Shown here in pieces: positions 1 through 44,319 of a stretch of 44,319 bases of DNA. Location: the NCBI RefSeq assembly GCF_003612555.1, contig NZ_RAZF01000024.1, positions 1 to 44,319 on the forward strand, written 5' to 3'. The notes beneath the pieces were generated by a model. It saw nothing but the letters and a program-made list of their open reading frames with translations. It was not told where the DNA came from and ran no database searches. The stretch comes from Acutalibacter sp. 1XD8-33 (GTDB lineage: Bacteria; Bacillota; Clostridia; Oscillospirales; Acutalibacteraceae). Each line of letters opens with the position of its first letter. Positions within the stretch are counted from its first letter, which is position 1. Both the position numbers and the translations under genes were made by a program.

Positions 1-366
1 GATATCGCAAAGCGATTTGATTCAGAGAGCCCGAGCTATGTGATTCAAAGCTGGCTTCGCAGTAGGAATACGATCGCATTTTTAGGCCAGTGGGAAAGAG
101 AAAATAATCCCAGCTTTGACGAGCAGGCATTTCAGCAGTTACTTGTTGATGTTCGCTCCCCATCCTATACCCTAACTCCGGTTAGATGGATCGAACGAGT
201 GAATGCTGTTGGAATTATCTCTAGGCGAGGGAAAAACGGTGGCACTACGGCTCATCCTTTTATAGCTTGTGATTTTGCGATGTGGAATGACACTGAGTTG
301 AGGTATGGAGTATTGAAATATTTCACCAACTCAAGAATGAAAACAACAGACGATTCTGCGATTTAG
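1..366 (+). pseudogene. KilA-N domain protein, partial (5' end outside window)
   Basis: The frame is open from base 1, so the true start lies outside the window; a GTG at 40 is internal. The visible 121 residues follow the KilA-N pattern: DIAKRFDSESPSYVIQSWLR, a FLGQWE motif, LTPVRWIE and GIISRRGKNGGTTAHPFIA. KilA-N is a DNA-binding domain of phage and mobile-element proteins. After the usual FA-W segment the sequence stops matching: the expected C-terminal helix is replaced by an unrelated tail of about 20 residues, which suggests a frameshift or truncation. Local base composition is AT-rich, unlike the genes after 3.9 kb, and the neighbours are also broken. The family call is firm; that the gene is non-functional is inference. 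Confidence 0.75.
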
Positions 367-374
367 AGGTAAAA

Positions 375-690
375 ATGAAATTAGACAAAATACAAACAGC
401 AGCATATGAGTTAATTCAATCAGATACACGATTTTTATATACATTGGTCAATACAGGTCAAAAAGCAAGCCGCATTAATAGTAATTATATAAATGATGTG
501 CCAACCATACATCGGAGTCTTTGCTGATGGAGCAGAACAATGTTGCAAAAAGTTAGGGTTTAAAGCGCCATCATTTGATGAGCGGGAAAAAGAATATTAC
601 AGTGCGCTAAGACAAGGCCACAAACTTCTTGAGAAAACATCCGTTGAGTATGCTACCCTATTGATGGATAAATTTACTGAAAGTGAATAG
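375..690 (+). pseudogene. Two overlapping small ORFs of unknown function, possibly one frameshifted gene
   Basis: An ORF of 50 codons runs from ATG 375 to TGA 527. A second, in another frame, runs from ATG 493 to 690 (65 codons). The first starts 6 bases after the KilA-N stop. Their overlap and small size in an AT-rich, decayed stretch suggest one gene split by an indel near 490-520, but I do not recognise the family. The second product is charged and helical with no membrane segment. Nothing visible supports a function. Confidence 0.3.
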
Positions 691-907
691 ACACTTACAG
701 AAATCCAGAATTGCCAAAGTCTTATTCTATTTCAATCTATTACTACCTCTCTTTTCAGAGAACCTTGTAATCAGCGAAAACCTGTGGAATAACCATAGCG
801 AAAAGGACCAATTGGGGTTAGTGCATATGGCAAATCTGATTGGAACAGATCAGTTTAACTTGAGCCGAACCATCGTCATGTTACTTCGGAATGCTGCAAA
901 GAATTAA
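683..907 (+). CDS. Small ORF of unknown function in the decayed island
   Basis: This 74-codon frame starts with GTG 683 and overlaps the end of the previous ORF by 8 bases. The middle is hydrophobic (around residues 13-31). No ribosome site stands out and I recognise no family. It may be a fragment of a larger gene. From 908 to 1169 I see no convincing gene. Confidence 0.2.
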   Translation: MNRHLQKSRIAKVLFYFNLLLPLFSENLVISENLWNNHSEKDQLGLVHMANLIGTDQFNLSRTIVMLLRNAAKN

Positions 908-1169
908 GAAAATGGATTATTCAAAACGCGGTGTAACAGATTTGTTTCAAACAATATAGGCGTGTAGTAACGTATGAATTCATATCGAAATTGCTAGATT
1001 TCTTATACTCTTAAGCAATCTTCGTGGAGTGATTGTATCAATTGCAGTAATTTTCTTTCACTCTGTTCAATCGCGTAAGAAGTCTATTACGGGGAGAGAA
1101 AAATATGTTAAATCCCGATTCTCTGACAACGTTGTTCTCAAGTAGTAGCGCTATAGCAGTATACGGTTT

Positions 1170-2596
1170 TTGGGGAAACTATATAGGCGGGCAAGTATTA
1201 GATCATTTATCGTCTTGACAGCGTGCCTCACAATTATGATTGTATTTATCGCAAAAGTAGCATATCTAGAAGGACTAGCGCTGCACAAGCTTTTTGGAAG
1301 GCTTGTGGAAAAGGGCTTTAAGCTGAGTGGAGAAGATACTCCTGTGAACACGAACGCCTTCAAAATGACGATACGATTATTCGGCAGATGTGTATTCTTT
1401 CCTCTCTTGTAAAATACAGTGACGCTGACAAGATTATTCTGACCTATGTTTTCATTATTCCGAACCTACACTTTGAATTCAGGCAAGCAAAGCAATGGTT
1501 TTGAATCCAGAAAAATAGCAATCTCATAAAGTTATATAAGATGGGAATGTCGGAACATGTCACGAATAATCGGAAACACATCTATTGGATGCACTCTGTT
1601 ATAGCTGCTGCAGTTCGAGAACAACAAAAAGAACACCTTTATATGCTTTCTCGTCCTTTCGTTGATATTCTCTGCCAAGAATTAAATATTGGATCAGTAT
1701 CCGGAAAAGAATATGAAAAAGCATATTTGATTCCGTTTTCGTGGTCAATCGCAGATATTATGGAGAATCACTGGTGTATTGAGGATGACACAGATTTTTT
1801 AACCAGCTTATTCCACATTTGTTTTTCCTGTGGTAATTATACCTTGTGTGAAAAGATCATCATGACTATTCCTATTTTGATATGTATGTGGTGTCCCCGA
1901 TAAGGCCCTAGAATATAATGAAAAAGCCTATAAAATTGATGTAGAATTATTTGCAGAGCATAGTATCACAAGAATGAGGACTTTGAATACCAAAGTGCTC
2001 ATCATTTGGGAACAGGGTGACTATGATAAAGCGTGCTCCACCTTGGAATACAGTATCAACACAACGGAGCAGATGGGCAACAACTACCTTGTAGATCTCT
2101 TTGATTTCTCACTCAATTATGCCAGATGTTTGCATGAAAAAGGCAGCGATACGCGTTCCAAAGAATAGTACAGTGTATCGACATATGGGCAAATATGTCT
2201 GGCGGCGATTCCAGAAACTTATGTTTAGTTTTTCAGGAATATGGTGATATCTTATTCAGCGAAATGATTCCCGGTGAGGCCTTATCAAAATGCGAAAGCG
2301 CCCTCAAGTACAATACGGAGGATTGGTACATCCAAGTTGATCTTATTGATAGCATAGCGGCATGTATGATGATGAACGGTCAAACAGATGAAAGTCTTCA
2401 GGAATTCGCATGGTTACTATGGACTCTAGCAGAGGATGACATCAAGGATGCAGAAATCAAATTCCAGCTCGGCAACAATCTTGTATGCGTACTCGATTCA
2501 GATCCTGAGGAAGAGATTGAATACAAAGAATCTCTGTTCGACCTTGTCAAAGATGATGTCACAGTTCTTTCTTATGCTATTCATTATTTTAGATGA
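1170..2596 (+). pseudogene. NB-ARC/TPR-type (STAND) protein remnant, broken by frameshifts and a stop
   Basis: Four ORFs in two frames join into one protein-like text. Frame 3 (1170-about 1368) ends with LEKGFKLSGEDTPVNTNAFK. The text continues in frame 2 with NDDTIIRQMCILSSLVKYSD, then PNLHFEFRQAKQWF, an in-frame TGA near 1501, and YKMGMSEHVTNNRKHIYWMH up to 1903. It continues in frame 3 (about 1908-2168, KALEYNEKAYKIDVELF) and again in frame 2 (2195-2596). The last two parts look like TPR helices (KALEYNEKAY; GEALSKCESALKYN). The first part resembles the winged-helix region that follows NB-ARC NTPase domains in Firmicutes STAND proteins. The NTPase itself is not seen upstream. At least three disruptions are needed, so this is a pseudogene; the family assignment rests on pattern recognition. 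Confidence 0.55.
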
Positions 2597-3004
2597 TTGG
2601 CTTCCGGATAGTGCTAAATAGAATGTGCCAGATGAGTTGTTGCCAATGGCGTATATAAGTTGCTTGCACCTGCTCTGTATCAAGTGCTTTTATCAATATA
2701 TACATAGCCTTTTGAAGAATATAGGATAGGTGTACTCCTATTCTATCGGTAGTGGGTTTCTATATCACATCCTGGTGCCAGAGAATTGAGTGATTTCACA
2801 TTTGAGCTGTTTTGGGGATAGTGGATTACAAGGACACTTCTCTCTATTTTTTGGATTTCATGAATGCATTTCCAAGGGGTCGAATCCAACTATCAAAAAC
2901 ACAAATCCATCTTTTTGTATCCACCTCACATTGAGAAACCACTTAAACGCTGAATTTGAGCGGTTTCTCATGCTTGGAGGAAGGGGGTTCCCTTATAGTT
3001 TCCC
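2597..3004. other. Intergenic stretch without a gene at the integrase end
   Basis: No coding frame here is convincing. The stretch stays AT-rich. An inverted repeat, GAGAAACC at 2933-2940 with GGTTTCTC at 2962-2969, could be a terminator or an end structure of the former element. Because the integrase remnant lies next to it, an old attachment site is plausible, but no matching second copy is seen in the window. Confidence 0.4.
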
Positions 3005-3876
3005 TTATTGGCTCGAAACGCTCTTGATAAAGGCATCCATACGATTGGCGCTTTCCTGTTTCATCTCTTCTGTGACATGTCCATACACATCCAAGGTAAA
3101 GGCGGCAGTGTGATGTCCCAAGTTGCTCTGCACCGTCTTAATATCGTCTCCGGCACGAAGGGTGGCCACGGCGCAATTGTGTCTTAGGTCATGCAGGCGT
3201 GCGTCGGGCAGACCAATAGACGAGACGATTTTCTTGAACCGATGATACACTTGCTGGGAGAGAGGTGGTCTCCCATTTCATTTGTAAAGACAAAGCCTGT
3301 GTCCTGCCAGAGTTCACCAGCATACTCCAGCATCTCGTTCTGACGGTATTTATGTTCTTTAAGCACGTCTACCAAAGAATTCGCAATCGCGATCGTCCGG
3401 CCTTTATTGTTCTTGAGAGAGAGAAGCCGAAACTCCCCTGGTTTTCCAGGTATGCCTTGAAACTGTTTGTTTATGAATATCTTCCTTCGGTCTAAGTCCA
3501 CACAGTCCCAAGTCAAACCGCATATTTCGCCTCGCCGCATGCCGGTAAACAGCGTAGTTAAATATAATGCCTCAAACCGGTGTCCTCGTATCGCTTTCAG
3601 AAACTTACCCATATCGGACCCCTCAAGCGGGATGATCTCTTTGCGCTCGATTCTTGGTAAAGCGCACGCCTCTGTAGGGTTTGTTTGCAGATATCCAACT
3701 GAAATGGCTTGTTGGAGGGCCTTGTGTAAGATTCTGTGAATACATTTCACAGTTTTTGCGGACAGTCCCGGCGCATCATCCCCTGGATTGCTCAGACAGT
3801 TATAAAATGCCTGGATTTCTCCTATTTTTAGAGCGCCAAGAGTGATGTTCCCGAGAGCAGGCTTCAAATGGTTCAA
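3005..3876 (-). pseudogene. Tyrosine recombinase/integrase, frameshifted and N-terminally truncated
   Basis: The catalytic half of a phage/ICE-type integrase is present in two frames. The 5' part (3876 down to about 3260) has the core-binding helices and the first catalytic Arg in TGMRRGEICGLTW. The 3' part (3250 down to 3005) has HDLRH (His-x-x-Arg), LGHHTAAFTLDVYGHV with the second His and the nucleophile Tyr, and a normal C-terminus. The break is near 3257: one C is missing in the run before AGCAAGTG, and restoring it would fuse LSP to QQVYHRF. Upstream of the Met at 3876 the frame closes at once, so the usual ~100-150-residue arm-binding N-terminus is missing. It probably mobilised the AT-rich DNA at 1-3000. 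Confidence 0.85.
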
Positions 3877-3979
3877 TAAATAGTAAAAAAATTTTCCAGC
3901 AGCGAATGGATTCGCCGTTGCAAATCGTATTAAGATTGAAACCGGTCAAACGGAAAACACAATCATGGAGGTATGCACG

Positions 3980-4624
3980 ATGAAAAAACTAGTATCCGTT
4001 CTTCTGGCTACGGCTCTGGTGTTTGCAATGGGCTCTGGCAGCGCGTTTGCATCCCATCATCATTCCAGGCTGGTAAACAGCCTGTGTTCCGGAATGCTTT
4101 CCGGCTGCGTCCGACTGGAGCGGAACCGCCCGTCTTGTAACAACTGCGGCGTGAACCATTGCGGCTATGGCCGTTTCATTGACAAAGACGGTGACAGCGT
4201 CTGCGACAACTGCGGATATGTCCACTGTACCAGTAACTTTGTGGACGAGGATGGCGACGGCGTCTGCGACAACCACGGCCATGCCCACTGCGCCGGTAAC
4301 TTCGCGGATGAGGATGGGGACGGCGTCTGCGACAACTGCGGATATGTCCACTGTGCCGGTAACTTTGTGGACGAGGATGGCGACGGCGTCTGCGACAACC
4401 ACGGCCATGCCCACTGCGCCGGTAACTTTGCGGATGAGGATGGGGACGGCGTCTGCGACAACTGCGGATATGTCCACTGTGCCGGTAACTTTGTGGACGA
4501 GGATGGCGACGGCGTCTGCGATAACTATGGAAACGGCAATGGCTGCGGTCAGGGTTATGGCCAGAGACAGGGCCAAGGGAACCATGGCCGGGGGCATCAC
4601 GGCGGCGGGCGGCATCACTGGTAA
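3980..4624 (+). CDS. Secreted Cys/His-rich protein with six DxDGDG repeats
   Basis: The start is ATG 3980, after GGAGGT at 3967-3972; the in-frame ATG at 3965 overlaps that site. The 214-residue product has a signal peptide (MKKLVSVLLATALVFAMGSG, cleavage after AFA). After a Cys-containing linker come six 21-residue repeats of the type NFVDEDGDGVCDNCGYVHCA, and a Gly/His tail ending GNHGRGHHGGGRHHW. The DEDGDGVCD loop matches the spacing of acidic calcium loops of EF-hand/dockerin type, and the C-x2-C/H and H-x-C pairs could bind a transition metal or form disulfides. An ECF sigma factor starts 10 bases downstream, followed by an RsgI-like anti-sigma factor whose C-terminus is also His/Gly-rich. 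A role as sensor input or target of that pair is inference. Confidence 0.75.
   Translation: MKKLVSVLLATALVFAMGSGSAFASHHHSRLVNSLCSGMLSGCVRLERNRPSCNNCGVNHCGYGRFIDKDGDSVCDNCGYVHCTSNFVDEDGDGVCDNHGHAHCAGNFADEDGDGVCDNCGYVHCAGNFVDEDGDGVCDNHGHAHCAGNFADEDGDGVCDNCGYVHCAGNFVDEDGDGVCDNYGNGNGCGQGYGQRQGQGNHGRGHHGGGRHHW
4172..4549 (+). repeat. Six tandem 63-bp coding repeats (21 residues each)
   Basis: Units start at 4172, 4235, 4298, 4361, 4424 and 4487. Units 2/4 (with NHGHAHC) and 3/5 (with NCGYVHC) alternate, so the effective repeat is 126 bp and nearly identical at the DNA level. This points to recent duplication of a two-unit block. The first and last units are the most diverged. Confidence 0.9.
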
Positions 4625-4633
4625 TCCCCAAAC

Positions 4634-5116
4634 ATGCGGAACGAGCAGGAGGCCAGACGGGCCATGGAACAATATGCGGACACTGTCTGGCGACTGTGTC
4701 TGCTCCATGTGAAAAACCGTGCCGATGCGGAGGATGTATTTCAAACTGTGTTTTTGAAGTACACCCTCAGTTCCGTTATGTTTGAAAACGAAGAGCACGA
4801 GAAAGCCTGGTTTATTCGGGTCACTACCAATGCCTGCAAGGACTTTCTGAAAAGTTTCTTCCGTTCCCACACCATTCCCATTGACGAAATAGCCAATTTA
4901 CCCGCCAATGCGATGGAAAGCTACCGGGAAGTTCTGGACGCGGTACTCTCTCTGCCCGCCAAATATCGCGATGCGGTATACCTGCATTATTATGAGGGAT
5001 ATACCGCGCCGGAGATCGGTCGGATTTTAAAGAAAAAGACCAATTCGGTCTATACCCTGCTCAACAGATCCAAAAAGCTGCTGGCAGAAAAGCTGGGAGG
5101 TGACGGCTATGAATAA
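4634..5116 (+). CDS. ECF-type RNA polymerase sigma factor
   Basis: This 160-residue protein has sigma region 2 (NRADAEDVFQTVFLKY, with the helix that binds the -10 box) and region 4 (LPAKYRDAVYLHYYEGYTAP followed by EIGRILKKKTNSVYTLLNR, the HTH that binds the -35 box). Its size is normal for an ECF factor. The start at ATG 4634 has no clear ribosome site but gives the N-terminus expected of the family. ATG 4664 has AGGAGG at 4647-4652 but would trim the first helix. It overlaps the anti-sigma gene by 8 bases (coupled translation), so the two are probably made together. Its regulon cannot be read from the sequence; the Cys/His-rich protein upstream is the obvious candidate. Confidence 0.88.
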   Translation: MRNEQEARRAMEQYADTVWRLCLLHVKNRADAEDVFQTVFLKYTLSSVMFENEEHEKAWFIRVTTNACKDFLKSFFRSHTIPIDEIANLPANAMESYREVLDAVLSLPAKYRDAVYLHYYEGYTAPEIGRILKKKTNSVYTLLNRSKKLLAEKLGGDGYE

Positions 5117-5945
5117 CCGGCTCGGGCAGGCTTTTGACCAGATTCACACCCCGGAGGATCTAAAAAGCCGCACGGAAGAGCTTCTTTCCCTGCGCATTTC
5201 TAAGGGCAGCGTTCCGCCCAAGAGGATCTGGCGATATGCCGCCGCTGTATTCTGCATGCTTATATTGGCGGTTGGCGCACTGGGAGGCTGGCTGTATTTT
5301 ACGCCGGTATCTGCCATCAGCATTGACATCAATCCTTCTTTGGAATTAAATATCAACTGTTTTGACCAGGTGGTTTCCGTAGACGGTTTTAATGAGGAGG
5401 GCCGCGCCTTGGCGGAGTCTCTGGAATTGCGTTTCATAGACTATGCCAGCGCGATCGATCTGTTGCTGTCAGAGCAGGGCGTAGAATCCTATCTAAAGCA
5501 GGGAGAGGGGCTTTCTATCCTGGTAGTCTGCGATGATCCGGAGCGCAGCGAAAAAATGCTGGCTACGGTGGAAAATTGTACCGAAGCCCAACGGCATGTA
5601 CATTGCCACAGCGAGGGCTCGGAAAATGCCGGTTCCGCCCATGCGGCCGGGCTCTCCTGCGGGAAATACAGGGCCTATCTTGAGCTATACGCTGTGGACC
5701 CCAGCATCACGCCCCAGGACGTCCAGGATTTGACTATCCGGGAAATTCGGGAATGGACATGGAAGTTGAGCGGCATCACCCAGAATTCCTCACCAGAAAA
5801 TGACGAAAACACAGGCAGCGCTCCAAAGGCTGACGCTACGCCAGAGGCGACGGCCTCTTCTCCAGAGCCTTCCTCTGCCAATGGCCACAACGGCTCCGGC
5901 CAAGGTCATGGTCACGGCCATGGAAAGGGAAAGCACCGGAAGTGA
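5109..5945 (+). CDS. RsgI-like transmembrane anti-sigma factor with His/Gly-rich tail
   Basis: The start is ATG 5109, 8 bases after GGAGG at 5096-5100; a GTG at 5100 sits inside that site. The 278-residue protein has a cytoplasmic N-terminus (1-40), one membrane helix (about 42-64), and then SIDINPSLELNIN and FDQVVSVDGFNEEG. That pattern is typical of the extracytoplasmic domain of RsgI-type anti-sigma factors of Clostridia. The segment GLSCGKYRAYLELYAVDPS is the usual second conserved block. A low-complexity Ser/Pro/Glu linker leads to a tail GQGHGHGHGKGKHRK. It should hold the sigma factor at the membrane and release it on an outside signal. The His-rich tail recalls the tail of the secreted repeat protein two genes upstream and suggests metal binding; that part is inference. 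Confidence 0.82.
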   Translation: MNNRLGQAFDQIHTPEDLKSRTEELLSLRISKGSVPPKRIWRYAAAVFCMLILAVGALGGWLYFTPVSAISIDINPSLELNINCFDQVVSVDGFNEEGRALAESLELRFIDYASAIDLLLSEQGVESYLKQGEGLSILVVCDDPERSEKMLATVENCTEAQRHVHCHSEGSENAGSAHAAGLSCGKYRAYLELYAVDPSITPQDVQDLTIREIREWTWKLSGITQNSSPENDENTGSAPKADATPEATASSPEPSSANGHNGSGQGHGHGHGKGKHRK

Positions 5946-6011
5946 GGCCCAGAGCCTGTCTTAAAACTGATTCTGGGATTTTTATAAAATGACTAAAAGT
6001 CAATATTTATC

Positions 6012-6040
6012 TTGCCTTTTCCACGGATACGGGTTATAAT
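6012..6040 (+). promoter_or_regulatory. Sigma-A type promoter of the tetR-family gene
   Basis: TTGCCT (6012-6017), 17-bp spacer, TATAAT (6035-6040). It lies 28 bp upstream of ATG 6069, so the leader is very short; self-repression by the TetR protein is likely by analogy with the family. Confidence 0.8.
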
Positions 6041-6068
6041 ATAGAAAAACCAGTAGGAAGGCGAGCAT

Positions 6069-6662
6069 ATGGGCAGAGTGCAGGAAAAGAAGCAGCTGAA
6101 GCGCCAGGCCTTGCTGGACGCGGCCTATGAGCTGTTTCTGGAGCAGGGGCAAAGCAAAACCAGCATCGATAACATCGTCAGCCGGGCAAAGGTGGCCAAG
6201 GGCACCTTTTACCTATATTTTACGGACAAGGACGCCATATCTCAAGCTCTGATCTGGCGCATCAGCGAACGGATCTTTGACGAAGCCCTTGCCCAGGTGG
6301 AAAAACTGGGCAGCACGTCTTTTTCCGAAAAGCTATTGGCACTGGCCGACCATATGCTGGAATATCTCCGGCACAACACTTTTGTGCTTCGGCTGGTGCG
6401 TCATAATCTGAAATGGCCCCGGGTGGACGAGCTTGCAGAAAACGGCGCTCCGCCGCCGCTGCTGGCAAAGGCATTCGGGGTAATCCGTTCCTGCCCGGAA
6501 CTGAGGGGTCGGGACGAGCTGGAGATCTATCAAACGATAACGGCGATGGTGAGTATGTGCGTCAGCGTCTGCTACAGCTGCGTAATCGAACAGCGCCCTA
6601 CCTCTCTGGACAATATGAAGCCTGTGCTCTATGAGATTATTCGAAAAAGCCTGCAAGAATAA
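6069..6662 (+). CDS. TetR/AcrR family transcriptional regulator
   Basis: This 197-residue protein has the N-terminal TetR DNA-binding helix-turn-helix (ALLDAAYELFLEQG, then TSIDNIVSRAKVAKG and FYLYFTDKD, about residues 15-60). An all-helical ligand and dimerisation domain of normal length follows. The stop codon TAA (6660-6662) directly abuts the end of a MITE-like repeat. No efflux pump or enzyme operon is directly adjacent, so the target is unknown; the flanking genes are a methionine-sulfoxide reductase and the anti-sigma gene. Confidence 0.88.
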   Translation: MGRVQEKKQLKRQALLDAAYELFLEQGQSKTSIDNIVSRAKVAKGTFYLYFTDKDAISQALIWRISERIFDEALAQVEKLGSTSFSEKLLALADHMLEYLRHNTFVLRLVRHNLKWPRVDELAENGAPPPLLAKAFGVIRSCPELRGRDELEIYQTITAMVSMCVSVCYSCVIEQRPTSLDNMKPVLYEIIRKSLQE

Positions 6663-6913
6663 GAACCTGTATTCACACCCTGCAATCACCGTCTAAGCGG
6701 CCTTTTTTGGGATGCTCTGCGTTAAATTTCCTTAAAATACAGAAAGTATTCAAGAGTTGCAAGGCAGCTCTGCGAAAATTTGCCGAGGGCTTGTCTGAAA
6801 AATCGAAAAGGCCGTCTTTTCCTCTATTTTCAGACAAGCCCTCGAGCAGCCCAAAAAATTCAGAGCTCAAGAGCTCTTGCTCATCCGATAACTTCGGTTA
6901 TGAATACAGGTTC
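6663..6913. repeat. MITE-like element copy A, TIR GAACCTGTATTCA, flanked by TAA
   Basis: The left end GAACCTGTATTCA (6663-6675) and right end TGAATACAGGTTC (6901-6913) are perfect inverted repeats, and both are flanked by TAA (6660-6662 and 6914-6916). Copies occur at 12467-12660 and, reversed, at 13978-14111. Internal parts shared with copy B are CCTGCAATCACCGTCT and TTCAGAGCTCAAGAGC, and a short stem ATAAC-TTCG-GTTAT beside the right end. Copy A alone carries an extra hairpin with 18-bp arms at 6784-6801 and 6827-6844. There is no coding capacity. It probably ends transcription of the tetR gene and was moved by a transposase not in the window. Confidence 0.85.
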
Positions 6914-6939
6914 TAACTTGCAGGCTGGGAGGTTCCATT

Positions 6940-7395
6940 ATGGTAAACTACGATCTGTTGCTGAAACAGGCGGCGGCTCTTATGGAGGGCCAGGAGCACC
7001 TGATTCCTAACCTGGCCAATCTGGCCGCCCTGCTTTGGCAGGCCCTGGCGGATATCAACTGGGCTGGTTTCTATCTGACTGTTGACGGGGATCTGCTGCT
7101 GGGGCCCTTCCAGGGCAAGCCCGCCTGCGTAAAGATCCCCTGGGGCAAGGGCGTGTGCGGTTCCGCCGCTCAGCAGGCTGAAACCCTAATCGTGCCAGAC
7201 GTTCACGCCTTTGCCGGGCATATTGCCTGCGACAGCGCCAGCCGCTCCGAAGTGGTGTCCCCGCTGATTGTCCGGGGAAAAGTGGCGGGCGTGCTGGACG
7301 TGGACAGCCCCCTACCCAACCGCTTTTCCCCAGAGGATGGGGAAGGCCTTGCCCGGCTGGCCCGACTGGCCGCCGAAAGCTGCCGGTGGGGGTGA
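6940..7395 (+). CDS. msrC: Free methionine-(R)-sulfoxide reductase (GAF domain)
   Basis: This 151-residue single GAF domain reduces free L-methionine-(R)-sulfoxide in the cytoplasm, repairing oxidised methionine. All three family cysteines are present: Cys63 (KPACVKI), Cys73 (WGKGVCGSAA) and Cys97 (HIACDSASRSE). The signatures WAGFYL, GPFQGKPAC and DVHAFAGH are also intact. The ribosome site GGGAGG precedes ATG 6940. No separate promoter is obvious; the gene starts 26 bp after a MITE-like repeat, so transcription may come from within or through that element. It converges with the serpin gene, with a gap of 34 bp. Confidence 0.9.
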   Translation: MVNYDLLLKQAAALMEGQEHLIPNLANLAALLWQALADINWAGFYLTVDGDLLLGPFQGKPACVKIPWGKGVCGSAAQQAETLIVPDVHAFAGHIACDSASRSEVVSPLIVRGKVAGVLDVDSPLPNRFSPEDGEGLARLARLAAESCRWG

Positions 7396-7429
7396 ATGGC
7401 GCCCGGCTCTTCCTGCGGTCCAGGCCTTG

Positions 7430-8725
7430 TCAGGACCGCACAGCCTCCGGGCCCGTCATGGTTCCCATAAAAACCGGAAGCATGGTTTCGGCATCCACGA
7501 TCATAAAGAGGAAAGGCCGCTCCAGATACACCTGTTCGGGCTCCTCTGGCAGAGCCCTTCCGGCTTCTATCATCACCGCTGTCACCGCCCCGGCCCTGGT
7601 GCCCTGTTCGAATACCGAAATATAGGCCTTGTGAATCACCTTGCCAATATACAGGGGATCGCCGCCCGCGCAGCGGCCCATGGGCGTGAAATCCGCCATA
7701 TTCGGGTCAAAGGCATCGGTAACGCCCATATTGTTCAGCATCGCGTTGAGAGAGCTCTCATATTCCATCTCAAATTTTGGAATCCGCGCCCATACCTCTT
7801 TGTCCTGGGCGTTGGTGAGTACCTGCCGCAGCCGCTGACCGGTGAGACTCTCAAGATATTCCCCCAAGGTTACGCCTTCGTCTGGCAGCAGCGCCGCGAA
7901 GGCGTACTTTTTATCCGCGTAATACTTCAGGAAGCCTCTGGCGTTTTCATCCCTCAGAAAGGCCTGCTCTGTGGAGGACATCATGTCTACAGTGAGCTCC
8001 ACAGCGTCCTCCTGGGTGAAGATCCGTTTCTGCACCGAGCCCTCTTCGTAAGGATCCTGCCATTCGGCCTCAAAAGCCAGGGCGTTTATCAAAACCATCA
8101 TCAGCTCCGGGTCGATCTCGTCCAAAATGGAGGGAATCATCTCATGGGTGTGCTCCTTTACCCAGCCGTTGATCTCCTCCAGGGTGTCCCCGTCAAAGGG
8201 CTTTCGGTACACATCCGCGCCGAAATAGTCCGCGTTGACCTGGAGGAAATCCCGCTCCACTTCCACTTCGCCCTCCCGAACCCATAGGGAATTGGCCTGA
8301 TGCAGGCTATACTTCTCTCCACTAGGCAGAGAGCTGTTATAGGCAGCCAGATACCGGCTGAGTTCCCCGGCAGGCAGGCCGAAAGCCTCCTCCATCTGGG
8401 CCAGGGTCTCGTTCCCCGCGCCGTTGGCGGTCATGGCAAGGGCGCTGAGCACCGACTGAGGGGAAAGGAGCACGCCCTCCTCCGGCCTGTCCGCGCGGGC
8501 CTGTTTCAGTAGTTCCAGACCGAAATCTGTATAGGCCTGCGCCCCGGTGCCCTTCAGGTCTATTTTTTCTGTAGCGCGAGCCTTGGGCTGAATGCCAACC
8601 ATCAGATCTCCGCCCGCGGTGGAGGCCGGTTCCGCGCCGGAACACCCAGAAAATCCAAATGTAGCGGCCAAGGCCAGACAGAGGAGCGATCTCCGCAGCT
8701 TTTTTCTCATTTTCGCCGATTTCAT
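7430..8725 (-). CDS. Serpin-family lipoprotein (protease inhibitor)
   Basis: The start is chosen at ATG 8725, 8 bases from GGAG in AAAGGAGCT; the frame's earlier ATGs at 8731 and 8743 are too close to or before it. The 431-residue protein has a signal peptide with lipobox FSGC, so it should be tethered to the outside of the membrane. The serpin fold is complete: LLSPQSVLSALAMTANGAG, INALAFEAEWQDPY, IPKFEMEYESSLNAMLNNMG and the C-terminal ERPFLFMIVDAETMLPVFMG. The reactive loop EQGTRAGAVTAVM keeps the small residues (Thr at P14) needed for loop insertion, so an inhibitory serpin is likely. Counting from the hinge puts the scissile bond near Gly-Arg-Ala. The target could be a host or neighbour protease; that is inference. 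Confidence 0.92.
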   Translation of the reverse strand: MKSAKMRKKLRRSLLCLALAATFGFSGCSGAEPASTAGGDLMVGIQPKARATEKIDLKGTGAQAYTDFGLELLKQARADRPEEGVLLSPQSVLSALAMTANGAGNETLAQMEEAFGLPAGELSRYLAAYNSSLPSGEKYSLHQANSLWVREGEVEVERDFLQVNADYFGADVYRKPFDGDTLEEINGWVKEHTHEMIPSILDEIDPELMMVLINALAFEAEWQDPYEEGSVQKRIFTQEDAVELTVDMMSSTEQAFLRDENARGFLKYYADKKYAFAALLPDEGVTLGEYLESLTGQRLRQVLTNAQDKEVWARIPKFEMEYESSLNAMLNNMGVTDAFDPNMADFTPMGRCAGGDPLYIGKVIHKAYISVFEQGTRAGAVTAVMIEAGRALPEEPEQVYLERPFLFMIVDAETMLPVFMGTMTGPEAVRS

Positions 8726-8830
8726 CGTCATAGCTCCTTTCAAGGGTTTCTACTTAGGATAGTCGTTTTTCAAAGAAAAAAGTTACGCTTTTAGAAAAAA
8801 TTTTTTCCGCCCCTCTCTATAGGTATTTTG

Positions 8831-9114
8831 TATAGTTTTTGAGAATGTGTTTTGGCCTCCGGCAGGGAGAGGCTTCGCCCCCTCCACCCCTACCACCTTT
8901 TGAAAAAGGTGGACGAAAACTTTACCCTGGCTAGCTGTGTGGGATAAATCCTGACATGTTGCGCGGTCAAGGGGCGGGGAAAATCGCCAGTGGCGATTGT
9001 TCTGGACCGAGCCGGCAGGCGGGACAGGCCCCTTGCGAGGTGTGGAGCAGAGCTCCACAACCTTGCCGTAGTGCGAAGCACGAAGGCCACATAGTATTGC
9101 TCTCAAAACCTATA
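8831..9114. repeat. TATAG-ended hairpin-mosaic element, copy 1
   Basis: The left end TATAGTTTTTGAGA (8831) and right end TCTCAAAACCTATA (9101-9114) are imperfect inverted repeats. Inside, in order, are TTGGCCTCCGGCAGGG, a CCACC/GGTGG stem near 8897-8916, AATCGCCAGTGGCGATT (8982-8998), the GACCGAGCCGGCAGG signature (from 9005), and a GGAGCAGAGCTCC stem. The copy at 13554-13841 is nearly the same throughout, and a diverged copy is at 20141-20475. No protein of its own is credible. With 8726-8830 it fills the gap upstream of the serpin gene. Confidence 0.85.
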
Positions 9115-9119
9115 CTTTA

Positions 9120-9207
9120 CAAAACTTTAGAACTTGTACCGAGCAGTCACTTCCCAGCTGAATTTGCCGGAAAGGGGGATACAAACGCCTATAGGTACGG
9201 CTTCTTA
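9120..9207. repeat. Half copy of the outer element seen at 13521-13962
   Basis: GCTGAATTTGCCGGAAAG and ACGCCTATAGGTACGGCTTC match the right part of the larger element at 13521-13962. The end reads GGTACGGCTTC-TTA; on the minus strand that is TAA-GAAGCCGTACC, where TAA is the stop codon of the gene at 9205-9681. The left half is missing here. Confidence 0.7.
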
Positions 9208-9681
9208 TATTCCGAGAAGCCCTTTCAGCCAGTTGGCCAGCGCGTCCGCCCCGTATACCGCCAGCATGATCAGCACGAGAAAAGCGGCCGCCGACAGCAC
9301 CTCCGCCGCGATTCTCTTGGCGCTAGGGGGCGTTTCTTCCCCAGCGTCCTCCTCTACATCCTCCTCCCGCTTCCTATCCGCTTTGGCGGCCAGCTCCCCT
9401 GCCTTGTCCCAGTCCGCATACCGCACATAGACATTCTGATCGGTTGGCATGGAGTCTCCATCAAAATTGAAATAGCTCTGCCCGGCATTGGCGTCCTGGG
9501 TTTCATATTCGATTTCTCCCGCGCTCAGGGCCTCCCCCAGGCGTTGGGCTCCATACAGGTCCGTCTTTTGCAGCAGGACAAAATCCCTTCCAGCCACCGG
9601 ACGCAATTTCCCGCTGCGGCAGGCGGGGCATCTCTTTCTGCCCTCCTCGCAAATCCGGCGGCATTGCGCGCAATATAGCAC
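9205..9681 (-). CDS. Zinc-ribbon protein with C-terminal membrane helix, unknown function
   Basis: This 158-residue protein starts at GTG 9681 after a GGAGGGGG stretch. Two CxxC pairs (LYCAQCRR and RCPACRSGK, residues 4-22) form a zinc ribbon. A middle domain includes SYFNFDGDSMPTDQNVYVRY, followed by an acidic linker and one membrane helix (about residues 128-148, LSAAAFLVLIMLAVYGADA). It should be a membrane-tethered cytoplasmic protein. It is co-directional with the HD-domain gene upstream (gap 18 bp), probably one operon. I do not recognise a named family. Confidence 0.7.
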   Translation of the reverse strand: MLYCAQCRRICEEGRKRCPACRSGKLRPVAGRDFVLLQKTDLYGAQRLGEALSAGEIEYETQDANAGQSYFNFDGDSMPTDQNVYVRYADWDKAGELAAKADRKREEDVEEDAGEETPPSAKRIAAEVLSAAAFLVLIMLAVYGADALANWLKGLLGI

Positions 9682-9699
9682 GGTTCTCCCCCTCCCTGT

Positions 9700-10359
9700 T
9701 TAAATCAGCTCCTGGCCGTTAATCGCCAGCTTGAATTCCAAGCCCAATTTTTCCGCCGCTTTCCGGCAGAGAATCATCCGGGCCATAAAAATCTCGAAAT
9801 ATTCCATCACAGAGCTGAAGCTGGGATCCACCTCCAGACTGAGCCAAATGGCTGCCTGCTCCTTGTGAATTTTCAGCTCTGAGCTGGTAACAGAGTAATT
9901 CACCCGGTCGTGGATGTCAAAGCTATGAGGGTCCTTGCCGCGAACCCGGGTGCGGCGCACATCGGATTTGTCCGCTAGAATCAAAGCGGCGGCCTCGGCG
10001 CTTACTGGCACACCAGTACCCTCGTCGTGGTTGCCGATAGCCGTGGCGACCATGGCGATCTCCTCTGGAGGAAAGCCCATATTGTCCAGCAGGCGGAAAG
10101 CCATCACTGCGCCGCTCTGGCTGTGGTCCACCCGATTTACCAGATTGCCGATGTCGTGGAGGTATCCCGCGATTTTCGCCAGCTCTACCTGTCGGGGCGG
10201 ATATCCCAGCTCCTGAAGAATCCGTCCCGCTGTCTCTGACACCCGGCCCACATGGGCGAAGCTGTGCTCTGTAAAGCCCAAAGCCGCCATGGAGGCATCC
10301 GCCTGGGCAATGTAGGTTTTGATGGCCGGGTCCTTCTTGATCTGCTCGTAGCTCGTCAT
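9700..10359 (-). CDS. HD-domain phosphohydrolase
   Basis: This 219-residue protein has the metal-binding HD pattern: His36 (SFAHVGRV), His68-Asp69 (YLHDIGN), His79 and His111-Asp112 (GNHDEG). The family hydrolyses phosphate esters, often of nucleotides; the substrate is not evident. The phrase ADKSDVRRTRVR with NYSVTSSEL is typical of stand-alone HD proteins in Firmicutes. The start ATG 10359 follows AGGAG. It is the first gene of a likely two-gene operon with the zinc-ribbon gene. Confidence 0.8.
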   Translation of the reverse strand: MTSYEQIKKDPAIKTYIAQADASMAALGFTEHSFAHVGRVSETAGRILQELGYPPRQVELAKIAGYLHDIGNLVNRVDHSQSGAVMAFRLLDNMGFPPEEIAMVATAIGNHDEGTGVPVSAEAAALILADKSDVRRTRVRGKDPHSFDIHDRVNYSVTSSELKIHKEQAAIWLSLEVDPSFSSVMEYFEIFMARMILCRKAAEKLGLEFKLAINGQELI

Positions 10360-10402
10360 AGCCGTCTCCTATTCATTTTTTTCAAAAATATCAATCTCTT
10401 TG

Positions 10403-10438
10403 AACGGCGGGGGCAGGAATGTTCCTGCCCCCGCCGTT
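10403..10438. terminator. Strong GC-rich hairpin between tRNA-Pro and the HD-domain gene
   Basis: AACGGCGGGGGCAGGAA (10403-10419) pairs perfectly with 10422-10438. The tRNA is transcribed from the minus strand, so this hairpin lies about 80 bases past its 3' end and upstream of the HD gene. No pure T-run follows, so termination is likely but not certain. Confidence 0.6.
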
Positions 10439-10518
10439 TCCTATAGGATATTCTCAATACAAATGATAAATCCGAACACATTCCCCACCTGGAGGATTGC
10501 GTTCGGATTATCATGAGA

Positions 10519-10594
10519 TGGTCCGAGTGGCGAGACTTGAACTCACGGCCTCTTGACCCCCAGTCAAGCGCGCTACCAACTGCGCCACACCCGG
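10519..10594 (-). tRNA. tRNA-Pro (anticodon GGG)
   Basis: The minus strand folds into a full cloverleaf: acceptor CCGGGTG/CACTCGG (one G-U pair), D stem GCGC/GCGC with loop AGTTGGTA, anticodon stem CTTGA/TCAAG with loop CTGGGGG (anticodon GGG), T stem GTGAG/CTCGC with loop TTCAAGT, discriminator A, and an encoded CCA (10521-10519). It reads codons CCC and CCU. Confidence 0.95.
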
Positions 10595-10688
10595 ACAACG
10601 TATATATTATAGCGGATCTTTCTGTAAAATGCAACCCCTTTTTTTAATATTTTTTTAGAAAATTCTGAAAAAATATTTCAAAAAATAT

Positions 10689-10717
10689 TTGCTTTTTTAG
10701 CGTATATGAGATATAAT
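10689..10717 (+). promoter_or_regulatory. Sigma-A type promoter of the dehydrogenase operon
   Basis: TTGCTT (10689-10694), 17-bp spacer, TATAAT (10712-10717). The leader to ATG 10853 is about 130 bases long. It contains a small GGGAA...CCC stem near 10774-10793 but no riboswitch I can recognise. Confidence 0.75.
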
Positions 10718-10852
10718 GAACCCAAGTTATCTATAATTGGAGTTTTCCTCAACCGTAAAATAACTGGTTTTGCGGGAATACCGGGAATCCCCAATTTGGA
10801 TTTATAGTCTGAAACCAAGGATTTCCCTAGAAAAAAGGAGTGTGCTCTCAAA

Positions 10853-11911
10853 ATGAAAGTAGCTGTCATCGGCTGCGGCACCATCGCCAACGCGGCCCAT
10901 ATCCCGTCCTATATGAACAACCCCGAGGCGGAAATCAAGTATTTCTGCGATATCATCCTCGAGAGGGCCGTCACCGCCGTCAATAAATATGGCTGCGGGA
11001 CCCCGGTGGAGGATTACCACGACGTGCTCAACGACCCCGAGGTCCAGGCGGTCTCCGTGTGTACCCCGAATAACGTCCACGCGCAGATCGCCATCGACGC
11101 CCTGCGCGCCGGGAAGGACGTGCTCTGCGAGAAGCCCGCCGCCCGCACCTACGCCGAGGCCCTGGAGATGCAGAAGGCCCAGCACGAGACTGGCCGGGTG
11201 CTGAACATCGGCGTGGTGAACCGCTTCAACGACAGCGTGAACCGCATCAAACAGTATATCGACGCGGGCAAGCTGGGGAACATCCACCATGTATACGCCA
11301 GCTTCCGGGCCCACCGGTCTATTCCCGGCCTGGGCGGGGCTTTTACCACCAAGGCCATCGCCGGCGGCGGCGCGCTCATCGACTGGGGCGTCCACTACCT
11401 GGACATTGTCATGTACTGCTGCGGAGACCCCAAGGTGAAAACCGTCACCGGCGAGACCTTCTGCAAGCTGGGCAAGGACATGAAAAACTACACCTACGTG
11501 GACATGTGGGCCGAGGCCAGCAGCAATAAGGAGAGCGGTGTCTACGACGTGGACGACTCCGTCACCGGCATGATCCGTACCTCCGGCCCGGTGATTACCC
11601 TGAACGGCGCCTGGGCCCAGAACATCGGCGAGAGCGAGACCTATATCGACTTTATGGGCGACAAGGGTGGCATCCGCCTGCGCTACGGTGCGGACTTCAC
11701 CTATTATACTGCAGAGAACGGCGCGTTGGTGAGCACCACGCCCCAGTTCAAAATGCGGGACCATTTCCAGAACGAGATCGATGCCTTTGTGGACTGCGTT
11801 AAGACCGGCAAAAAGCTGCCCTCCCATATTGACACGGTGATTATTACTGCCGAGATGATGCAGGCCATTTACGACTCCGCCGAGCAGCACAAAGAGATCC
11901 AGCTGGCGTAA
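10853..11911 (+). CDS. Gfo/Idh/MocA family NAD(P)-dependent oxidoreductase
   Basis: This 352-residue protein has the N-terminal Rossmann fold with GCGTIANAAH (residues 7-16), CTPNNVHAQIAIDALRAGKD, and the family signature EKPAA (93-97) with the catalytic Lys. The C-terminal half has GGGALIDWGVHYLDIVMYCC, with the conserved Asp and His of the active site. The family oxidises sugars, inositols or their derivatives; the substrate is unknown. AAAGGAG lies before ATG 10853. The Cys-rich gene follows after 18 bp, and the TIM-barrel isomerase-like gene after a repeat insertion. This set looks like a small sugar or cyclitol catabolic operon. Confidence 0.92.
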   Translation: MKVAVIGCGTIANAAHIPSYMNNPEAEIKYFCDIILERAVTAVNKYGCGTPVEDYHDVLNDPEVQAVSVCTPNNVHAQIAIDALRAGKDVLCEKPAARTYAEALEMQKAQHETGRVLNIGVVNRFNDSVNRIKQYIDAGKLGNIHHVYASFRAHRSIPGLGGAFTTKAIAGGGALIDWGVHYLDIVMYCCGDPKVKTVTGETFCKLGKDMKNYTYVDMWAEASSNKESGVYDVDDSVTGMIRTSGPVITLNGAWAQNIGESETYIDFMGDKGGIRLRYGADFTYYTAENGALVSTTPQFKMRDHFQNEIDAFVDCVKTGKKLPSHIDTVIITAEMMQAIYDSAEQHKEIQLA

Positions 11912-11929
11912 GGGCCGGGGGAGAGAGCC

Positions 11930-12466
11930 ATGGCAAAAAGCGACAACGCCCACGCCCTGCGGTTCTATGAGAGCCTCTCCCAGCTGAGCGAAGAGGCGGC
12001 CATAGCGTTCGCGGAGGAGCATCCTCTTTCCAAGTCGGCGGACTATGAGAAGAAATTCCGCTGGGCGCGGGAGCAGTGCCGGTTTCTTGAGGAGCGTTTT
12101 TCGGCGGAGGAAATTGCCGCCGTGCGGGCCGGATGCCATTGCGAGGCTGGGAGCGCCCTGGCGAAGCGAATGAAGGGCTATCTGAAAGCTGCGGCTGACC
12201 TTGCCGGCTTTGCCGCTCTGTTTAATGAAAAGGAGAAGTATGTCACTCTGGAGGCTGTGCCCGGCGGGCTGCTGCTGATCTATCCCCAGTGCTATTGCTC
12301 CTGCGTCAAGCGGATGGCGGAGCCCGTCTCCCGCACTTGGTGCCTGTGTACCCTGGGCCATGTTAAGAGTCTGTTTTTCCAGGTTCTTGGCCGGGAGGTG
12401 GAGGCAGAGCTGCTGGAGACAATAAAGACCGGCGGGGAACGCTGCGCGGTTAAAGTGAATCTATAA
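11930..12466 (+). CDS. Cys-rich protein of unknown function (DUF6144-like)
   Basis: This 178-residue soluble protein has a helical N-terminal half. The C-terminal Cys cluster is YPQCYCSCVKRMAEPVSRTW, then CLCTLGHVKSLFFQVLGREV and ending GGERCAVKVNL. The pattern C-x-C-x2-C ... C-x-C-x2-G-x3 is what I associate with DUF6144 and related small-molecule hydrolase-like families; this is a tentative match. ATG 11930 follows GGGGGAGAG. Its stop TAA (12464-12466) directly abuts MITE-like copy B. It is probably co-transcribed with the dehydrogenase. Confidence 0.6.
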   Translation: MAKSDNAHALRFYESLSQLSEEAAIAFAEEHPLSKSADYEKKFRWAREQCRFLEERFSAEEIAAVRAGCHCEAGSALAKRMKGYLKAAADLAGFAALFNEKEKYVTLEAVPGGLLLIYPQCYCSCVKRMAEPVSRTWCLCTLGHVKSLFFQVLGREVEAELLETIKTGGERCAVKVNL

Positions 12467-12660
12467 GAACCTGTACCCACAACCTGCAATCACCGTCTGA
12501 GCGGCCTTTTTCGAGCTGTCCGGCCTTAAATTTCCTCGAAATAAAACAATTGATTTCTAAGAGCTGCCTGCAGCTCTGCAAATTTGCTTTGAGCAACCCG
12601 AAAAATTCAGAGCTCAAGAGCTTTTGCTCATCCGGTAACTTCGGTTATGAATACAGGTTC
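12467..12660. repeat. MITE-like element copy B
   Basis: It begins GAACCTGTACCCACAACC (12467), right after the TAA stop of the previous gene, and ends GAATACAGGTTC (12649-12660), followed by TAA. It shares CCTGCAATCACCGTCT, AAAATTCAGAGCTCAAGAGC and GTAACTTCGGTTATGAATAC with copy A but lacks the 18-bp-arm hairpin insert of copy A. It separates two genes that otherwise look like one operon. Confidence 0.85.
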
Positions 12661-12679
12661 TAAAAAAGGAGAGATTGTG

Positions 12680-13519
12680 ATGTATCCATTTTCGATAGGT
12701 GTGCTGCTGGAATCTTTCAAGCTGAATACCTTGGCTGCCCTGGACAAGGCGAAGGAGCTGGGCATGTCCGGGGTGCAGATCCGGGTAACGGACGGGGAGC
12801 TGACTCCGGAGAATTTGACCCCGGAGAGGCGCCGGGAACTTTTGAAGGCCGTGAAGGACCGGGGGCTTACTGTTTCCGCCCTGTGCGGAGATCTGGGCCA
12901 GGGCTTTGGGGACCCCGGGAAGAATCCTGGGCTCATTGAGCGCTCTAAGCGGATCCTGGATCTGGCCAAAGAGCTGGAAACCGATGTGGTGACCACCCAT
13001 ATCGGCGTGGTGCCAGGCGAGAAGAGCCATTCTCGCTACGCCGTGATGCAGGAGGCCTGCGGGGAGCTGGCGGCTTACGCGGATCAGATGAAAGCCCATT
13101 TTGCCATTGAGACCGGTCCGGAAACCGCTGAAACCCTTAAGGGCTTTTTGGACGGGCTCCACTCCACCGGCGTGGCCGTAAACCTGGACCCGGCTAATTT
13201 TGTCATGGTGACGGGGGATGATCCGGTACAGGCCGTATATACCTTGAAAGACTATATTGTCCACACCCACGCCAAGGACGGCCGCAGGCTGCGGTATGTA
13301 GAACCGGAGATCGTCTACGGTCTGGCCGAGGAGGAGATGCTGGGCAGCAGCTCCTTCATCGAGCTGCCCTTGGGCGAGGGAGACGTGGACTTTCCGGGCT
13401 ATCTGAAAGCCTTGGATGAGATTGGCTACAAGGGATTTCTCACCATCGAACGGGAGGTAGGGGATGATCCCGCTAAGGATATCGCTGCGGCGGTGCGGTT
13501 CCTGAAGGAAAGGATCTGA
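12680..13519 (+). CDS. Sugar phosphate isomerase/epimerase-like TIM-barrel protein
   Basis: The start is ATG 12680 after GGAGAG; an in-frame ATG at 12647 lies inside the repeat and is rejected. The 279-residue protein follows the AP-endonuclease-2 / xylose-isomerase-like barrel: LDKAKELGMSGVQIRVTDGE, VVTTHIGVVPG, HFAIETGPETAETL, VNLDPANFVM, IVHTHAKDGRRL, PLGEGDVDFPGYLKALDEIG and FLTIEREVGDDP. The metal ligands expected in this family are in place (Glu in IETG, Asp in NLDP, His in HTHAKD, Glu in TIERE). It probably isomerises or epimerises the substrate or product of the dehydrogenase at 10853; the exact sugar is unknown. Confidence 0.88.
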   Translation: MYPFSIGVLLESFKLNTLAALDKAKELGMSGVQIRVTDGELTPENLTPERRRELLKAVKDRGLTVSALCGDLGQGFGDPGKNPGLIERSKRILDLAKELETDVVTTHIGVVPGEKSHSRYAVMQEACGELAAYADQMKAHFAIETGPETAETLKGFLDGLHSTGVAVNLDPANFVMVTGDDPVQAVYTLKDYIVHTHAKDGRRLRYVEPEIVYGLAEEEMLGSSSFIELPLGEGDVDFPGYLKALDEIGYKGFLTIEREVGDDPAKDIAAAVRFLKERI

Positions 13520-13520
13520 A

Positions 13521-13962
13521 TTAAGAAGCTGTACCGACAGGATTTGCGTTAACTATAGGTTTTGAGAGTGTGTTTTGGCCTCCGGCAGGGAGGGGCTTCG
13601 CCCCCTCCACCCCTACCACCTTTTGAAAAAGGTGGACGAAAACTTTACCCTGGCTAGCTGTGTGGGATGAATCCTGACATGTCGCGCGGTCAAGGGGTGG
13701 GGAAAATCGCCAGTGGCGATTGCTCTGACCCGACCGAACCGGCAGGCGAGACAGGCCCCTGGCGTGGTGTGGAGCAGAGCTCCACGACCTTGCCGTAGTG
13801 CGAAGCACGAAGGCCACACAGTATTGCTCTCAAAAACTATACGATTTTCGAGCAAATGCAATGGGGAGAAGCAATCTGGCGACTGGCAAGCTTTCACAAC
13901 GCCACTCCCCGGCTGAATTTGCCGGAAAGAGGAATGCAAACGCCTATTGGTACGGCTTCTAA
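13521..13962. repeat. Outer MITE-like element interrupted by a hairpin-mosaic element
   Basis: The left end TTAAGAAGCTGTACC (13521-13535) and right end GGTACGGCTTCTAA (13949-13962) are imperfect inverted repeats, related to the ends of copies A and B (TAAGAA-CCTGTA). The interior is occupied by the TATAG-ended element at 13554-13841. Outer-element sequence resumes after it (GCTGAATTTGCCGGAAAG). The matching half copy is at 9120-9207. Confidence 0.75.
13554..13841. repeat. TATAG-ended hairpin-mosaic element, copy 2
   Basis: TATAGGTTTTGAGAG (13554) and CTCTCAAAAACTATA (13827-13841) form the ends. The contents match copy 1 (8831-9114) almost base for base, including AATCGCCAGTGGCGATT (13705-13721) and the GACCGAACCGGCAGGCGAGA signature (13732-13751). 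It is 288 bp against 284 bp for copy 1. Confidence 0.85.
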
Positions 13963-13977
13963 GAATTGGGGAGTTTT

Positions 13978-14111
13978 GAATCTGGATTCATAACCGAAAA
14001 GGTGGGATGAGAGAGGGCTTTTTGTGCCGGTCAAGGCGAATTTGCGGATTTAACGAGGAACGGCGCAAAAAGGCCGCTTAGGCGGCGTTTGCAGGTTGTG
14101 AATACAGGTTC
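13978..14111. repeat. MITE-like element copy C, shortened and reversed
   Basis: It reads in the opposite orientation to copies A and B: GAATCTGGATTCATAACCGA at 13978 corresponds to their right end, and GGTTGTGAATACAGGTTC (14094-14111), followed by TTA, to their left end. About 60 bp of the internal sequence is missing or replaced. The AGGCCGCTTAGGCGG stem near 14071 is kept. Confidence 0.75.
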
Positions 14112-14114
14112 TTA

Positions 14115-14155
14115 AGGGAATGTTTCCGGAAAAGAGGAACATTCCCTCTTTTTTT
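14115..14155 (+). terminator. Rho-independent terminator
   Basis: AGGGAATGTTTC (14115-14126) pairs with GGAACATTCCCT (14136-14147), followed by a run of T to 14155. It ends transcription from the dehydrogenase/isomerase side, past three nested repeats. Confidence 0.85.
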
Positions 14156-14166
14156 GCCGAAATGGG

Positions 14167-14195
14167 TTGTAAAACCAGGCGAAGGGTGGTATAGT
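14167..14195 (+). promoter_or_regulatory. Sigma-A type promoter of the yitT-like gene
   Basis: TTGTAA (14167-14172), 17-bp spacer, TATAGT (14190-14195). It lies about 100 bp upstream of ATG 14294. Confidence 0.65.
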
Positions 14196-14293
14196 AAATT
14201 CAACGGCATAGCGGCCCTTGAAATTCAGGAAGCACCCGGGTTTCAGGGGCGTTTGCGGTTTGTTCTGGACTTATGAACTTGGAGGGAAGCGAA

Positions 14294-15187
14294 ATGGAAG
14301 AAAGCAGCCATAAGCCCGCCTTTTCGGGGTCAATCCGGGAAGGCCTGAAGAAATTTCTCATTATCAATGTTGGAGTTCTATTGATTTCGGTGGGAGTTTA
14401 CTTCTTTAAATTTCCCAATAATTTCACCACCGGCGGGGTCAGCGGCCTGGCCATTATTCTGGGCCGGTTGGTACCGGTTCCGTGGCTTTCTCCCGCGGTG
14501 ATGATGGGCGCTATCAATATGATCCTCTTGGTAATCGGTTTTATCTTTTTGGGCAAGGGTTTTGGCTTCTGGACCGCCTACTGCAGCCTGATGTATTCCT
14601 TTGAAACCTGGGTGATGGAGGTCCTGTACCCTATGGACGGGCCTTTTACAGATCAGCCTCTTTTGGAGCTGTGTTTTGCCATCATGCTGCCGGCGGTGGG
14701 GTCCGCGCTTCTGTTCAACTACAACGCCTCCAGCGGGGGCACGGATGTGATTGCCATGCTGCTGAAGAAGTACACGGCTCTTTCCGATATCGGCAAGGCG
14801 CTTTTCGCCAGCGACAGCCTGATTGCGCTGTCCTCCTGCTGGATTTTCGGGATACAGACAGGCCTGTTCTCTATTCTGGGATTGTTTCTCAAGGCTTTTG
14901 TGGTGGATTCCGTGGTGGAGAGCATCAACCTGTGCAAGTTCTTTTCTATTGTTACCACCAAGCCTCAGAAAATTTGCGACTATATCATAAAGGACCTGAA
15001 CCGAAGCTCTACGGTGGTGGACGCCATGGGGGCTTATTCTCACCTGGGCTGCAAGGTGGTGCTTATTGCGTGCCGCCGGGGAGAGGCCGTCCACCTGCGC
15101 CAGCGCTGTAAGCAGATCGATCCCCAATGTTTTATGTTTATTACCAATACCAGCGAAATTATTGGCAAAGGATTTCGCTCCATATAG
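14294..15187 (+). CDS. YitT family membrane protein (DUF2179 C-terminus)
   Basis: The start is ATG 14294, 7 bases after GGAGGG; an in-frame ATG at 14273 precedes that site. The 297-residue protein has about six N-terminal membrane helices with the family hallmarks FKFPNNFTTGGVSGLAIILG and YNASSGGTDVIAMLLKKYT. A cytoplasmic DUF2179 domain (from about residue 220) ends IDPQCFMFITNTSEIIGKGF. The function of YitT proteins is not established; transport has been proposed. It is the first gene of a run continuing with the HD hydrolase (gap 21 bp). Confidence 0.9.
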   Translation: MEESSHKPAFSGSIREGLKKFLIINVGVLLISVGVYFFKFPNNFTTGGVSGLAIILGRLVPVPWLSPAVMMGAINMILLVIGFIFLGKGFGFWTAYCSLMYSFETWVMEVLYPMDGPFTDQPLLELCFAIMLPAVGSALLFNYNASSGGTDVIAMLLKKYTALSDIGKALFASDSLIALSSCWIFGIQTGLFSILGLFLKAFVVDSVVESINLCKFFSIVTTKPQKICDYIIKDLNRSSTVVDAMGAYSHLGCKVVLIACRRGEAVHLRQRCKQIDPQCFMFITNTSEIIGKGFRSI

Positions 15188-15208
15188 GCTGGAAAAGGAG
15201 GAATCTGG

Positions 15209-15793
15209 ATGGAAGCACAGCCCAAAGAGGAGTTTGTGGAGATTTTTCAAAAACAGATCACCCGGGAGGGCAGCGAGCGGCTGCTGAACTGGCTTTCTGG
15301 TACGGATTTTTTTACTGCCCCTGCCAGCACAAAATTTCACTGTGCCCAGGAGGGCGGCCTTGTCAGGCATAGCGTGAACGTGTATAAAACCCTGCGGGAG
15401 AGGTACTATGAAGAGGGGGACAGCGAGGAGAGCTTTGCCCTGTGCGGCCTGCTTCATGACGTATGCAAGGCACAGTTCTACAAGACGTCTACCCGAAACG
15501 TGAAGAACGATGAGACAGGCCAGTGGGAGAAAAAGCCCTTCTACACAGTGGAAGACGCCTTTCCCTATGGTCACGGGGAGAAGTCAGTGTATTTAATCGA
15601 GCGTTTCGTGCGGCTGAAGCCGGCCGAGGCGGTGGCGATCCGCTGGCATATGGGGGGCTTCGACGAGGCGGCCAAGGGCGGCAGCTTTGCCATCAGTCTG
15701 GCTTATGACAAGTATCCCCTGGCGGTAAAGCTGCATCTGGCAGATCTGGAGGCAACTTACCTGCGGGAGCATGGCACCTCGGAGGCCAGATAG
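15209..15793 (+). CDS. HD-domain hydrolase
   Basis: This 194-residue cytoplasmic protein has His54 (GGLVRHSVNVYK), His83-Asp84 (LLHDVCKAQFY), His122 (PYGHGEKS) and His147 (IRWHMGG), the metal-binding set of HD phosphohydrolases. Similar proteins are annotated as HD hydrolases with unknown nucleotide or nucleic-acid substrates. AAAAGGAGG lies 8 bases before ATG 15209. It sits between the YitT gene and the ABC exporter genes on the same strand. Confidence 0.82.
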   Translation: MEAQPKEEFVEIFQKQITREGSERLLNWLSGTDFFTAPASTKFHCAQEGGLVRHSVNVYKTLRERYYEEGDSEESFALCGLLHDVCKAQFYKTSTRNVKNDETGQWEKKPFYTVEDAFPYGHGEKSVYLIERFVRLKPAEAVAIRWHMGGFDEAAKGGSFAISLAYDKYPLAVKLHLADLEATYLREHGTSEAR

Positions 15794-15841
15794 CGCCGGC
15801 AGGACTTTATCCTACATATTGATTCTGGAAGGAGGCGCGCC

Positions 15842-16789
15842 ATGGATGCCATAGCGGCCTATGATCTGACAAAAATCTACGGGGGAAAAGCCGCCCTGCA
15901 AGGCGTCAATCTGCAAGTGACGGAGGGCGGGGCCATGGCTTGCGTTGGCTTAGAGGGCGCGGGAAAAACCACGCTGGTGCGGTTGATGGCCGGGCTGGGA
16001 AGGCCTACTTCCGGAGAGTGTAGTGTGCTGGGGCTCTCGCCTGGGTTTGAGTCCGCGCGCCTGCATGGCATGACCGGCACTGTATTACAGAGCGCCAGGC
16101 TTTACGCCTGTATGAGCTTATGGGAAAATCTAAGGTTTTTTGCCGGGGTGAACTATGTGCCCAAGGATCAGGCCATTGAGCGGATTTCTTTTTTGCTGCA
16201 CCGGCTGAATATTTGGGACGAGCGGGACAGGACCCCCGACCAGCTGTCCACGGGCGTGCTTACCCGGGCGGGACTGGCCAGGGCGCTCCTGCACCGGCCC
16301 CGTGTGGTCTTGATGGACGAGCAGGGCGCAGGTATGGACAGAGAGTCTGCCGAGATGGTTCGGGAGCTTTTGGGATATGCTTTGCGGGAAGAGGGAATCA
16401 CCCTTTTGCTGTGTTCCCAGCATATGAACTATGCCCAGAGCATATGCGGCAGCTTTGGCCTTTTGCATAACGGAATCCTGCTGGCCCGGGGCACGGTGGA
16501 ATCTCTCCGCGCGGGGGGCGGGGTGCGCCTGAAGGCCGCTCTGCGTCTGGCGGATGGACGGGAAGGACCCCAGGGATTTCGCCTGGAAGAGGGCTTTTGG
16601 CAGAAAGAGATTTCTTCAGAGGACGAGATGCCCCAGCTGATCGCCCAAGCGGTAGGCAGCGGGACAAGCCTTTATGAAGCCGTGGTAATCCGGCCCACGC
16701 TGGAAGAAATTTATAGGGCTTATCTGGCGGGGGGCAGAAGAAGGGAGGAGTTTTTCCATGGGGAGACAGGAACCGGGCCGCAGGCCTAG
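15842..16789 (+). CDS. ABC transporter ATP-binding protein (ABC-2 type exporter)
   Basis: This 315-residue ATPase drives the membrane protein encoded next. It has Walker A GLEGAGKTT (36-44), a Q-loop region (GTVLQSARLYACMSLWENL), a degenerate signature LSTGV in place of LSGGQ, Walker B VVLMDEQGAGMD and the switch His in SQHMNYAQ. A C-terminal extension of about 100 residues is typical of drug/lantibiotic-type ABC-2 ATPases. AAGGAGG precedes ATG 15842. It overlaps the permease gene by 32 bp. The substrate is unknown. Confidence 0.9.
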   Translation: MDAIAAYDLTKIYGGKAALQGVNLQVTEGGAMACVGLEGAGKTTLVRLMAGLGRPTSGECSVLGLSPGFESARLHGMTGTVLQSARLYACMSLWENLRFFAGVNYVPKDQAIERISFLLHRLNIWDERDRTPDQLSTGVLTRAGLARALLHRPRVVLMDEQGAGMDRESAEMVRELLGYALREEGITLLLCSQHMNYAQSICGSFGLLHNGILLARGTVESLRAGGGVRLKAALRLADGREGPQGFRLEEGFWQKEISSEDEMPQLIAQAVGSGTSLYEAVVIRPTLEEIYRAYLAGGRRREEFFHGETGTGPQA

Positions 16790-17672
16790 CCACGCCCAAA
16801 AAAGGCCTGGCCAAAAGCAGGGCCGCCAGCCCCCCCAGAAGCGGGGGCTGAGCAGGCTTTTTTCTTCGGCGGAAATGCTTTTGGTAAAAAAAGACATGGC
16901 GGGCATTTGGGCCAGAAGCAGCCAGCGCGCTCTGCTGATGCTGCTGCCCGTTACGCTGGTGGTAGTGATCCCCGCGGTTTATTTTGTGGCGATTTCTCTG
17001 CTGCCTGCGGAACCCGGCGCGCAGCTGCCAGAAGCCATTGTGGCGCTGCTGTCCGGCACTGCGGAAAAGCTGGACTATCGTCAGGGCTGGCTGATTGCTT
17101 TTACGGATCTGCTGTGCCCGCTGCTGTTCCTCTGCGTGCCCATCCTCACAGCGGCGGCTTCCGCCAGTTATGCCTTTGTGACAGAGCGGGAGGGCGGTAC
17201 GCTGGAAACCCTTTTGCTTACCACCATGGACGTAAAGAATGTTTTTAACGCGAAAGTCACAAACTGCACGATTCTGTCGGTGGTGATTTCCGGCGCTGCT
17301 TTTGTGGCTTTTGCCATCACGGCCATTATCGCGGAGGTCTTTGCGGGGGTGCGCCCCTTTTTCAGCTGGGACTGGCTGGTAATTCTGGTAATGCTTACGC
17401 CGGTGCTGTCTCTGTTTTCCGTGGTATTTGTGGCGATGATTATCACCCGGGTACACAGCACGGGCGAGTCGCTGCAAACCATGGGTTATCTGATTCTGCC
17501 GGTGGCGGCGGCATATCTGGCCCAGTTTACGGGGATTTTTCGGCTGAATTTCTGGATTTTAGGCTTGGCTGCTCTGGTGCTGGGGGCGGCGGCCGTGGTG
17601 CTTTTTAACATGGCTTCCCGAGGATTCACTGCGGAAAAGCTGCTGGCAGATGAAGAAAGAGAGGCAGGATAG
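16758..17672 (+). CDS. ABC-2 type transporter permease
   Basis: This 304-residue protein has a basic, Gln/Arg-rich N-terminus (1-35) and six membrane helices (about 55-75, 110-135, 168-195, 205-230, 240-260, 265-285). FVTEREGGTLETLLLTTMDV is the loop characteristic of ABC-2 permeases. The start ATG 16758 has GGAGGAG upstream inside the ATPase gene, giving a 32-bp overlap and probable coupling. It forms the transmembrane path for the ATPase encoded upstream. Confidence 0.88.
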   Translation: MGRQEPGRRPSHAQKRPGQKQGRQPPQKRGLSRLFSSAEMLLVKKDMAGIWARSSQRALLMLLPVTLVVVIPAVYFVAISLLPAEPGAQLPEAIVALLSGTAEKLDYRQGWLIAFTDLLCPLLFLCVPILTAAASASYAFVTEREGGTLETLLLTTMDVKNVFNAKVTNCTILSVVISGAAFVAFAITAIIAEVFAGVRPFFSWDWLVILVMLTPVLSLFSVVFVAMIITRVHSTGESLQTMGYLILPVAAAYLAQFTGIFRLNFWILGLAALVLGAAAVVLFNMASRGFTAEKLLADEEREAG

Positions 17673-17717
17673 AAGCGAAACTTATAGGGGAGAGGAGTTG
17701 TTTATATCAAGGAATCT

Positions 17718-18584
17718 ATGAAATGCCCGAAATGCGGGGCGGAAGTGCCCGTGGAATGGCAGGGAGAACGGGTGGTGCGCTGCGCCAAATGCGGTCAGGG
17801 AATGTACGCGAAGGCGCACCCCTCTACGGGGAAAAGCGTGCCTGTAAGCGAGAATACCTTTAATGAGGAACTAAAAAAGGAAACGAAATATGTGGCGGCG
17901 CAGATCTATCAGGACAAGCTGGACACCCCGGCCTTTCAGAAGCTGCGCCAGGGCAGGGATTGGGCCAAGGAGCAGAAGCGGAAGATCGAGAAGGAAACCC
18001 AGGCCCTGGGGAACTACACCTCGCCCTGGAAGATCACTTTTTTCCTGTTGGTAGGTTGCGTGCTCCCCGCTGCCTACTATATGCTGGGCCTCTACACCAA
18101 AGACGACGACCCTGTATACTGGGGTATGGTGGTGGTGAGCACGGCCTGTTGGTTTTTTTCCCTGAAGTCCTGGTTCGACCAGAAATTTAGCAGCTGCTTC
18201 GGGGTGATTTTTGGCTGGGTTCTGGCGCTGGCGATGGGCCTGAGCATGCACCTGGGGCTGGGCCTGCTCACGGTAGAAGGGACCGGCGTGATGGAGAATA
18301 CCGCTCTGGGCCGAGGCATTTCCGGGGCTTTCGGCGCGGCGATGCTCTGTGTCTGGCTCTACTACCTCTTTGTGTACTCCAGAAAAATGCAGGGGCGAAT
18401 CCAGCGGATTGCCGCGTATAAGAAGGAATCCCGTGAAAAAAAGGACTCCTTTTCCGACCTGGAAAAGGAGCTGCGGGAGGACTGGGGCCGCCTGCTTCAC
18501 CGGATAGATTCCAAATATCAGGGGCCTCAGGAGGAGATCGAGGGTGACCCCCGGTCCCGGGAGTATAAGCAGGCCATGATCTAA
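17718..18584 (+). CDS. Zinc-ribbon membrane protein, apparently ended by a premature stop
   Basis: This 288-residue protein begins with a zinc ribbon (MKCPKCGAEV ... VRCAKCGQGM). A charged helical stretch (50-100) follows, then four membrane helices (about 108-127, 135-152, 160-183, 195-218) and a basic cytoplasmic tail. No family is recognised. The ribosome site before ATG 17718 is poor (AAGGAA too close; GGAG 20 bases away). After TAA 18582-18584 the same frame stays open for 39 more codons up to TGA 18702-18704. That extension has the charged, helical composition of a continuing cytoplasmic tail (EIEAAVHEKIKEQARSLLDS). The stop is therefore probably a recent nonsense mutation or a read-through site. 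Confidence 0.7.
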   Translation: MKCPKCGAEVPVEWQGERVVRCAKCGQGMYAKAHPSTGKSVPVSENTFNEELKKETKYVAAQIYQDKLDTPAFQKLRQGRDWAKEQKRKIEKETQALGNYTSPWKITFFLLVGCVLPAAYYMLGLYTKDDDPVYWGMVVVSTACWFFSLKSWFDQKFSSCFGVIFGWVLALAMGLSMHLGLGLLTVEGTGVMENTALGRGISGAFGAAMLCVWLYYLFVYSRKMQGRIQRIAAYKKESREKKDSFSDLEKELREDWGRLLHRIDSKYQGPQEEIEGDPRSREYKQAMI

Positions 18585-18720
18585 AGGGCCTTTGACAAGA
18601 TCGCTGTGACGGCGCTGCCTATGGAAATTGAGGCTGCGGTGCACGAAAAGATAAAAGAGCAGGCCCGGTCCCTGCTGGATTCCTTGAATGAGCTGGGGAC
18701 ATGAGGGCGTCGTGACCGTC

Positions 18721-18749
18721 TTGACAAGGCTCTTGAAATCTGCTACAAT
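18721..18749 (+). promoter_or_regulatory. Sigma-A type promoter of the TSCPD gene
   Basis: TTGACA (18721-18726), 17-bp spacer, TACAAT (18744-18749). It lies 33 bp upstream of ATG 18783. Confidence 0.85.
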
Positions 18750-18782
18750 ATGCGGTAGAGTTTAGAAAGGAGCGCGGTAAAT

Positions 18783-19040
18783 ATGGAAATTCATTACACG
18801 CCCAAGGGTGTTTGCAGCCGGCAGATCGATGTTGTTCTGGAGGGAGACGTCATTAAATCGGTAAAGTTCACCGGCGGATGCAGTGGAAACACCCAAGGAG
18901 TGGCGGCTTTGGCCCAGGGTATGACCGTGCAGGAGTATATCAAGCGCTGCAAGGGCATTAAGTGTGGTCCGAAAAGAACTTCCTGCCCGGATCAGCTGGC
19001 GGAAGCGCTGGAGGAGGCCCTGATGACGGCTACCGTTTGA
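18783..19040 (+). CDS. TSCPD domain protein (TIGR03905 type)
   Basis: This 85-residue protein has four cysteines in FTGGCSGNTQG and RCKGIKCGPKRTSCPDQLAE. The last gives the domain its name (TSCPD) and resembles the C-terminal tail of class II ribonucleotide reductases. The stand-alone form is common in Clostridia; its role is not established, though redox or metal binding is plausible. AAAGGAG precedes the start, and the gene has its own strong promoter. It converges with the TrmH gene. The 253 bp between them hold no gene; a weak GACGG/CCGTC stem with T-rich tail at 19092-19120 may terminate it. Confidence 0.9.
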   Translation: MEIHYTPKGVCSRQIDVVLEGDVIKSVKFTGGCSGNTQGVAALAQGMTVQEYIKRCKGIKCGPKRTSCPDQLAEALEEALMTATV

Positions 19041-19293
19041 GAAGGGGAAACTTTCCGATTTCGAGAATGGAGAATATCTGTATTGTTTCTTGGGACGGTG
19101 TGGCTTTGTCATGCCGTCTTTGGCTTTTATAGTTGCTAACCGGGAATGGGAGAGTGGAACGCGGTGGCAAAAACAGAAAGCGCAGCCAACGCGTGTCACT
19201 TGCCCGCGCCGGAATACAGCAGGGATTCGCGCTGAGAATATAAACTGTCAAAGAAGTTCTTCCAGGCCCAACCGCTTTCTTAACGGGCCGGAT

Positions 19294-20106
19294 TCACCTG
19301 CGGGTCAGTTGGTAAAAAGCTATGGCGCTGGCAGCGGCCACGTTCAGGGAATCGACGCCGTGGGCCATGGGAATCCGCACGGTATAGTCGCACTGGGCGA
19401 TGGTCTGAGGGGCGAGGCCGTCTCCCTCGGTGCCAAGCACAATGGCCAGCCGCTCCTCCCGGAGCAGCTGGGGATCAGCGATGTCCAGGGAATTCTCCCG
19501 TAGGGCCATAGCCACCGTTTTAAAGCCCAATTTATTCAGAAAGCCTGGCCAATTTTCAGGCAGATAGGCCCAGGGTACCAGAAAGACATTGCCCATGCTT
19601 ACTCGCAGGGCCCGCCGGTAGAGAGGGTCGCTGCCCTGGGTGGTGAGCAGCACGGCGTCGATATCCAGGGCGGCGGCGGAACGAAAGATGGCGCCTAAAT
19701 TGGTGGGATTCATCACGTTTTCCAGCACGGCGATCCGTCGGGCTCCCTGGCAGACCTCCTGAGCAGACCGGAGAGGCGGGCGCAGCATGGCGCACAGCAT
19801 TCCCCTGGTCAGGTGGAAGCCGGTGAGCTGACACAGGACGGCCTCCTCAGCCACGAATACAGGGACAGTGCCGCAGCGCTCCAAAAGGGGCCGGGCTTTG
19901 TGGAGGGCGTGCTTGCGCTCCATCAGAAAGGACACGGGCGTGCAGCCGGTGTCCAGCGCCCTGCCAATGACCAGGGGGCTTTCCCCGATGAACAGCCCAT
20001 TGGCCGGGTCGGCCCGGTTTACAAGCTGGTTCTCCGTGAGCCGGGCGTAGACGTCCAGCTCCGGCGCGGCAAAATCTGTGATCTCAATGAGCCGAAACTG
20101 CTCCAT
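19294..20106 (-). CDS. TrmH/SpoU family RNA 2'-O-methyltransferase
   Basis: The start is ATG 20106 with AAAGGGG upstream; the frame extends to 20226 only by reading through a repeat. The 270-residue protein has an N-terminal substrate-binding part (NGLFIGESPLVIGRALDTG) and the SPOUT knot: motif 1 NPTNLGAIFRSAAALDIDAV, motif 2 IVLGTEGDGL and motif 3 IPMAHGVDSLNVAAASAIAF. It methylates ribose in rRNA or tRNA using SAM; the exact site is unknown. It stands alone on the minus strand with a hairpin-mosaic repeat upstream. Confidence 0.9.
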   Translation of the reverse strand: MEQFRLIEITDFAAPELDVYARLTENQLVNRADPANGLFIGESPLVIGRALDTGCTPVSFLMERKHALHKARPLLERCGTVPVFVAEEAVLCQLTGFHLTRGMLCAMLRPPLRSAQEVCQGARRIAVLENVMNPTNLGAIFRSAAALDIDAVLLTTQGSDPLYRRALRVSMGNVFLVPWAYLPENWPGFLNKLGFKTVAMALRENSLDIADPQLLREERLAIVLGTEGDGLAPQTIAQCDYTVRIPMAHGVDSLNVAAASAIAFYQLTRR

Positions 20107-20140
20107 TGGGTATCGCCCCTTTCCAAAGGCTTTTTCAGAG

Positions 20141-20475
20141 TATATTTTTTGAGAGTATATCGTGGCCTCCGGCAGCTGGGGGTTTCTTCTCACCTGCCGG
20201 TTCGGTCGGTGCTTGACGGTCCCCACAGGGGACCAGCACCCCCAGACCCCTGACCAGCTGTAAACTTGGCGTTGCCAAGTTTACAGCTGGACCGGCCAAA
20301 ACCGTCCAGGGTAAAAGTTTCGTCCACCTTTTTAAAGGTGGTGGGGGTAGAGGGGGGGTGACAATCGCCAGTGGCGATTTCCCGTCGCTGACCGAGCCGG
20401 CAGGCGAGACTCGAAGCCCCTCCCGCCGGAGAACGCGTTTCTGTGCGTTCAGAGGCCATGGTTTCACTCTGGACC
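20141..20475. repeat. Hairpin-mosaic element, copy 3 (diverged)
   Basis: The left end TATATTTTTTGAGAG leads to GTGGCCTCCGGCAG as in copies 1 and 2. The interior holds a reversed signature (20188-20207), a GGTCCCC-aca-GGGGACC stem, GTAAACTTGG-cgtt-CCAAGTTTAC, a CCACC/GGTGG stem, AATCGCCAGTGGCGATT (20363-20379), and the signature in direct orientation (20390-20409). It lies upstream of the TrmH gene on the minus strand. The right end near 20475 is uncertain. Confidence 0.7.
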
Positions 20476-21060
20476 AAACTTTTTGAAAAAAGTTTGGAAT
20501 AAAAACTCTTACCCTGGTTGGCTTTTGCGCACTCAGCCAGCCAGATTAAAATGTTTCGTAGACTTCGCTCTGCGAAGTCTTGCCTTTCTCAAAGGCGGTG
20601 GGGTTTGGGACAACGTCCCAAGGTTTTGCCCTTGACCTTAACATCCGATAAAATAACGCAGGAGGGTAGCATAAACGTCCCGGTGGGACGTTTTGCATAG
20701 GGGGGGTTACGCTTCCGCTCCGGTCGGCGCTGGTCCCCACAGGGGACCAGCGCCCCTCGTCGGGGGGCGTTCTGCCGGATACTTGGCAAAACCAAGTATT
20801 GCAGACAACGCTGCGAATCGACCGAGCCGGGGAAGCTCCCCGGTGGGGAAGAGTTCATGCAAGCATGAACTCTCCCGACCGAGTCGGCAGACGAGACCAG
20901 GCGAGACCCCTATCCCGACTGCGAAGCAGGCGAGAAGTTCCTGGGCCTTGGAACCAGCCGGCTGTATGGATGAGCGTATCCGCCAAAGGACGCTCTGGAC
21001 CAGCTGGAATCTGGACGCGCTGCCGCGAGAGCTCAGCCCCCATATCACTCCCCCAAAGTA
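20474..21060. repeat. Array of short perfect hairpins, no gene
   Basis: Successive stem-loops are: 20474-20497 (CCAAACTTTTT/AAAAAGTTTGG), 20560-20580 (AGACTTCG/CGAAGTCT), near 20607 (GGGAC-aac-GTCCC), 20673-20693 (AAACGTCCC-ggt-GGGACGTTT), 20726-20754 (13-bp perfect stem, loop ACA), 20771-20805 (ATACTTGG/CCAAGTAT inside TCTGC/GCAGA) and 20850-20873 (AGAGTTCATGC/GCATGAACTCT). The signature box is at 20877-20896. The part 20767-20905 recurs at 33228-33358. Coding potential is not credible. The remaining bases to 21138 hold no clear feature. Confidence 0.75.
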
Positions 21061-21138
21061 TATCCCATTTCAGGAAAAAACGCAAGTGGGAGGAAGAGGC
21101 AAAACCCCGCCTGTCTGGCGGGGGCGGCTTGAACTGCC

Positions 21139-22317
21139 TTATGGTTTCGGACTGGGGGCGGGGGCAGGGCTGCTCTCAGCCTGCGCCCGTTCCGTCTTTT
21201 CGGCGTATTCCCGGATGGAGAGCAGGGGGAGTCCTTGCTCTTCATAGCCAGTGGAAGCCGCGGCTTCGCCGGTATCCAGGTCGATGGTGAACTCCCCGAA
21301 AACTCCTTCGCCGCCGTAGCTAGAGACAGTGACAATCACCTTTTTTGCCTCCTGGGGCGGACCGGCAAAAGAGCAGGTCTGGACAGCCGTGTCGCCGAAT
21401 TGATAGCGGCCGTCGCCGAAATCCCCGAACTCCCGAATATCTCCCCCCAGATCGGTTCCGTCCAGAGCTCTGGCGCTGGCGGAGACGCCCGCCGCGCCCA
21501 GATAGGGATAGGAGAAGGTGGCGGTAAATTTGCTGGGGGAACTGCTCCAGCCGGTAAGGCTTAGCCCGTCTATGGAAACGCCGGCGGCCTCCCGGGATTC
21601 GGAATACCCGGCGTTGGCGGTCAGCTGAAACTGGAGCTTTACAGGCTCGATAGAGACGACCCGGCCCCGTTCGTTTCGGTCAATATCCTCCTGGGTGCGG
21701 CCCGACAGGTTTCCCAGAACCGCGCCAACCTGAACCGTGGAACCGTCCTCCGCCTTCTGGGACAACTTGACTTTTATAGGGCCGCTCTCAAAGTAGTAGC
21801 CCTTTCGGATGAAAACGGGAAGGTCGCAGAATTCTGTTCCCCCGGGTTCGCCGTTGATTTCCACGTTCCAGCCGGGAATGTTGGAATTGCCTGCGGATTC
21901 CTCGGTGAAGAAGGACTGCATGTTCAGCAGCCGGCTGTCCTTGGCCTCCAGCCGCAGGGTAAAGAAAACATATTCCCCATCGCAGTAGGCCTCTGTAACC
22001 GTAACTTGATACTGGCCGTTCTCTCCGTTCACCCCCACAGCCCGCACTAGTCCGTCATAGGTTGCGGCGTTGGCCCCCAGGGAGTTGATCCGGCGGAAGG
22101 CTTCCCCAATCAACGGGAGGCCTTCGGCGAAGGCGGGGAACGCGGTGTTAATGCCCAGAAGCACGATGGAGGCAAGGATAAAGGACGCGGCCATAACGCC
22201 GGCTTTTTTCAGCCAGACCAGGGAGACCGGCTTTCTCTTCAGCGGCTTGCCAGCCTCTTCAATGAGGATTGGGTCGATATAGCCGATGCCCTCAAACAGA
22301 TTGCAACTGGTTTTCAT
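21139..22317 (-). CDS. DUF4179-type membrane protein, likely anti-sigma factor
   Basis: This 392-residue protein has a short cytoplasmic N-terminus, one membrane helix (about 37-60) and a long extracytoplasmic part. LPLIGEAFRRINSLGANAA after the helix is the usual DUF4179 opening. A Ser/Pro-rich C-terminus follows. Its 5' end overlaps the sigma gene by 26 bp, the standard arrangement for an ECF factor and its membrane-bound partner. DUF4179 proteins are generally taken as anti-sigma factors by this context. The signal sensed is unknown. Confidence 0.8.
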   Translation of the reverse strand: MKTSCNLFEGIGYIDPILIEEAGKPLKRKPVSLVWLKKAGVMAASFILASIVLLGINTAFPAFAEGLPLIGEAFRRINSLGANAATYDGLVRAVGVNGENGQYQVTVTEAYCDGEYVFFTLRLEAKDSRLLNMQSFFTEESAGNSNIPGWNVEINGEPGGTEFCDLPVFIRKGYYFESGPIKVKLSQKAEDGSTVQVGAVLGNLSGRTQEDIDRNERGRVVSIEPVKLQFQLTANAGYSESREAAGVSIDGLSLTGWSSSPSKFTATFSYPYLGAAGVSASARALDGTDLGGDIREFGDFGDGRYQFGDTAVQTCSFAGPPQEAKKVIVTVSSYGGEGVFGEFTIDLDTGEAAASTGYEEQGLPLLSIREYAEKTERAQAESSPAPAPSPKP

Positions 22318-22870
22318 AGGATCTATCCTCCTTTTCTAGAAATGATTTCAGTTCCAACCGCAGGCGGTACATTTTTTGAGCCAATTTTTTCGGGGAGATG
22401 CCGGATTCTTCCGCAAGCCCGGAAAGGGAGATCCCATACCAGTACCGGCGGACAAAGAGCACCCGGTCCTCCCGGGGCAGAGAAAAGAGCCAGCGGCTGA
22501 TGGCCTCTCCCAGCTCAGCGCCTTCCAGGTCTTGCTGAACGTCCACCGGCGACGGAATGGAATCCTCCAGTTCCTCAAGAGCCTGGTCCAGGCCGTTGTA
22601 CCGTTTCTGCCGGTGGTTTTTCCGCCACAAGCTGACGGAGATATTCCGCACAATCCGCCCCAGCCATGGCCGGAGTTTTTCCGGCCGCTGGGGTGGGATG
22701 AGGTTCCAGGCCTGAAAAAACGCCTCGTTCACACACTCCTTGGCATCCTCGCCGTTAGACAATAGGCTTGTGGCGATTCCCAAACAGAACGCGCCATATT
22801 TGCACTCGGTTTGCACGATGGCGGCCTCGTCCCGTCTCCAATATAGTTCTACAATTTCTCGGTCGTCCAT
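22292..22870 (-). CDS. ECF-type RNA polymerase sigma factor
   Basis: This 192-residue protein has region 2 (DAKECVNEAFFQAWNLIPPQ, then LRPWLGRIVRNISVSLWRK) and region 4 (LPREDRVLFVRRYWYGISLS, then GLAEESGISPKKLAQKMYRL). AAAAGGAGG lies upstream of ATG 22870. It is coupled to the DUF4179 gene by a 26-bp overlap. It is a different lineage from the sigma factor at 4634 (different partner type), so the window holds two separate cell-surface signalling pairs. Confidence 0.9.
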   Translation of the reverse strand: MDDREIVELYWRRDEAAIVQTECKYGAFCLGIATSLLSNGEDAKECVNEAFFQAWNLIPPQRPEKLRPWLGRIVRNISVSLWRKNHRQKRYNGLDQALEELEDSIPSPVDVQQDLEGAELGEAISRWLFSLPREDRVLFVRRYWYGISLSGLAEESGISPKKLAQKMYRLRLELKSFLEKEDRSYENQLQSV

Positions 22871-23040
22871 TTGTGTCCTCCTTTTTTCCGAATCCTGAGG
22901 GCCCTCTACTTTTTAACTCGCCATTCAAACCAGAATATTGGGAAAAACGAAGAAAATCCCGAAATGCTGAGAGATCTCGGGAGGGAGGCTTACGAAGGCG
23001 AAAAGCCTGTATTTTGATAGATTTGGACTCGTTGGCTATA

Positions 23041-23070
23041 AGAATAGCACAGAGCCTGGGGATAAGTCAA
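23041..23070 (-). promoter_or_regulatory. Candidate promoter of the sigma/DUF4179 operon
   Basis: On the minus strand TTGACT (23070-23065), 18-bp spacer, TATTCT (23046-23041). The leader is about 170 bases. The rest of the 22871-23377 gap holds the esterase promoter and no gene. Confidence 0.5.
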
Positions 23071-23180
23071 CCGCTTGCCCCGTGGCGATAGACAGAGGAA
23101 GTCTTGTGGAATTGCTTTAGAAAACACAAGTATAGGTGCAGGAAAAAGCCGCTTTTTCATCTTTTTGCGGGGAACCGATC

Positions 23181-23209
23181 TTGAAATATGCCGGAATTTG
23201 CGCTATACT
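23181..23209 (+). promoter_or_regulatory. Candidate promoter of the esterase gene
   Basis: TTGAAA (23181-23186), 17-bp spacer, TATACT (23204-23209). A small inverted repeat CTATAC...GTATAG (23203-23224) covers the -10 box and could be an operator. Confidence 0.6.
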
Positions 23210-23377
23210 TAAAATATAGTATAGTTTTTGGAAGAAAGCGGCTTTTCGCGCTTATCTTTCCAAAAGGTATAAAATGCGGTATAAAAAGCAATAGGGCAGA
23301 GCCGCCCGGTTCAAAATCTTTTTTGAGCTTCATTAACGATCGCGTTTTTGTCCGCAGTAAAAAAGGAGTGGCAATTT

Positions 23378-24220
23378 ATGGTCCTAAAAATGAATTTTCT
23401 ATCAAAGCACCTGGGGATGCAGACCAACGTTACGGTATGCCTGCCCTCTTTTTCTTTTGCCGATGTAATGGAGAAAAGGGAGAACGTCTACGTAAAGGGC
23501 ATGCGCTATCAGACGCTCTATCTGCTTCACGGCGGCAGCGGGGACGATTCAGACTATGTGAACTTCTCTAATATCGTCCGCTATGCTGATGATCACAAAT
23601 TGGCCGTGGTAATGCCCTGTGATTTTAACGCGGACTATACAGATGCGCCCAAAGGCCCCCGGTATCTCCGCTACGTGACGGAGGAACTGCCCGCCATGGT
23701 TCAGGCGGTACTGCCGCTTTCCGATAAGCGGGAGGATAACTTTATCGGCGGGCTTTCCATGGGGGCGCATGGCGCTATGAAGATTTCCCTGCTCTACCCC
23801 GAGCGCTTTGCCGCTGTACTGGTTATGTCCGGCGCTGCCCGCAGCGCAGAAACTATGGACCTGATGAGGCAGGCCCGGCCGCAGTCTAATGACCCCGATG
23901 CTATGCCCATGCCGGATATGGCCGACATTTATGGCGATCTCAGCCAGTTCCGGGGCAGCAAACACGATGCATATGCCGCCGCCGAACAGGCTGTGGCCGC
24001 GGGAAAGCTCTTGCCGGAGTACTTTTTTGCCTGCGGCAGCGATGATTTCGCCCTGCCCCGGTGCAAATTTGGCTATGAGGCGCTGACAAAGCTAGGTTTT
24101 CAGACCCACTTCCTGGAGGTCCCTGGCTATAAGCATGAGTGGGATTTCTGGGATATGATCCTGCGCAAGGCCATTGCCGAATGGCTGCCCATCCGGCATC
24201 AGGTGATTTATCCTGATTAG
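23378..24220 (+). CDS. Esterase D / tributyrin-esterase-like alpha/beta hydrolase
   Basis: The start is ATG 23378, 9 bases after AAAGGAG. The 280-residue protein has an esterase-family core: oxyanion region LYLLHGGSGDDSDY (residues 47-60), nucleophile Ser127 in GGLSMGAHGAMK, an acid residue in ACGSDDF and the catalytic His in GYKHEWDFW. The early part MNFLSKHLGMQTNVTVCLP is typical of EstA-like enzymes, which cleave short-chain acyl esters. No signal peptide is present, so it is cytoplasmic. A MATE pump gene follows after 48 bp. Confidence 0.88.
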   Translation: MVLKMNFLSKHLGMQTNVTVCLPSFSFADVMEKRENVYVKGMRYQTLYLLHGGSGDDSDYVNFSNIVRYADDHKLAVVMPCDFNADYTDAPKGPRYLRYVTEELPAMVQAVLPLSDKREDNFIGGLSMGAHGAMKISLLYPERFAAVLVMSGAARSAETMDLMRQARPQSNDPDAMPMPDMADIYGDLSQFRGSKHDAYAAAEQAVAAGKLLPEYFFACGSDDFALPRCKFGYEALTKLGFQTHFLEVPGYKHEWDFWDMILRKAIAEWLPIRHQVIYPD

Positions 24221-24268
24221 CCTGGTTTGCCAGGAACATGCAGTTAGCGCGAAAAAGGAGGAGTGCCT

Positions 24269-25672
24269 ATGACAAAGGAAAGCCGGATTGATAAATATTG
24301 GGTGCGGGACAAGACGTTCTATCATAAGGTGCTGATGATCCTGATCCCCATTGTGTTACAGTCTATCATCAACCAAGGCGTAAATATGATGGATACCATT
24401 ATGGTAGGAAAGCTGGGAGAGGCCTCTATTTCCGCCTCCAGTCTGGCAAACCAGTTCTATAACATTTTTGTATTCCTATGTATGGGCATCAGCGCCGCGG
24501 GCTTGGTTCTTTCCAGCCAGTATTTTGGCGCGGGGGACTTGAAAACCGTGCGCAGGGTGTTCGATCTGGTACTCCAGATTGTGATTGCCGGCGGGGCCGC
24601 TTTTGCCATCGCGACTTTTCTTCTGCCCGCGCAGATCATGAGAATCTTTACAGTCGAAGAGGATGTTATCCAGCTGGGGGCCCAATATCTGCGGGTCACG
24701 GCCTTGGTCTACCTGCCTCATGGGATTAGTCTGGTGCTGTCCAATGTGATGCGCTCCATTGGCAATGCAAAGCTGGGCCTGTATGTGTCCATCGCCTCCT
24801 TTATCATCAATATTGGCGCCAATTACATATTCATCTTTGGTAAGCTGGGCGCGCCCGCCTTGGGCGTGATGGGCGCGGCTGTCGGCACCTTGATCGCTAG
24901 GGGAGTGGAATTCCTCTTCTGTGCTGTCTACTTGTTGAAGTATGAAAAAATTTTGCGGTATCAGGTGCGGGGATTGCTGAAAGCGCCCACCAAGGAGCTC
25001 TTTGGCGAATTTCGCCGGCTGGGGCTGCCCGCCATCATTTCAGACTCCCTGCTGGCTCTGGCGGCCAGCGCGATCTCGATTATCCTTGGCCACATGGGGA
25101 AAGAGGTCGTCTCCGCCTATGCCATTGTCACCGTTATGGATCGAATGGCTACGGTAGCCATCCAGGGTGTTTCCAGCGCTTCTGGCGTGATCATCGGCCA
25201 GACGGTGGGGGAGGGAGAATTCGACCGCGCGCAAAAAGAGGGATGGACGTTTCTGATCCTCTCCGTCCTGATTGGTATCCTTGGCGGCATTCTGGTGCTT
25301 GTTCTGGGAGAGTGGTCTGTGGCCCTCTATGAGATTGCCCCGTCTACCATAAAGATTACAATATCTATGATGGAAGCCAGCGCCATTATTGTGTTTTTTC
25401 AGGCCATCCAGAGCGCCCTCTCCAAAGGAATTCTTCGGGGCGGCGGCGACACAAAGTTTCTGATGGTCGCGGACATTATTTTCCAATGGGTGGCATCGGT
25501 TCCCCTTGGAGCATTGGCGGGACTGGTATTGGGCCTGCCGCCCGCTCTTGTGCTGATTGCTCTACGCATTGATTTTATTATTAAATCAGTCTGGCTGGTT
25601 TTCCGCCTGAAAAGTGGGAAATGGATCCATAAGGCAAAGAGTATGGAGGAAAGAGAGCCCGACAGAAGTTAA
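24269..25672 (+). CDS. MATE family efflux transporter
   Basis: The start is ATG 24269 after AAGGAGGAG. The 467-residue protein has twelve membrane helices in two homologous halves. MATE landmarks are PIVLQSIINQGVNMMDTIMV near the N-terminus, ANQFYNIFVFLCMGISAAG, and the second-half region QGVSSASGVIIGQTVGEG. MATE proteins export cationic drugs or metabolites using an Na+ or H+ gradient. It may be co-transcribed with the esterase. A long perfect hairpin lies 19 bp after its stop. Confidence 0.93.
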   Translation: MTKESRIDKYWVRDKTFYHKVLMILIPIVLQSIINQGVNMMDTIMVGKLGEASISASSLANQFYNIFVFLCMGISAAGLVLSSQYFGAGDLKTVRRVFDLVLQIVIAGGAAFAIATFLLPAQIMRIFTVEEDVIQLGAQYLRVTALVYLPHGISLVLSNVMRSIGNAKLGLYVSIASFIINIGANYIFIFGKLGAPALGVMGAAVGTLIARGVEFLFCAVYLLKYEKILRYQVRGLLKAPTKELFGEFRRLGLPAIISDSLLALAASAISIILGHMGKEVVSAYAIVTVMDRMATVAIQGVSSASGVIIGQTVGEGEFDRAQKEGWTFLILSVLIGILGGILVLVLGEWSVALYEIAPSTIKITISMMEASAIIVFFQAIQSALSKGILRGGGDTKFLMVADIIFQWVASVPLGALAGLVLGLPPALVLIALRIDFIIKSVWLVFRLKSGKWIHKAKSMEEREPDRS

Positions 25673-25690
25673 GGCTATGGAAAGCCCTCA

Positions 25691-25744
25691 TATAGTAAAC
25701 GCAGTTGAAAAGAGGTATATCTCTTTTCAACTGCGTTTACTATA
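25691..25744. terminator. Perfect 24-bp inverted repeat after the MATE gene
   Basis: The arm TATAGTAAACGCAGTTGAAA continuing to AGAG (25691-25714) pairs without mismatch with 25721-25744 around the loop GTATAT. It can end transcription, but the following AAATTT is not a good U-run, and the stem is longer than a typical terminator. A small palindromic mobile repeat is the alternative. Confidence 0.6.
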
Positions 25745-26297
25745 AAATTTATGGAACAGATAAGCCGTCCGGCATGAAAAAACGGGCGGCTTTTTCTTTT
25801 GCCCTGTCAAAGCCTCCAGGGCTGAAAAAACTTGGGGCCCGCAGAGCGGGCGAATCCATCTTCCCTAGCCGGGGTACCCCCGGTGGCAAGACGCGATATC
25901 GCGCAAAGCAACGCGCTCGCCGGTGCTGGGAGATAGCAGGTCCACCGCGCCCGGGGTACCCCCGGTGGCAGGTCGCGACGTCGCGCAAAGCAACGCGCTC
26001 GCCGGTGCTGGGAGATAGCAGGTCCACCGCGCCGGGGGCTGGTCCGGGCGGGATTTTTCGATACCCCGAGTGCCATGCAGCGAGGGAAAAGTTTCGTTGT
26101 CTCACCTGCCGGTTCGGTCGGCGCTTGACGGTCCCCACCGGGGACCAGCGCCCTTTTCAAAGGTTGCGGGGTTTTTAGGGGGAGAGTTCGTAAGACGAAG
26201 TCTAACGAACTCTTGAGCCCAAGAGTTGACCGAATCTTTGATTTGGATCAACTCTAAACCGCCGGAGGCCTCCCCAAAAATAAAAAAATTCCAAAAT
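25745..26297. repeat. Hairpin-mosaic region between the MATE gene and the first binding-protein gene
   Basis: It contains a tandem duplication of about 82 bp (25871-25952 and 25953-26034), each copy opening GGGGTACCCCCGGTGGCA and ending GGTCCACCGCGCC. A partial block GGGCGGGATTTTTCGATA (about 26046) recurs after later genes. A reversed signature box lies at 26099-26118, a GGTCCCC/GGGGACC stem follows, and AGAGTT-based stems lie at about 26183-26254. It ends in GCCGGAGGCC just before the leader of the first binding-protein gene. No gene is seen. Confidence 0.75.
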
Positions 26298-26340
26298 ATG
26301 CAACCATTTTACCAAAACCGGGATTCTTATAGATAGAGAG
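26298..26340 (+). promoter_or_regulatory. Conserved leader box upstream of binding-protein gene 1
   Basis: ATGCAACCATTTT ... ACCGGGATTCTTATAG ... GAGAG recurs upstream of paralogs 1, 2 and 5 (26298, 28136, 33428) at 30-33 bp before the start codon. TTATAG may be the -10 box, but no standard -35 sits 17 bp away, so a different sigma factor or an activator site is possible. Confidence 0.55.
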
Positions 26341-26372
26341 ATTTTTAAACTATATAAGAAGGAGAAATTATC

Positions 26373-27713
26373 ATGAAAAAGCTCATATCCATTCTTTTGG
26401 CCCTGTGCCTGCTCATCGCCCTGTTCTCCGCCTGCCAGAACAGCGAAGCCGAGAACAGCAAGCCCAAACTGGCCGCGAACCGGGACAAGGCCCCCTCCCG
26501 CCCGGAATTGACCCTCTGTCTGGACCTGTCCGGAAGAGTTGGCGGCGACGCCAGCGGGGATCTGAAGAATTTTCTGAAAACCTATGTGCCTGGATACCAG
26601 GAGGACTTCAACGTGACTGTGGAGAGCCTGAACGCCGGAAGCGAAAACCGGGAAAACGCCATGACCCGGGTCCGCACGGAGATGATGGCCGGGGCCGGGC
26701 CGGACCTGTTCCTCTGCAGCTGCCCGGATTCCCTGGACCCCGGCATGGCGGAGGACCTGTCCATCCCCATCATCACCGGGCTGTTCCCCTATCCCCGGGC
26801 GCTGATGGACCGGAACATGTTCCTGCCCCTGGACGAATACATGGAGGACGCGGAGTTCCTGGACCTGGACCAGCTCTATTCCCAGATCATGGAGGCCGGG
26901 CGGGGCGAAAAGGACCAGCAGCTGCTGCCCCTGGGCTGGACCACCGTGGCGGGACTCTTTGACAAGGAGGAGTACACCCTTGCCGAGGAGCTGCCTATGA
27001 CCTGGGACCAGATGCTCCAGAGCCAGGACCCCGGCGTGCAGCGAGCCTGCTGGGACTGGGAGTTCGGGGGCAGTCTGGGGGTGCTGGCGGACTACGAAAA
27101 GGACGTCCCCAGCTTCACCCTGGAGGAGCTTTCCGCCCAACTGGAGGGGGCGTTGAAGAATCTGGAACGGCGCGGGGCCGGGGAGTTTGACGGCGTCATG
27201 GGAATATGCGGAGAGTTCCTGGGCAAGCCGAATCCCTCCCATATCTGCTCCAAAAGCCCGGATTTCATCATGATTCCTCAATACAACCGGGACGGCGGTG
27301 CCACCGCGTATATTACGGCCTTTGGGGCGGTGAACGCCAACACGGAGTACCCAAAGGAGGCCTTTCAGGTGCTGGACTGCCTCTATAGCCGGGAGGCCCA
27401 GCAGAAGTCGGGGCTGTTCTCCTGGATCAGCGGCCTGCCCGTGCGCAAGGACCTGCTGAACGAGGACGGCAAGGTGGAGGAGCCCTTTGAGTTGGGGAGC
27501 AAGACCTACAAGAAATGGTACATGAGCCAGTGGAACTACCAGCAGCTCCAGAGTCTGGCGGAGCAGGTGAACGCCGTGGACTTCTTCAACCCCATGTATC
27601 AGGAGCTGACGGACCTGTGGAGCGAGTACCAGCGGGAGGAGGACCCCGGGGAGCGGCGGAAGCTTACAGAGGAGCACTACACCACCCTGAAGATGATGCT
27701 AGCTGAATCTTAG
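26373..27713 (+). CDS. ABC transporter solute-binding lipoprotein, paralog 1 of 5
   Basis: This 446-residue protein has a signal peptide with lipobox, Cys21 being the lipid anchor (MKKLISILLALCLLIALFSA then C). A mature family-1 extracellular solute-binding fold follows: MTRVRTEMMAGAGPDLFLC (about 90-108), MDRNMFLPLDEYME, EAGRGEKDQQLLPLGW and AFGAVNANTEYPKEAFQVLD. It should catch a sugar-like ligand outside the membrane for the permeases at 35497-37130. AGAAGGAGAAATT precedes ATG 26373. The last codons encode MMLAES, shared in form with the four paralogs. It is most similar to paralogs 3 and 5. The ligand is unknown. Confidence 0.88.
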   Translation: MKKLISILLALCLLIALFSACQNSEAENSKPKLAANRDKAPSRPELTLCLDLSGRVGGDASGDLKNFLKTYVPGYQEDFNVTVESLNAGSENRENAMTRVRTEMMAGAGPDLFLCSCPDSLDPGMAEDLSIPIITGLFPYPRALMDRNMFLPLDEYMEDAEFLDLDQLYSQIMEAGRGEKDQQLLPLGWTTVAGLFDKEEYTLAEELPMTWDQMLQSQDPGVQRACWDWEFGGSLGVLADYEKDVPSFTLEELSAQLEGALKNLERRGAGEFDGVMGICGEFLGKPNPSHICSKSPDFIMIPQYNRDGGATAYITAFGAVNANTEYPKEAFQVLDCLYSREAQQKSGLFSWISGLPVRKDLLNEDGKVEEPFELGSKTYKKWYMSQWNYQQLQSLAEQVNAVDFFNPMYQELTDLWSEYQREEDPGERRKLTEEHYTTLKMMLAES

Positions 27714-28110
27714 CCCGGGGTACCTCCGGCTGGGAGCCCCCGCAGGTAAGCCGCGCCGGGGTACCCCCGGTGGCAAGCCGCGATGTCGCACAAAGCGACG
27801 TGCTCGCCACTTCTAGGAGGTAGCTGGTCCACCGCGCCGAGAAGCCATCGTGGGGAGATCGCACCCAGGCTGGCAGAGTTTTGCGAATCAAAACGGAAAG
27901 ATAGACCGAGCATAGCGAATGTCTATCTTTTTGACACATGGCGAAAACTAGCTTTATCCTTTCGCTATTCTGTGCGCCATGTGCTGGGTCCGGGCGGGAT
28001 TTTTCGATACCCAGAGTTCCATGCAGCGAGGAAAAAGTTTCGTCCACCTTTTCAAAGGTGGTGGGGGTGGAGGGGGCAACGCCCCCTTCTCGCCGGAGGC
28101 CTCCCAATAA
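27714..28110. repeat. Hairpin-mosaic spacer after binding-protein gene 1
   Basis: It opens with the GGGGTACC / GGGAGCCCCCGCAGG / GGGGTACCCCCGGTGGCAAG module common to the ends of these genes. Then comes a 204-bp block (27837-28040) that has a same-length, near-identical copy at 35112-35315. A CCACC/GGTGG stem (28044-28061) and the closing box GCCGGAGGCC (about 28092) follow. No gene. Confidence 0.8.
27897..27932 (+). terminator. Rho-independent terminator after paralog 1
   Basis: AAAGATAGAC (27897-27906) pairs with GTCTATCTTT (27921-27930), followed by TT. It is part of the 204-bp block and is repeated after paralog 5. Confidence 0.75.
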
Positions 28111-28135
28111 AAAATAAAACAAAAATTCCCAAAAC

Positions 28136-28178
28136 GTGCAACCATTTTCCCAAAACCGGGATTCTTATAGGTAGAGAG
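28136..28178 (+). promoter_or_regulatory. Conserved leader box upstream of binding-protein gene 2
   Basis: This is the same box as at 26298 (GTGCAACCATTTTCCC, ACCGGGATTCTTATAGG, TAGAGAG), 30 bp before ATG 28208. Confidence 0.55.
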
Positions 28179-28207
28179 TTTTATTCCACCCAAAAGGAGA
28201 AATTATC

Positions 28208-29662
28208 ATGAAAAAGACCGTATCCGTTCTCTTGGCCCTGTGCCTGCTCTTCACGCTGTTCTCCGCCTGCCAGGGCGGTGAAACCGAGAGCAGCAAGCCC
28301 AAGCTAGCTGCTGAGGCCCAGAAGGAAAAAGCCGCCAGCTCCGCTCAGAGGGAAGAGGATGTGGAGGTGCTGCGGGTAGTGACAGACTTGGACTGCCGCA
28401 GCACGCTCATGGGCAGGGCTTCCAACGCCTCCCAGGGAAAGCGTACTTTTCAGACCATCCTCAAACATTTTGGCGGCACGCCCAGCGGCATAGAGGTGGA
28501 ACTGGAGATTCTTCCCGCCGAGATGGGCGGGCCCTACGACTCTGAGCTCACCCACCTGCGCACGGAGATCATGGGCGGGGGCGGGCCGGACGTGTTTCTC
28601 ATGTCCGGCTTTGGAGACGGCGGGAGTGCGACCCCGGCCAACACCCTGTTTCAGAATCCGGAGAGCGCCATGAAGAAGGGCTTCTTCCTGCCCCTGGACG
28701 ACTACATCGAGAACGCCCAGTTCATGGAGTTCGACAAGCTGGACCAGGGGGTCATGGCCGCTGGGCGCAACGACCAGGGTCAGGTGATCCTGCCCATGTT
28801 CTACCGGCTGAACGAGATCCAGATCAACCGGGAGATGGACCCCGCCCAGTTCCCCAGCGACTGGAACGGCGCCGCCGCCAGCGACAACGAGCTGGTCCAG
28901 TGGGCCGGAGCCCAGTGGGCGGGCTATGGCTTCCGGAACGCCTGCTTCGGGAAAATCGCGGACAACGAGAGCGAGGAGCTGCTCATCACCGGGGAGGAGC
29001 TTTTCCAGCGCACGAAGGAGGCGCTGGAGCTGTGCAAGGCATACGCCCCGGAGATGAGCCGTTTGCAGGAGCTTCAGGGCCAGGGGGACTACAACGTGTT
29101 CCTGAAAGAGGTCGCCGTCAATGTGACCCCTTGGGGGAGCGGGTATATCGCTATGGAGGATAACGTGAACTCCTCCTACGTGCTGAAAAACCCCCAGGGA
29201 GAGATCAGCGCGCCCATTGAGACATGGTGTGCCGTGAACAAGAACACCCAGCACCCCCAGGACGCGTTCTTCATCGTGGACCTGCTTCTAAGCAAAAAGT
29301 TCCTTCAGCAGGAGGATTTTTGGAACAAGGAGCCCTCTTATCAGTACCACCCGGACCAGATGACCTTTTTCTGGATGGCGGGGCAGGGCTATCTGCCGGT
29401 ATACAGTACGCTGCTCACCAACTCGAAAAATACCTATAAATTCGTCAACCCTTTGAACAACGCCCAGCGGAAGCTGCTGTCGAAAACCCGGGACGAGATC
29501 AGCTACGCCTATTTCACCAGCAACCTGGACCGGGAGATCGACCGGATGTATGGGGAGCTGTCCGTCAGGACCTACGTGGGGGAAGAGGTCACGGACGAGG
29601 AGATCCGCAAGGCCACGGAGAAGTGCTACACCACCCTGAAGATGATGCTGGCTGAATCTTGA
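28208..29662 (+). CDS. ABC transporter solute-binding lipoprotein, paralog 2 of 5
   Basis: This 484-residue protein has the same signal peptide and lipobox plan (Cys21). Its mature domain is close to paralog 4: FQTILKHFGGTPSGIEVELE, LTHLRTEIMGGGGPDVFLMS, GFFLPLDDYIENAQFM, VILPMFYRLNEIQ and WCAVNKNTQHPQDAFFIVDL. The C-terminal part DEEIRKATEKCYTTLKMM leads to LAES. AAAGGAG lies before ATG 28208. The paralog 2/4 type differs enough from the 1/3/5 type that a different ligand class is likely. Confidence 0.88.
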   Translation: MKKTVSVLLALCLLFTLFSACQGGETESSKPKLAAEAQKEKAASSAQREEDVEVLRVVTDLDCRSTLMGRASNASQGKRTFQTILKHFGGTPSGIEVELEILPAEMGGPYDSELTHLRTEIMGGGGPDVFLMSGFGDGGSATPANTLFQNPESAMKKGFFLPLDDYIENAQFMEFDKLDQGVMAAGRNDQGQVILPMFYRLNEIQINREMDPAQFPSDWNGAAASDNELVQWAGAQWAGYGFRNACFGKIADNESEELLITGEELFQRTKEALELCKAYAPEMSRLQELQGQGDYNVFLKEVAVNVTPWGSGYIAMEDNVNSSYVLKNPQGEISAPIETWCAVNKNTQHPQDAFFIVDLLLSKKFLQQEDFWNKEPSYQYHPDQMTFFWMAGQGYLPVYSTLLTNSKNTYKFVNPLNNAQRKLLSKTRDEISYAYFTSNLDREIDRMYGELSVRTYVGEEVTDEEIRKATEKCYTTLKMMLAES

Positions 29663-29872
29663 CGCCGAGGTCCTAGCGGACGGCAGGTCGCGACGTCGGG
29701 TAAAGCGACGCCCTCGGCGGTGGGATGGGGAAGCTCGTCTTTGGTGGAGGGATTACGTGGTCAAGGGGCGGAGACCTTGGCGTTGCCAAGTCTTGGCCCC
29801 TTGCAGGGTGTGGGACAGCGTCCCACGGTCTTGTCGTAGGCGGCGGTCTGTGCCGCCGGAGGCCAATAAATA
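29663..29872. repeat. Hairpin-mosaic spacer after binding-protein gene 2
   Basis: It opens with a diverged post-gene module (GGCAGGTCGCGACGTCG, AAAGCGACG). Stems follow: CTTGGCGTTGCCAAG near 29780, GTGGGACAGCGTCCCAC near 29810, and GGCGGCGGTCTGTGCCGCC ending in the GCCGGAGGCC box. No leader box is seen before paralog 3; the short AT-rich stretch to 29922 holds only the ribosome site. Confidence 0.7.
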
Positions 29873-29922
29873 CTTATAAAAAAATTCAAAACAACTCCAG
29901 CAAAATATAAGGGGGAATTCCC

Positions 29923-31206
29923 ATGAAAAAGTCACTGTCAGTTCTCTTGGCCCTGTGCCTGCTGGCCGCCCTGTTCTGCGCCTGCGGGAAAGGGGAGACC
30001 GCCTCCGGCTCCCAGGGCGAGGGGGATCTCTCCCAGCTGCCCCGGCTGACCCTGTGCGTGGACCTGGGCACCGAGGTCCTGGGTCCCCAGATCAGCCAGA
30101 TCACCGACGCCCTCCCCGGCAGCTGGAAAGAGTACATGGTGATTACCGAGACCGTGCCCGTGGACGGCCCGGAGCGGGAGAACACCCTGACCCGCCTGCG
30201 CACGGAAATCCTGGCCGGAAAGGGCCCGGACGTGTTCCTGTGCAACAACGCCGTCTGGGCGTTCCGGGGGACACGGGGGCTGTTCCCCTTCCCGGAAAAG
30301 GCCATGAAGAACCGGATCTTCCTGCCCCTGGACAGCTACATCGAGAAGGCTCAGTTTATGGACTGGGACAAGCAGGTCCCGGCAGTGATGGAGGCCGGGC
30401 GGGGAGAGGAGGGGCAGATGCTCCTACCCCTGGGCTTCAACCTGCCTGTGACGCTGTTCCCCAAGGAGACCGGAGGGCTCACGGAAAAGCTGCCCATGCC
30501 CTGGGCGGAATCTTTGGAAAGCGGCGACCGCCGGGTGAGTTATGCCGCCACCTGGTGCGGCCTGGAGGATATTCTGGGGCAGGTGGCGGACTACGGCAAG
30601 GACGCCCCCGTCTTCACGGAGGAGCATCTTCTAGAGATCGCGGAGAAGTGGGTGGATCAGAAGAACAGGATTGACCGGGGGGAGTACCCGGAGTTTACAG
30701 AGTATGTGCCGGATTTTGACAACTACCGCTCCCTGCCGGAGATCTGGACCGGCCCCGTCTATGGCTTCGGCGCGGAGATCGACCTGGAGGGCCAGGACTA
30801 CTACATGATCCCCGCCTGCAGCGAGGCGGGGGGCCTTACCGCCCAGATCAGCGCCTTCGGCGGCGTCAACCGGAACACCCAGATGCCCCAGGAGGCCTTC
30901 ACGCTGCTGGACTACATCATGAGCGAGAACATGCAGCGCACCTTTCTCTATGGCTACACCAACGGCTTCGCGCCCCAGAGGGGGTTGGCCCAGAAGGACA
31001 AGACCATTGGGGGCAAGACGGCCAGCCAGTGGAACATGGACCAGTATAACGGCCTGCTGGAAAAGATCGACCGGGCGGATTTTTATACGGAGGTGAACGA
31101 GCAGCTCTGGAGCATCCTATCCGCCGTGAACGAGGAGAGAAAGCCCCTGGAGTCCTCTGTGCACAAGGCCTACACCACCATACAGATGCTCCTGGCTGAA
31201 TCTTAG
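29923..31206 (+). CDS. ABC transporter solute-binding lipoprotein, paralog 3 of 5
   Basis: This is the shortest paralog, 427 residues. The lipobox variant is LFCAC with the anchor at Cys21. Binding-protein landmarks are LTRLRTEILAGKGPDVFLCN, LFPFPEKAMKNRIFLPLDSY, MEAGRGEEGQMLLPLGFNLP and AFGGVNRNTQMPQEAFTLLD. It ends MLLAES. AAGGGGG precedes ATG 29923. It groups with paralogs 1 and 5. It lacks the conserved 43-bp leader box, so its expression may differ or depend on read-through. Confidence 0.87.
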   Translation: MKKSLSVLLALCLLAALFCACGKGETASGSQGEGDLSQLPRLTLCVDLGTEVLGPQISQITDALPGSWKEYMVITETVPVDGPERENTLTRLRTEILAGKGPDVFLCNNAVWAFRGTRGLFPFPEKAMKNRIFLPLDSYIEKAQFMDWDKQVPAVMEAGRGEEGQMLLPLGFNLPVTLFPKETGGLTEKLPMPWAESLESGDRRVSYAATWCGLEDILGQVADYGKDAPVFTEEHLLEIAEKWVDQKNRIDRGEYPEFTEYVPDFDNYRSLPEIWTGPVYGFGAEIDLEGQDYYMIPACSEAGGLTAQISAFGGVNRNTQMPQEAFTLLDYIMSENMQRTFLYGYTNGFAPQRGLAQKDKTIGGKTASQWNMDQYNGLLEKIDRADFYTEVNEQLWSILSAVNEERKPLESSVHKAYTTIQMLLAES

Positions 31207-31550
31207 CGGGGAGCCCCCGCAGGCGCGACGCGATATCTCGCAAAGCCCGGGGTACCCCCGGTGGCAGGTCGCGATGTCGCGCAAAGCGACGCGCTCGCCA
31301 CTTCTAGGAGATAGCTGGTCCACCGCGCCGGGGGTGGGAACCGGGCGGGATTTTTCGATGACCAGAGCGCCATGAAGCGAGGGAAAAGTTTTTGATCCAA
31401 ACTTTTTTCAAAAAGTTTGGCGCAAGTGTGGGTCGCGCAGGCCCATGACCTTGCCGTAGCCGCGGGGAAGATTGCCAGTGGCAATCGTTCTGACCCGACC
31501 GAGTTGGCAGACGAGACCCTTTGCGGCGGAGGCCCCATATTACTCAAAAA
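31207..31550. repeat. Hairpin-mosaic spacer after binding-protein gene 3
   Basis: It contains GGGGAGCCCCCGCAGG, GGGGTACCCCCGGTGGCAGG, the GGTCCACCGCGCC end, a GGGCGGGATTTTTCGAT partial block (about 31340), a CCAAACTTTTTT/AAAAAGTTTGG stem, ATTGCCAGTGGCAAT (a variant of the fixed palindrome), the signature GACCGAGTTGGCAGACGAGA (31497-31516) and the closing box GCGGAGGCC. No gene. Confidence 0.75.
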
Positions 31551-31592
31551 AATCATCGCAAGAGCTCAATAAAACAAAAAGGAGCTATTCCC

Positions 31593-33047
31593 ATGAAAAA
31601 GATCGTATCCGTTCTCTTGGCCCTGTGCCTGCTCATTGCCCTATTCTCCGCCTGCCAAGGTGGCCAAACCGAGAGCGGCAAGCCCAAGCTGGCCGCCGAG
31701 GCTCAGAAGAAAAAAGCCGTCGCCAGCGCTGCGGCCAGCCAGGCCCTGCAAGAAGAGGAGGGGATTAAGCCACTGCGAGTAGTGACGGACAGCTATCAGA
31801 TTCGAAGTTGGTTCAGCGAGAGCAAGTCCGCTCCGGATCTGGGCAAAAAGGCCTTCCAGGAAATTCTGAAGCATTTCGGCGGCACACCCAACGGCATGGA
31901 GGTGGAACTGGAGGTGCTGCCCCTGGAGAGTGGGCGCTACGAGGCGGAACTGACGCATCTGAGGGCGGAGCTCATGGCCGGGGCGGGACCGGACGTGTTC
32001 CTGCTCTCCGGCTTCGGGGGCTGCGACGCCAAGCTGCCGGAGAGCAGCCTGTTCCCCAATCCCGAGCACGCCATGGCCTCCGGCTTCTTCCTGCCCCTGG
32101 ACGAGTACGTGGAGAACGCCAGTTTCATGGACCTGGGCAAGCTGCAAAAGACGGTGATGGACGCCGGATGTTATGAGGGAAGCCGGTACATTCTGCCCAT
32201 GTTCTACCGCCTGCCCTTTGGCGACATCTACCGGGAGGGGAACCCGGTGAATCCGGCGGAGCTGCCCGCCAGCTGGGACGAGGCCCTGGTCCACGAGGAA
32301 CAGCTGGTCCGGGACAACTATGGGATGCAGATGTTTTCCGTTGGCTTCCGTCAGGCGGTTTTCGGGCAGATTGCAGACAACGTGAACGAGGAGTTGTTGA
32401 TCGAACAGGAGGAGCTTTTTCAGCGCACGAAAGAGGCGGTGGAGCTATACCGGGAGATGAAGAGCCACTATACCCCTATCACCTATGATGAGACCGTCAA
32501 CTCGTCCTGGGGGGATATAGTAAGCGGAGGAAAGGCAACGAGCAGCGTCCCGGACGAGACCTTTTATGCGCCCCGGAACAGCCAGGGCCAGATTGCCGCC
32601 GCTGTGGAGCACTGGTGCGCGGTGAACAGGAACACCCAGCATCCAGAGGACGCCTTCTTCATCGCGGACATACTGCTCAGCAAGGAATTTCTCAGCCTGG
32701 AACGGTTCTGGGGCAAGGAAAATACCGCCCATGACGGCAAGGGCAAAGAGACGAAAATGTTCTGGATGGCGGCCACGGGAAATGTGCCGGTGTATGCGGA
32801 CTATCTGACGACGGGCATATCCTATCGGAACGCGACGACCTATAAGAATCTTCGGGAAGCCCTGGCGGAGGCGGAGAGCGATATCGCCTATGTGTATTTT
32901 ACCGGCAATGTGGACAAGGAGATGGACCGGATGTTCCGGGAGTTCATCGACAAGGTGGACGCCGGGGAGGAGATCACGGACGAGGAGATCCGCAAGGCCA
33001 CGGACAAGTGCTATAGCACCATGAAAATGATGCTGGCTGAGTCTTGA
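31593..33047 (+). CDS. ABC transporter solute-binding lipoprotein, paralog 4 of 5
   Basis: The start is ATG 31593, 8 bases after AAAGGAG; the frame extends to 31521 through repeat sequence. At 484 residues it matches paralog 2 in length and in FQEILKHFGGTPNGMEVELE, GAGPDVFLLSGFGG, YILPMFYRLPFGDIY and WCAVNRNTQHPEDAFFIADI. The tail DEEIRKATDKCYSTMKMMLA is followed by ES. The lipid anchor is at Cys21. It probably arose by duplication with paralog 2 and then diverged in the middle (about residues 225-320). Confidence 0.88.
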   Translation: MKKIVSVLLALCLLIALFSACQGGQTESGKPKLAAEAQKKKAVASAAASQALQEEEGIKPLRVVTDSYQIRSWFSESKSAPDLGKKAFQEILKHFGGTPNGMEVELEVLPLESGRYEAELTHLRAELMAGAGPDVFLLSGFGGCDAKLPESSLFPNPEHAMASGFFLPLDEYVENASFMDLGKLQKTVMDAGCYEGSRYILPMFYRLPFGDIYREGNPVNPAELPASWDEALVHEEQLVRDNYGMQMFSVGFRQAVFGQIADNVNEELLIEQEELFQRTKEAVELYREMKSHYTPITYDETVNSSWGDIVSGGKATSSVPDETFYAPRNSQGQIAAAVEHWCAVNRNTQHPEDAFFIADILLSKEFLSLERFWGKENTAHDGKGKETKMFWMAATGNVPVYADYLTTGISYRNATTYKNLREALAEAESDIAYVYFTGNVDKEMDRMFREFIDKVDAGEEITDEEIRKATDKCYSTMKMMLAES

Positions 33048-33400
33048 CGGCGGGGAGCCCCCGCAGGTAAGTCGCGCCGGGGTACCCTCGGTGGCAAGAC
33101 GCGATATCGCACAAAGCAACGCGCTCGGCGGTGGGAATAGAAAGCTCGTCCACCGTGCCGGGGGTTGGTGGGGGGGGGTTCGCGGTCCAGGTGCGTTAGG
33201 CACCTGGTGGGGTTTTGGGGTGAGTGTTCTGCCGGATACTTGGCAAAGCCAAGTATTGCAGACAAGCTACGAACCGACCGAAGCGGGGAAGCTCCCCAGT
33301 GGAGAAGAGTTCATGCAAGCATGAACTCTCCCGACCGAGTCGGCAGACGAGACCAGCTGAGACCCAAAGCCCCAAGCTCTTGCCGTAGGCCCCTCAATAA
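33048..33400. repeat. Hairpin-mosaic spacer after binding-protein gene 4
   Basis: It opens with GGGGAGCCCCCGCAGG and the GGGGTACC module. It then carries a close copy (33228-33358) of the hairpin array at 20767-20905: ATACTTGG/CCAAGTAT, a GGGGAAGCTCCCC stem, AGAGTTCATGC/GCATGAACTCT and the signature at 33333-33352. No gene. Confidence 0.8.
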
Positions 33401-33427
33401 AACAAAAACAAAAAATTTTTCAAAAAT

Positions 33428-33470
33428 ATGCAACCATTTTCCAAAAACCGGGATTCTTATAGGTAGAGAG
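33428..33470 (+). promoter_or_regulatory. Conserved leader box upstream of binding-protein gene 5
   Basis: TGCAACCATTTTCC, AACCGGGATTCTTATAGG and TAGAGAG match the boxes at 26298 and 28136; it lies 32 bp before ATG 33502. Confidence 0.55.
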
Positions 33471-33501
33471 ATCTTTAAACTATCAACAAGGAGAAATTGT
33501 C

Positions 33502-35016
33502 ATGAAAAAAATCATATCCATTCTGTTAGTACTGTGTTTGACCATCGCCCTGTTCTCTGCCTGCCAGAACGGGGAGACCCCCAGTTCCAGTGCCCCCGGC
33601 GGGGAAAGCGGCGGGGAGCCCCAGCCCGAAGTGACCCTGGCCCCGGCGGCGGAGGAATCAAAGCCGGAAGAATCGCAGCCGGAGAACAGCGACACGGTGC
33701 GGGTGCTCATCGACCTGAAATTCGCCCGGGAGGTATGGGTGGAGGGCACGACCACCCGGAACAGCGACTACACCATCCGCAAGGCCATGCAGCAGGCCGG
33801 TTGGGAGGGCGATTTCGCCTTTGAGTACCTGCCCCATGAGGGAGAGGAGCGGACGAACGCCCTTCAACGTATGCGAATCGAGATTATGGCCGGGAAAGGC
33901 TCGGACCTGTTCATTCTGGCCAGCGCCGGCATGCTCTATGGGCCCGAACCCCTGTTCCGCTACCCGGAGCAGATGATGGACCGGAGCACTTTCCTGCCCC
34001 TGGACAGCTACATTGAAAACGCGAGCTATATGGAGTGGGACAAGCTCATCCCCCAGGTGATGGAGGCCGGGCGCAACGAAGAGGGCCAGCAGATTCTGCC
34101 CTTGTGCTACTCCATGCCCGTGACCCTCATTGAGGCGGACAAGGCCTCCCACGAGCACAGCCCGGAGACGACCTTCCAGGATCTGGCGGAGAGCGGCGAC
34201 CTGGTCTTGAAGCTGGCGGCGGCCTCCAACCGGGTGATGCCAAGCGAGCAGAGTGGGGGAATGAAGTACTATCGCTCCAGCCAGTGGCGACTGGAGAGCG
34301 TGTTCCCCAGGCTGGCGGATTACGATACCGAGGAGCTGGCCTTCACCCAGGACGAGCTGATGGACGTGATCCATACCCAGCTGGAGCTGGGGGCTCTGTG
34401 GGATTCTCCCGACCGACCGGCGGCGTTTCAGGAGCAGCTGATGGCGGAGATGAGCGAGACCGGCGATTCCATGGACCCCTATTACGAGGGAATCGGCAAT
34501 CCCTCCCACAGCTCCTCAGAGGAGGACCGGGCCTACACCATGATCCCCCTCTACAACACCCGGGGGGGCTGCACCGCGGCGGTGACCTGTTACGCCGCCA
34601 TCAACCGCAACACAAAGCATCCGGAGGAAGCCTTTCTCCTGCTGGACTATCTCATGAGCAAGGAATGTATGCAGACCAGCTTTTATGAGCCGGTTTTTAC
34701 CTTTGGCCTGCCGGTGCACCGGGAGCTGCTTCAGCCCGAGGAGAAGATCCCGGGCATAGGCGGTATGCGCTATGACATGAATCAGGAAAACTATGAGGAG
34801 CTTCAGAGCCTGCTGGGAAGCGTCACCGGCTCCAGGTTCCGGGACGTGCTGGATGTGCAGCTGGAAGAGATGATGGCCGACGTGAGCTCAAAACATTTTC
34901 TGGATACCCACGACGACCCCCAGTGGGACGACATGCGGGAATACTACGAGGATTCCATTGAGGATATGGTGGACGAGCGCTACCGCCTCATGAAGATGAT
35001 GCTGGCCGAGTCCTAG
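33502..35016 (+). CDS. ABC transporter solute-binding lipoprotein, paralog 5 of 5
   Basis: This is the longest paralog, 504 residues. A lipobox with Cys21 is followed by a Ser/Glu/Pro-rich linker (about 25-60) and a binding-protein fold: ALQRMRIEIMAGKGSDLFIL, MMDRSTFLPLDSYIENASYM, QVMEAGRNEEGQQILPLCYS, YAAINRNTKHPEEAFLLLDY. It ends YRLMKMMLAES. It groups with paralogs 1 and 3. CAAGGAG precedes ATG 33502. The terminator and 204-bp block that follow are the same as after paralog 1, so the array begins and ends with matching spacers. The permease operon follows, with its own promoter. Confidence 0.88.
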   Translation: MKKIISILLVLCLTIALFSACQNGETPSSSAPGGESGGEPQPEVTLAPAAEESKPEESQPENSDTVRVLIDLKFAREVWVEGTTTRNSDYTIRKAMQQAGWEGDFAFEYLPHEGEERTNALQRMRIEIMAGKGSDLFILASAGMLYGPEPLFRYPEQMMDRSTFLPLDSYIENASYMEWDKLIPQVMEAGRNEEGQQILPLCYSMPVTLIEADKASHEHSPETTFQDLAESGDLVLKLAAASNRVMPSEQSGGMKYYRSSQWRLESVFPRLADYDTEELAFTQDELMDVIHTQLELGALWDSPDRPAAFQEQLMAEMSETGDSMDPYYEGIGNPSHSSSEEDRAYTMIPLYNTRGGCTAAVTCYAAINRNTKHPEEAFLLLDYLMSKECMQTSFYEPVFTFGLPVHRELLQPEEKIPGIGGMRYDMNQENYEELQSLLGSVTGSRFRDVLDVQLEEMMADVSSKHFLDTHDDPQWDDMREYYEDSIEDMVDERYRLMKMMLAES

Positions 35017-35360
35017 CCGGGGTACCCCCGGCGGGGAGCCCCCGCGGGTACGTCGCGATGTCGCGCAAAGCGACGCGCTCGGCGGTGGGAATAGAAAGCT
35101 CGTCCACCGCGCCGAGAAGCCATCGCGGAGAGATCGCACCCAGGCTGGCAGAGTTTTGCGAAGCAAAACGGAAAGATAGACCGAGCATAGCGAGTGTCTA
35201 TCTTTTTGACACATGGCGAAACCTAGCTTTATTCTTTCTCTATTCTGTGCGCCATGTGCTGGGTCCGGGCGGCATATTTCGATACCCAGAGCGCCACGTA
35301 GCGAGGGAAAAGTTTGGTGGGGTACTTAGGGGCGACGCCCCTAAGCCGCCGGAGGCCATA
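35017..35360. repeat. Hairpin-mosaic spacer after binding-protein gene 5
   Basis: It opens with GGGGTACCCCCGGCGGGG and GTCGCGATGTCGCGCAAAGC. The 204-bp block (35112-35315), twin of 27837-28040, follows, then a short GGGGCGACGCCCC stem and the closing GCCGGAGGCC (35345). No gene. Confidence 0.8.
35172..35207 (+). terminator. Rho-independent terminator after paralog 5
   Basis: AAAGATAGAC (35172-35181) pairs with GTCTATCTTT (35196-35205), followed by TT. It is identical in design to the terminator at 27897. Confidence 0.75.
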
Positions 35361-35432
35361 CCATCATCCCAAAAACATCGTCCCCCAAAACACCCTCCCC
35401 AAACGCGCGGCATTCCTTGTATCACATAGAAA

Positions 35433-35461
35433 TTGACAGACGCGTTCCCTTTTTATATAAT
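35433..35461 (+). promoter_or_regulatory. Consensus promoter of the permease operon
   Basis: TTGACA (35433-35438), 17-bp spacer, TATAAT (35456-35461). Both boxes match the sigma-A consensus exactly. It separates expression of the permeases from the binding-protein genes upstream. Confidence 0.9.
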
Positions 35462-35496
35462 ATATCATAGAATCAAGAGCTATGGGAGTGATTGCC

Positions 35497-36360
35497 ATGA
35501 AACGATCCAAAAGCGCTTTGCAGGGCTACCTGCTCATCGCCCCGCTGATGATCGGCTGTATTCTGTTTTACGCCATCCCATTTGTGCTGGTGGTGCAGTA
35601 TTCCCTCTCCACGGGAAGCGGCGGGGCAAGCAGCTTTGTGGGCCTCATCAATTATCAGGACGTGACCTCCAATGGGATGTTTACTCTGGCCTTTGGAAAC
35701 ACCATGCGCTTTCTGGCTGTGGGACTGCCCCTGATCATGGTGCTGGCCTACCTGATCGCCCTTCTGATGCAGAAGCAGGCCGGAAAGCACAAGCTGCTGA
35801 AATCCGTGTTTCTGTTTCCCTATATTATGCCTGTGGTGGGCGCGGTGATTCTGGTGGAGCTGCTCTTTCATGAGACAGGCCTGGTTTCCGGTTTTTGCCA
35901 GGCCCTGAACCTGCCCGTGACCGATTGGCTGGGCGGGCCCGCCGCCTTTGGAGTGGTGGTTTTGCTCTACCTCTGGAAAAATACCGGCTATAGTGTGATC
36001 CTGCTGTTGGCGGGCCTTGTCACCATCCCGGAAGAGCAGTATGCCGCAGCCGATCTGGACGGAGCCTCCAGCTGGCAGAAATTCTACTATATCACCACGC
36101 CGCAAATGTGGTATTCGGTGTTTTTCGCTTTGATTTTCTCCCTGATCAATGCTTTCAAATGCTTCCGGGAGATCTTCCTGATTGGTGGCACCCATCCCAA
36201 CGAGAATATCTATATGCTCCAGCATTTCCTCAATAACAGCTTCGAAAATCTGAACTATGCCAAGCTCTCCGTAGCATCTATACTGCTTTTGATCGTGGTG
36301 CTGGCGGCCTTTGCCGTGTTTTATGGATTCGTAAGAAAAAAGGAGGCGTTCCGGGCATGA
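35497..36360 (+). CDS. Sugar-type ABC transporter permease 1 (MalF-like)
   Basis: The start is ATG 35497, 8 bases after GGGAG; an in-frame ATG at 35482 overlaps that site. The 287-residue protein has six membrane helices and the permease EAA loop EEQYAAADLDGASSWQKFYY followed by ITTPQM, which contacts the ATPase. The opening GYLLIAPLMIGCILFYAIPF is typical of the carbohydrate-uptake type 1 family. Its stop overlaps the start of permease 2 (ATGA). The five upstream lipoproteins are the likely ligand carriers; that pairing is inference from position. Confidence 0.92.
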   Translation: MKRSKSALQGYLLIAPLMIGCILFYAIPFVLVVQYSLSTGSGGASSFVGLINYQDVTSNGMFTLAFGNTMRFLAVGLPLIMVLAYLIALLMQKQAGKHKLLKSVFLFPYIMPVVGAVILVELLFHETGLVSGFCQALNLPVTDWLGGPAAFGVVVLLYLWKNTGYSVILLLAGLVTIPEEQYAAADLDGASSWQKFYYITTPQMWYSVFFALIFSLINAFKCFREIFLIGGTHPNENIYMLQHFLNNSFENLNYAKLSVASILLLIVVLAAFAVFYGFVRKKEAFRA

Positions 36361-37130
36361 AAAAGACTTCTTGCTTCAGCGGCCTTTTCGCGTTGCTTCT
36401 AGCGTTTGTTTCCATCGCGCCATTCGTCTATGTGCTCACCCTGAGTTTTCTGCCCGCGGGGCAGAGGCTGACCTTTCGCTACTACTATGACGTGTTCCTG
36501 GGCAGTTCCCAATATTTGGTGCGCTTTTGGAAGAGCATGGGAATCTGCGGGGCGATTGTGGCCGGGCAGCTGGTGGTTTCGGTGCTGGCAGGCTATGGCT
36601 TTGCCAAATGTGAGTTCCCAGGGAAAAACACCCTGCTCTTTGTCCTGATGATCCTCATGGTTCTCCCATTGCAGGTCACCCTGGCCCCCAACTACATCAT
36701 GCTGGACAATCTGGGCCTTCTGGACACTTACTACGCCCTGATTCTTCCCTCTATATTTGTGCCGCTGGGAGCCTTCATTCTGACCCAGAGCTTCAAGTCT
36801 GTCAGCGCGGACATCATCGATGCCGCCAAACTGGATGGCTGCGGCGTCTTTCGTATGCTTACGAAAGTGGTGCTGCCCATGAATACCAGCGGCCTGGTGT
36901 GCGTTACCCTGCTGTCCTTTCTGGACGGCTGGAATATGGTGGAGCAGCCCATCGCCTATCTGAAAGACTTTATTCGCTATCCCATTTCCGTTGCTCTGGC
37001 ATACGTGCCCCCGGCGGACCCCACCCTGCAACTGGTGTGCTGCATCCTGGTGGTGATTCCACCCCTGTTCCTGTTCACCTATTTCAACAAGGAGCTGGTA
37101 GAGGGCATCGTCCTGGCGGAAGTGAAGTGA
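36357..37130 (+). CDS. Sugar-type ABC transporter permease 2 (MalG-like)
   Basis: This 257-residue protein has six membrane helices and the EAA loop ADIIDAAKLDGCGVFRMLTK followed by VVLPM. GYGFAKCEFPGKNTLLFVLM and LPLQVTLAPNYIMLDNLGLL are typical of MalG-type partners. It overlaps permease 1 by 4 bases. No ATPase gene is nearby, so a shared MsmX/MsmK-type ATPase encoded elsewhere is expected, as in many Firmicutes. Confidence 0.92.
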   Translation: MKKTSCFSGLFALLLAFVSIAPFVYVLTLSFLPAGQRLTFRYYYDVFLGSSQYLVRFWKSMGICGAIVAGQLVVSVLAGYGFAKCEFPGKNTLLFVLMILMVLPLQVTLAPNYIMLDNLGLLDTYYALILPSIFVPLGAFILTQSFKSVSADIIDAAKLDGCGVFRMLTKVVLPMNTSGLVCVTLLSFLDGWNMVEQPIAYLKDFIRYPISVALAYVPPADPTLQLVCCILVVIPPLFLFTYFNKELVEGIVLAEVK

Positions 37131-37209
37131 GAGGACTCTCTTCTCTGTTGCTTTGCGGGGCGTCAGCAAGGCGCATTGAAATTTTAAGAAGAAAGGCAGG
37201 GTAAACGCA

Positions 37210-38259
37210 ATGAAAAAGAAAGCGCTGTGCGTGTTTATTTTAATATTTTGGATGCTGGTAGCCGTCACGATGATTTCCATGCGGGTGGAAAAGATTATGA
37301 TTCCTCAGGTGGTAACCACTGGGGCGCGAAATGATAGAGGCGCCAGCGGGGGCGTTTTGCCCCTGGACGCGCTGTTTGTTGACGATACGGGGATGCACCT
37401 TTATACTACATACGAGGGAACGGGTTGGGAGGCCGGGGAGCGCGCCCGGGAACAGGATCCCTCCAGCTACGAGGTGGATTTTGAGGCGGAAAAGATCAAG
37501 GTGGAGTATTCCTGGGGCGTGGTCTACATTCAATATGCCTCCAAGCCGATTCGGGAGGGCGAGCTGGTCAACGTGAACAAGACGGGCGAATGTGTGCCGG
37601 ACCACTGGCTGGCGGTGTTTCCGGAGGGAACGCCGGAGATCGGGCCCTTGAGTGAGGGGGTGTCCATTGAGGAGCGGAACGGCCAAGCGGTGCAGTTCTC
37701 TGTGGAAAAGGCCCAGGAGCCCTATATGGATGGCCGGGCCAAGAGCATGATCCCGGAGCTGCGGGAGGCACGGGTGTATAGCTTCTCCCAGATGGGGCTG
37801 TTCCTGGAGAGCCTGACCGCCGTTGGGTTGGTGTTCGCCATGCTGCTGGCCGCCGTGACCCTGTGGTTGGGGTCCTGCTTTATGGCCCGGGAGGCCGGGA
37901 AAAATTGGGTTCCCCTGCTGGTGAACGGGTTCTTGGCTCTGACGCTGCTGGTCTGCCTGCCACTGGCACTGGGCGCGGTCAATCTTCCCTCTTCCATGCT
38001 GCCCAGGGAGCAGATCACCGATTTTGGCTATTTCATCCGGCAGTATCAGGAATTCTTCAATGCGCTGAAGAGCTTTTCCCCAGGCTCCTCCACCATATCT
38101 ATGCCGGAATCAGAAGCGGGGCAGGTAATTGTGGCCTATAAAAATGGAATTATCATGCGTCCCCTTCTGATCATGGGGGTGGGGATAGCCCTGCCGGCGG
38201 CGCTGATTGTGGTGGAACGGGCAGTGTTGCAGATCCGCAGACGGCCCCGGATCAAGTGA
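37210..38259 (+). CDS. Membrane protein of unknown function downstream of the permeases
   Basis: This 349-residue protein has an N-terminal membrane helix (about 5-24), an extracytoplasmic domain (about 30-195, with DDTGMHLYTTYEGTGWE and VVYIQYASKP) and three more helices (about 200-225, 235-258, 313-335). AAGAAAGGCAGGG precedes ATG 37210. It lies 79 bp after permease 2 on the same strand and is probably in the same operon. I do not recognise a family; an accessory or sensing role for the transporter is only a guess from position. Confidence 0.65.
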   Translation: MKKKALCVFILIFWMLVAVTMISMRVEKIMIPQVVTTGARNDRGASGGVLPLDALFVDDTGMHLYTTYEGTGWEAGERAREQDPSSYEVDFEAEKIKVEYSWGVVYIQYASKPIREGELVNVNKTGECVPDHWLAVFPEGTPEIGPLSEGVSIEERNGQAVQFSVEKAQEPYMDGRAKSMIPELREARVYSFSQMGLFLESLTAVGLVFAMLLAAVTLWLGSCFMAREAGKNWVPLLVNGFLALTLLVCLPLALGAVNLPSSMLPREQITDFGYFIRQYQEFFNALKSFSPGSSTISMPESEAGQVIVAYKNGIIMRPLLIMGVGIALPAALIVVERAVLQIRRRPRIK

Positions 38260-38327
38260 GGTGAGAAAAACCCCTGAGCCGCCGGAGGCCAAAACATCGT
38301 CCCCCCAAAAAGTCCGGAATCCCCCTC

Positions 38328-38356
38328 TTGCATCGGGGACGGTTTTCTGCTATACT
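38328..38356 (+). promoter_or_regulatory. Candidate promoter of the methyltransferase genes
   Basis: TTGCAT (38328-38333), 17-bp spacer, TATACT (38351-38356). A lone GCCGCCGGAGGCC box (about 38278-38290) lies upstream: the closing box of the mosaic repeats without the rest. Confidence 0.6.
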
Positions 38357-38388
38357 GTCCCTGATTTCATCCAAAAGGAGGGAGCGCT

Positions 38389-39135
38389 GTGTCCCAGAGA
38401 GATTCCCGGCCCGCCCGGCCGGAGTACGATGATCCCGCATTTTTCCTGCAATACGCCCAGATGCCCCGAAGCCGGCAGGGGCTGGCCGCCGCTGGAGAGT
38501 GGGCTCAGTTCAGCCGGATGTTTCCGCCCCTTACGGGCAGGCGGGTGTTGGATCTGGGCTGTGGCTACGGCTGGCATTGCCGTTTTGCAGCGGAGCAAGG
38601 CGCGGCCGAAGTACTGGGGCTGGACCTGAGCGAAAAAATGCTGGAGAAGGCCCGGAGCATGGGGGGAGAAATCCAATACCGGCTCTGTGGAATTGAGAAC
38701 TATGAGTATCCGGAAGCCGCCTGGGATCTGGTGGTGTCCAATCTGGCGCTGCATTATGTGGCGGATTTGGACCGCGTCTTTTCCCTGGTGCGCCGCACGC
38801 TCGCAGAAGAGGGAGTCTTTCTCTTCAACATAGAACATCCGGTATTTACTGCCGGAGTGGGCCAGGAGTGGGTCTATGGGTCAGACGGCAGGCCCCGGTA
38901 TTGGCCGGTGGACGGCTATTTTCAGCCCGGCGAGCGGTCTACCCATTTTTTGGGCTGCCCTGTGGTGAAGCAGCACCATACCTTGACACAGATTCTCATG
39001 GGCCTGCGCCGGGCGGGGTTTGCTCTGGATTGGGTGGAGGAGGCCCAGCCCCCGGAAGAGATGAAGAATCTGCCGGGGATGGAGGATGAATTTCGCCGTC
39101 CCATGATGCTCCTGGTGCGGGCGCGGAAGGAGTGA
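38389..39135 (+). CDS. Class I SAM-dependent methyltransferase
   Basis: This 248-residue protein starts at GTG 38389 after AAGGAGGGAG. SAM-binding motif I is VLDLGCGYGWHCRFAAEQGA (about 55-74), with VLGLDLSEKML as motif II, WDLVVSNLALHYV as motif IV and RTLAEEGVFLFNIEHPVF as motif VI. The overall plan matches small-molecule (UbiE/BioC-like) methyltransferases; the substrate is unknown. The next gene starts 7 bp later on the same strand. Confidence 0.88.
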   Translation: MSQRDSRPARPEYDDPAFFLQYAQMPRSRQGLAAAGEWAQFSRMFPPLTGRRVLDLGCGYGWHCRFAAEQGAAEVLGLDLSEKMLEKARSMGGEIQYRLCGIENYEYPEAAWDLVVSNLALHYVADLDRVFSLVRRTLAEEGVFLFNIEHPVFTAGVGQEWVYGSDGRPRYWPVDGYFQPGERSTHFLGCPVVKQHHTLTQILMGLRRAGFALDWVEEAQPPEEMKNLPGMEDEFRRPMMLLVRARKE

Positions 39136-39142
39136 AAAGAGG

Positions 39143-39661
39143 ATGGGGAGAAAGCATCAGATCTCCTGCCACGGAGACGAGCGGCGGTTTGCTGTTTTGG
39201 CGGAATTTATCGCGGATTATTTTGGCAAAAGCGTGAAGTATATCGCGGACATTGCTGGAGGCCAGGGGGTGCTCTCCCGGCTGTTGACAAAAAAGTATAA
39301 CTATGAGGCCGAGGTAGTGGACCCCCGGCATTATGCCCTGGTGGGGGTGAAACACCGGGAGGCCCTGTATACGCCGGATATGGCGGCTTATTACGACCTG
39401 ATCGTAGGTCTGCACCCGGATGCGGCCACTCGTCCGGTGGCGGAGAGCGCTTTGATACGTCCCACGGTGATTGTGCCCTGCTGCAATTACTGGGACAAAA
39501 CCCGCAAACTGAATTCCATCGCAATTGCGGATGAGATCGGGAAATTTTATGGGGAAAACGGCGTCTCCTACCAGCGGTTTCAGCTGGATTTCAGCTACCC
39601 GAACATCTGCCTGGTATCGGCCCCGCCCGCTGAAAGCGGGAAATCTAGGAAACATACTTGA
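39143..39661 (+). CDS. SAM-dependent methyltransferase-like protein
   Basis: This 172-residue protein has YIADIAGGQGVLSRLLTKKY (motif I), EAEVVDPRHYAL (motif II), YYDLIVGLHPDAATRPVAES and IVPCCNYWD. The pattern VGLHPD-AT ... VPCCN recalls methyltransferase-like proteins that may act on RNA or other large substrates. It is short for a full enzyme but includes the whole SAM fold. It probably forms an operon with the gene just upstream. The substrate is unknown. Confidence 0.75.
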   Translation: MGRKHQISCHGDERRFAVLAEFIADYFGKSVKYIADIAGGQGVLSRLLTKKYNYEAEVVDPRHYALVGVKHREALYTPDMAAYYDLIVGLHPDAATRPVAESALIRPTVIVPCCNYWDKTRKLNSIAIADEIGKFYGENGVSYQRFQLDFSYPNICLVSAPPAESGKSRKHT

Positions 39662-40026
39662 AAACCGAAATTTACCGATTTTCAGGCTGGGCGGCGCAGT
39701 GTCCTACATCTTTTAAACTGGGTTTGCCGTAACCGAAAAAGAGTCTTGCCGCGGCTTCGCGGGCATGGTTCTGCTGGGAACGATTCAGGAAAGCCAGAGT
39801 TTTGCACAGTCATCCGGAACAATAAAAAGAAGCAGCCTATTCTCAATCGCTTTCAGAATAGGCTGCTTTCTTGCGAGATGCCCGCAGTTTTTCTTCTGTT
39901 ATATTGTTAGCGCGGTTCAAAATAGGCGCGATTCTTTTGAATCGAGCGGAAAAGCCGTCCGGCTTTTCTTAATCATACAGCGCGGGAATTCTGGGGCTAT
40001 CCTGGTTCTTTCCGCTCCAGAAATGA
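39662..40026. terminator. Gene-free gap with two terminator-like hairpins
   Basis: Hairpin 1: AAGCAGCCTATTCT (39830-39843) with AGAATAGGCTGCTT (39855-39868) and a TCTT tail, suited to ending the methyltransferase operon. Hairpin 2: AAAAGCC/GGCTTTT (39950-39967), symmetric, lies 60 bp past the chemotaxis-receptor stop and can serve that minus-strand gene. No other feature is seen. Confidence 0.7.
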
Positions 40027-42000
40027 TCAATCCTTGGCAAGGGTAAACTCATTTACCAGCTGCTTCAAACCTGCGGCCTCCGCAGAGAGCTCCTGGCTGG
40101 CCGCAGCGCTTTCCTCTGAAGTAGCGCTGTTCGTCTGTACCACCGTGGAAATCTGGTCTACCCCCTCGGTCACCTGGGTGATGGAGTTCGTCTGGTTTTC
40201 TACCGCTTCCACCACAATATCCATTTGGGCGGTCACATTGCCGGCCAAGACGCTGGTACGCTCCAGGGACTCGGTAACCTTAATTACCACTTCGCTGCCT
40301 TCGGCAACGGCGGCAATGGATCGCTCAATCAGATCTTTAGTGGCTTTGGCGGCTTCATCGGACTTGGACGCCAGATTACGCACCTCACCGGCAACAACGG
40401 CGAAGCCTTTGCCCGCCTCTCCGGCCCGGGCGGCCTCTACGGCGGCGTTCAGAGCCAGAATATTGGTCTGGAAAGCGATGTTCTCAATGGTGGCAATGAT
40501 AATGGAGATTTCCTCGGAAGAACGGGAGATTTTTTCCATGGCGCTGTTCAGCTCGCCCACCTGCTTTACGCTAACGCCCAGCTGCGCGCCAGCCTGACCC
40601 ACAAACTGACCTGCCTCCTCCGCGGCGGAAGCCGTGCGTTTGGCATTGGAGGAGATGTCGTTGATTGTGGCGGCCAGCTCCTGAACTGAACTGGCCTGCA
40701 TCATGGATCCCTGGCTTAAGGTCTGGGCCCCGGTAGAAACCTGATCGCTGGCGGCGGATACCTGTCCCGCTGCCGCGTCAATCTGCCGCATTGTGGCGCT
40801 CATCTGGAGCTTCAGGGTGCGCATGGATTCCAGAATTCCCTGGAATCCGCCCACATACGCGTCCCGATGAGAGGAGGTTATGTCAAAATTTTTCCCAGCC
40901 ATTTCTGTCAGCAAATAGCCGATGTCCTGAATGATGGTGTTCAAACCAGCCACCAGTTCCGCCGTGGACTGGGTCAGCTCGGCGGTTTCATCCTGCCCAT
41001 GGGTCTGGGGTACGGGCGAGGCCAAGTCTCCCGCAACCAGCTGCTTCATTCGTTTGGCGCAGGCCTGCATTGGCCTGCTGATGTTGCTGGAGAGCTTCAA
41101 TGCCACAAAAATAGAAGCTATACTAGAGGCAAGCATAACCGCGATGTTGATAAACATGCCAAAGTATGTATCCGCCAGGTAGTCCTTTTTCATGGCCGTA
41201 ACCGCGACGCTCCAACCATCTGTGCCGCTCACCGGGGCATAGGCCGCGAAGCGGGGACCATCGGAATCCTGGAAGCTCCCGAATCCGCTGCCTCCCTGGC
41301 GCATAGCGCTGTGAATGGCGGCCAGCTCCTTTAAGGAGGAGTCTGTTTTCGCCTCTTGCTCAATATTTTGGGTGGTGATTGTCTCCAGGGTGGTGTCGGC
41401 AATGGTGTCGCCGGACTTGTTTATCATATAGGCCCGACTGCTTTCGCTGATTTTTATGGAGGAGACAATGTCGTTCAAGAAGGTTTCCGGGGGCACAAAA
41501 TAGACTACGCCCACAATGGAGCCGCCCTGCTTTCCGCCGTCATAGATGGGAGCGGCTACCATAATGGAGAGCTCACCCGTGATCTTGCTGATCAGCGGCT
41601 CGGACACATATACCGTTCCCTGCATGGCAAGCTGTACATACTCCCGGTCGGAATAGTCGTTTCCATCAAAAATGCTGATTCCGTCCGCGCCCACAATATT
41701 TCCCCGCTGGAAGCCGTGCATACTTACCCGCTCATCAATGATGGCCCGCTTTTCCTCCACGGGCACATCCTTGTCGGACAGTTGGGGGATGCAGCCTGTA
41801 TCCATTGCGACATTTCGATAGGCGCTCAGTTCCTGCTCAATGCGCTCGCCGGCCAGGGCAACTGTTTCGCACATCATCTGTTCCACCGTGGTTAGGGTGC
41901 TCCGATAATTCAGCATGATGCTGGAAAGGCCTACCGCAAGCAGAGCTACGACGACTGTGGTGATCAGACATACTGTGATTTTTTTTCGGATACTGTTCAT
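40027..42000 (-). CDS. Methyl-accepting chemotaxis protein with dCache-like sensor
   Basis: This 657-residue protein has a membrane helix at about 8-31, an extracellular sensor (32-280) with [20 protein letters not shown] and [20 protein letters not shown] of the dCache type, and a second membrane helix at about 282-304. A HAMP domain follows ([20 protein letters not shown]), then a long coiled signalling domain with the conserved hairpin tip [20 protein letters not shown] and [15 protein letters not shown]. It should pass ligand signals to CheA/CheW, which are not in the window. CAGGAG precedes ATG 42000. Confidence 0.93.
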
Positions 42001-42045
42001 CTCGATACACTCCTGTTTTGTAACATAAGGCTTTCAACCTATCTT

Positions 42046-42075
42046 ATTATAGGACATCCGGCGCTGGATTGTCAA
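42046..42075 (-). promoter_or_regulatory. Promoter of the chemotaxis-receptor gene
   Basis: On the minus strand TTGACA (42075-42070), 18-bp spacer, TATAAT (42051-42046), 45 bp before the start codon. The gap 42001-42321 also holds the luxS promoter and nothing else I can support. Confidence 0.75.
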
Positions 42076-42222
42076 TCCATATAGTGGGAAAGTGAGAGGG
42101 AAAAGCAAGACTTTTTTCAGAGTGGAAGGCGGGTTTGGGAAAAGACAGGGAGAGCCAGGCGGAATCAGGTTTTCAGACGGGATGGACAATCAATATCTGT
42201 CTAGAGAGCCTATGGCTCCCCC

Positions 42223-42251
42223 TAGACAAACGGGAATTCGCGTACTATAAT
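42223..42251 (+). promoter_or_regulatory. Promoter of luxS, with a 5'-end hairpin
   Basis: TAGACA (42223-42228), 17-bp spacer, TATAAT (42246-42251). The expected transcript start is close to 42258. CCACAGC (42260-42266) then pairs with GCTGTGG (42279-42285), putting a stem at the very 5' end of the mRNA. Confidence 0.75.
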
Positions 42252-42321
42252 TATTATATCCACAGCAGGGGAGGACGCGCTGTGGGCCTGAGAGAAATAT
42301 CAATTCGGAAAGGAAGTCAGT

Positions 42322-42783
42322 ATGAAGAAAATTGCAAGTTTTACTGTGAATCATGACAAGCTGAAGAAGGGAATGTATCTTTCTCGGGTAGACGGGGATG
42401 TAATCACCTATGATATCCGTATGAAAAAGCCCAATGGCGGGGATTATCTGAACAATGGGGCCCTGCACACGTTTGAGCATTTGTTTGCCACCTATGCTCG
42501 GAATTCCCGGCTTACGGACGAGGTGATCTATGTGGGGCCCATGGGCTGCCGCACCGGATTTTACTTTCTCCTTCGGGATACGGTGAGCAAGACCCAGGCC
42601 ATCGAGCTGGTGAAGGAGTGCTTTCAGTTTATCTCCACTTTTGACGGCGTGATTCCTGGCAGCAGGAGGGAGGAGTGCGGAAATTATCTAGAGCACGACC
42701 TGCCCGGCGCCAGAGAGGTGGCGAAGGATATGCTCTCTGTGCTGGAGAATTGGACAGAGGAGAAACTGCAATACGAAGAATAG
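42322..42783 (+). CDS. luxS: S-ribosylhomocysteine lyase LuxS
   Basis: This 153-residue enzyme cleaves S-ribosylhomocysteine to homocysteine and DPD, the precursor of autoinducer-2, in the activated methyl cycle. The metal ligands His49, His53 (LHTFEHLFATYAR) and Cys119 (EECGNYLEHDL) are present, as are the catalytic Glu52 and Cys76 (PMGCRTGFY). The length is normal. GGAAAGGAAG precedes ATG 42322. It stands alone with its own promoter; pfs and other methyl-cycle genes are not in the window. Confidence 0.97.
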   Translation: MKKIASFTVNHDKLKKGMYLSRVDGDVITYDIRMKKPNGGDYLNNGALHTFEHLFATYARNSRLTDEVIYVGPMGCRTGFYFLLRDTVSKTQAIELVKECFQFISTFDGVIPGSRREECGNYLEHDLPGAREVAKDMLSVLENWTEEKLQYEE

Positions 42784-43023
42784 GCGGGTAAGGGCCAGAA
42801 AGCCGAAAAACCGCCAGGTTGTGACAGGCAGCTTCGACAGAAAAATAAGCCAGCCGGGTGCTAGAATATGAGCCATTGGTTTTGCGGAAAAGTTTTTGGA
42901 AAGTTTTTGGCATAATTTTCCACAGACAACCCATACTTATGGAGCAAAACCTAAATTCTGGGGCAAAGGCCGTTTCCCTGAAAAACGTCCGGCCCCTGTA
43001 AAGAAAGGAATGTGCTCATATCC

Positions 43024-43713
43024 ATGAAAAAATTACTGGCGATGTTTCTTCTGATGCTACTGGCGGCGCTGCCTGTTTTGGGGATCCCCGCCTCAGCCAA
43101 GGGATTGTCGGATTATATCACTGTTACCGGCTACAACCCCAAGGTGGATTACATGGCTGAGATTATGCGGGTTCTGCGGGATGGCGGAACCTATGCCATG
43201 CAGGTGGGCGCTATCTATGAACAGCAGAGGAACCTGAAAATCGAAACCCTGAAGCTGGACTATAGCAAAACCACCTATTTCACAGACTACACCACCGCGA
43301 AAGAGATCCTTGCCGCTATGGAAGAGGCCAACAAACCGAAGCCCAGCTATACAGAAGAGGATCTGGACCTGCTGGCACGGATTATCAACGCGGAAGCTGG
43401 CTGCGACTGGATGCCAGACTGGGTGCAGCGCATGGTGGGCAGCGTGGTGCTTAACCGGGTGAACAGTGTGCATTTTCCTAATACTATCCGGGATGTGATC
43501 TACCAGCCAGGGCAATATGGGCCGGTCTATAACGGCTCCATTCACAAAAAGCCCAGCCAAAGAGTGATTGAAAATGCCCGGTATCTGCTGGAGAACGGGA
43601 GTATCTGTCCGCCCAACGTCACCGGTCAGACCGGCATGATCACCGGCAGCGGGCTCTATACCAGCTACTATGATTCCGTGCTGGGAACCACCATCTATTT
43701 CTGCTACACGTAA
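43024..43713 (+). CDS. Secreted cell wall hydrolase (SleB-type, PF07486)
   Basis: The start is ATG 43024; an in-frame GTG at 43012 directly abuts AAAGGAA and is less likely. The 229-residue protein has a signal peptide (cleavage near PASA-KG), a linker domain and a hydrolase_2 domain from about residue 117. The latter has LLARIINAEAGCDWMPDWVQ with the catalytic Glu, GSVVLNRVNSVHFPNTIRDV and a C-terminal TGSGLYTSYYDSVLGTTIYF. SleB-type enzymes are peptidoglycan lytic transglycosylases, often acting on spore cortex. The usual LysM or SleB-N domain is missing, so a vegetative role is equally possible. Confidence 0.88.
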   Translation: MKKLLAMFLLMLLAALPVLGIPASAKGLSDYITVTGYNPKVDYMAEIMRVLRDGGTYAMQVGAIYEQQRNLKIETLKLDYSKTTYFTDYTTAKEILAAMEEANKPKPSYTEEDLDLLARIINAEAGCDWMPDWVQRMVGSVVLNRVNSVHFPNTIRDVIYQPGQYGPVYNGSIHKKPSQRVIENARYLLENGSICPPNVTGQTGMITGSGLYTSYYDSVLGTTIYFCYT

Positions 43714-43836
43714 GCATCAGAAGAAAATCGAGCCGCAGGGCAAAGGGTTTGTTGGAATTTTTAGAAACAGCCCCTTGCTTCGGCCAAAAGTCAAGAGTAA
43801 ATTACAAAAAAGTTCAAAAAATTTTCCCGACTTATG

Positions 43837-43875
43837 AAAAGCGGAGGTTCCGGCGTGTTCGGAACCCCCGCTTTT
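43837..43875. terminator. Bidirectional terminator hairpin
   Basis: AAAAGCGGAGGTTCCG (43837-43852) pairs with CGGAACCCCCGCTTTT (43860-43875) with one mismatch. A/T runs at the outer ends suit termination of both the hydrolase gene and the minus-strand transposase. Confidence 0.8.
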
Positions 43876-43944
43876 GTGCAAAAAGGCAACAAAAAACCAA
43901 ACCGGGCGTTTTTTCGCTTCCGGCTCCGCTCCCTTTGTGTTCAA

Positions 43945-44319
43945 TTATTCGGGGGCTATGTTATATACCGCTCGAAAAGCATTTGCGGCGTTACCCACCC
44001 CAATATCCGCCGCGGTCACTTCATCAAAGCTTGTTCCCTTTGGAAAGAAACGCCGAATTATGCGGTTCATGTTTTCGTTGCTTCCCCGTTCGTATGCAGA
44101 ATACGGGTGGCAATAATAACTCTTTGTGCGGGGCTTCCGCGCCCGCTTTGACCGCTCCATTCCGGCGCAATCCTGAAATTCGCTTCCGTTGTCAACCGTT
44201 ATTGACCTGAACACTTGCCGGAACCCTGCGCCCATCCTCCGCTCTATACGGTCAATCCCCCGCACGACGCTTTCCATCGTGTGATCGGGAACGCGAAAAA
44301 TCACGGGGTAACGGGTCAA
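43945..44319 (-). pseudogene. IS30-family transposase, C-terminal part, internally deleted (runs off the window)
   Basis: The visible 124 residues belong to the IS30 DDE domain: VDNGSEFQDC (second Asp), YYCHPYSAYERGSNENMNRI (catalytic Glu) and RRFFPKGTSFDEVTAADI. After ADI the frame reads an unrelated VGNAANAFRAVYN and stops. One frame over, the DNA encodes ILGWVTPQMLFERYIT, the normal IS30 ending. The segment between them (usually a W-x-NxYPR stretch of about a dozen residues) is missing, so a deletion with frameshift has removed part of the C-terminus. The N-terminal HTH lies beyond the window. The end of the element should be near 43930, but no terminal repeat can be confirmed here. Confidence 0.85.

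Follow-up and report, generated by a model that had tools for sequence, protein, structure and literature searches.

Mosaic intergenic repeats of an Acutalibacter genome are probably stacks of small mobile hairpin elements, one of which also occurs in phage genes

The window, the whole stretch of 44,319 nucleotides of Acutalibacter sp. 1XD8-33 that was analysed here (contig NZ_RAZF01000024.1), contains long intergenic regions filled by mosaics of short hairpins. Within these mosaics we recognise a folded unit of about 52–70 nt, termed U, in which a closing stem (P1) surrounds a hairpin (P2), often also a third hairpin (P3), and is followed by C-GACCGA-P4-GAGA. The signature box of the repeats, GACCGAGYYGGCAGRCGAGA, is the 3′ part of this unit. 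The features of the window are as follows, with the strand where one is assigned.

8831–9114: composite element that contains one folded unit and has inverted repeats at its ends (TATAGTTTTTGAGA...CTCAAAACCTATA)
8977–9024, + strand: unit U within the preceding element, its length 4 nt below that of the 13700 copy and its box at 9005–9024
13554–13841: second copy of the 8831–9114 element, 270 of 288 columns identical
13700–13751, + strand: unit U, match to model R1
20145–21060: largest mosaic of the window, one branched nested palindrome (bounds by eye)
20188–20239, − strand: unit U
20358–20409, + strand: unit U
20820–20830, + strand: GACCGA-GCC-GG, the 5′ half of a host box that a nested unit has opened
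20831–20897, + strand: 67-nt unit within the host P4 loop at GG^CA
20898–20906, + strand: 3′ half of the host box (CA-GGC-GAGA)
25840–26275: mosaic (bounds by eye) with the first of five related genes downstream
25869–26038: 82-bp tandem duplication within the preceding mosaic
26100–26151, − strand: unit U, match to model R1
27714–28110: mosaic related to 35017–35360, hairpins having been lost or replaced between the two (bounds by eye)
29664–29875: mosaic without the signature box (bounds by eye)
31207–31545: mosaic (bounds by eye)
31465–31516, + strand: unit U with P2 GATTGCC/GGCAATC
33048–33395: mosaic (bounds by eye)
33276–33286, + strand: GACCGA-AGC-GG, the 5′ half of a host box that a nested unit has opened
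33287–33353, + strand: 67-nt unit in the host P4 loop at GG^CA
33354–33362, + strand: 3′ half of the host box (CA-GCT-GAGA)
35017–35360: mosaic (bounds by eye)
38259–38305, + strand: isolated end fragment, GCCGCCGGAGGCC with a AAAACATCGTCCCC tail, matching other places in the own genome and in some relatives

The repeats are real. With up to three mismatches the box has eight matches in the window, where 0.01 would be expected by chance, and these lie at the positions given in the original prediction except for one that is a single base off (26100 instead of 26099). Exact matches to AATCGCCAGTGGCGATT lie at 8982, 13705, and 20363. Inspection of each gap in that prediction bore out its description as common linkers with differing perfect hairpins, and the keeping of linkers beside changing stems holds across the 844 kb of the genome that was inspected. 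The further claim that whole units are never copied was too strong, as the 8831–9114 and 13554–13841 regions are one element. Nor is the box confined to the window: a wider form of it, with up to two mismatches, has 267 matches in the genome (3.62 Mb) compared to two for the reversed pattern. In a scan of 25 genomes of the genus, box counts ranged from 210 in the own genome down to none in others (48 in G007, 111 in G014, and 80 in G023, with G010 box-free), and boxes were also present in other Clostridia, for which the scan demanded a box with a final C. As to the catalogued family that the original prediction had allowed for, Rfam 15, the catalogue compared here, gave no match for the window, for 17 loci, or for one 251-base stretch. 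In the titles and abstract openings listed by searches of open-licence papers we found no description of the element, and five box stretches searched for as letters gave nothing there.

Alignment of full units revealed that P1, P2, and P4 change on both arms together, as the original prediction had proposed to examine. For 47 of the 71 units that were extracted, both sides were changed in 12 of 15 pairs and the covariation score was 0.655, well beyond the controls (0.205 when shuffled, the observed score being reached by 0 of 500, and at most 0.123 when slid). These 47 units were picked by hand, with near-duplicates and several units of poor P1 register left out, so helix 1 looks better in them than in the 71. 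When P1 was scored in all 71 units with no selection for pairing, 278 of 355 cells were Watson-Crick, against 67–126 for the slid control, and the remainder comprised 9 G-T cells, 4 A-C cells, and 64 of other kinds. The GGGAA/TGACC form of P1 is present in 18 units. Because the units were found by a pattern that fixes most box columns, the constancy of those columns is largely by construction, and it is the other unpaired columns (13, 15, and 23–26) that do vary. Similarly, pairing percentages and helix 2 are inflated by the thresholds on P2 (at least 5 of 7 Watson-Crick pairs in the G-T/A-C test and the 71-unit set, 7 in the general hairpin scan), so that only the comparison of G-T with A-C is meaningful. 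A perfect P4 was demanded in the filtering of viral contigs, the count of phage frames, and the search for an autonomous version. The two ends of U are not inverted repeats of each other, and the terminal inverted repeats and target-site duplication of the MITE type are absent from U, as judged by its aligned ends and the filled phage sites. The words CGTC and GTAG occur (uncounted) beside other hairpins of the mosaics.

Units nest in units. Both in the window and elsewhere in the own genome, a U lies inside the P4 loop of another U at GG^CA, and the nested unit at 33287–33353 is near-identical to that at 20831–20897, with a different host stem. In a count of 222 half boxes, the matching half closes 7, in 6 cases cleanly, compared to 0 of 222 for a reversed stem and 2 of 222 for the same search upstream; among the seven, C28 is matched to the inner box's own half and two cases in C17 are mutual copies. 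The 20120–21060 region folds as a single branched nested palindrome (z −14.7 relative to 20 shuffles). At some loci TA-flanked terminal inverted repeats (TATAGTTTTTGAGAG type) enclose the stack as an outer element that is copied whole; they bound 8831–9114, 13554–13841, and three further pairs in the 844 kb. We presume that this outer element is akin to an IS630- or mariner-type MITE. No empty site was found for it, the TA at its ends being seen in filled copies alone. Nesting, joined at some loci by this outer element, builds the mosaics.

Some phage genes carry U at a place where their relatives do not. Three phage genes of one methylase family have unit-free relatives, with a net difference of 63 or 66 bp adjoining GG, and no target duplication was seen in the three filled/empty pairs. 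L203 has a net gain of 63 bp over L204 and L205, with 145 of 148 positions of the left flank identical, and with its likely ends is one base off a clean insertion. L407 has 66 bp more than the more distant L206, between ATGGGG and AAAAAC, and the second unit of L196 accounts for 63 bp relative to the more distant L232. No empty site was found for L404 or for the unit of two Ruminococcus phages. Among 80 methylase relatives, 77 had no box anywhere in the fetched stretch and two of the other three have the box elsewhere. Three phage proteins were scanned, of which L199 and L196 match the C-5 cytosine methylase family (L196 below the curated cut-off) and L198 had no match.

All three filled/empty pairs fall in one gene family, at two sites. 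Since L199/L203, L407, and the first unit of L196 are at one common site, they may stem from one insertion. This concentration slightly reduces our confidence in the mobile reading and slightly raises two of its rivals.

Twenty distinct phage units have a recognisable P1, and six of them (two in L196 and one each in L199, L273, L404, and L407) sit in long frames that are open through the unit, at four different sites. A search with a typed unit returned three phage records and three partial plasmid matches, none covering more than 80% of its length, and a loose pattern scan of viral contigs gave no further unit after filtering, among the matches listed. By eye, units were also seen in tRNA-like sequence. 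In genes that we take to be TnpV-like, L096 is by eye out of frame, and a piece is missing at L126, which counts against the mobile reading.

In named genomes GG directly precedes 68 of 81 units (background 0.117), in phages 16 of 21 (background 0.04), and in the own genome 31 of 60 (background 0.184). The G preceding the unit might pair with the C in front of the box, in which case part of this GG may be the unit's own outside the filled/empty pairs. Only one of 21 phage units lies in a closing helix, a rate not above that of shuffled partners, which means that no hairpin target is needed, and there is no strand bias against GC skew (odds ratio 1.0). By crude gene models, 47 of 99 boxes are inside ORF models and the rest are between genes of all orientations (15, 15, 13, and 8), on either strand, with no orientation preference seen. 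For only two boxes does a frame stay open over more than 100 codons on each side, and in one of these the P4 arms are unpaired.

The P4 stems turn over faster than the adjoining sequence: in unit pairs with at most 3 differences in 40 upstream positions and both P4 perfect, 78 of 133 have different P4 stems. In C6, the units at 87,435 and 90,705 are the same over the 40 bases before and the 20 bases after them, and what distinguishes them is one compensated P4 pair. Ordinary recombination accounts for some of this exchange of stems. Of 2811 self-alignments (40–1500 bp, at least 93% identity), 2753 are shorter than 150 bp. The general hairpin scan found 345 of 386 hairpins to be perfect, with 6 G-T and 13 A-C departures and thus no G-T preference, and the corresponding departures in P2 were 5 and 7 in the own genome and 2 and 5 in far genomes. 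For P4 in the own genome they were 12 and 2. RNA selection alone is not the obvious cause of hairpins that are perfect without a G-T preference.

The RAYT-like partner that the original prediction had proposed to look for was not found in three unit-rich relatives. Y1_Tnp matches occur in 6 of the 25 genus genomes, yet at E 0.001 there are none in box-rich G007, G014, and G023, whereas box-free G010 has matches; since G014 and G023 are 87% and 86% complete, a Y1 gene could have been missed in these two. The own genome has one complete Y1 gene plus fragments, and in the 3.4 kb loci around them there is no box at the complete gene or the first fragment and one box at the second. We therefore rejected a RAYT or IS200 enzyme as the general mover, along with IS110, for which G007, G014, and G023 have no PF01548 match. 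Reverse transcriptase matches are found in 11 of the 25 genomes with no clear relation to box number (one each in G007 and G014, none in G023 with its 80 boxes and 86% completeness). A search for an autonomous version with a gene between the halves gave no candidate among the cases listed, which looked decayed, mismatched, or nested; 30 of 155 boxes with perfect P4 are without a recognised P2, and there were 4 orphan 5′ halves. Splicing of the unit from transcripts seems unlikely, as the filled phage genes keep their reading frame without interruption.

We conclude, with a probability of roughly 0.7, that the mosaics consist of stacked mobile hairpin elements, small and non-autonomous, U being one of them. 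Among the three readings originally offered (a modular RNA, mobile hairpins with stem exchange, and a recombination substrate), it is thus the mobile hairpins that fit best, and the modular RNA is less favoured. The unit would be recognised as a folded single strand, probably the strand with GACCGA...GAGA, because there the bases beside P4 could form tandem G-A pairs, which the other strand cannot, and it would be moved in trans by a separate enzyme. Its stems would be kept perfect and exchanged mainly at the DNA level, rather than by RNA selection alone, and candidate routes are short gene conversion among hundreds of copies or hairpin-templated repair. More tentatively, and at less than even odds, U may be a protein-free element of bacteria and phages that combines recognition as a folded single strand, insertion at GG without duplication, self-invasion, and the rewriting of stems as pairs during movement or repair, served by a kind of enzyme that has so far had no link with such repeats.

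A structured RNA with a regulatory or processing role, whose stems covary because its fold is selected, could account for the strong covariation, for the tandem G-A pairs that are possible around P4 and, in one class, within P1, for the C36-G51 pair that RNAalifold, given no structure, adds outside the possible G-A pairs, and for the excess of G-T over A-C departures that P4 shows in the own genome, a pattern expected of selection on RNA or on a single strand. However, P2 and the general hairpin scan have no G-T excess, boxes lie in ORF models or between genes of every orientation on either strand, units within phage genes are absent from the same place in relatives, and box number falls from 210 to none within the genus, so we regard such an RNA as unlikely. 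We give somewhat less weight still to the idea that there is no dedicated mobility and that palindromes grow and reshuffle through template switching, recombination, and duplication. The short self-alignments, the perfect stems, and the single compensated pair in C6 are in its favour, but it does not readily explain a complete unit present or absent at two sites of phage methylase genes, the units in other phage frames and (by eye) in tRNA-like sequence, or the preference for GG.

Two further explanations are very improbable. Movement of a REP/BIME family by a Y1 transposase (RAYT or IS200-type) would agree with the high-copy palindromes, inverted pairs, insertion into palindromes, and absent target duplication, which resemble REPs, and with the one complete Y1 gene; it is at odds with the distribution of Y1_Tnp among G007, G014, G023, and G010, the box-free locus of that complete gene, and the absence of strand bias. 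Equally slim is the chance that the outer, MITE-like element carries everything with the inner hairpins as passengers: its five TA-flanked pairs of inverted repeats, the first two bounding whole copies, speak for carriage, whereas phage units at filled/empty sites are without such ends, which had already weakened this explanation, and the sole DDE_3 match of the genome has an in-frame stop upstream, no box within 3.1 kb, and no matching ends by eye.

Mobile hairpins of this kind have likenesses in several known systems. The pertinent parts of the literature on REPs and BIMEs describe hundreds of intergenic palindromes, with inverted pairs, mosaics, alternative complementary stems, and some insertions in palindromes (PMC3733652, PMC2817692). 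U shares with these its high copy number (267 boxes in 3.62 Mb) and its mosaics. Unlike them, it has no GTAG or CGTC tag at its ends as aligned, beginning with P1 and ending with GACCGA-P4-GAGA; it is a multi-helix fold with a common box, nests in its own copies, occurs inside phage genes, and has no dedicated RAYT (Y1) found in three unit-rich relatives. Rickettsia palindromic elements, in the account excerpted from PMC10969869, lie in-frame in unrelated protein genes and measure roughly 150 bp. The six in-frame phage units recall them; compared by description only, U differs in bacterial class, in having about half that length, in its GG-adjacent insertion, and in nesting. Double-hairpin elements of Allomyces mitochondria are summarised as being without flanking duplications (PMC2800124). 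U is like the Allomyces elements in this respect, and like these and the repetitive hairpin elements of fungal and sponge mitochondria it is small and mobile, in a comparison by description; they are organellar, U has three or four helices, and we do not claim membership. Yeast mitochondrial GC clusters are outlined as palindromic sequences that merge and shuffle, with putative target duplications of AG or ACT (PMC4478555). On that outline the merging and shuffling of palindromic units is common to both, and the putative duplications belong to the GC clusters, none having been seen for U.

As a rule, small palindromic repeats are met with only as fixed relics between genes. U occurs in bacteria of the gut and in the viruses of these bacteria, at times within genes and within its own copies, and the natural empty sites, short target, nesting, and in-frame phage insertions make its movement testable. 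The free exchange of stems beside conserved sequence raises the question of whether a single-stranded fold is the substrate. It is also a warning that strong covariation can mark a mobile element and not a functional RNA.

The box, the signature motif GACCGA-P4-GAGA, is the end of a discrete unit, as judged from the sequences that surround it in distant genomes. This folded unit (unit U, ~52-70 nt) opens with P1, the stem that closes it, and continues with P2, a hairpin whose loop is of the NGT type, a further hairpin P3 in many copies, C, GACCGA, P4 (a three-base stem around GGCA) and GAGA. Covariation of the stems, proposed as a check with the original prediction, was found: in an alignment of 47 hand-picked, gap-free units out of the 71 extracted, both sides had changed in 12 of 15 pairs. 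The covariation score of these hand-picked units was 0.655 versus 0.205 for shuffled versions (0 of 500 reached 0.655) and at most 0.123 for slid versions. P1 was not chosen for its pairing; over the full set of 71 units it had 278 Watson-Crick cells of 355, versus 67-126 with its partner slid. The constancy of the box columns is largely due to the units having been found by the box, and the unpaired columns outside it are variable. RNAalifold, given no structure as input, predicted P2, P4 and a C36-G51 pair that may enclose a tandem G-A step; such a step could replace two ordinary pairs in the 18 of 71 units whose P1 is GGGAA/TGACC. Among the 69 longer-type units, 19 different pairs of P2 arms and 42 different P3 hairpins occur. 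No Rfam 15 match was detected in the window or the loci scanned.

The eight boxes originally counted in the window were recovered as eight matches with ≤3 mismatches, versus 0.01 expected. A search of the genome and its relatives extended the box beyond the window, to 267 matches with ≤2 mismatches in its own genome (3.62 Mb; the backward pattern gave 2) and, with ≤1 mismatch, to 24 of 40 genomes (own included) in 4 of 16 genera. These counts indicate that the box is neither local nor a product of chance. A scan of named genomes found it in at least 113 stretches; most of the 80 listed have Clostridia titles, including Eubacterium coprostanoligenes, Neglectibacter sp. X58, Lachnospiraceae bacterium AC2029 and rumen assemblies, and one listed contig is titled Alistipes. 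In a survey of 157 genomes of the class, a model built on the short unit type had matches in 9 (own included), in scattered families, using strict filters and scoring at most 37 candidates per genome. Three contigs of the own genome (C6, C12 and C14) begin at a box (base 16). Units therefore seem to interrupt the assembly, and the true copy numbers may be higher.

Scans of viral contigs placed units within phage genes. At locus L203 a unit lies in a C-5 methylase gene, while loci L204 and L205 are without it and have 145 of 148 upstream bases identical. Similarly, L407 has 66 additional bases between ATGGGG and AAAAAC relative to the more distant L206, and the second unit of L196 corresponds to 63 additional bases relative to the more distant L232. 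No target-site duplication was found at these three filled and empty pairs, and the L203 junction may be loose by one base, being one base off a clean insertion. The three pairs come from a single gene family and cover two sites, one of them common to L203, L407 and the first unit of L196; these units may descend from one original insertion. The box was present in 3 of 80 fetched methylase relatives, at the filled site only in L203. P1 could be recognised in 20 distinct phage units; long frames stay open through 6 of them, at four sites:

L196, two units in open long frames
L199, one unit
L273, one unit
L404, one unit
L407, one unit

Units also occur at TGGGG^ in genes of L096, L126 and L137 that we take to be TnpV-like; these count against an in-frame pattern, as only L137 reads through in frame, by eye.

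The units lie preferentially beside GG. GG immediately precedes 68 of 81 units in named genomes (background 0.117), 16 of 21 in phages (background 0.04) and 31 of 60 in the own genome (background 0.184), for which the P1 start is less certain. Units also enter one another: at seven places, six of them clean, another unit splits a P4 loop at GG^CA and is followed by the matching half box, versus 0 of 222 for a reversed-stem control and 2 of 222 for an upstream control. Two cases on contig C17 are copies of each other, and two lie in the window:

20820-20906, nested unit, host stem GCC/GGC
33276-33362, nested unit, host stem AGC/GCT

These two carry nearly the same 67-nt insert in differing hosts, reflecting either two insertions or subsequent changes in both host arms flanking the insert. 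A flank closing helix of ≥6 bp was found for 26 of 60 own-genome units (0.18 with shuffled partners) and 20 of 81 in named genomes (0.10), and was no commoner than with shuffled partners in phage units (1 of 21 versus 0.05).

Units were also observed in other repeats and near tRNA-like sequences. In genomes G056 (L424-L427) and G090 (L428-L430), units or decayed units lie at TAAAGG^ in a different intergenic repeat (CCTTG...TAAAGG, then often GGGGACC); repeat families therefore invade one another. On the minus strand of L422 (G125 C9), two back-to-back units occur at two places before sequence resembling a tRNA T-arm by eye, near a tRNA-Pro gene (903-976); L142 has a similar look, and ARAGORN finds no tRNA there. 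In the reverse complement of L164 (~7871-7967), the P3 loop of a unit seems to contain more hairpins.

Reading of 844 kb of the own genome agreed with the original description of kept linkers beside varying stems: in the long gaps, linkers such as GGGTAAAAGTTTCG and GGTCTTGCCC are joined by hairpins with stems that vary between sites. Branched nested palindromes are predicted over large regions, at window 20120-21060 (z -14.7) and L080 (z -13.7 on one strand, -11.1 on the other), and 2753 of 2811 self-alignments (40-1500 bp, ≥93% identity) are under 150 bp. Some loci have TA-flanked inverted repeats as their limits. Contrary to the earlier view that whole units are not copied, one element bounded in this way is present in full twice, at 8831-9114 and 13554-13841. 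Other features of the window are:

25691-25744, 54-bp near-perfect palindrome with ends TATAGTAAACGCA/TGCGTTTACTATA, second TA-flanked family
26373-35016, five related tandem genes, a mosaic gap after each; two BPD_transp_1 permease genes downstream
4193-4526, tandem repeat of 63 bp in 5.3 copies (97% matching at a 126-bp period) that overlaps open reading frames

Ends of the second TA-flanked family matched 31 times in the 844 kb and form 6 paired copies; a copy at L071 (~2262-2361) is in a mobile region, within a gene by eye. Four of the five tandem genes were searched against Pfam, with no match at E 1e-5. A different hairpin module forms three head-to-tail repeats, by eye, at 81889-82298 of contig C6.

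The P4 stems change faster than their flanks. Among own-genome units that have a perfect P4 and differ at ≤3 of the 40 bases upstream, the P4 stems differ in 78 of 133 pairs, and the units at 87,435 and 90,705 of C6 are one compensated P4 pair apart, with identical flanks (40 bases on the upstream side, 20 on the downstream side). Perfect pairing holds for 345 of 386 hairpins near boxes (≥7 Watson-Crick pairs required), and the departures of the others include 6 G-T and 13 A-C in unit orientation. If stems were selected as RNA, G-T would be expected over A-C, as is the case for P4 in the own genome (12 versus 2; elsewhere 2 versus 1), but P2 shows fewer G-T than A-C (5 versus 7; elsewhere 2 versus 5), as do the hairpins generally. 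Overall the stems look like DNA held perfect through conversion or templated repair, while on these counts RNA selection may still act, on P4 above all.

No candidate mover clearly tracked the box. Of 25 genomes in the genus, 6 have Y1_Tnp matches; neither Y1_Tnp nor IS110 was matched in three box-rich genomes (G007, G014 and G023); reverse transcriptases showed no clear relation to boxes, and GC skew revealed no bias in unit orientation.

REP/BIME mosaics (PMC3733652, PMC2817692), Rickettsia palindromic elements (PMC10969869) and mitochondrial hairpin elements (PMC2800124) work like unit U; a further close system is the palindromic GC clusters of yeast mitochondria (PMC4478555). Unlike REP as described there (PMC3733652, PMC2817692), unit U lacks the REP tag, and no REP-type (Y1) transposase was found in the three box-rich genomes; unlike a MITE, it has no terminal inverted repeats and no target-site duplication at its filled sites. 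Based on these likenesses and differences, we would place unit U among the small mobile palindromes, an already known kind, as a distinct form. Its patchy distribution is consistent with horizontal spread, for which the unit-carrying phages are a plausible route.
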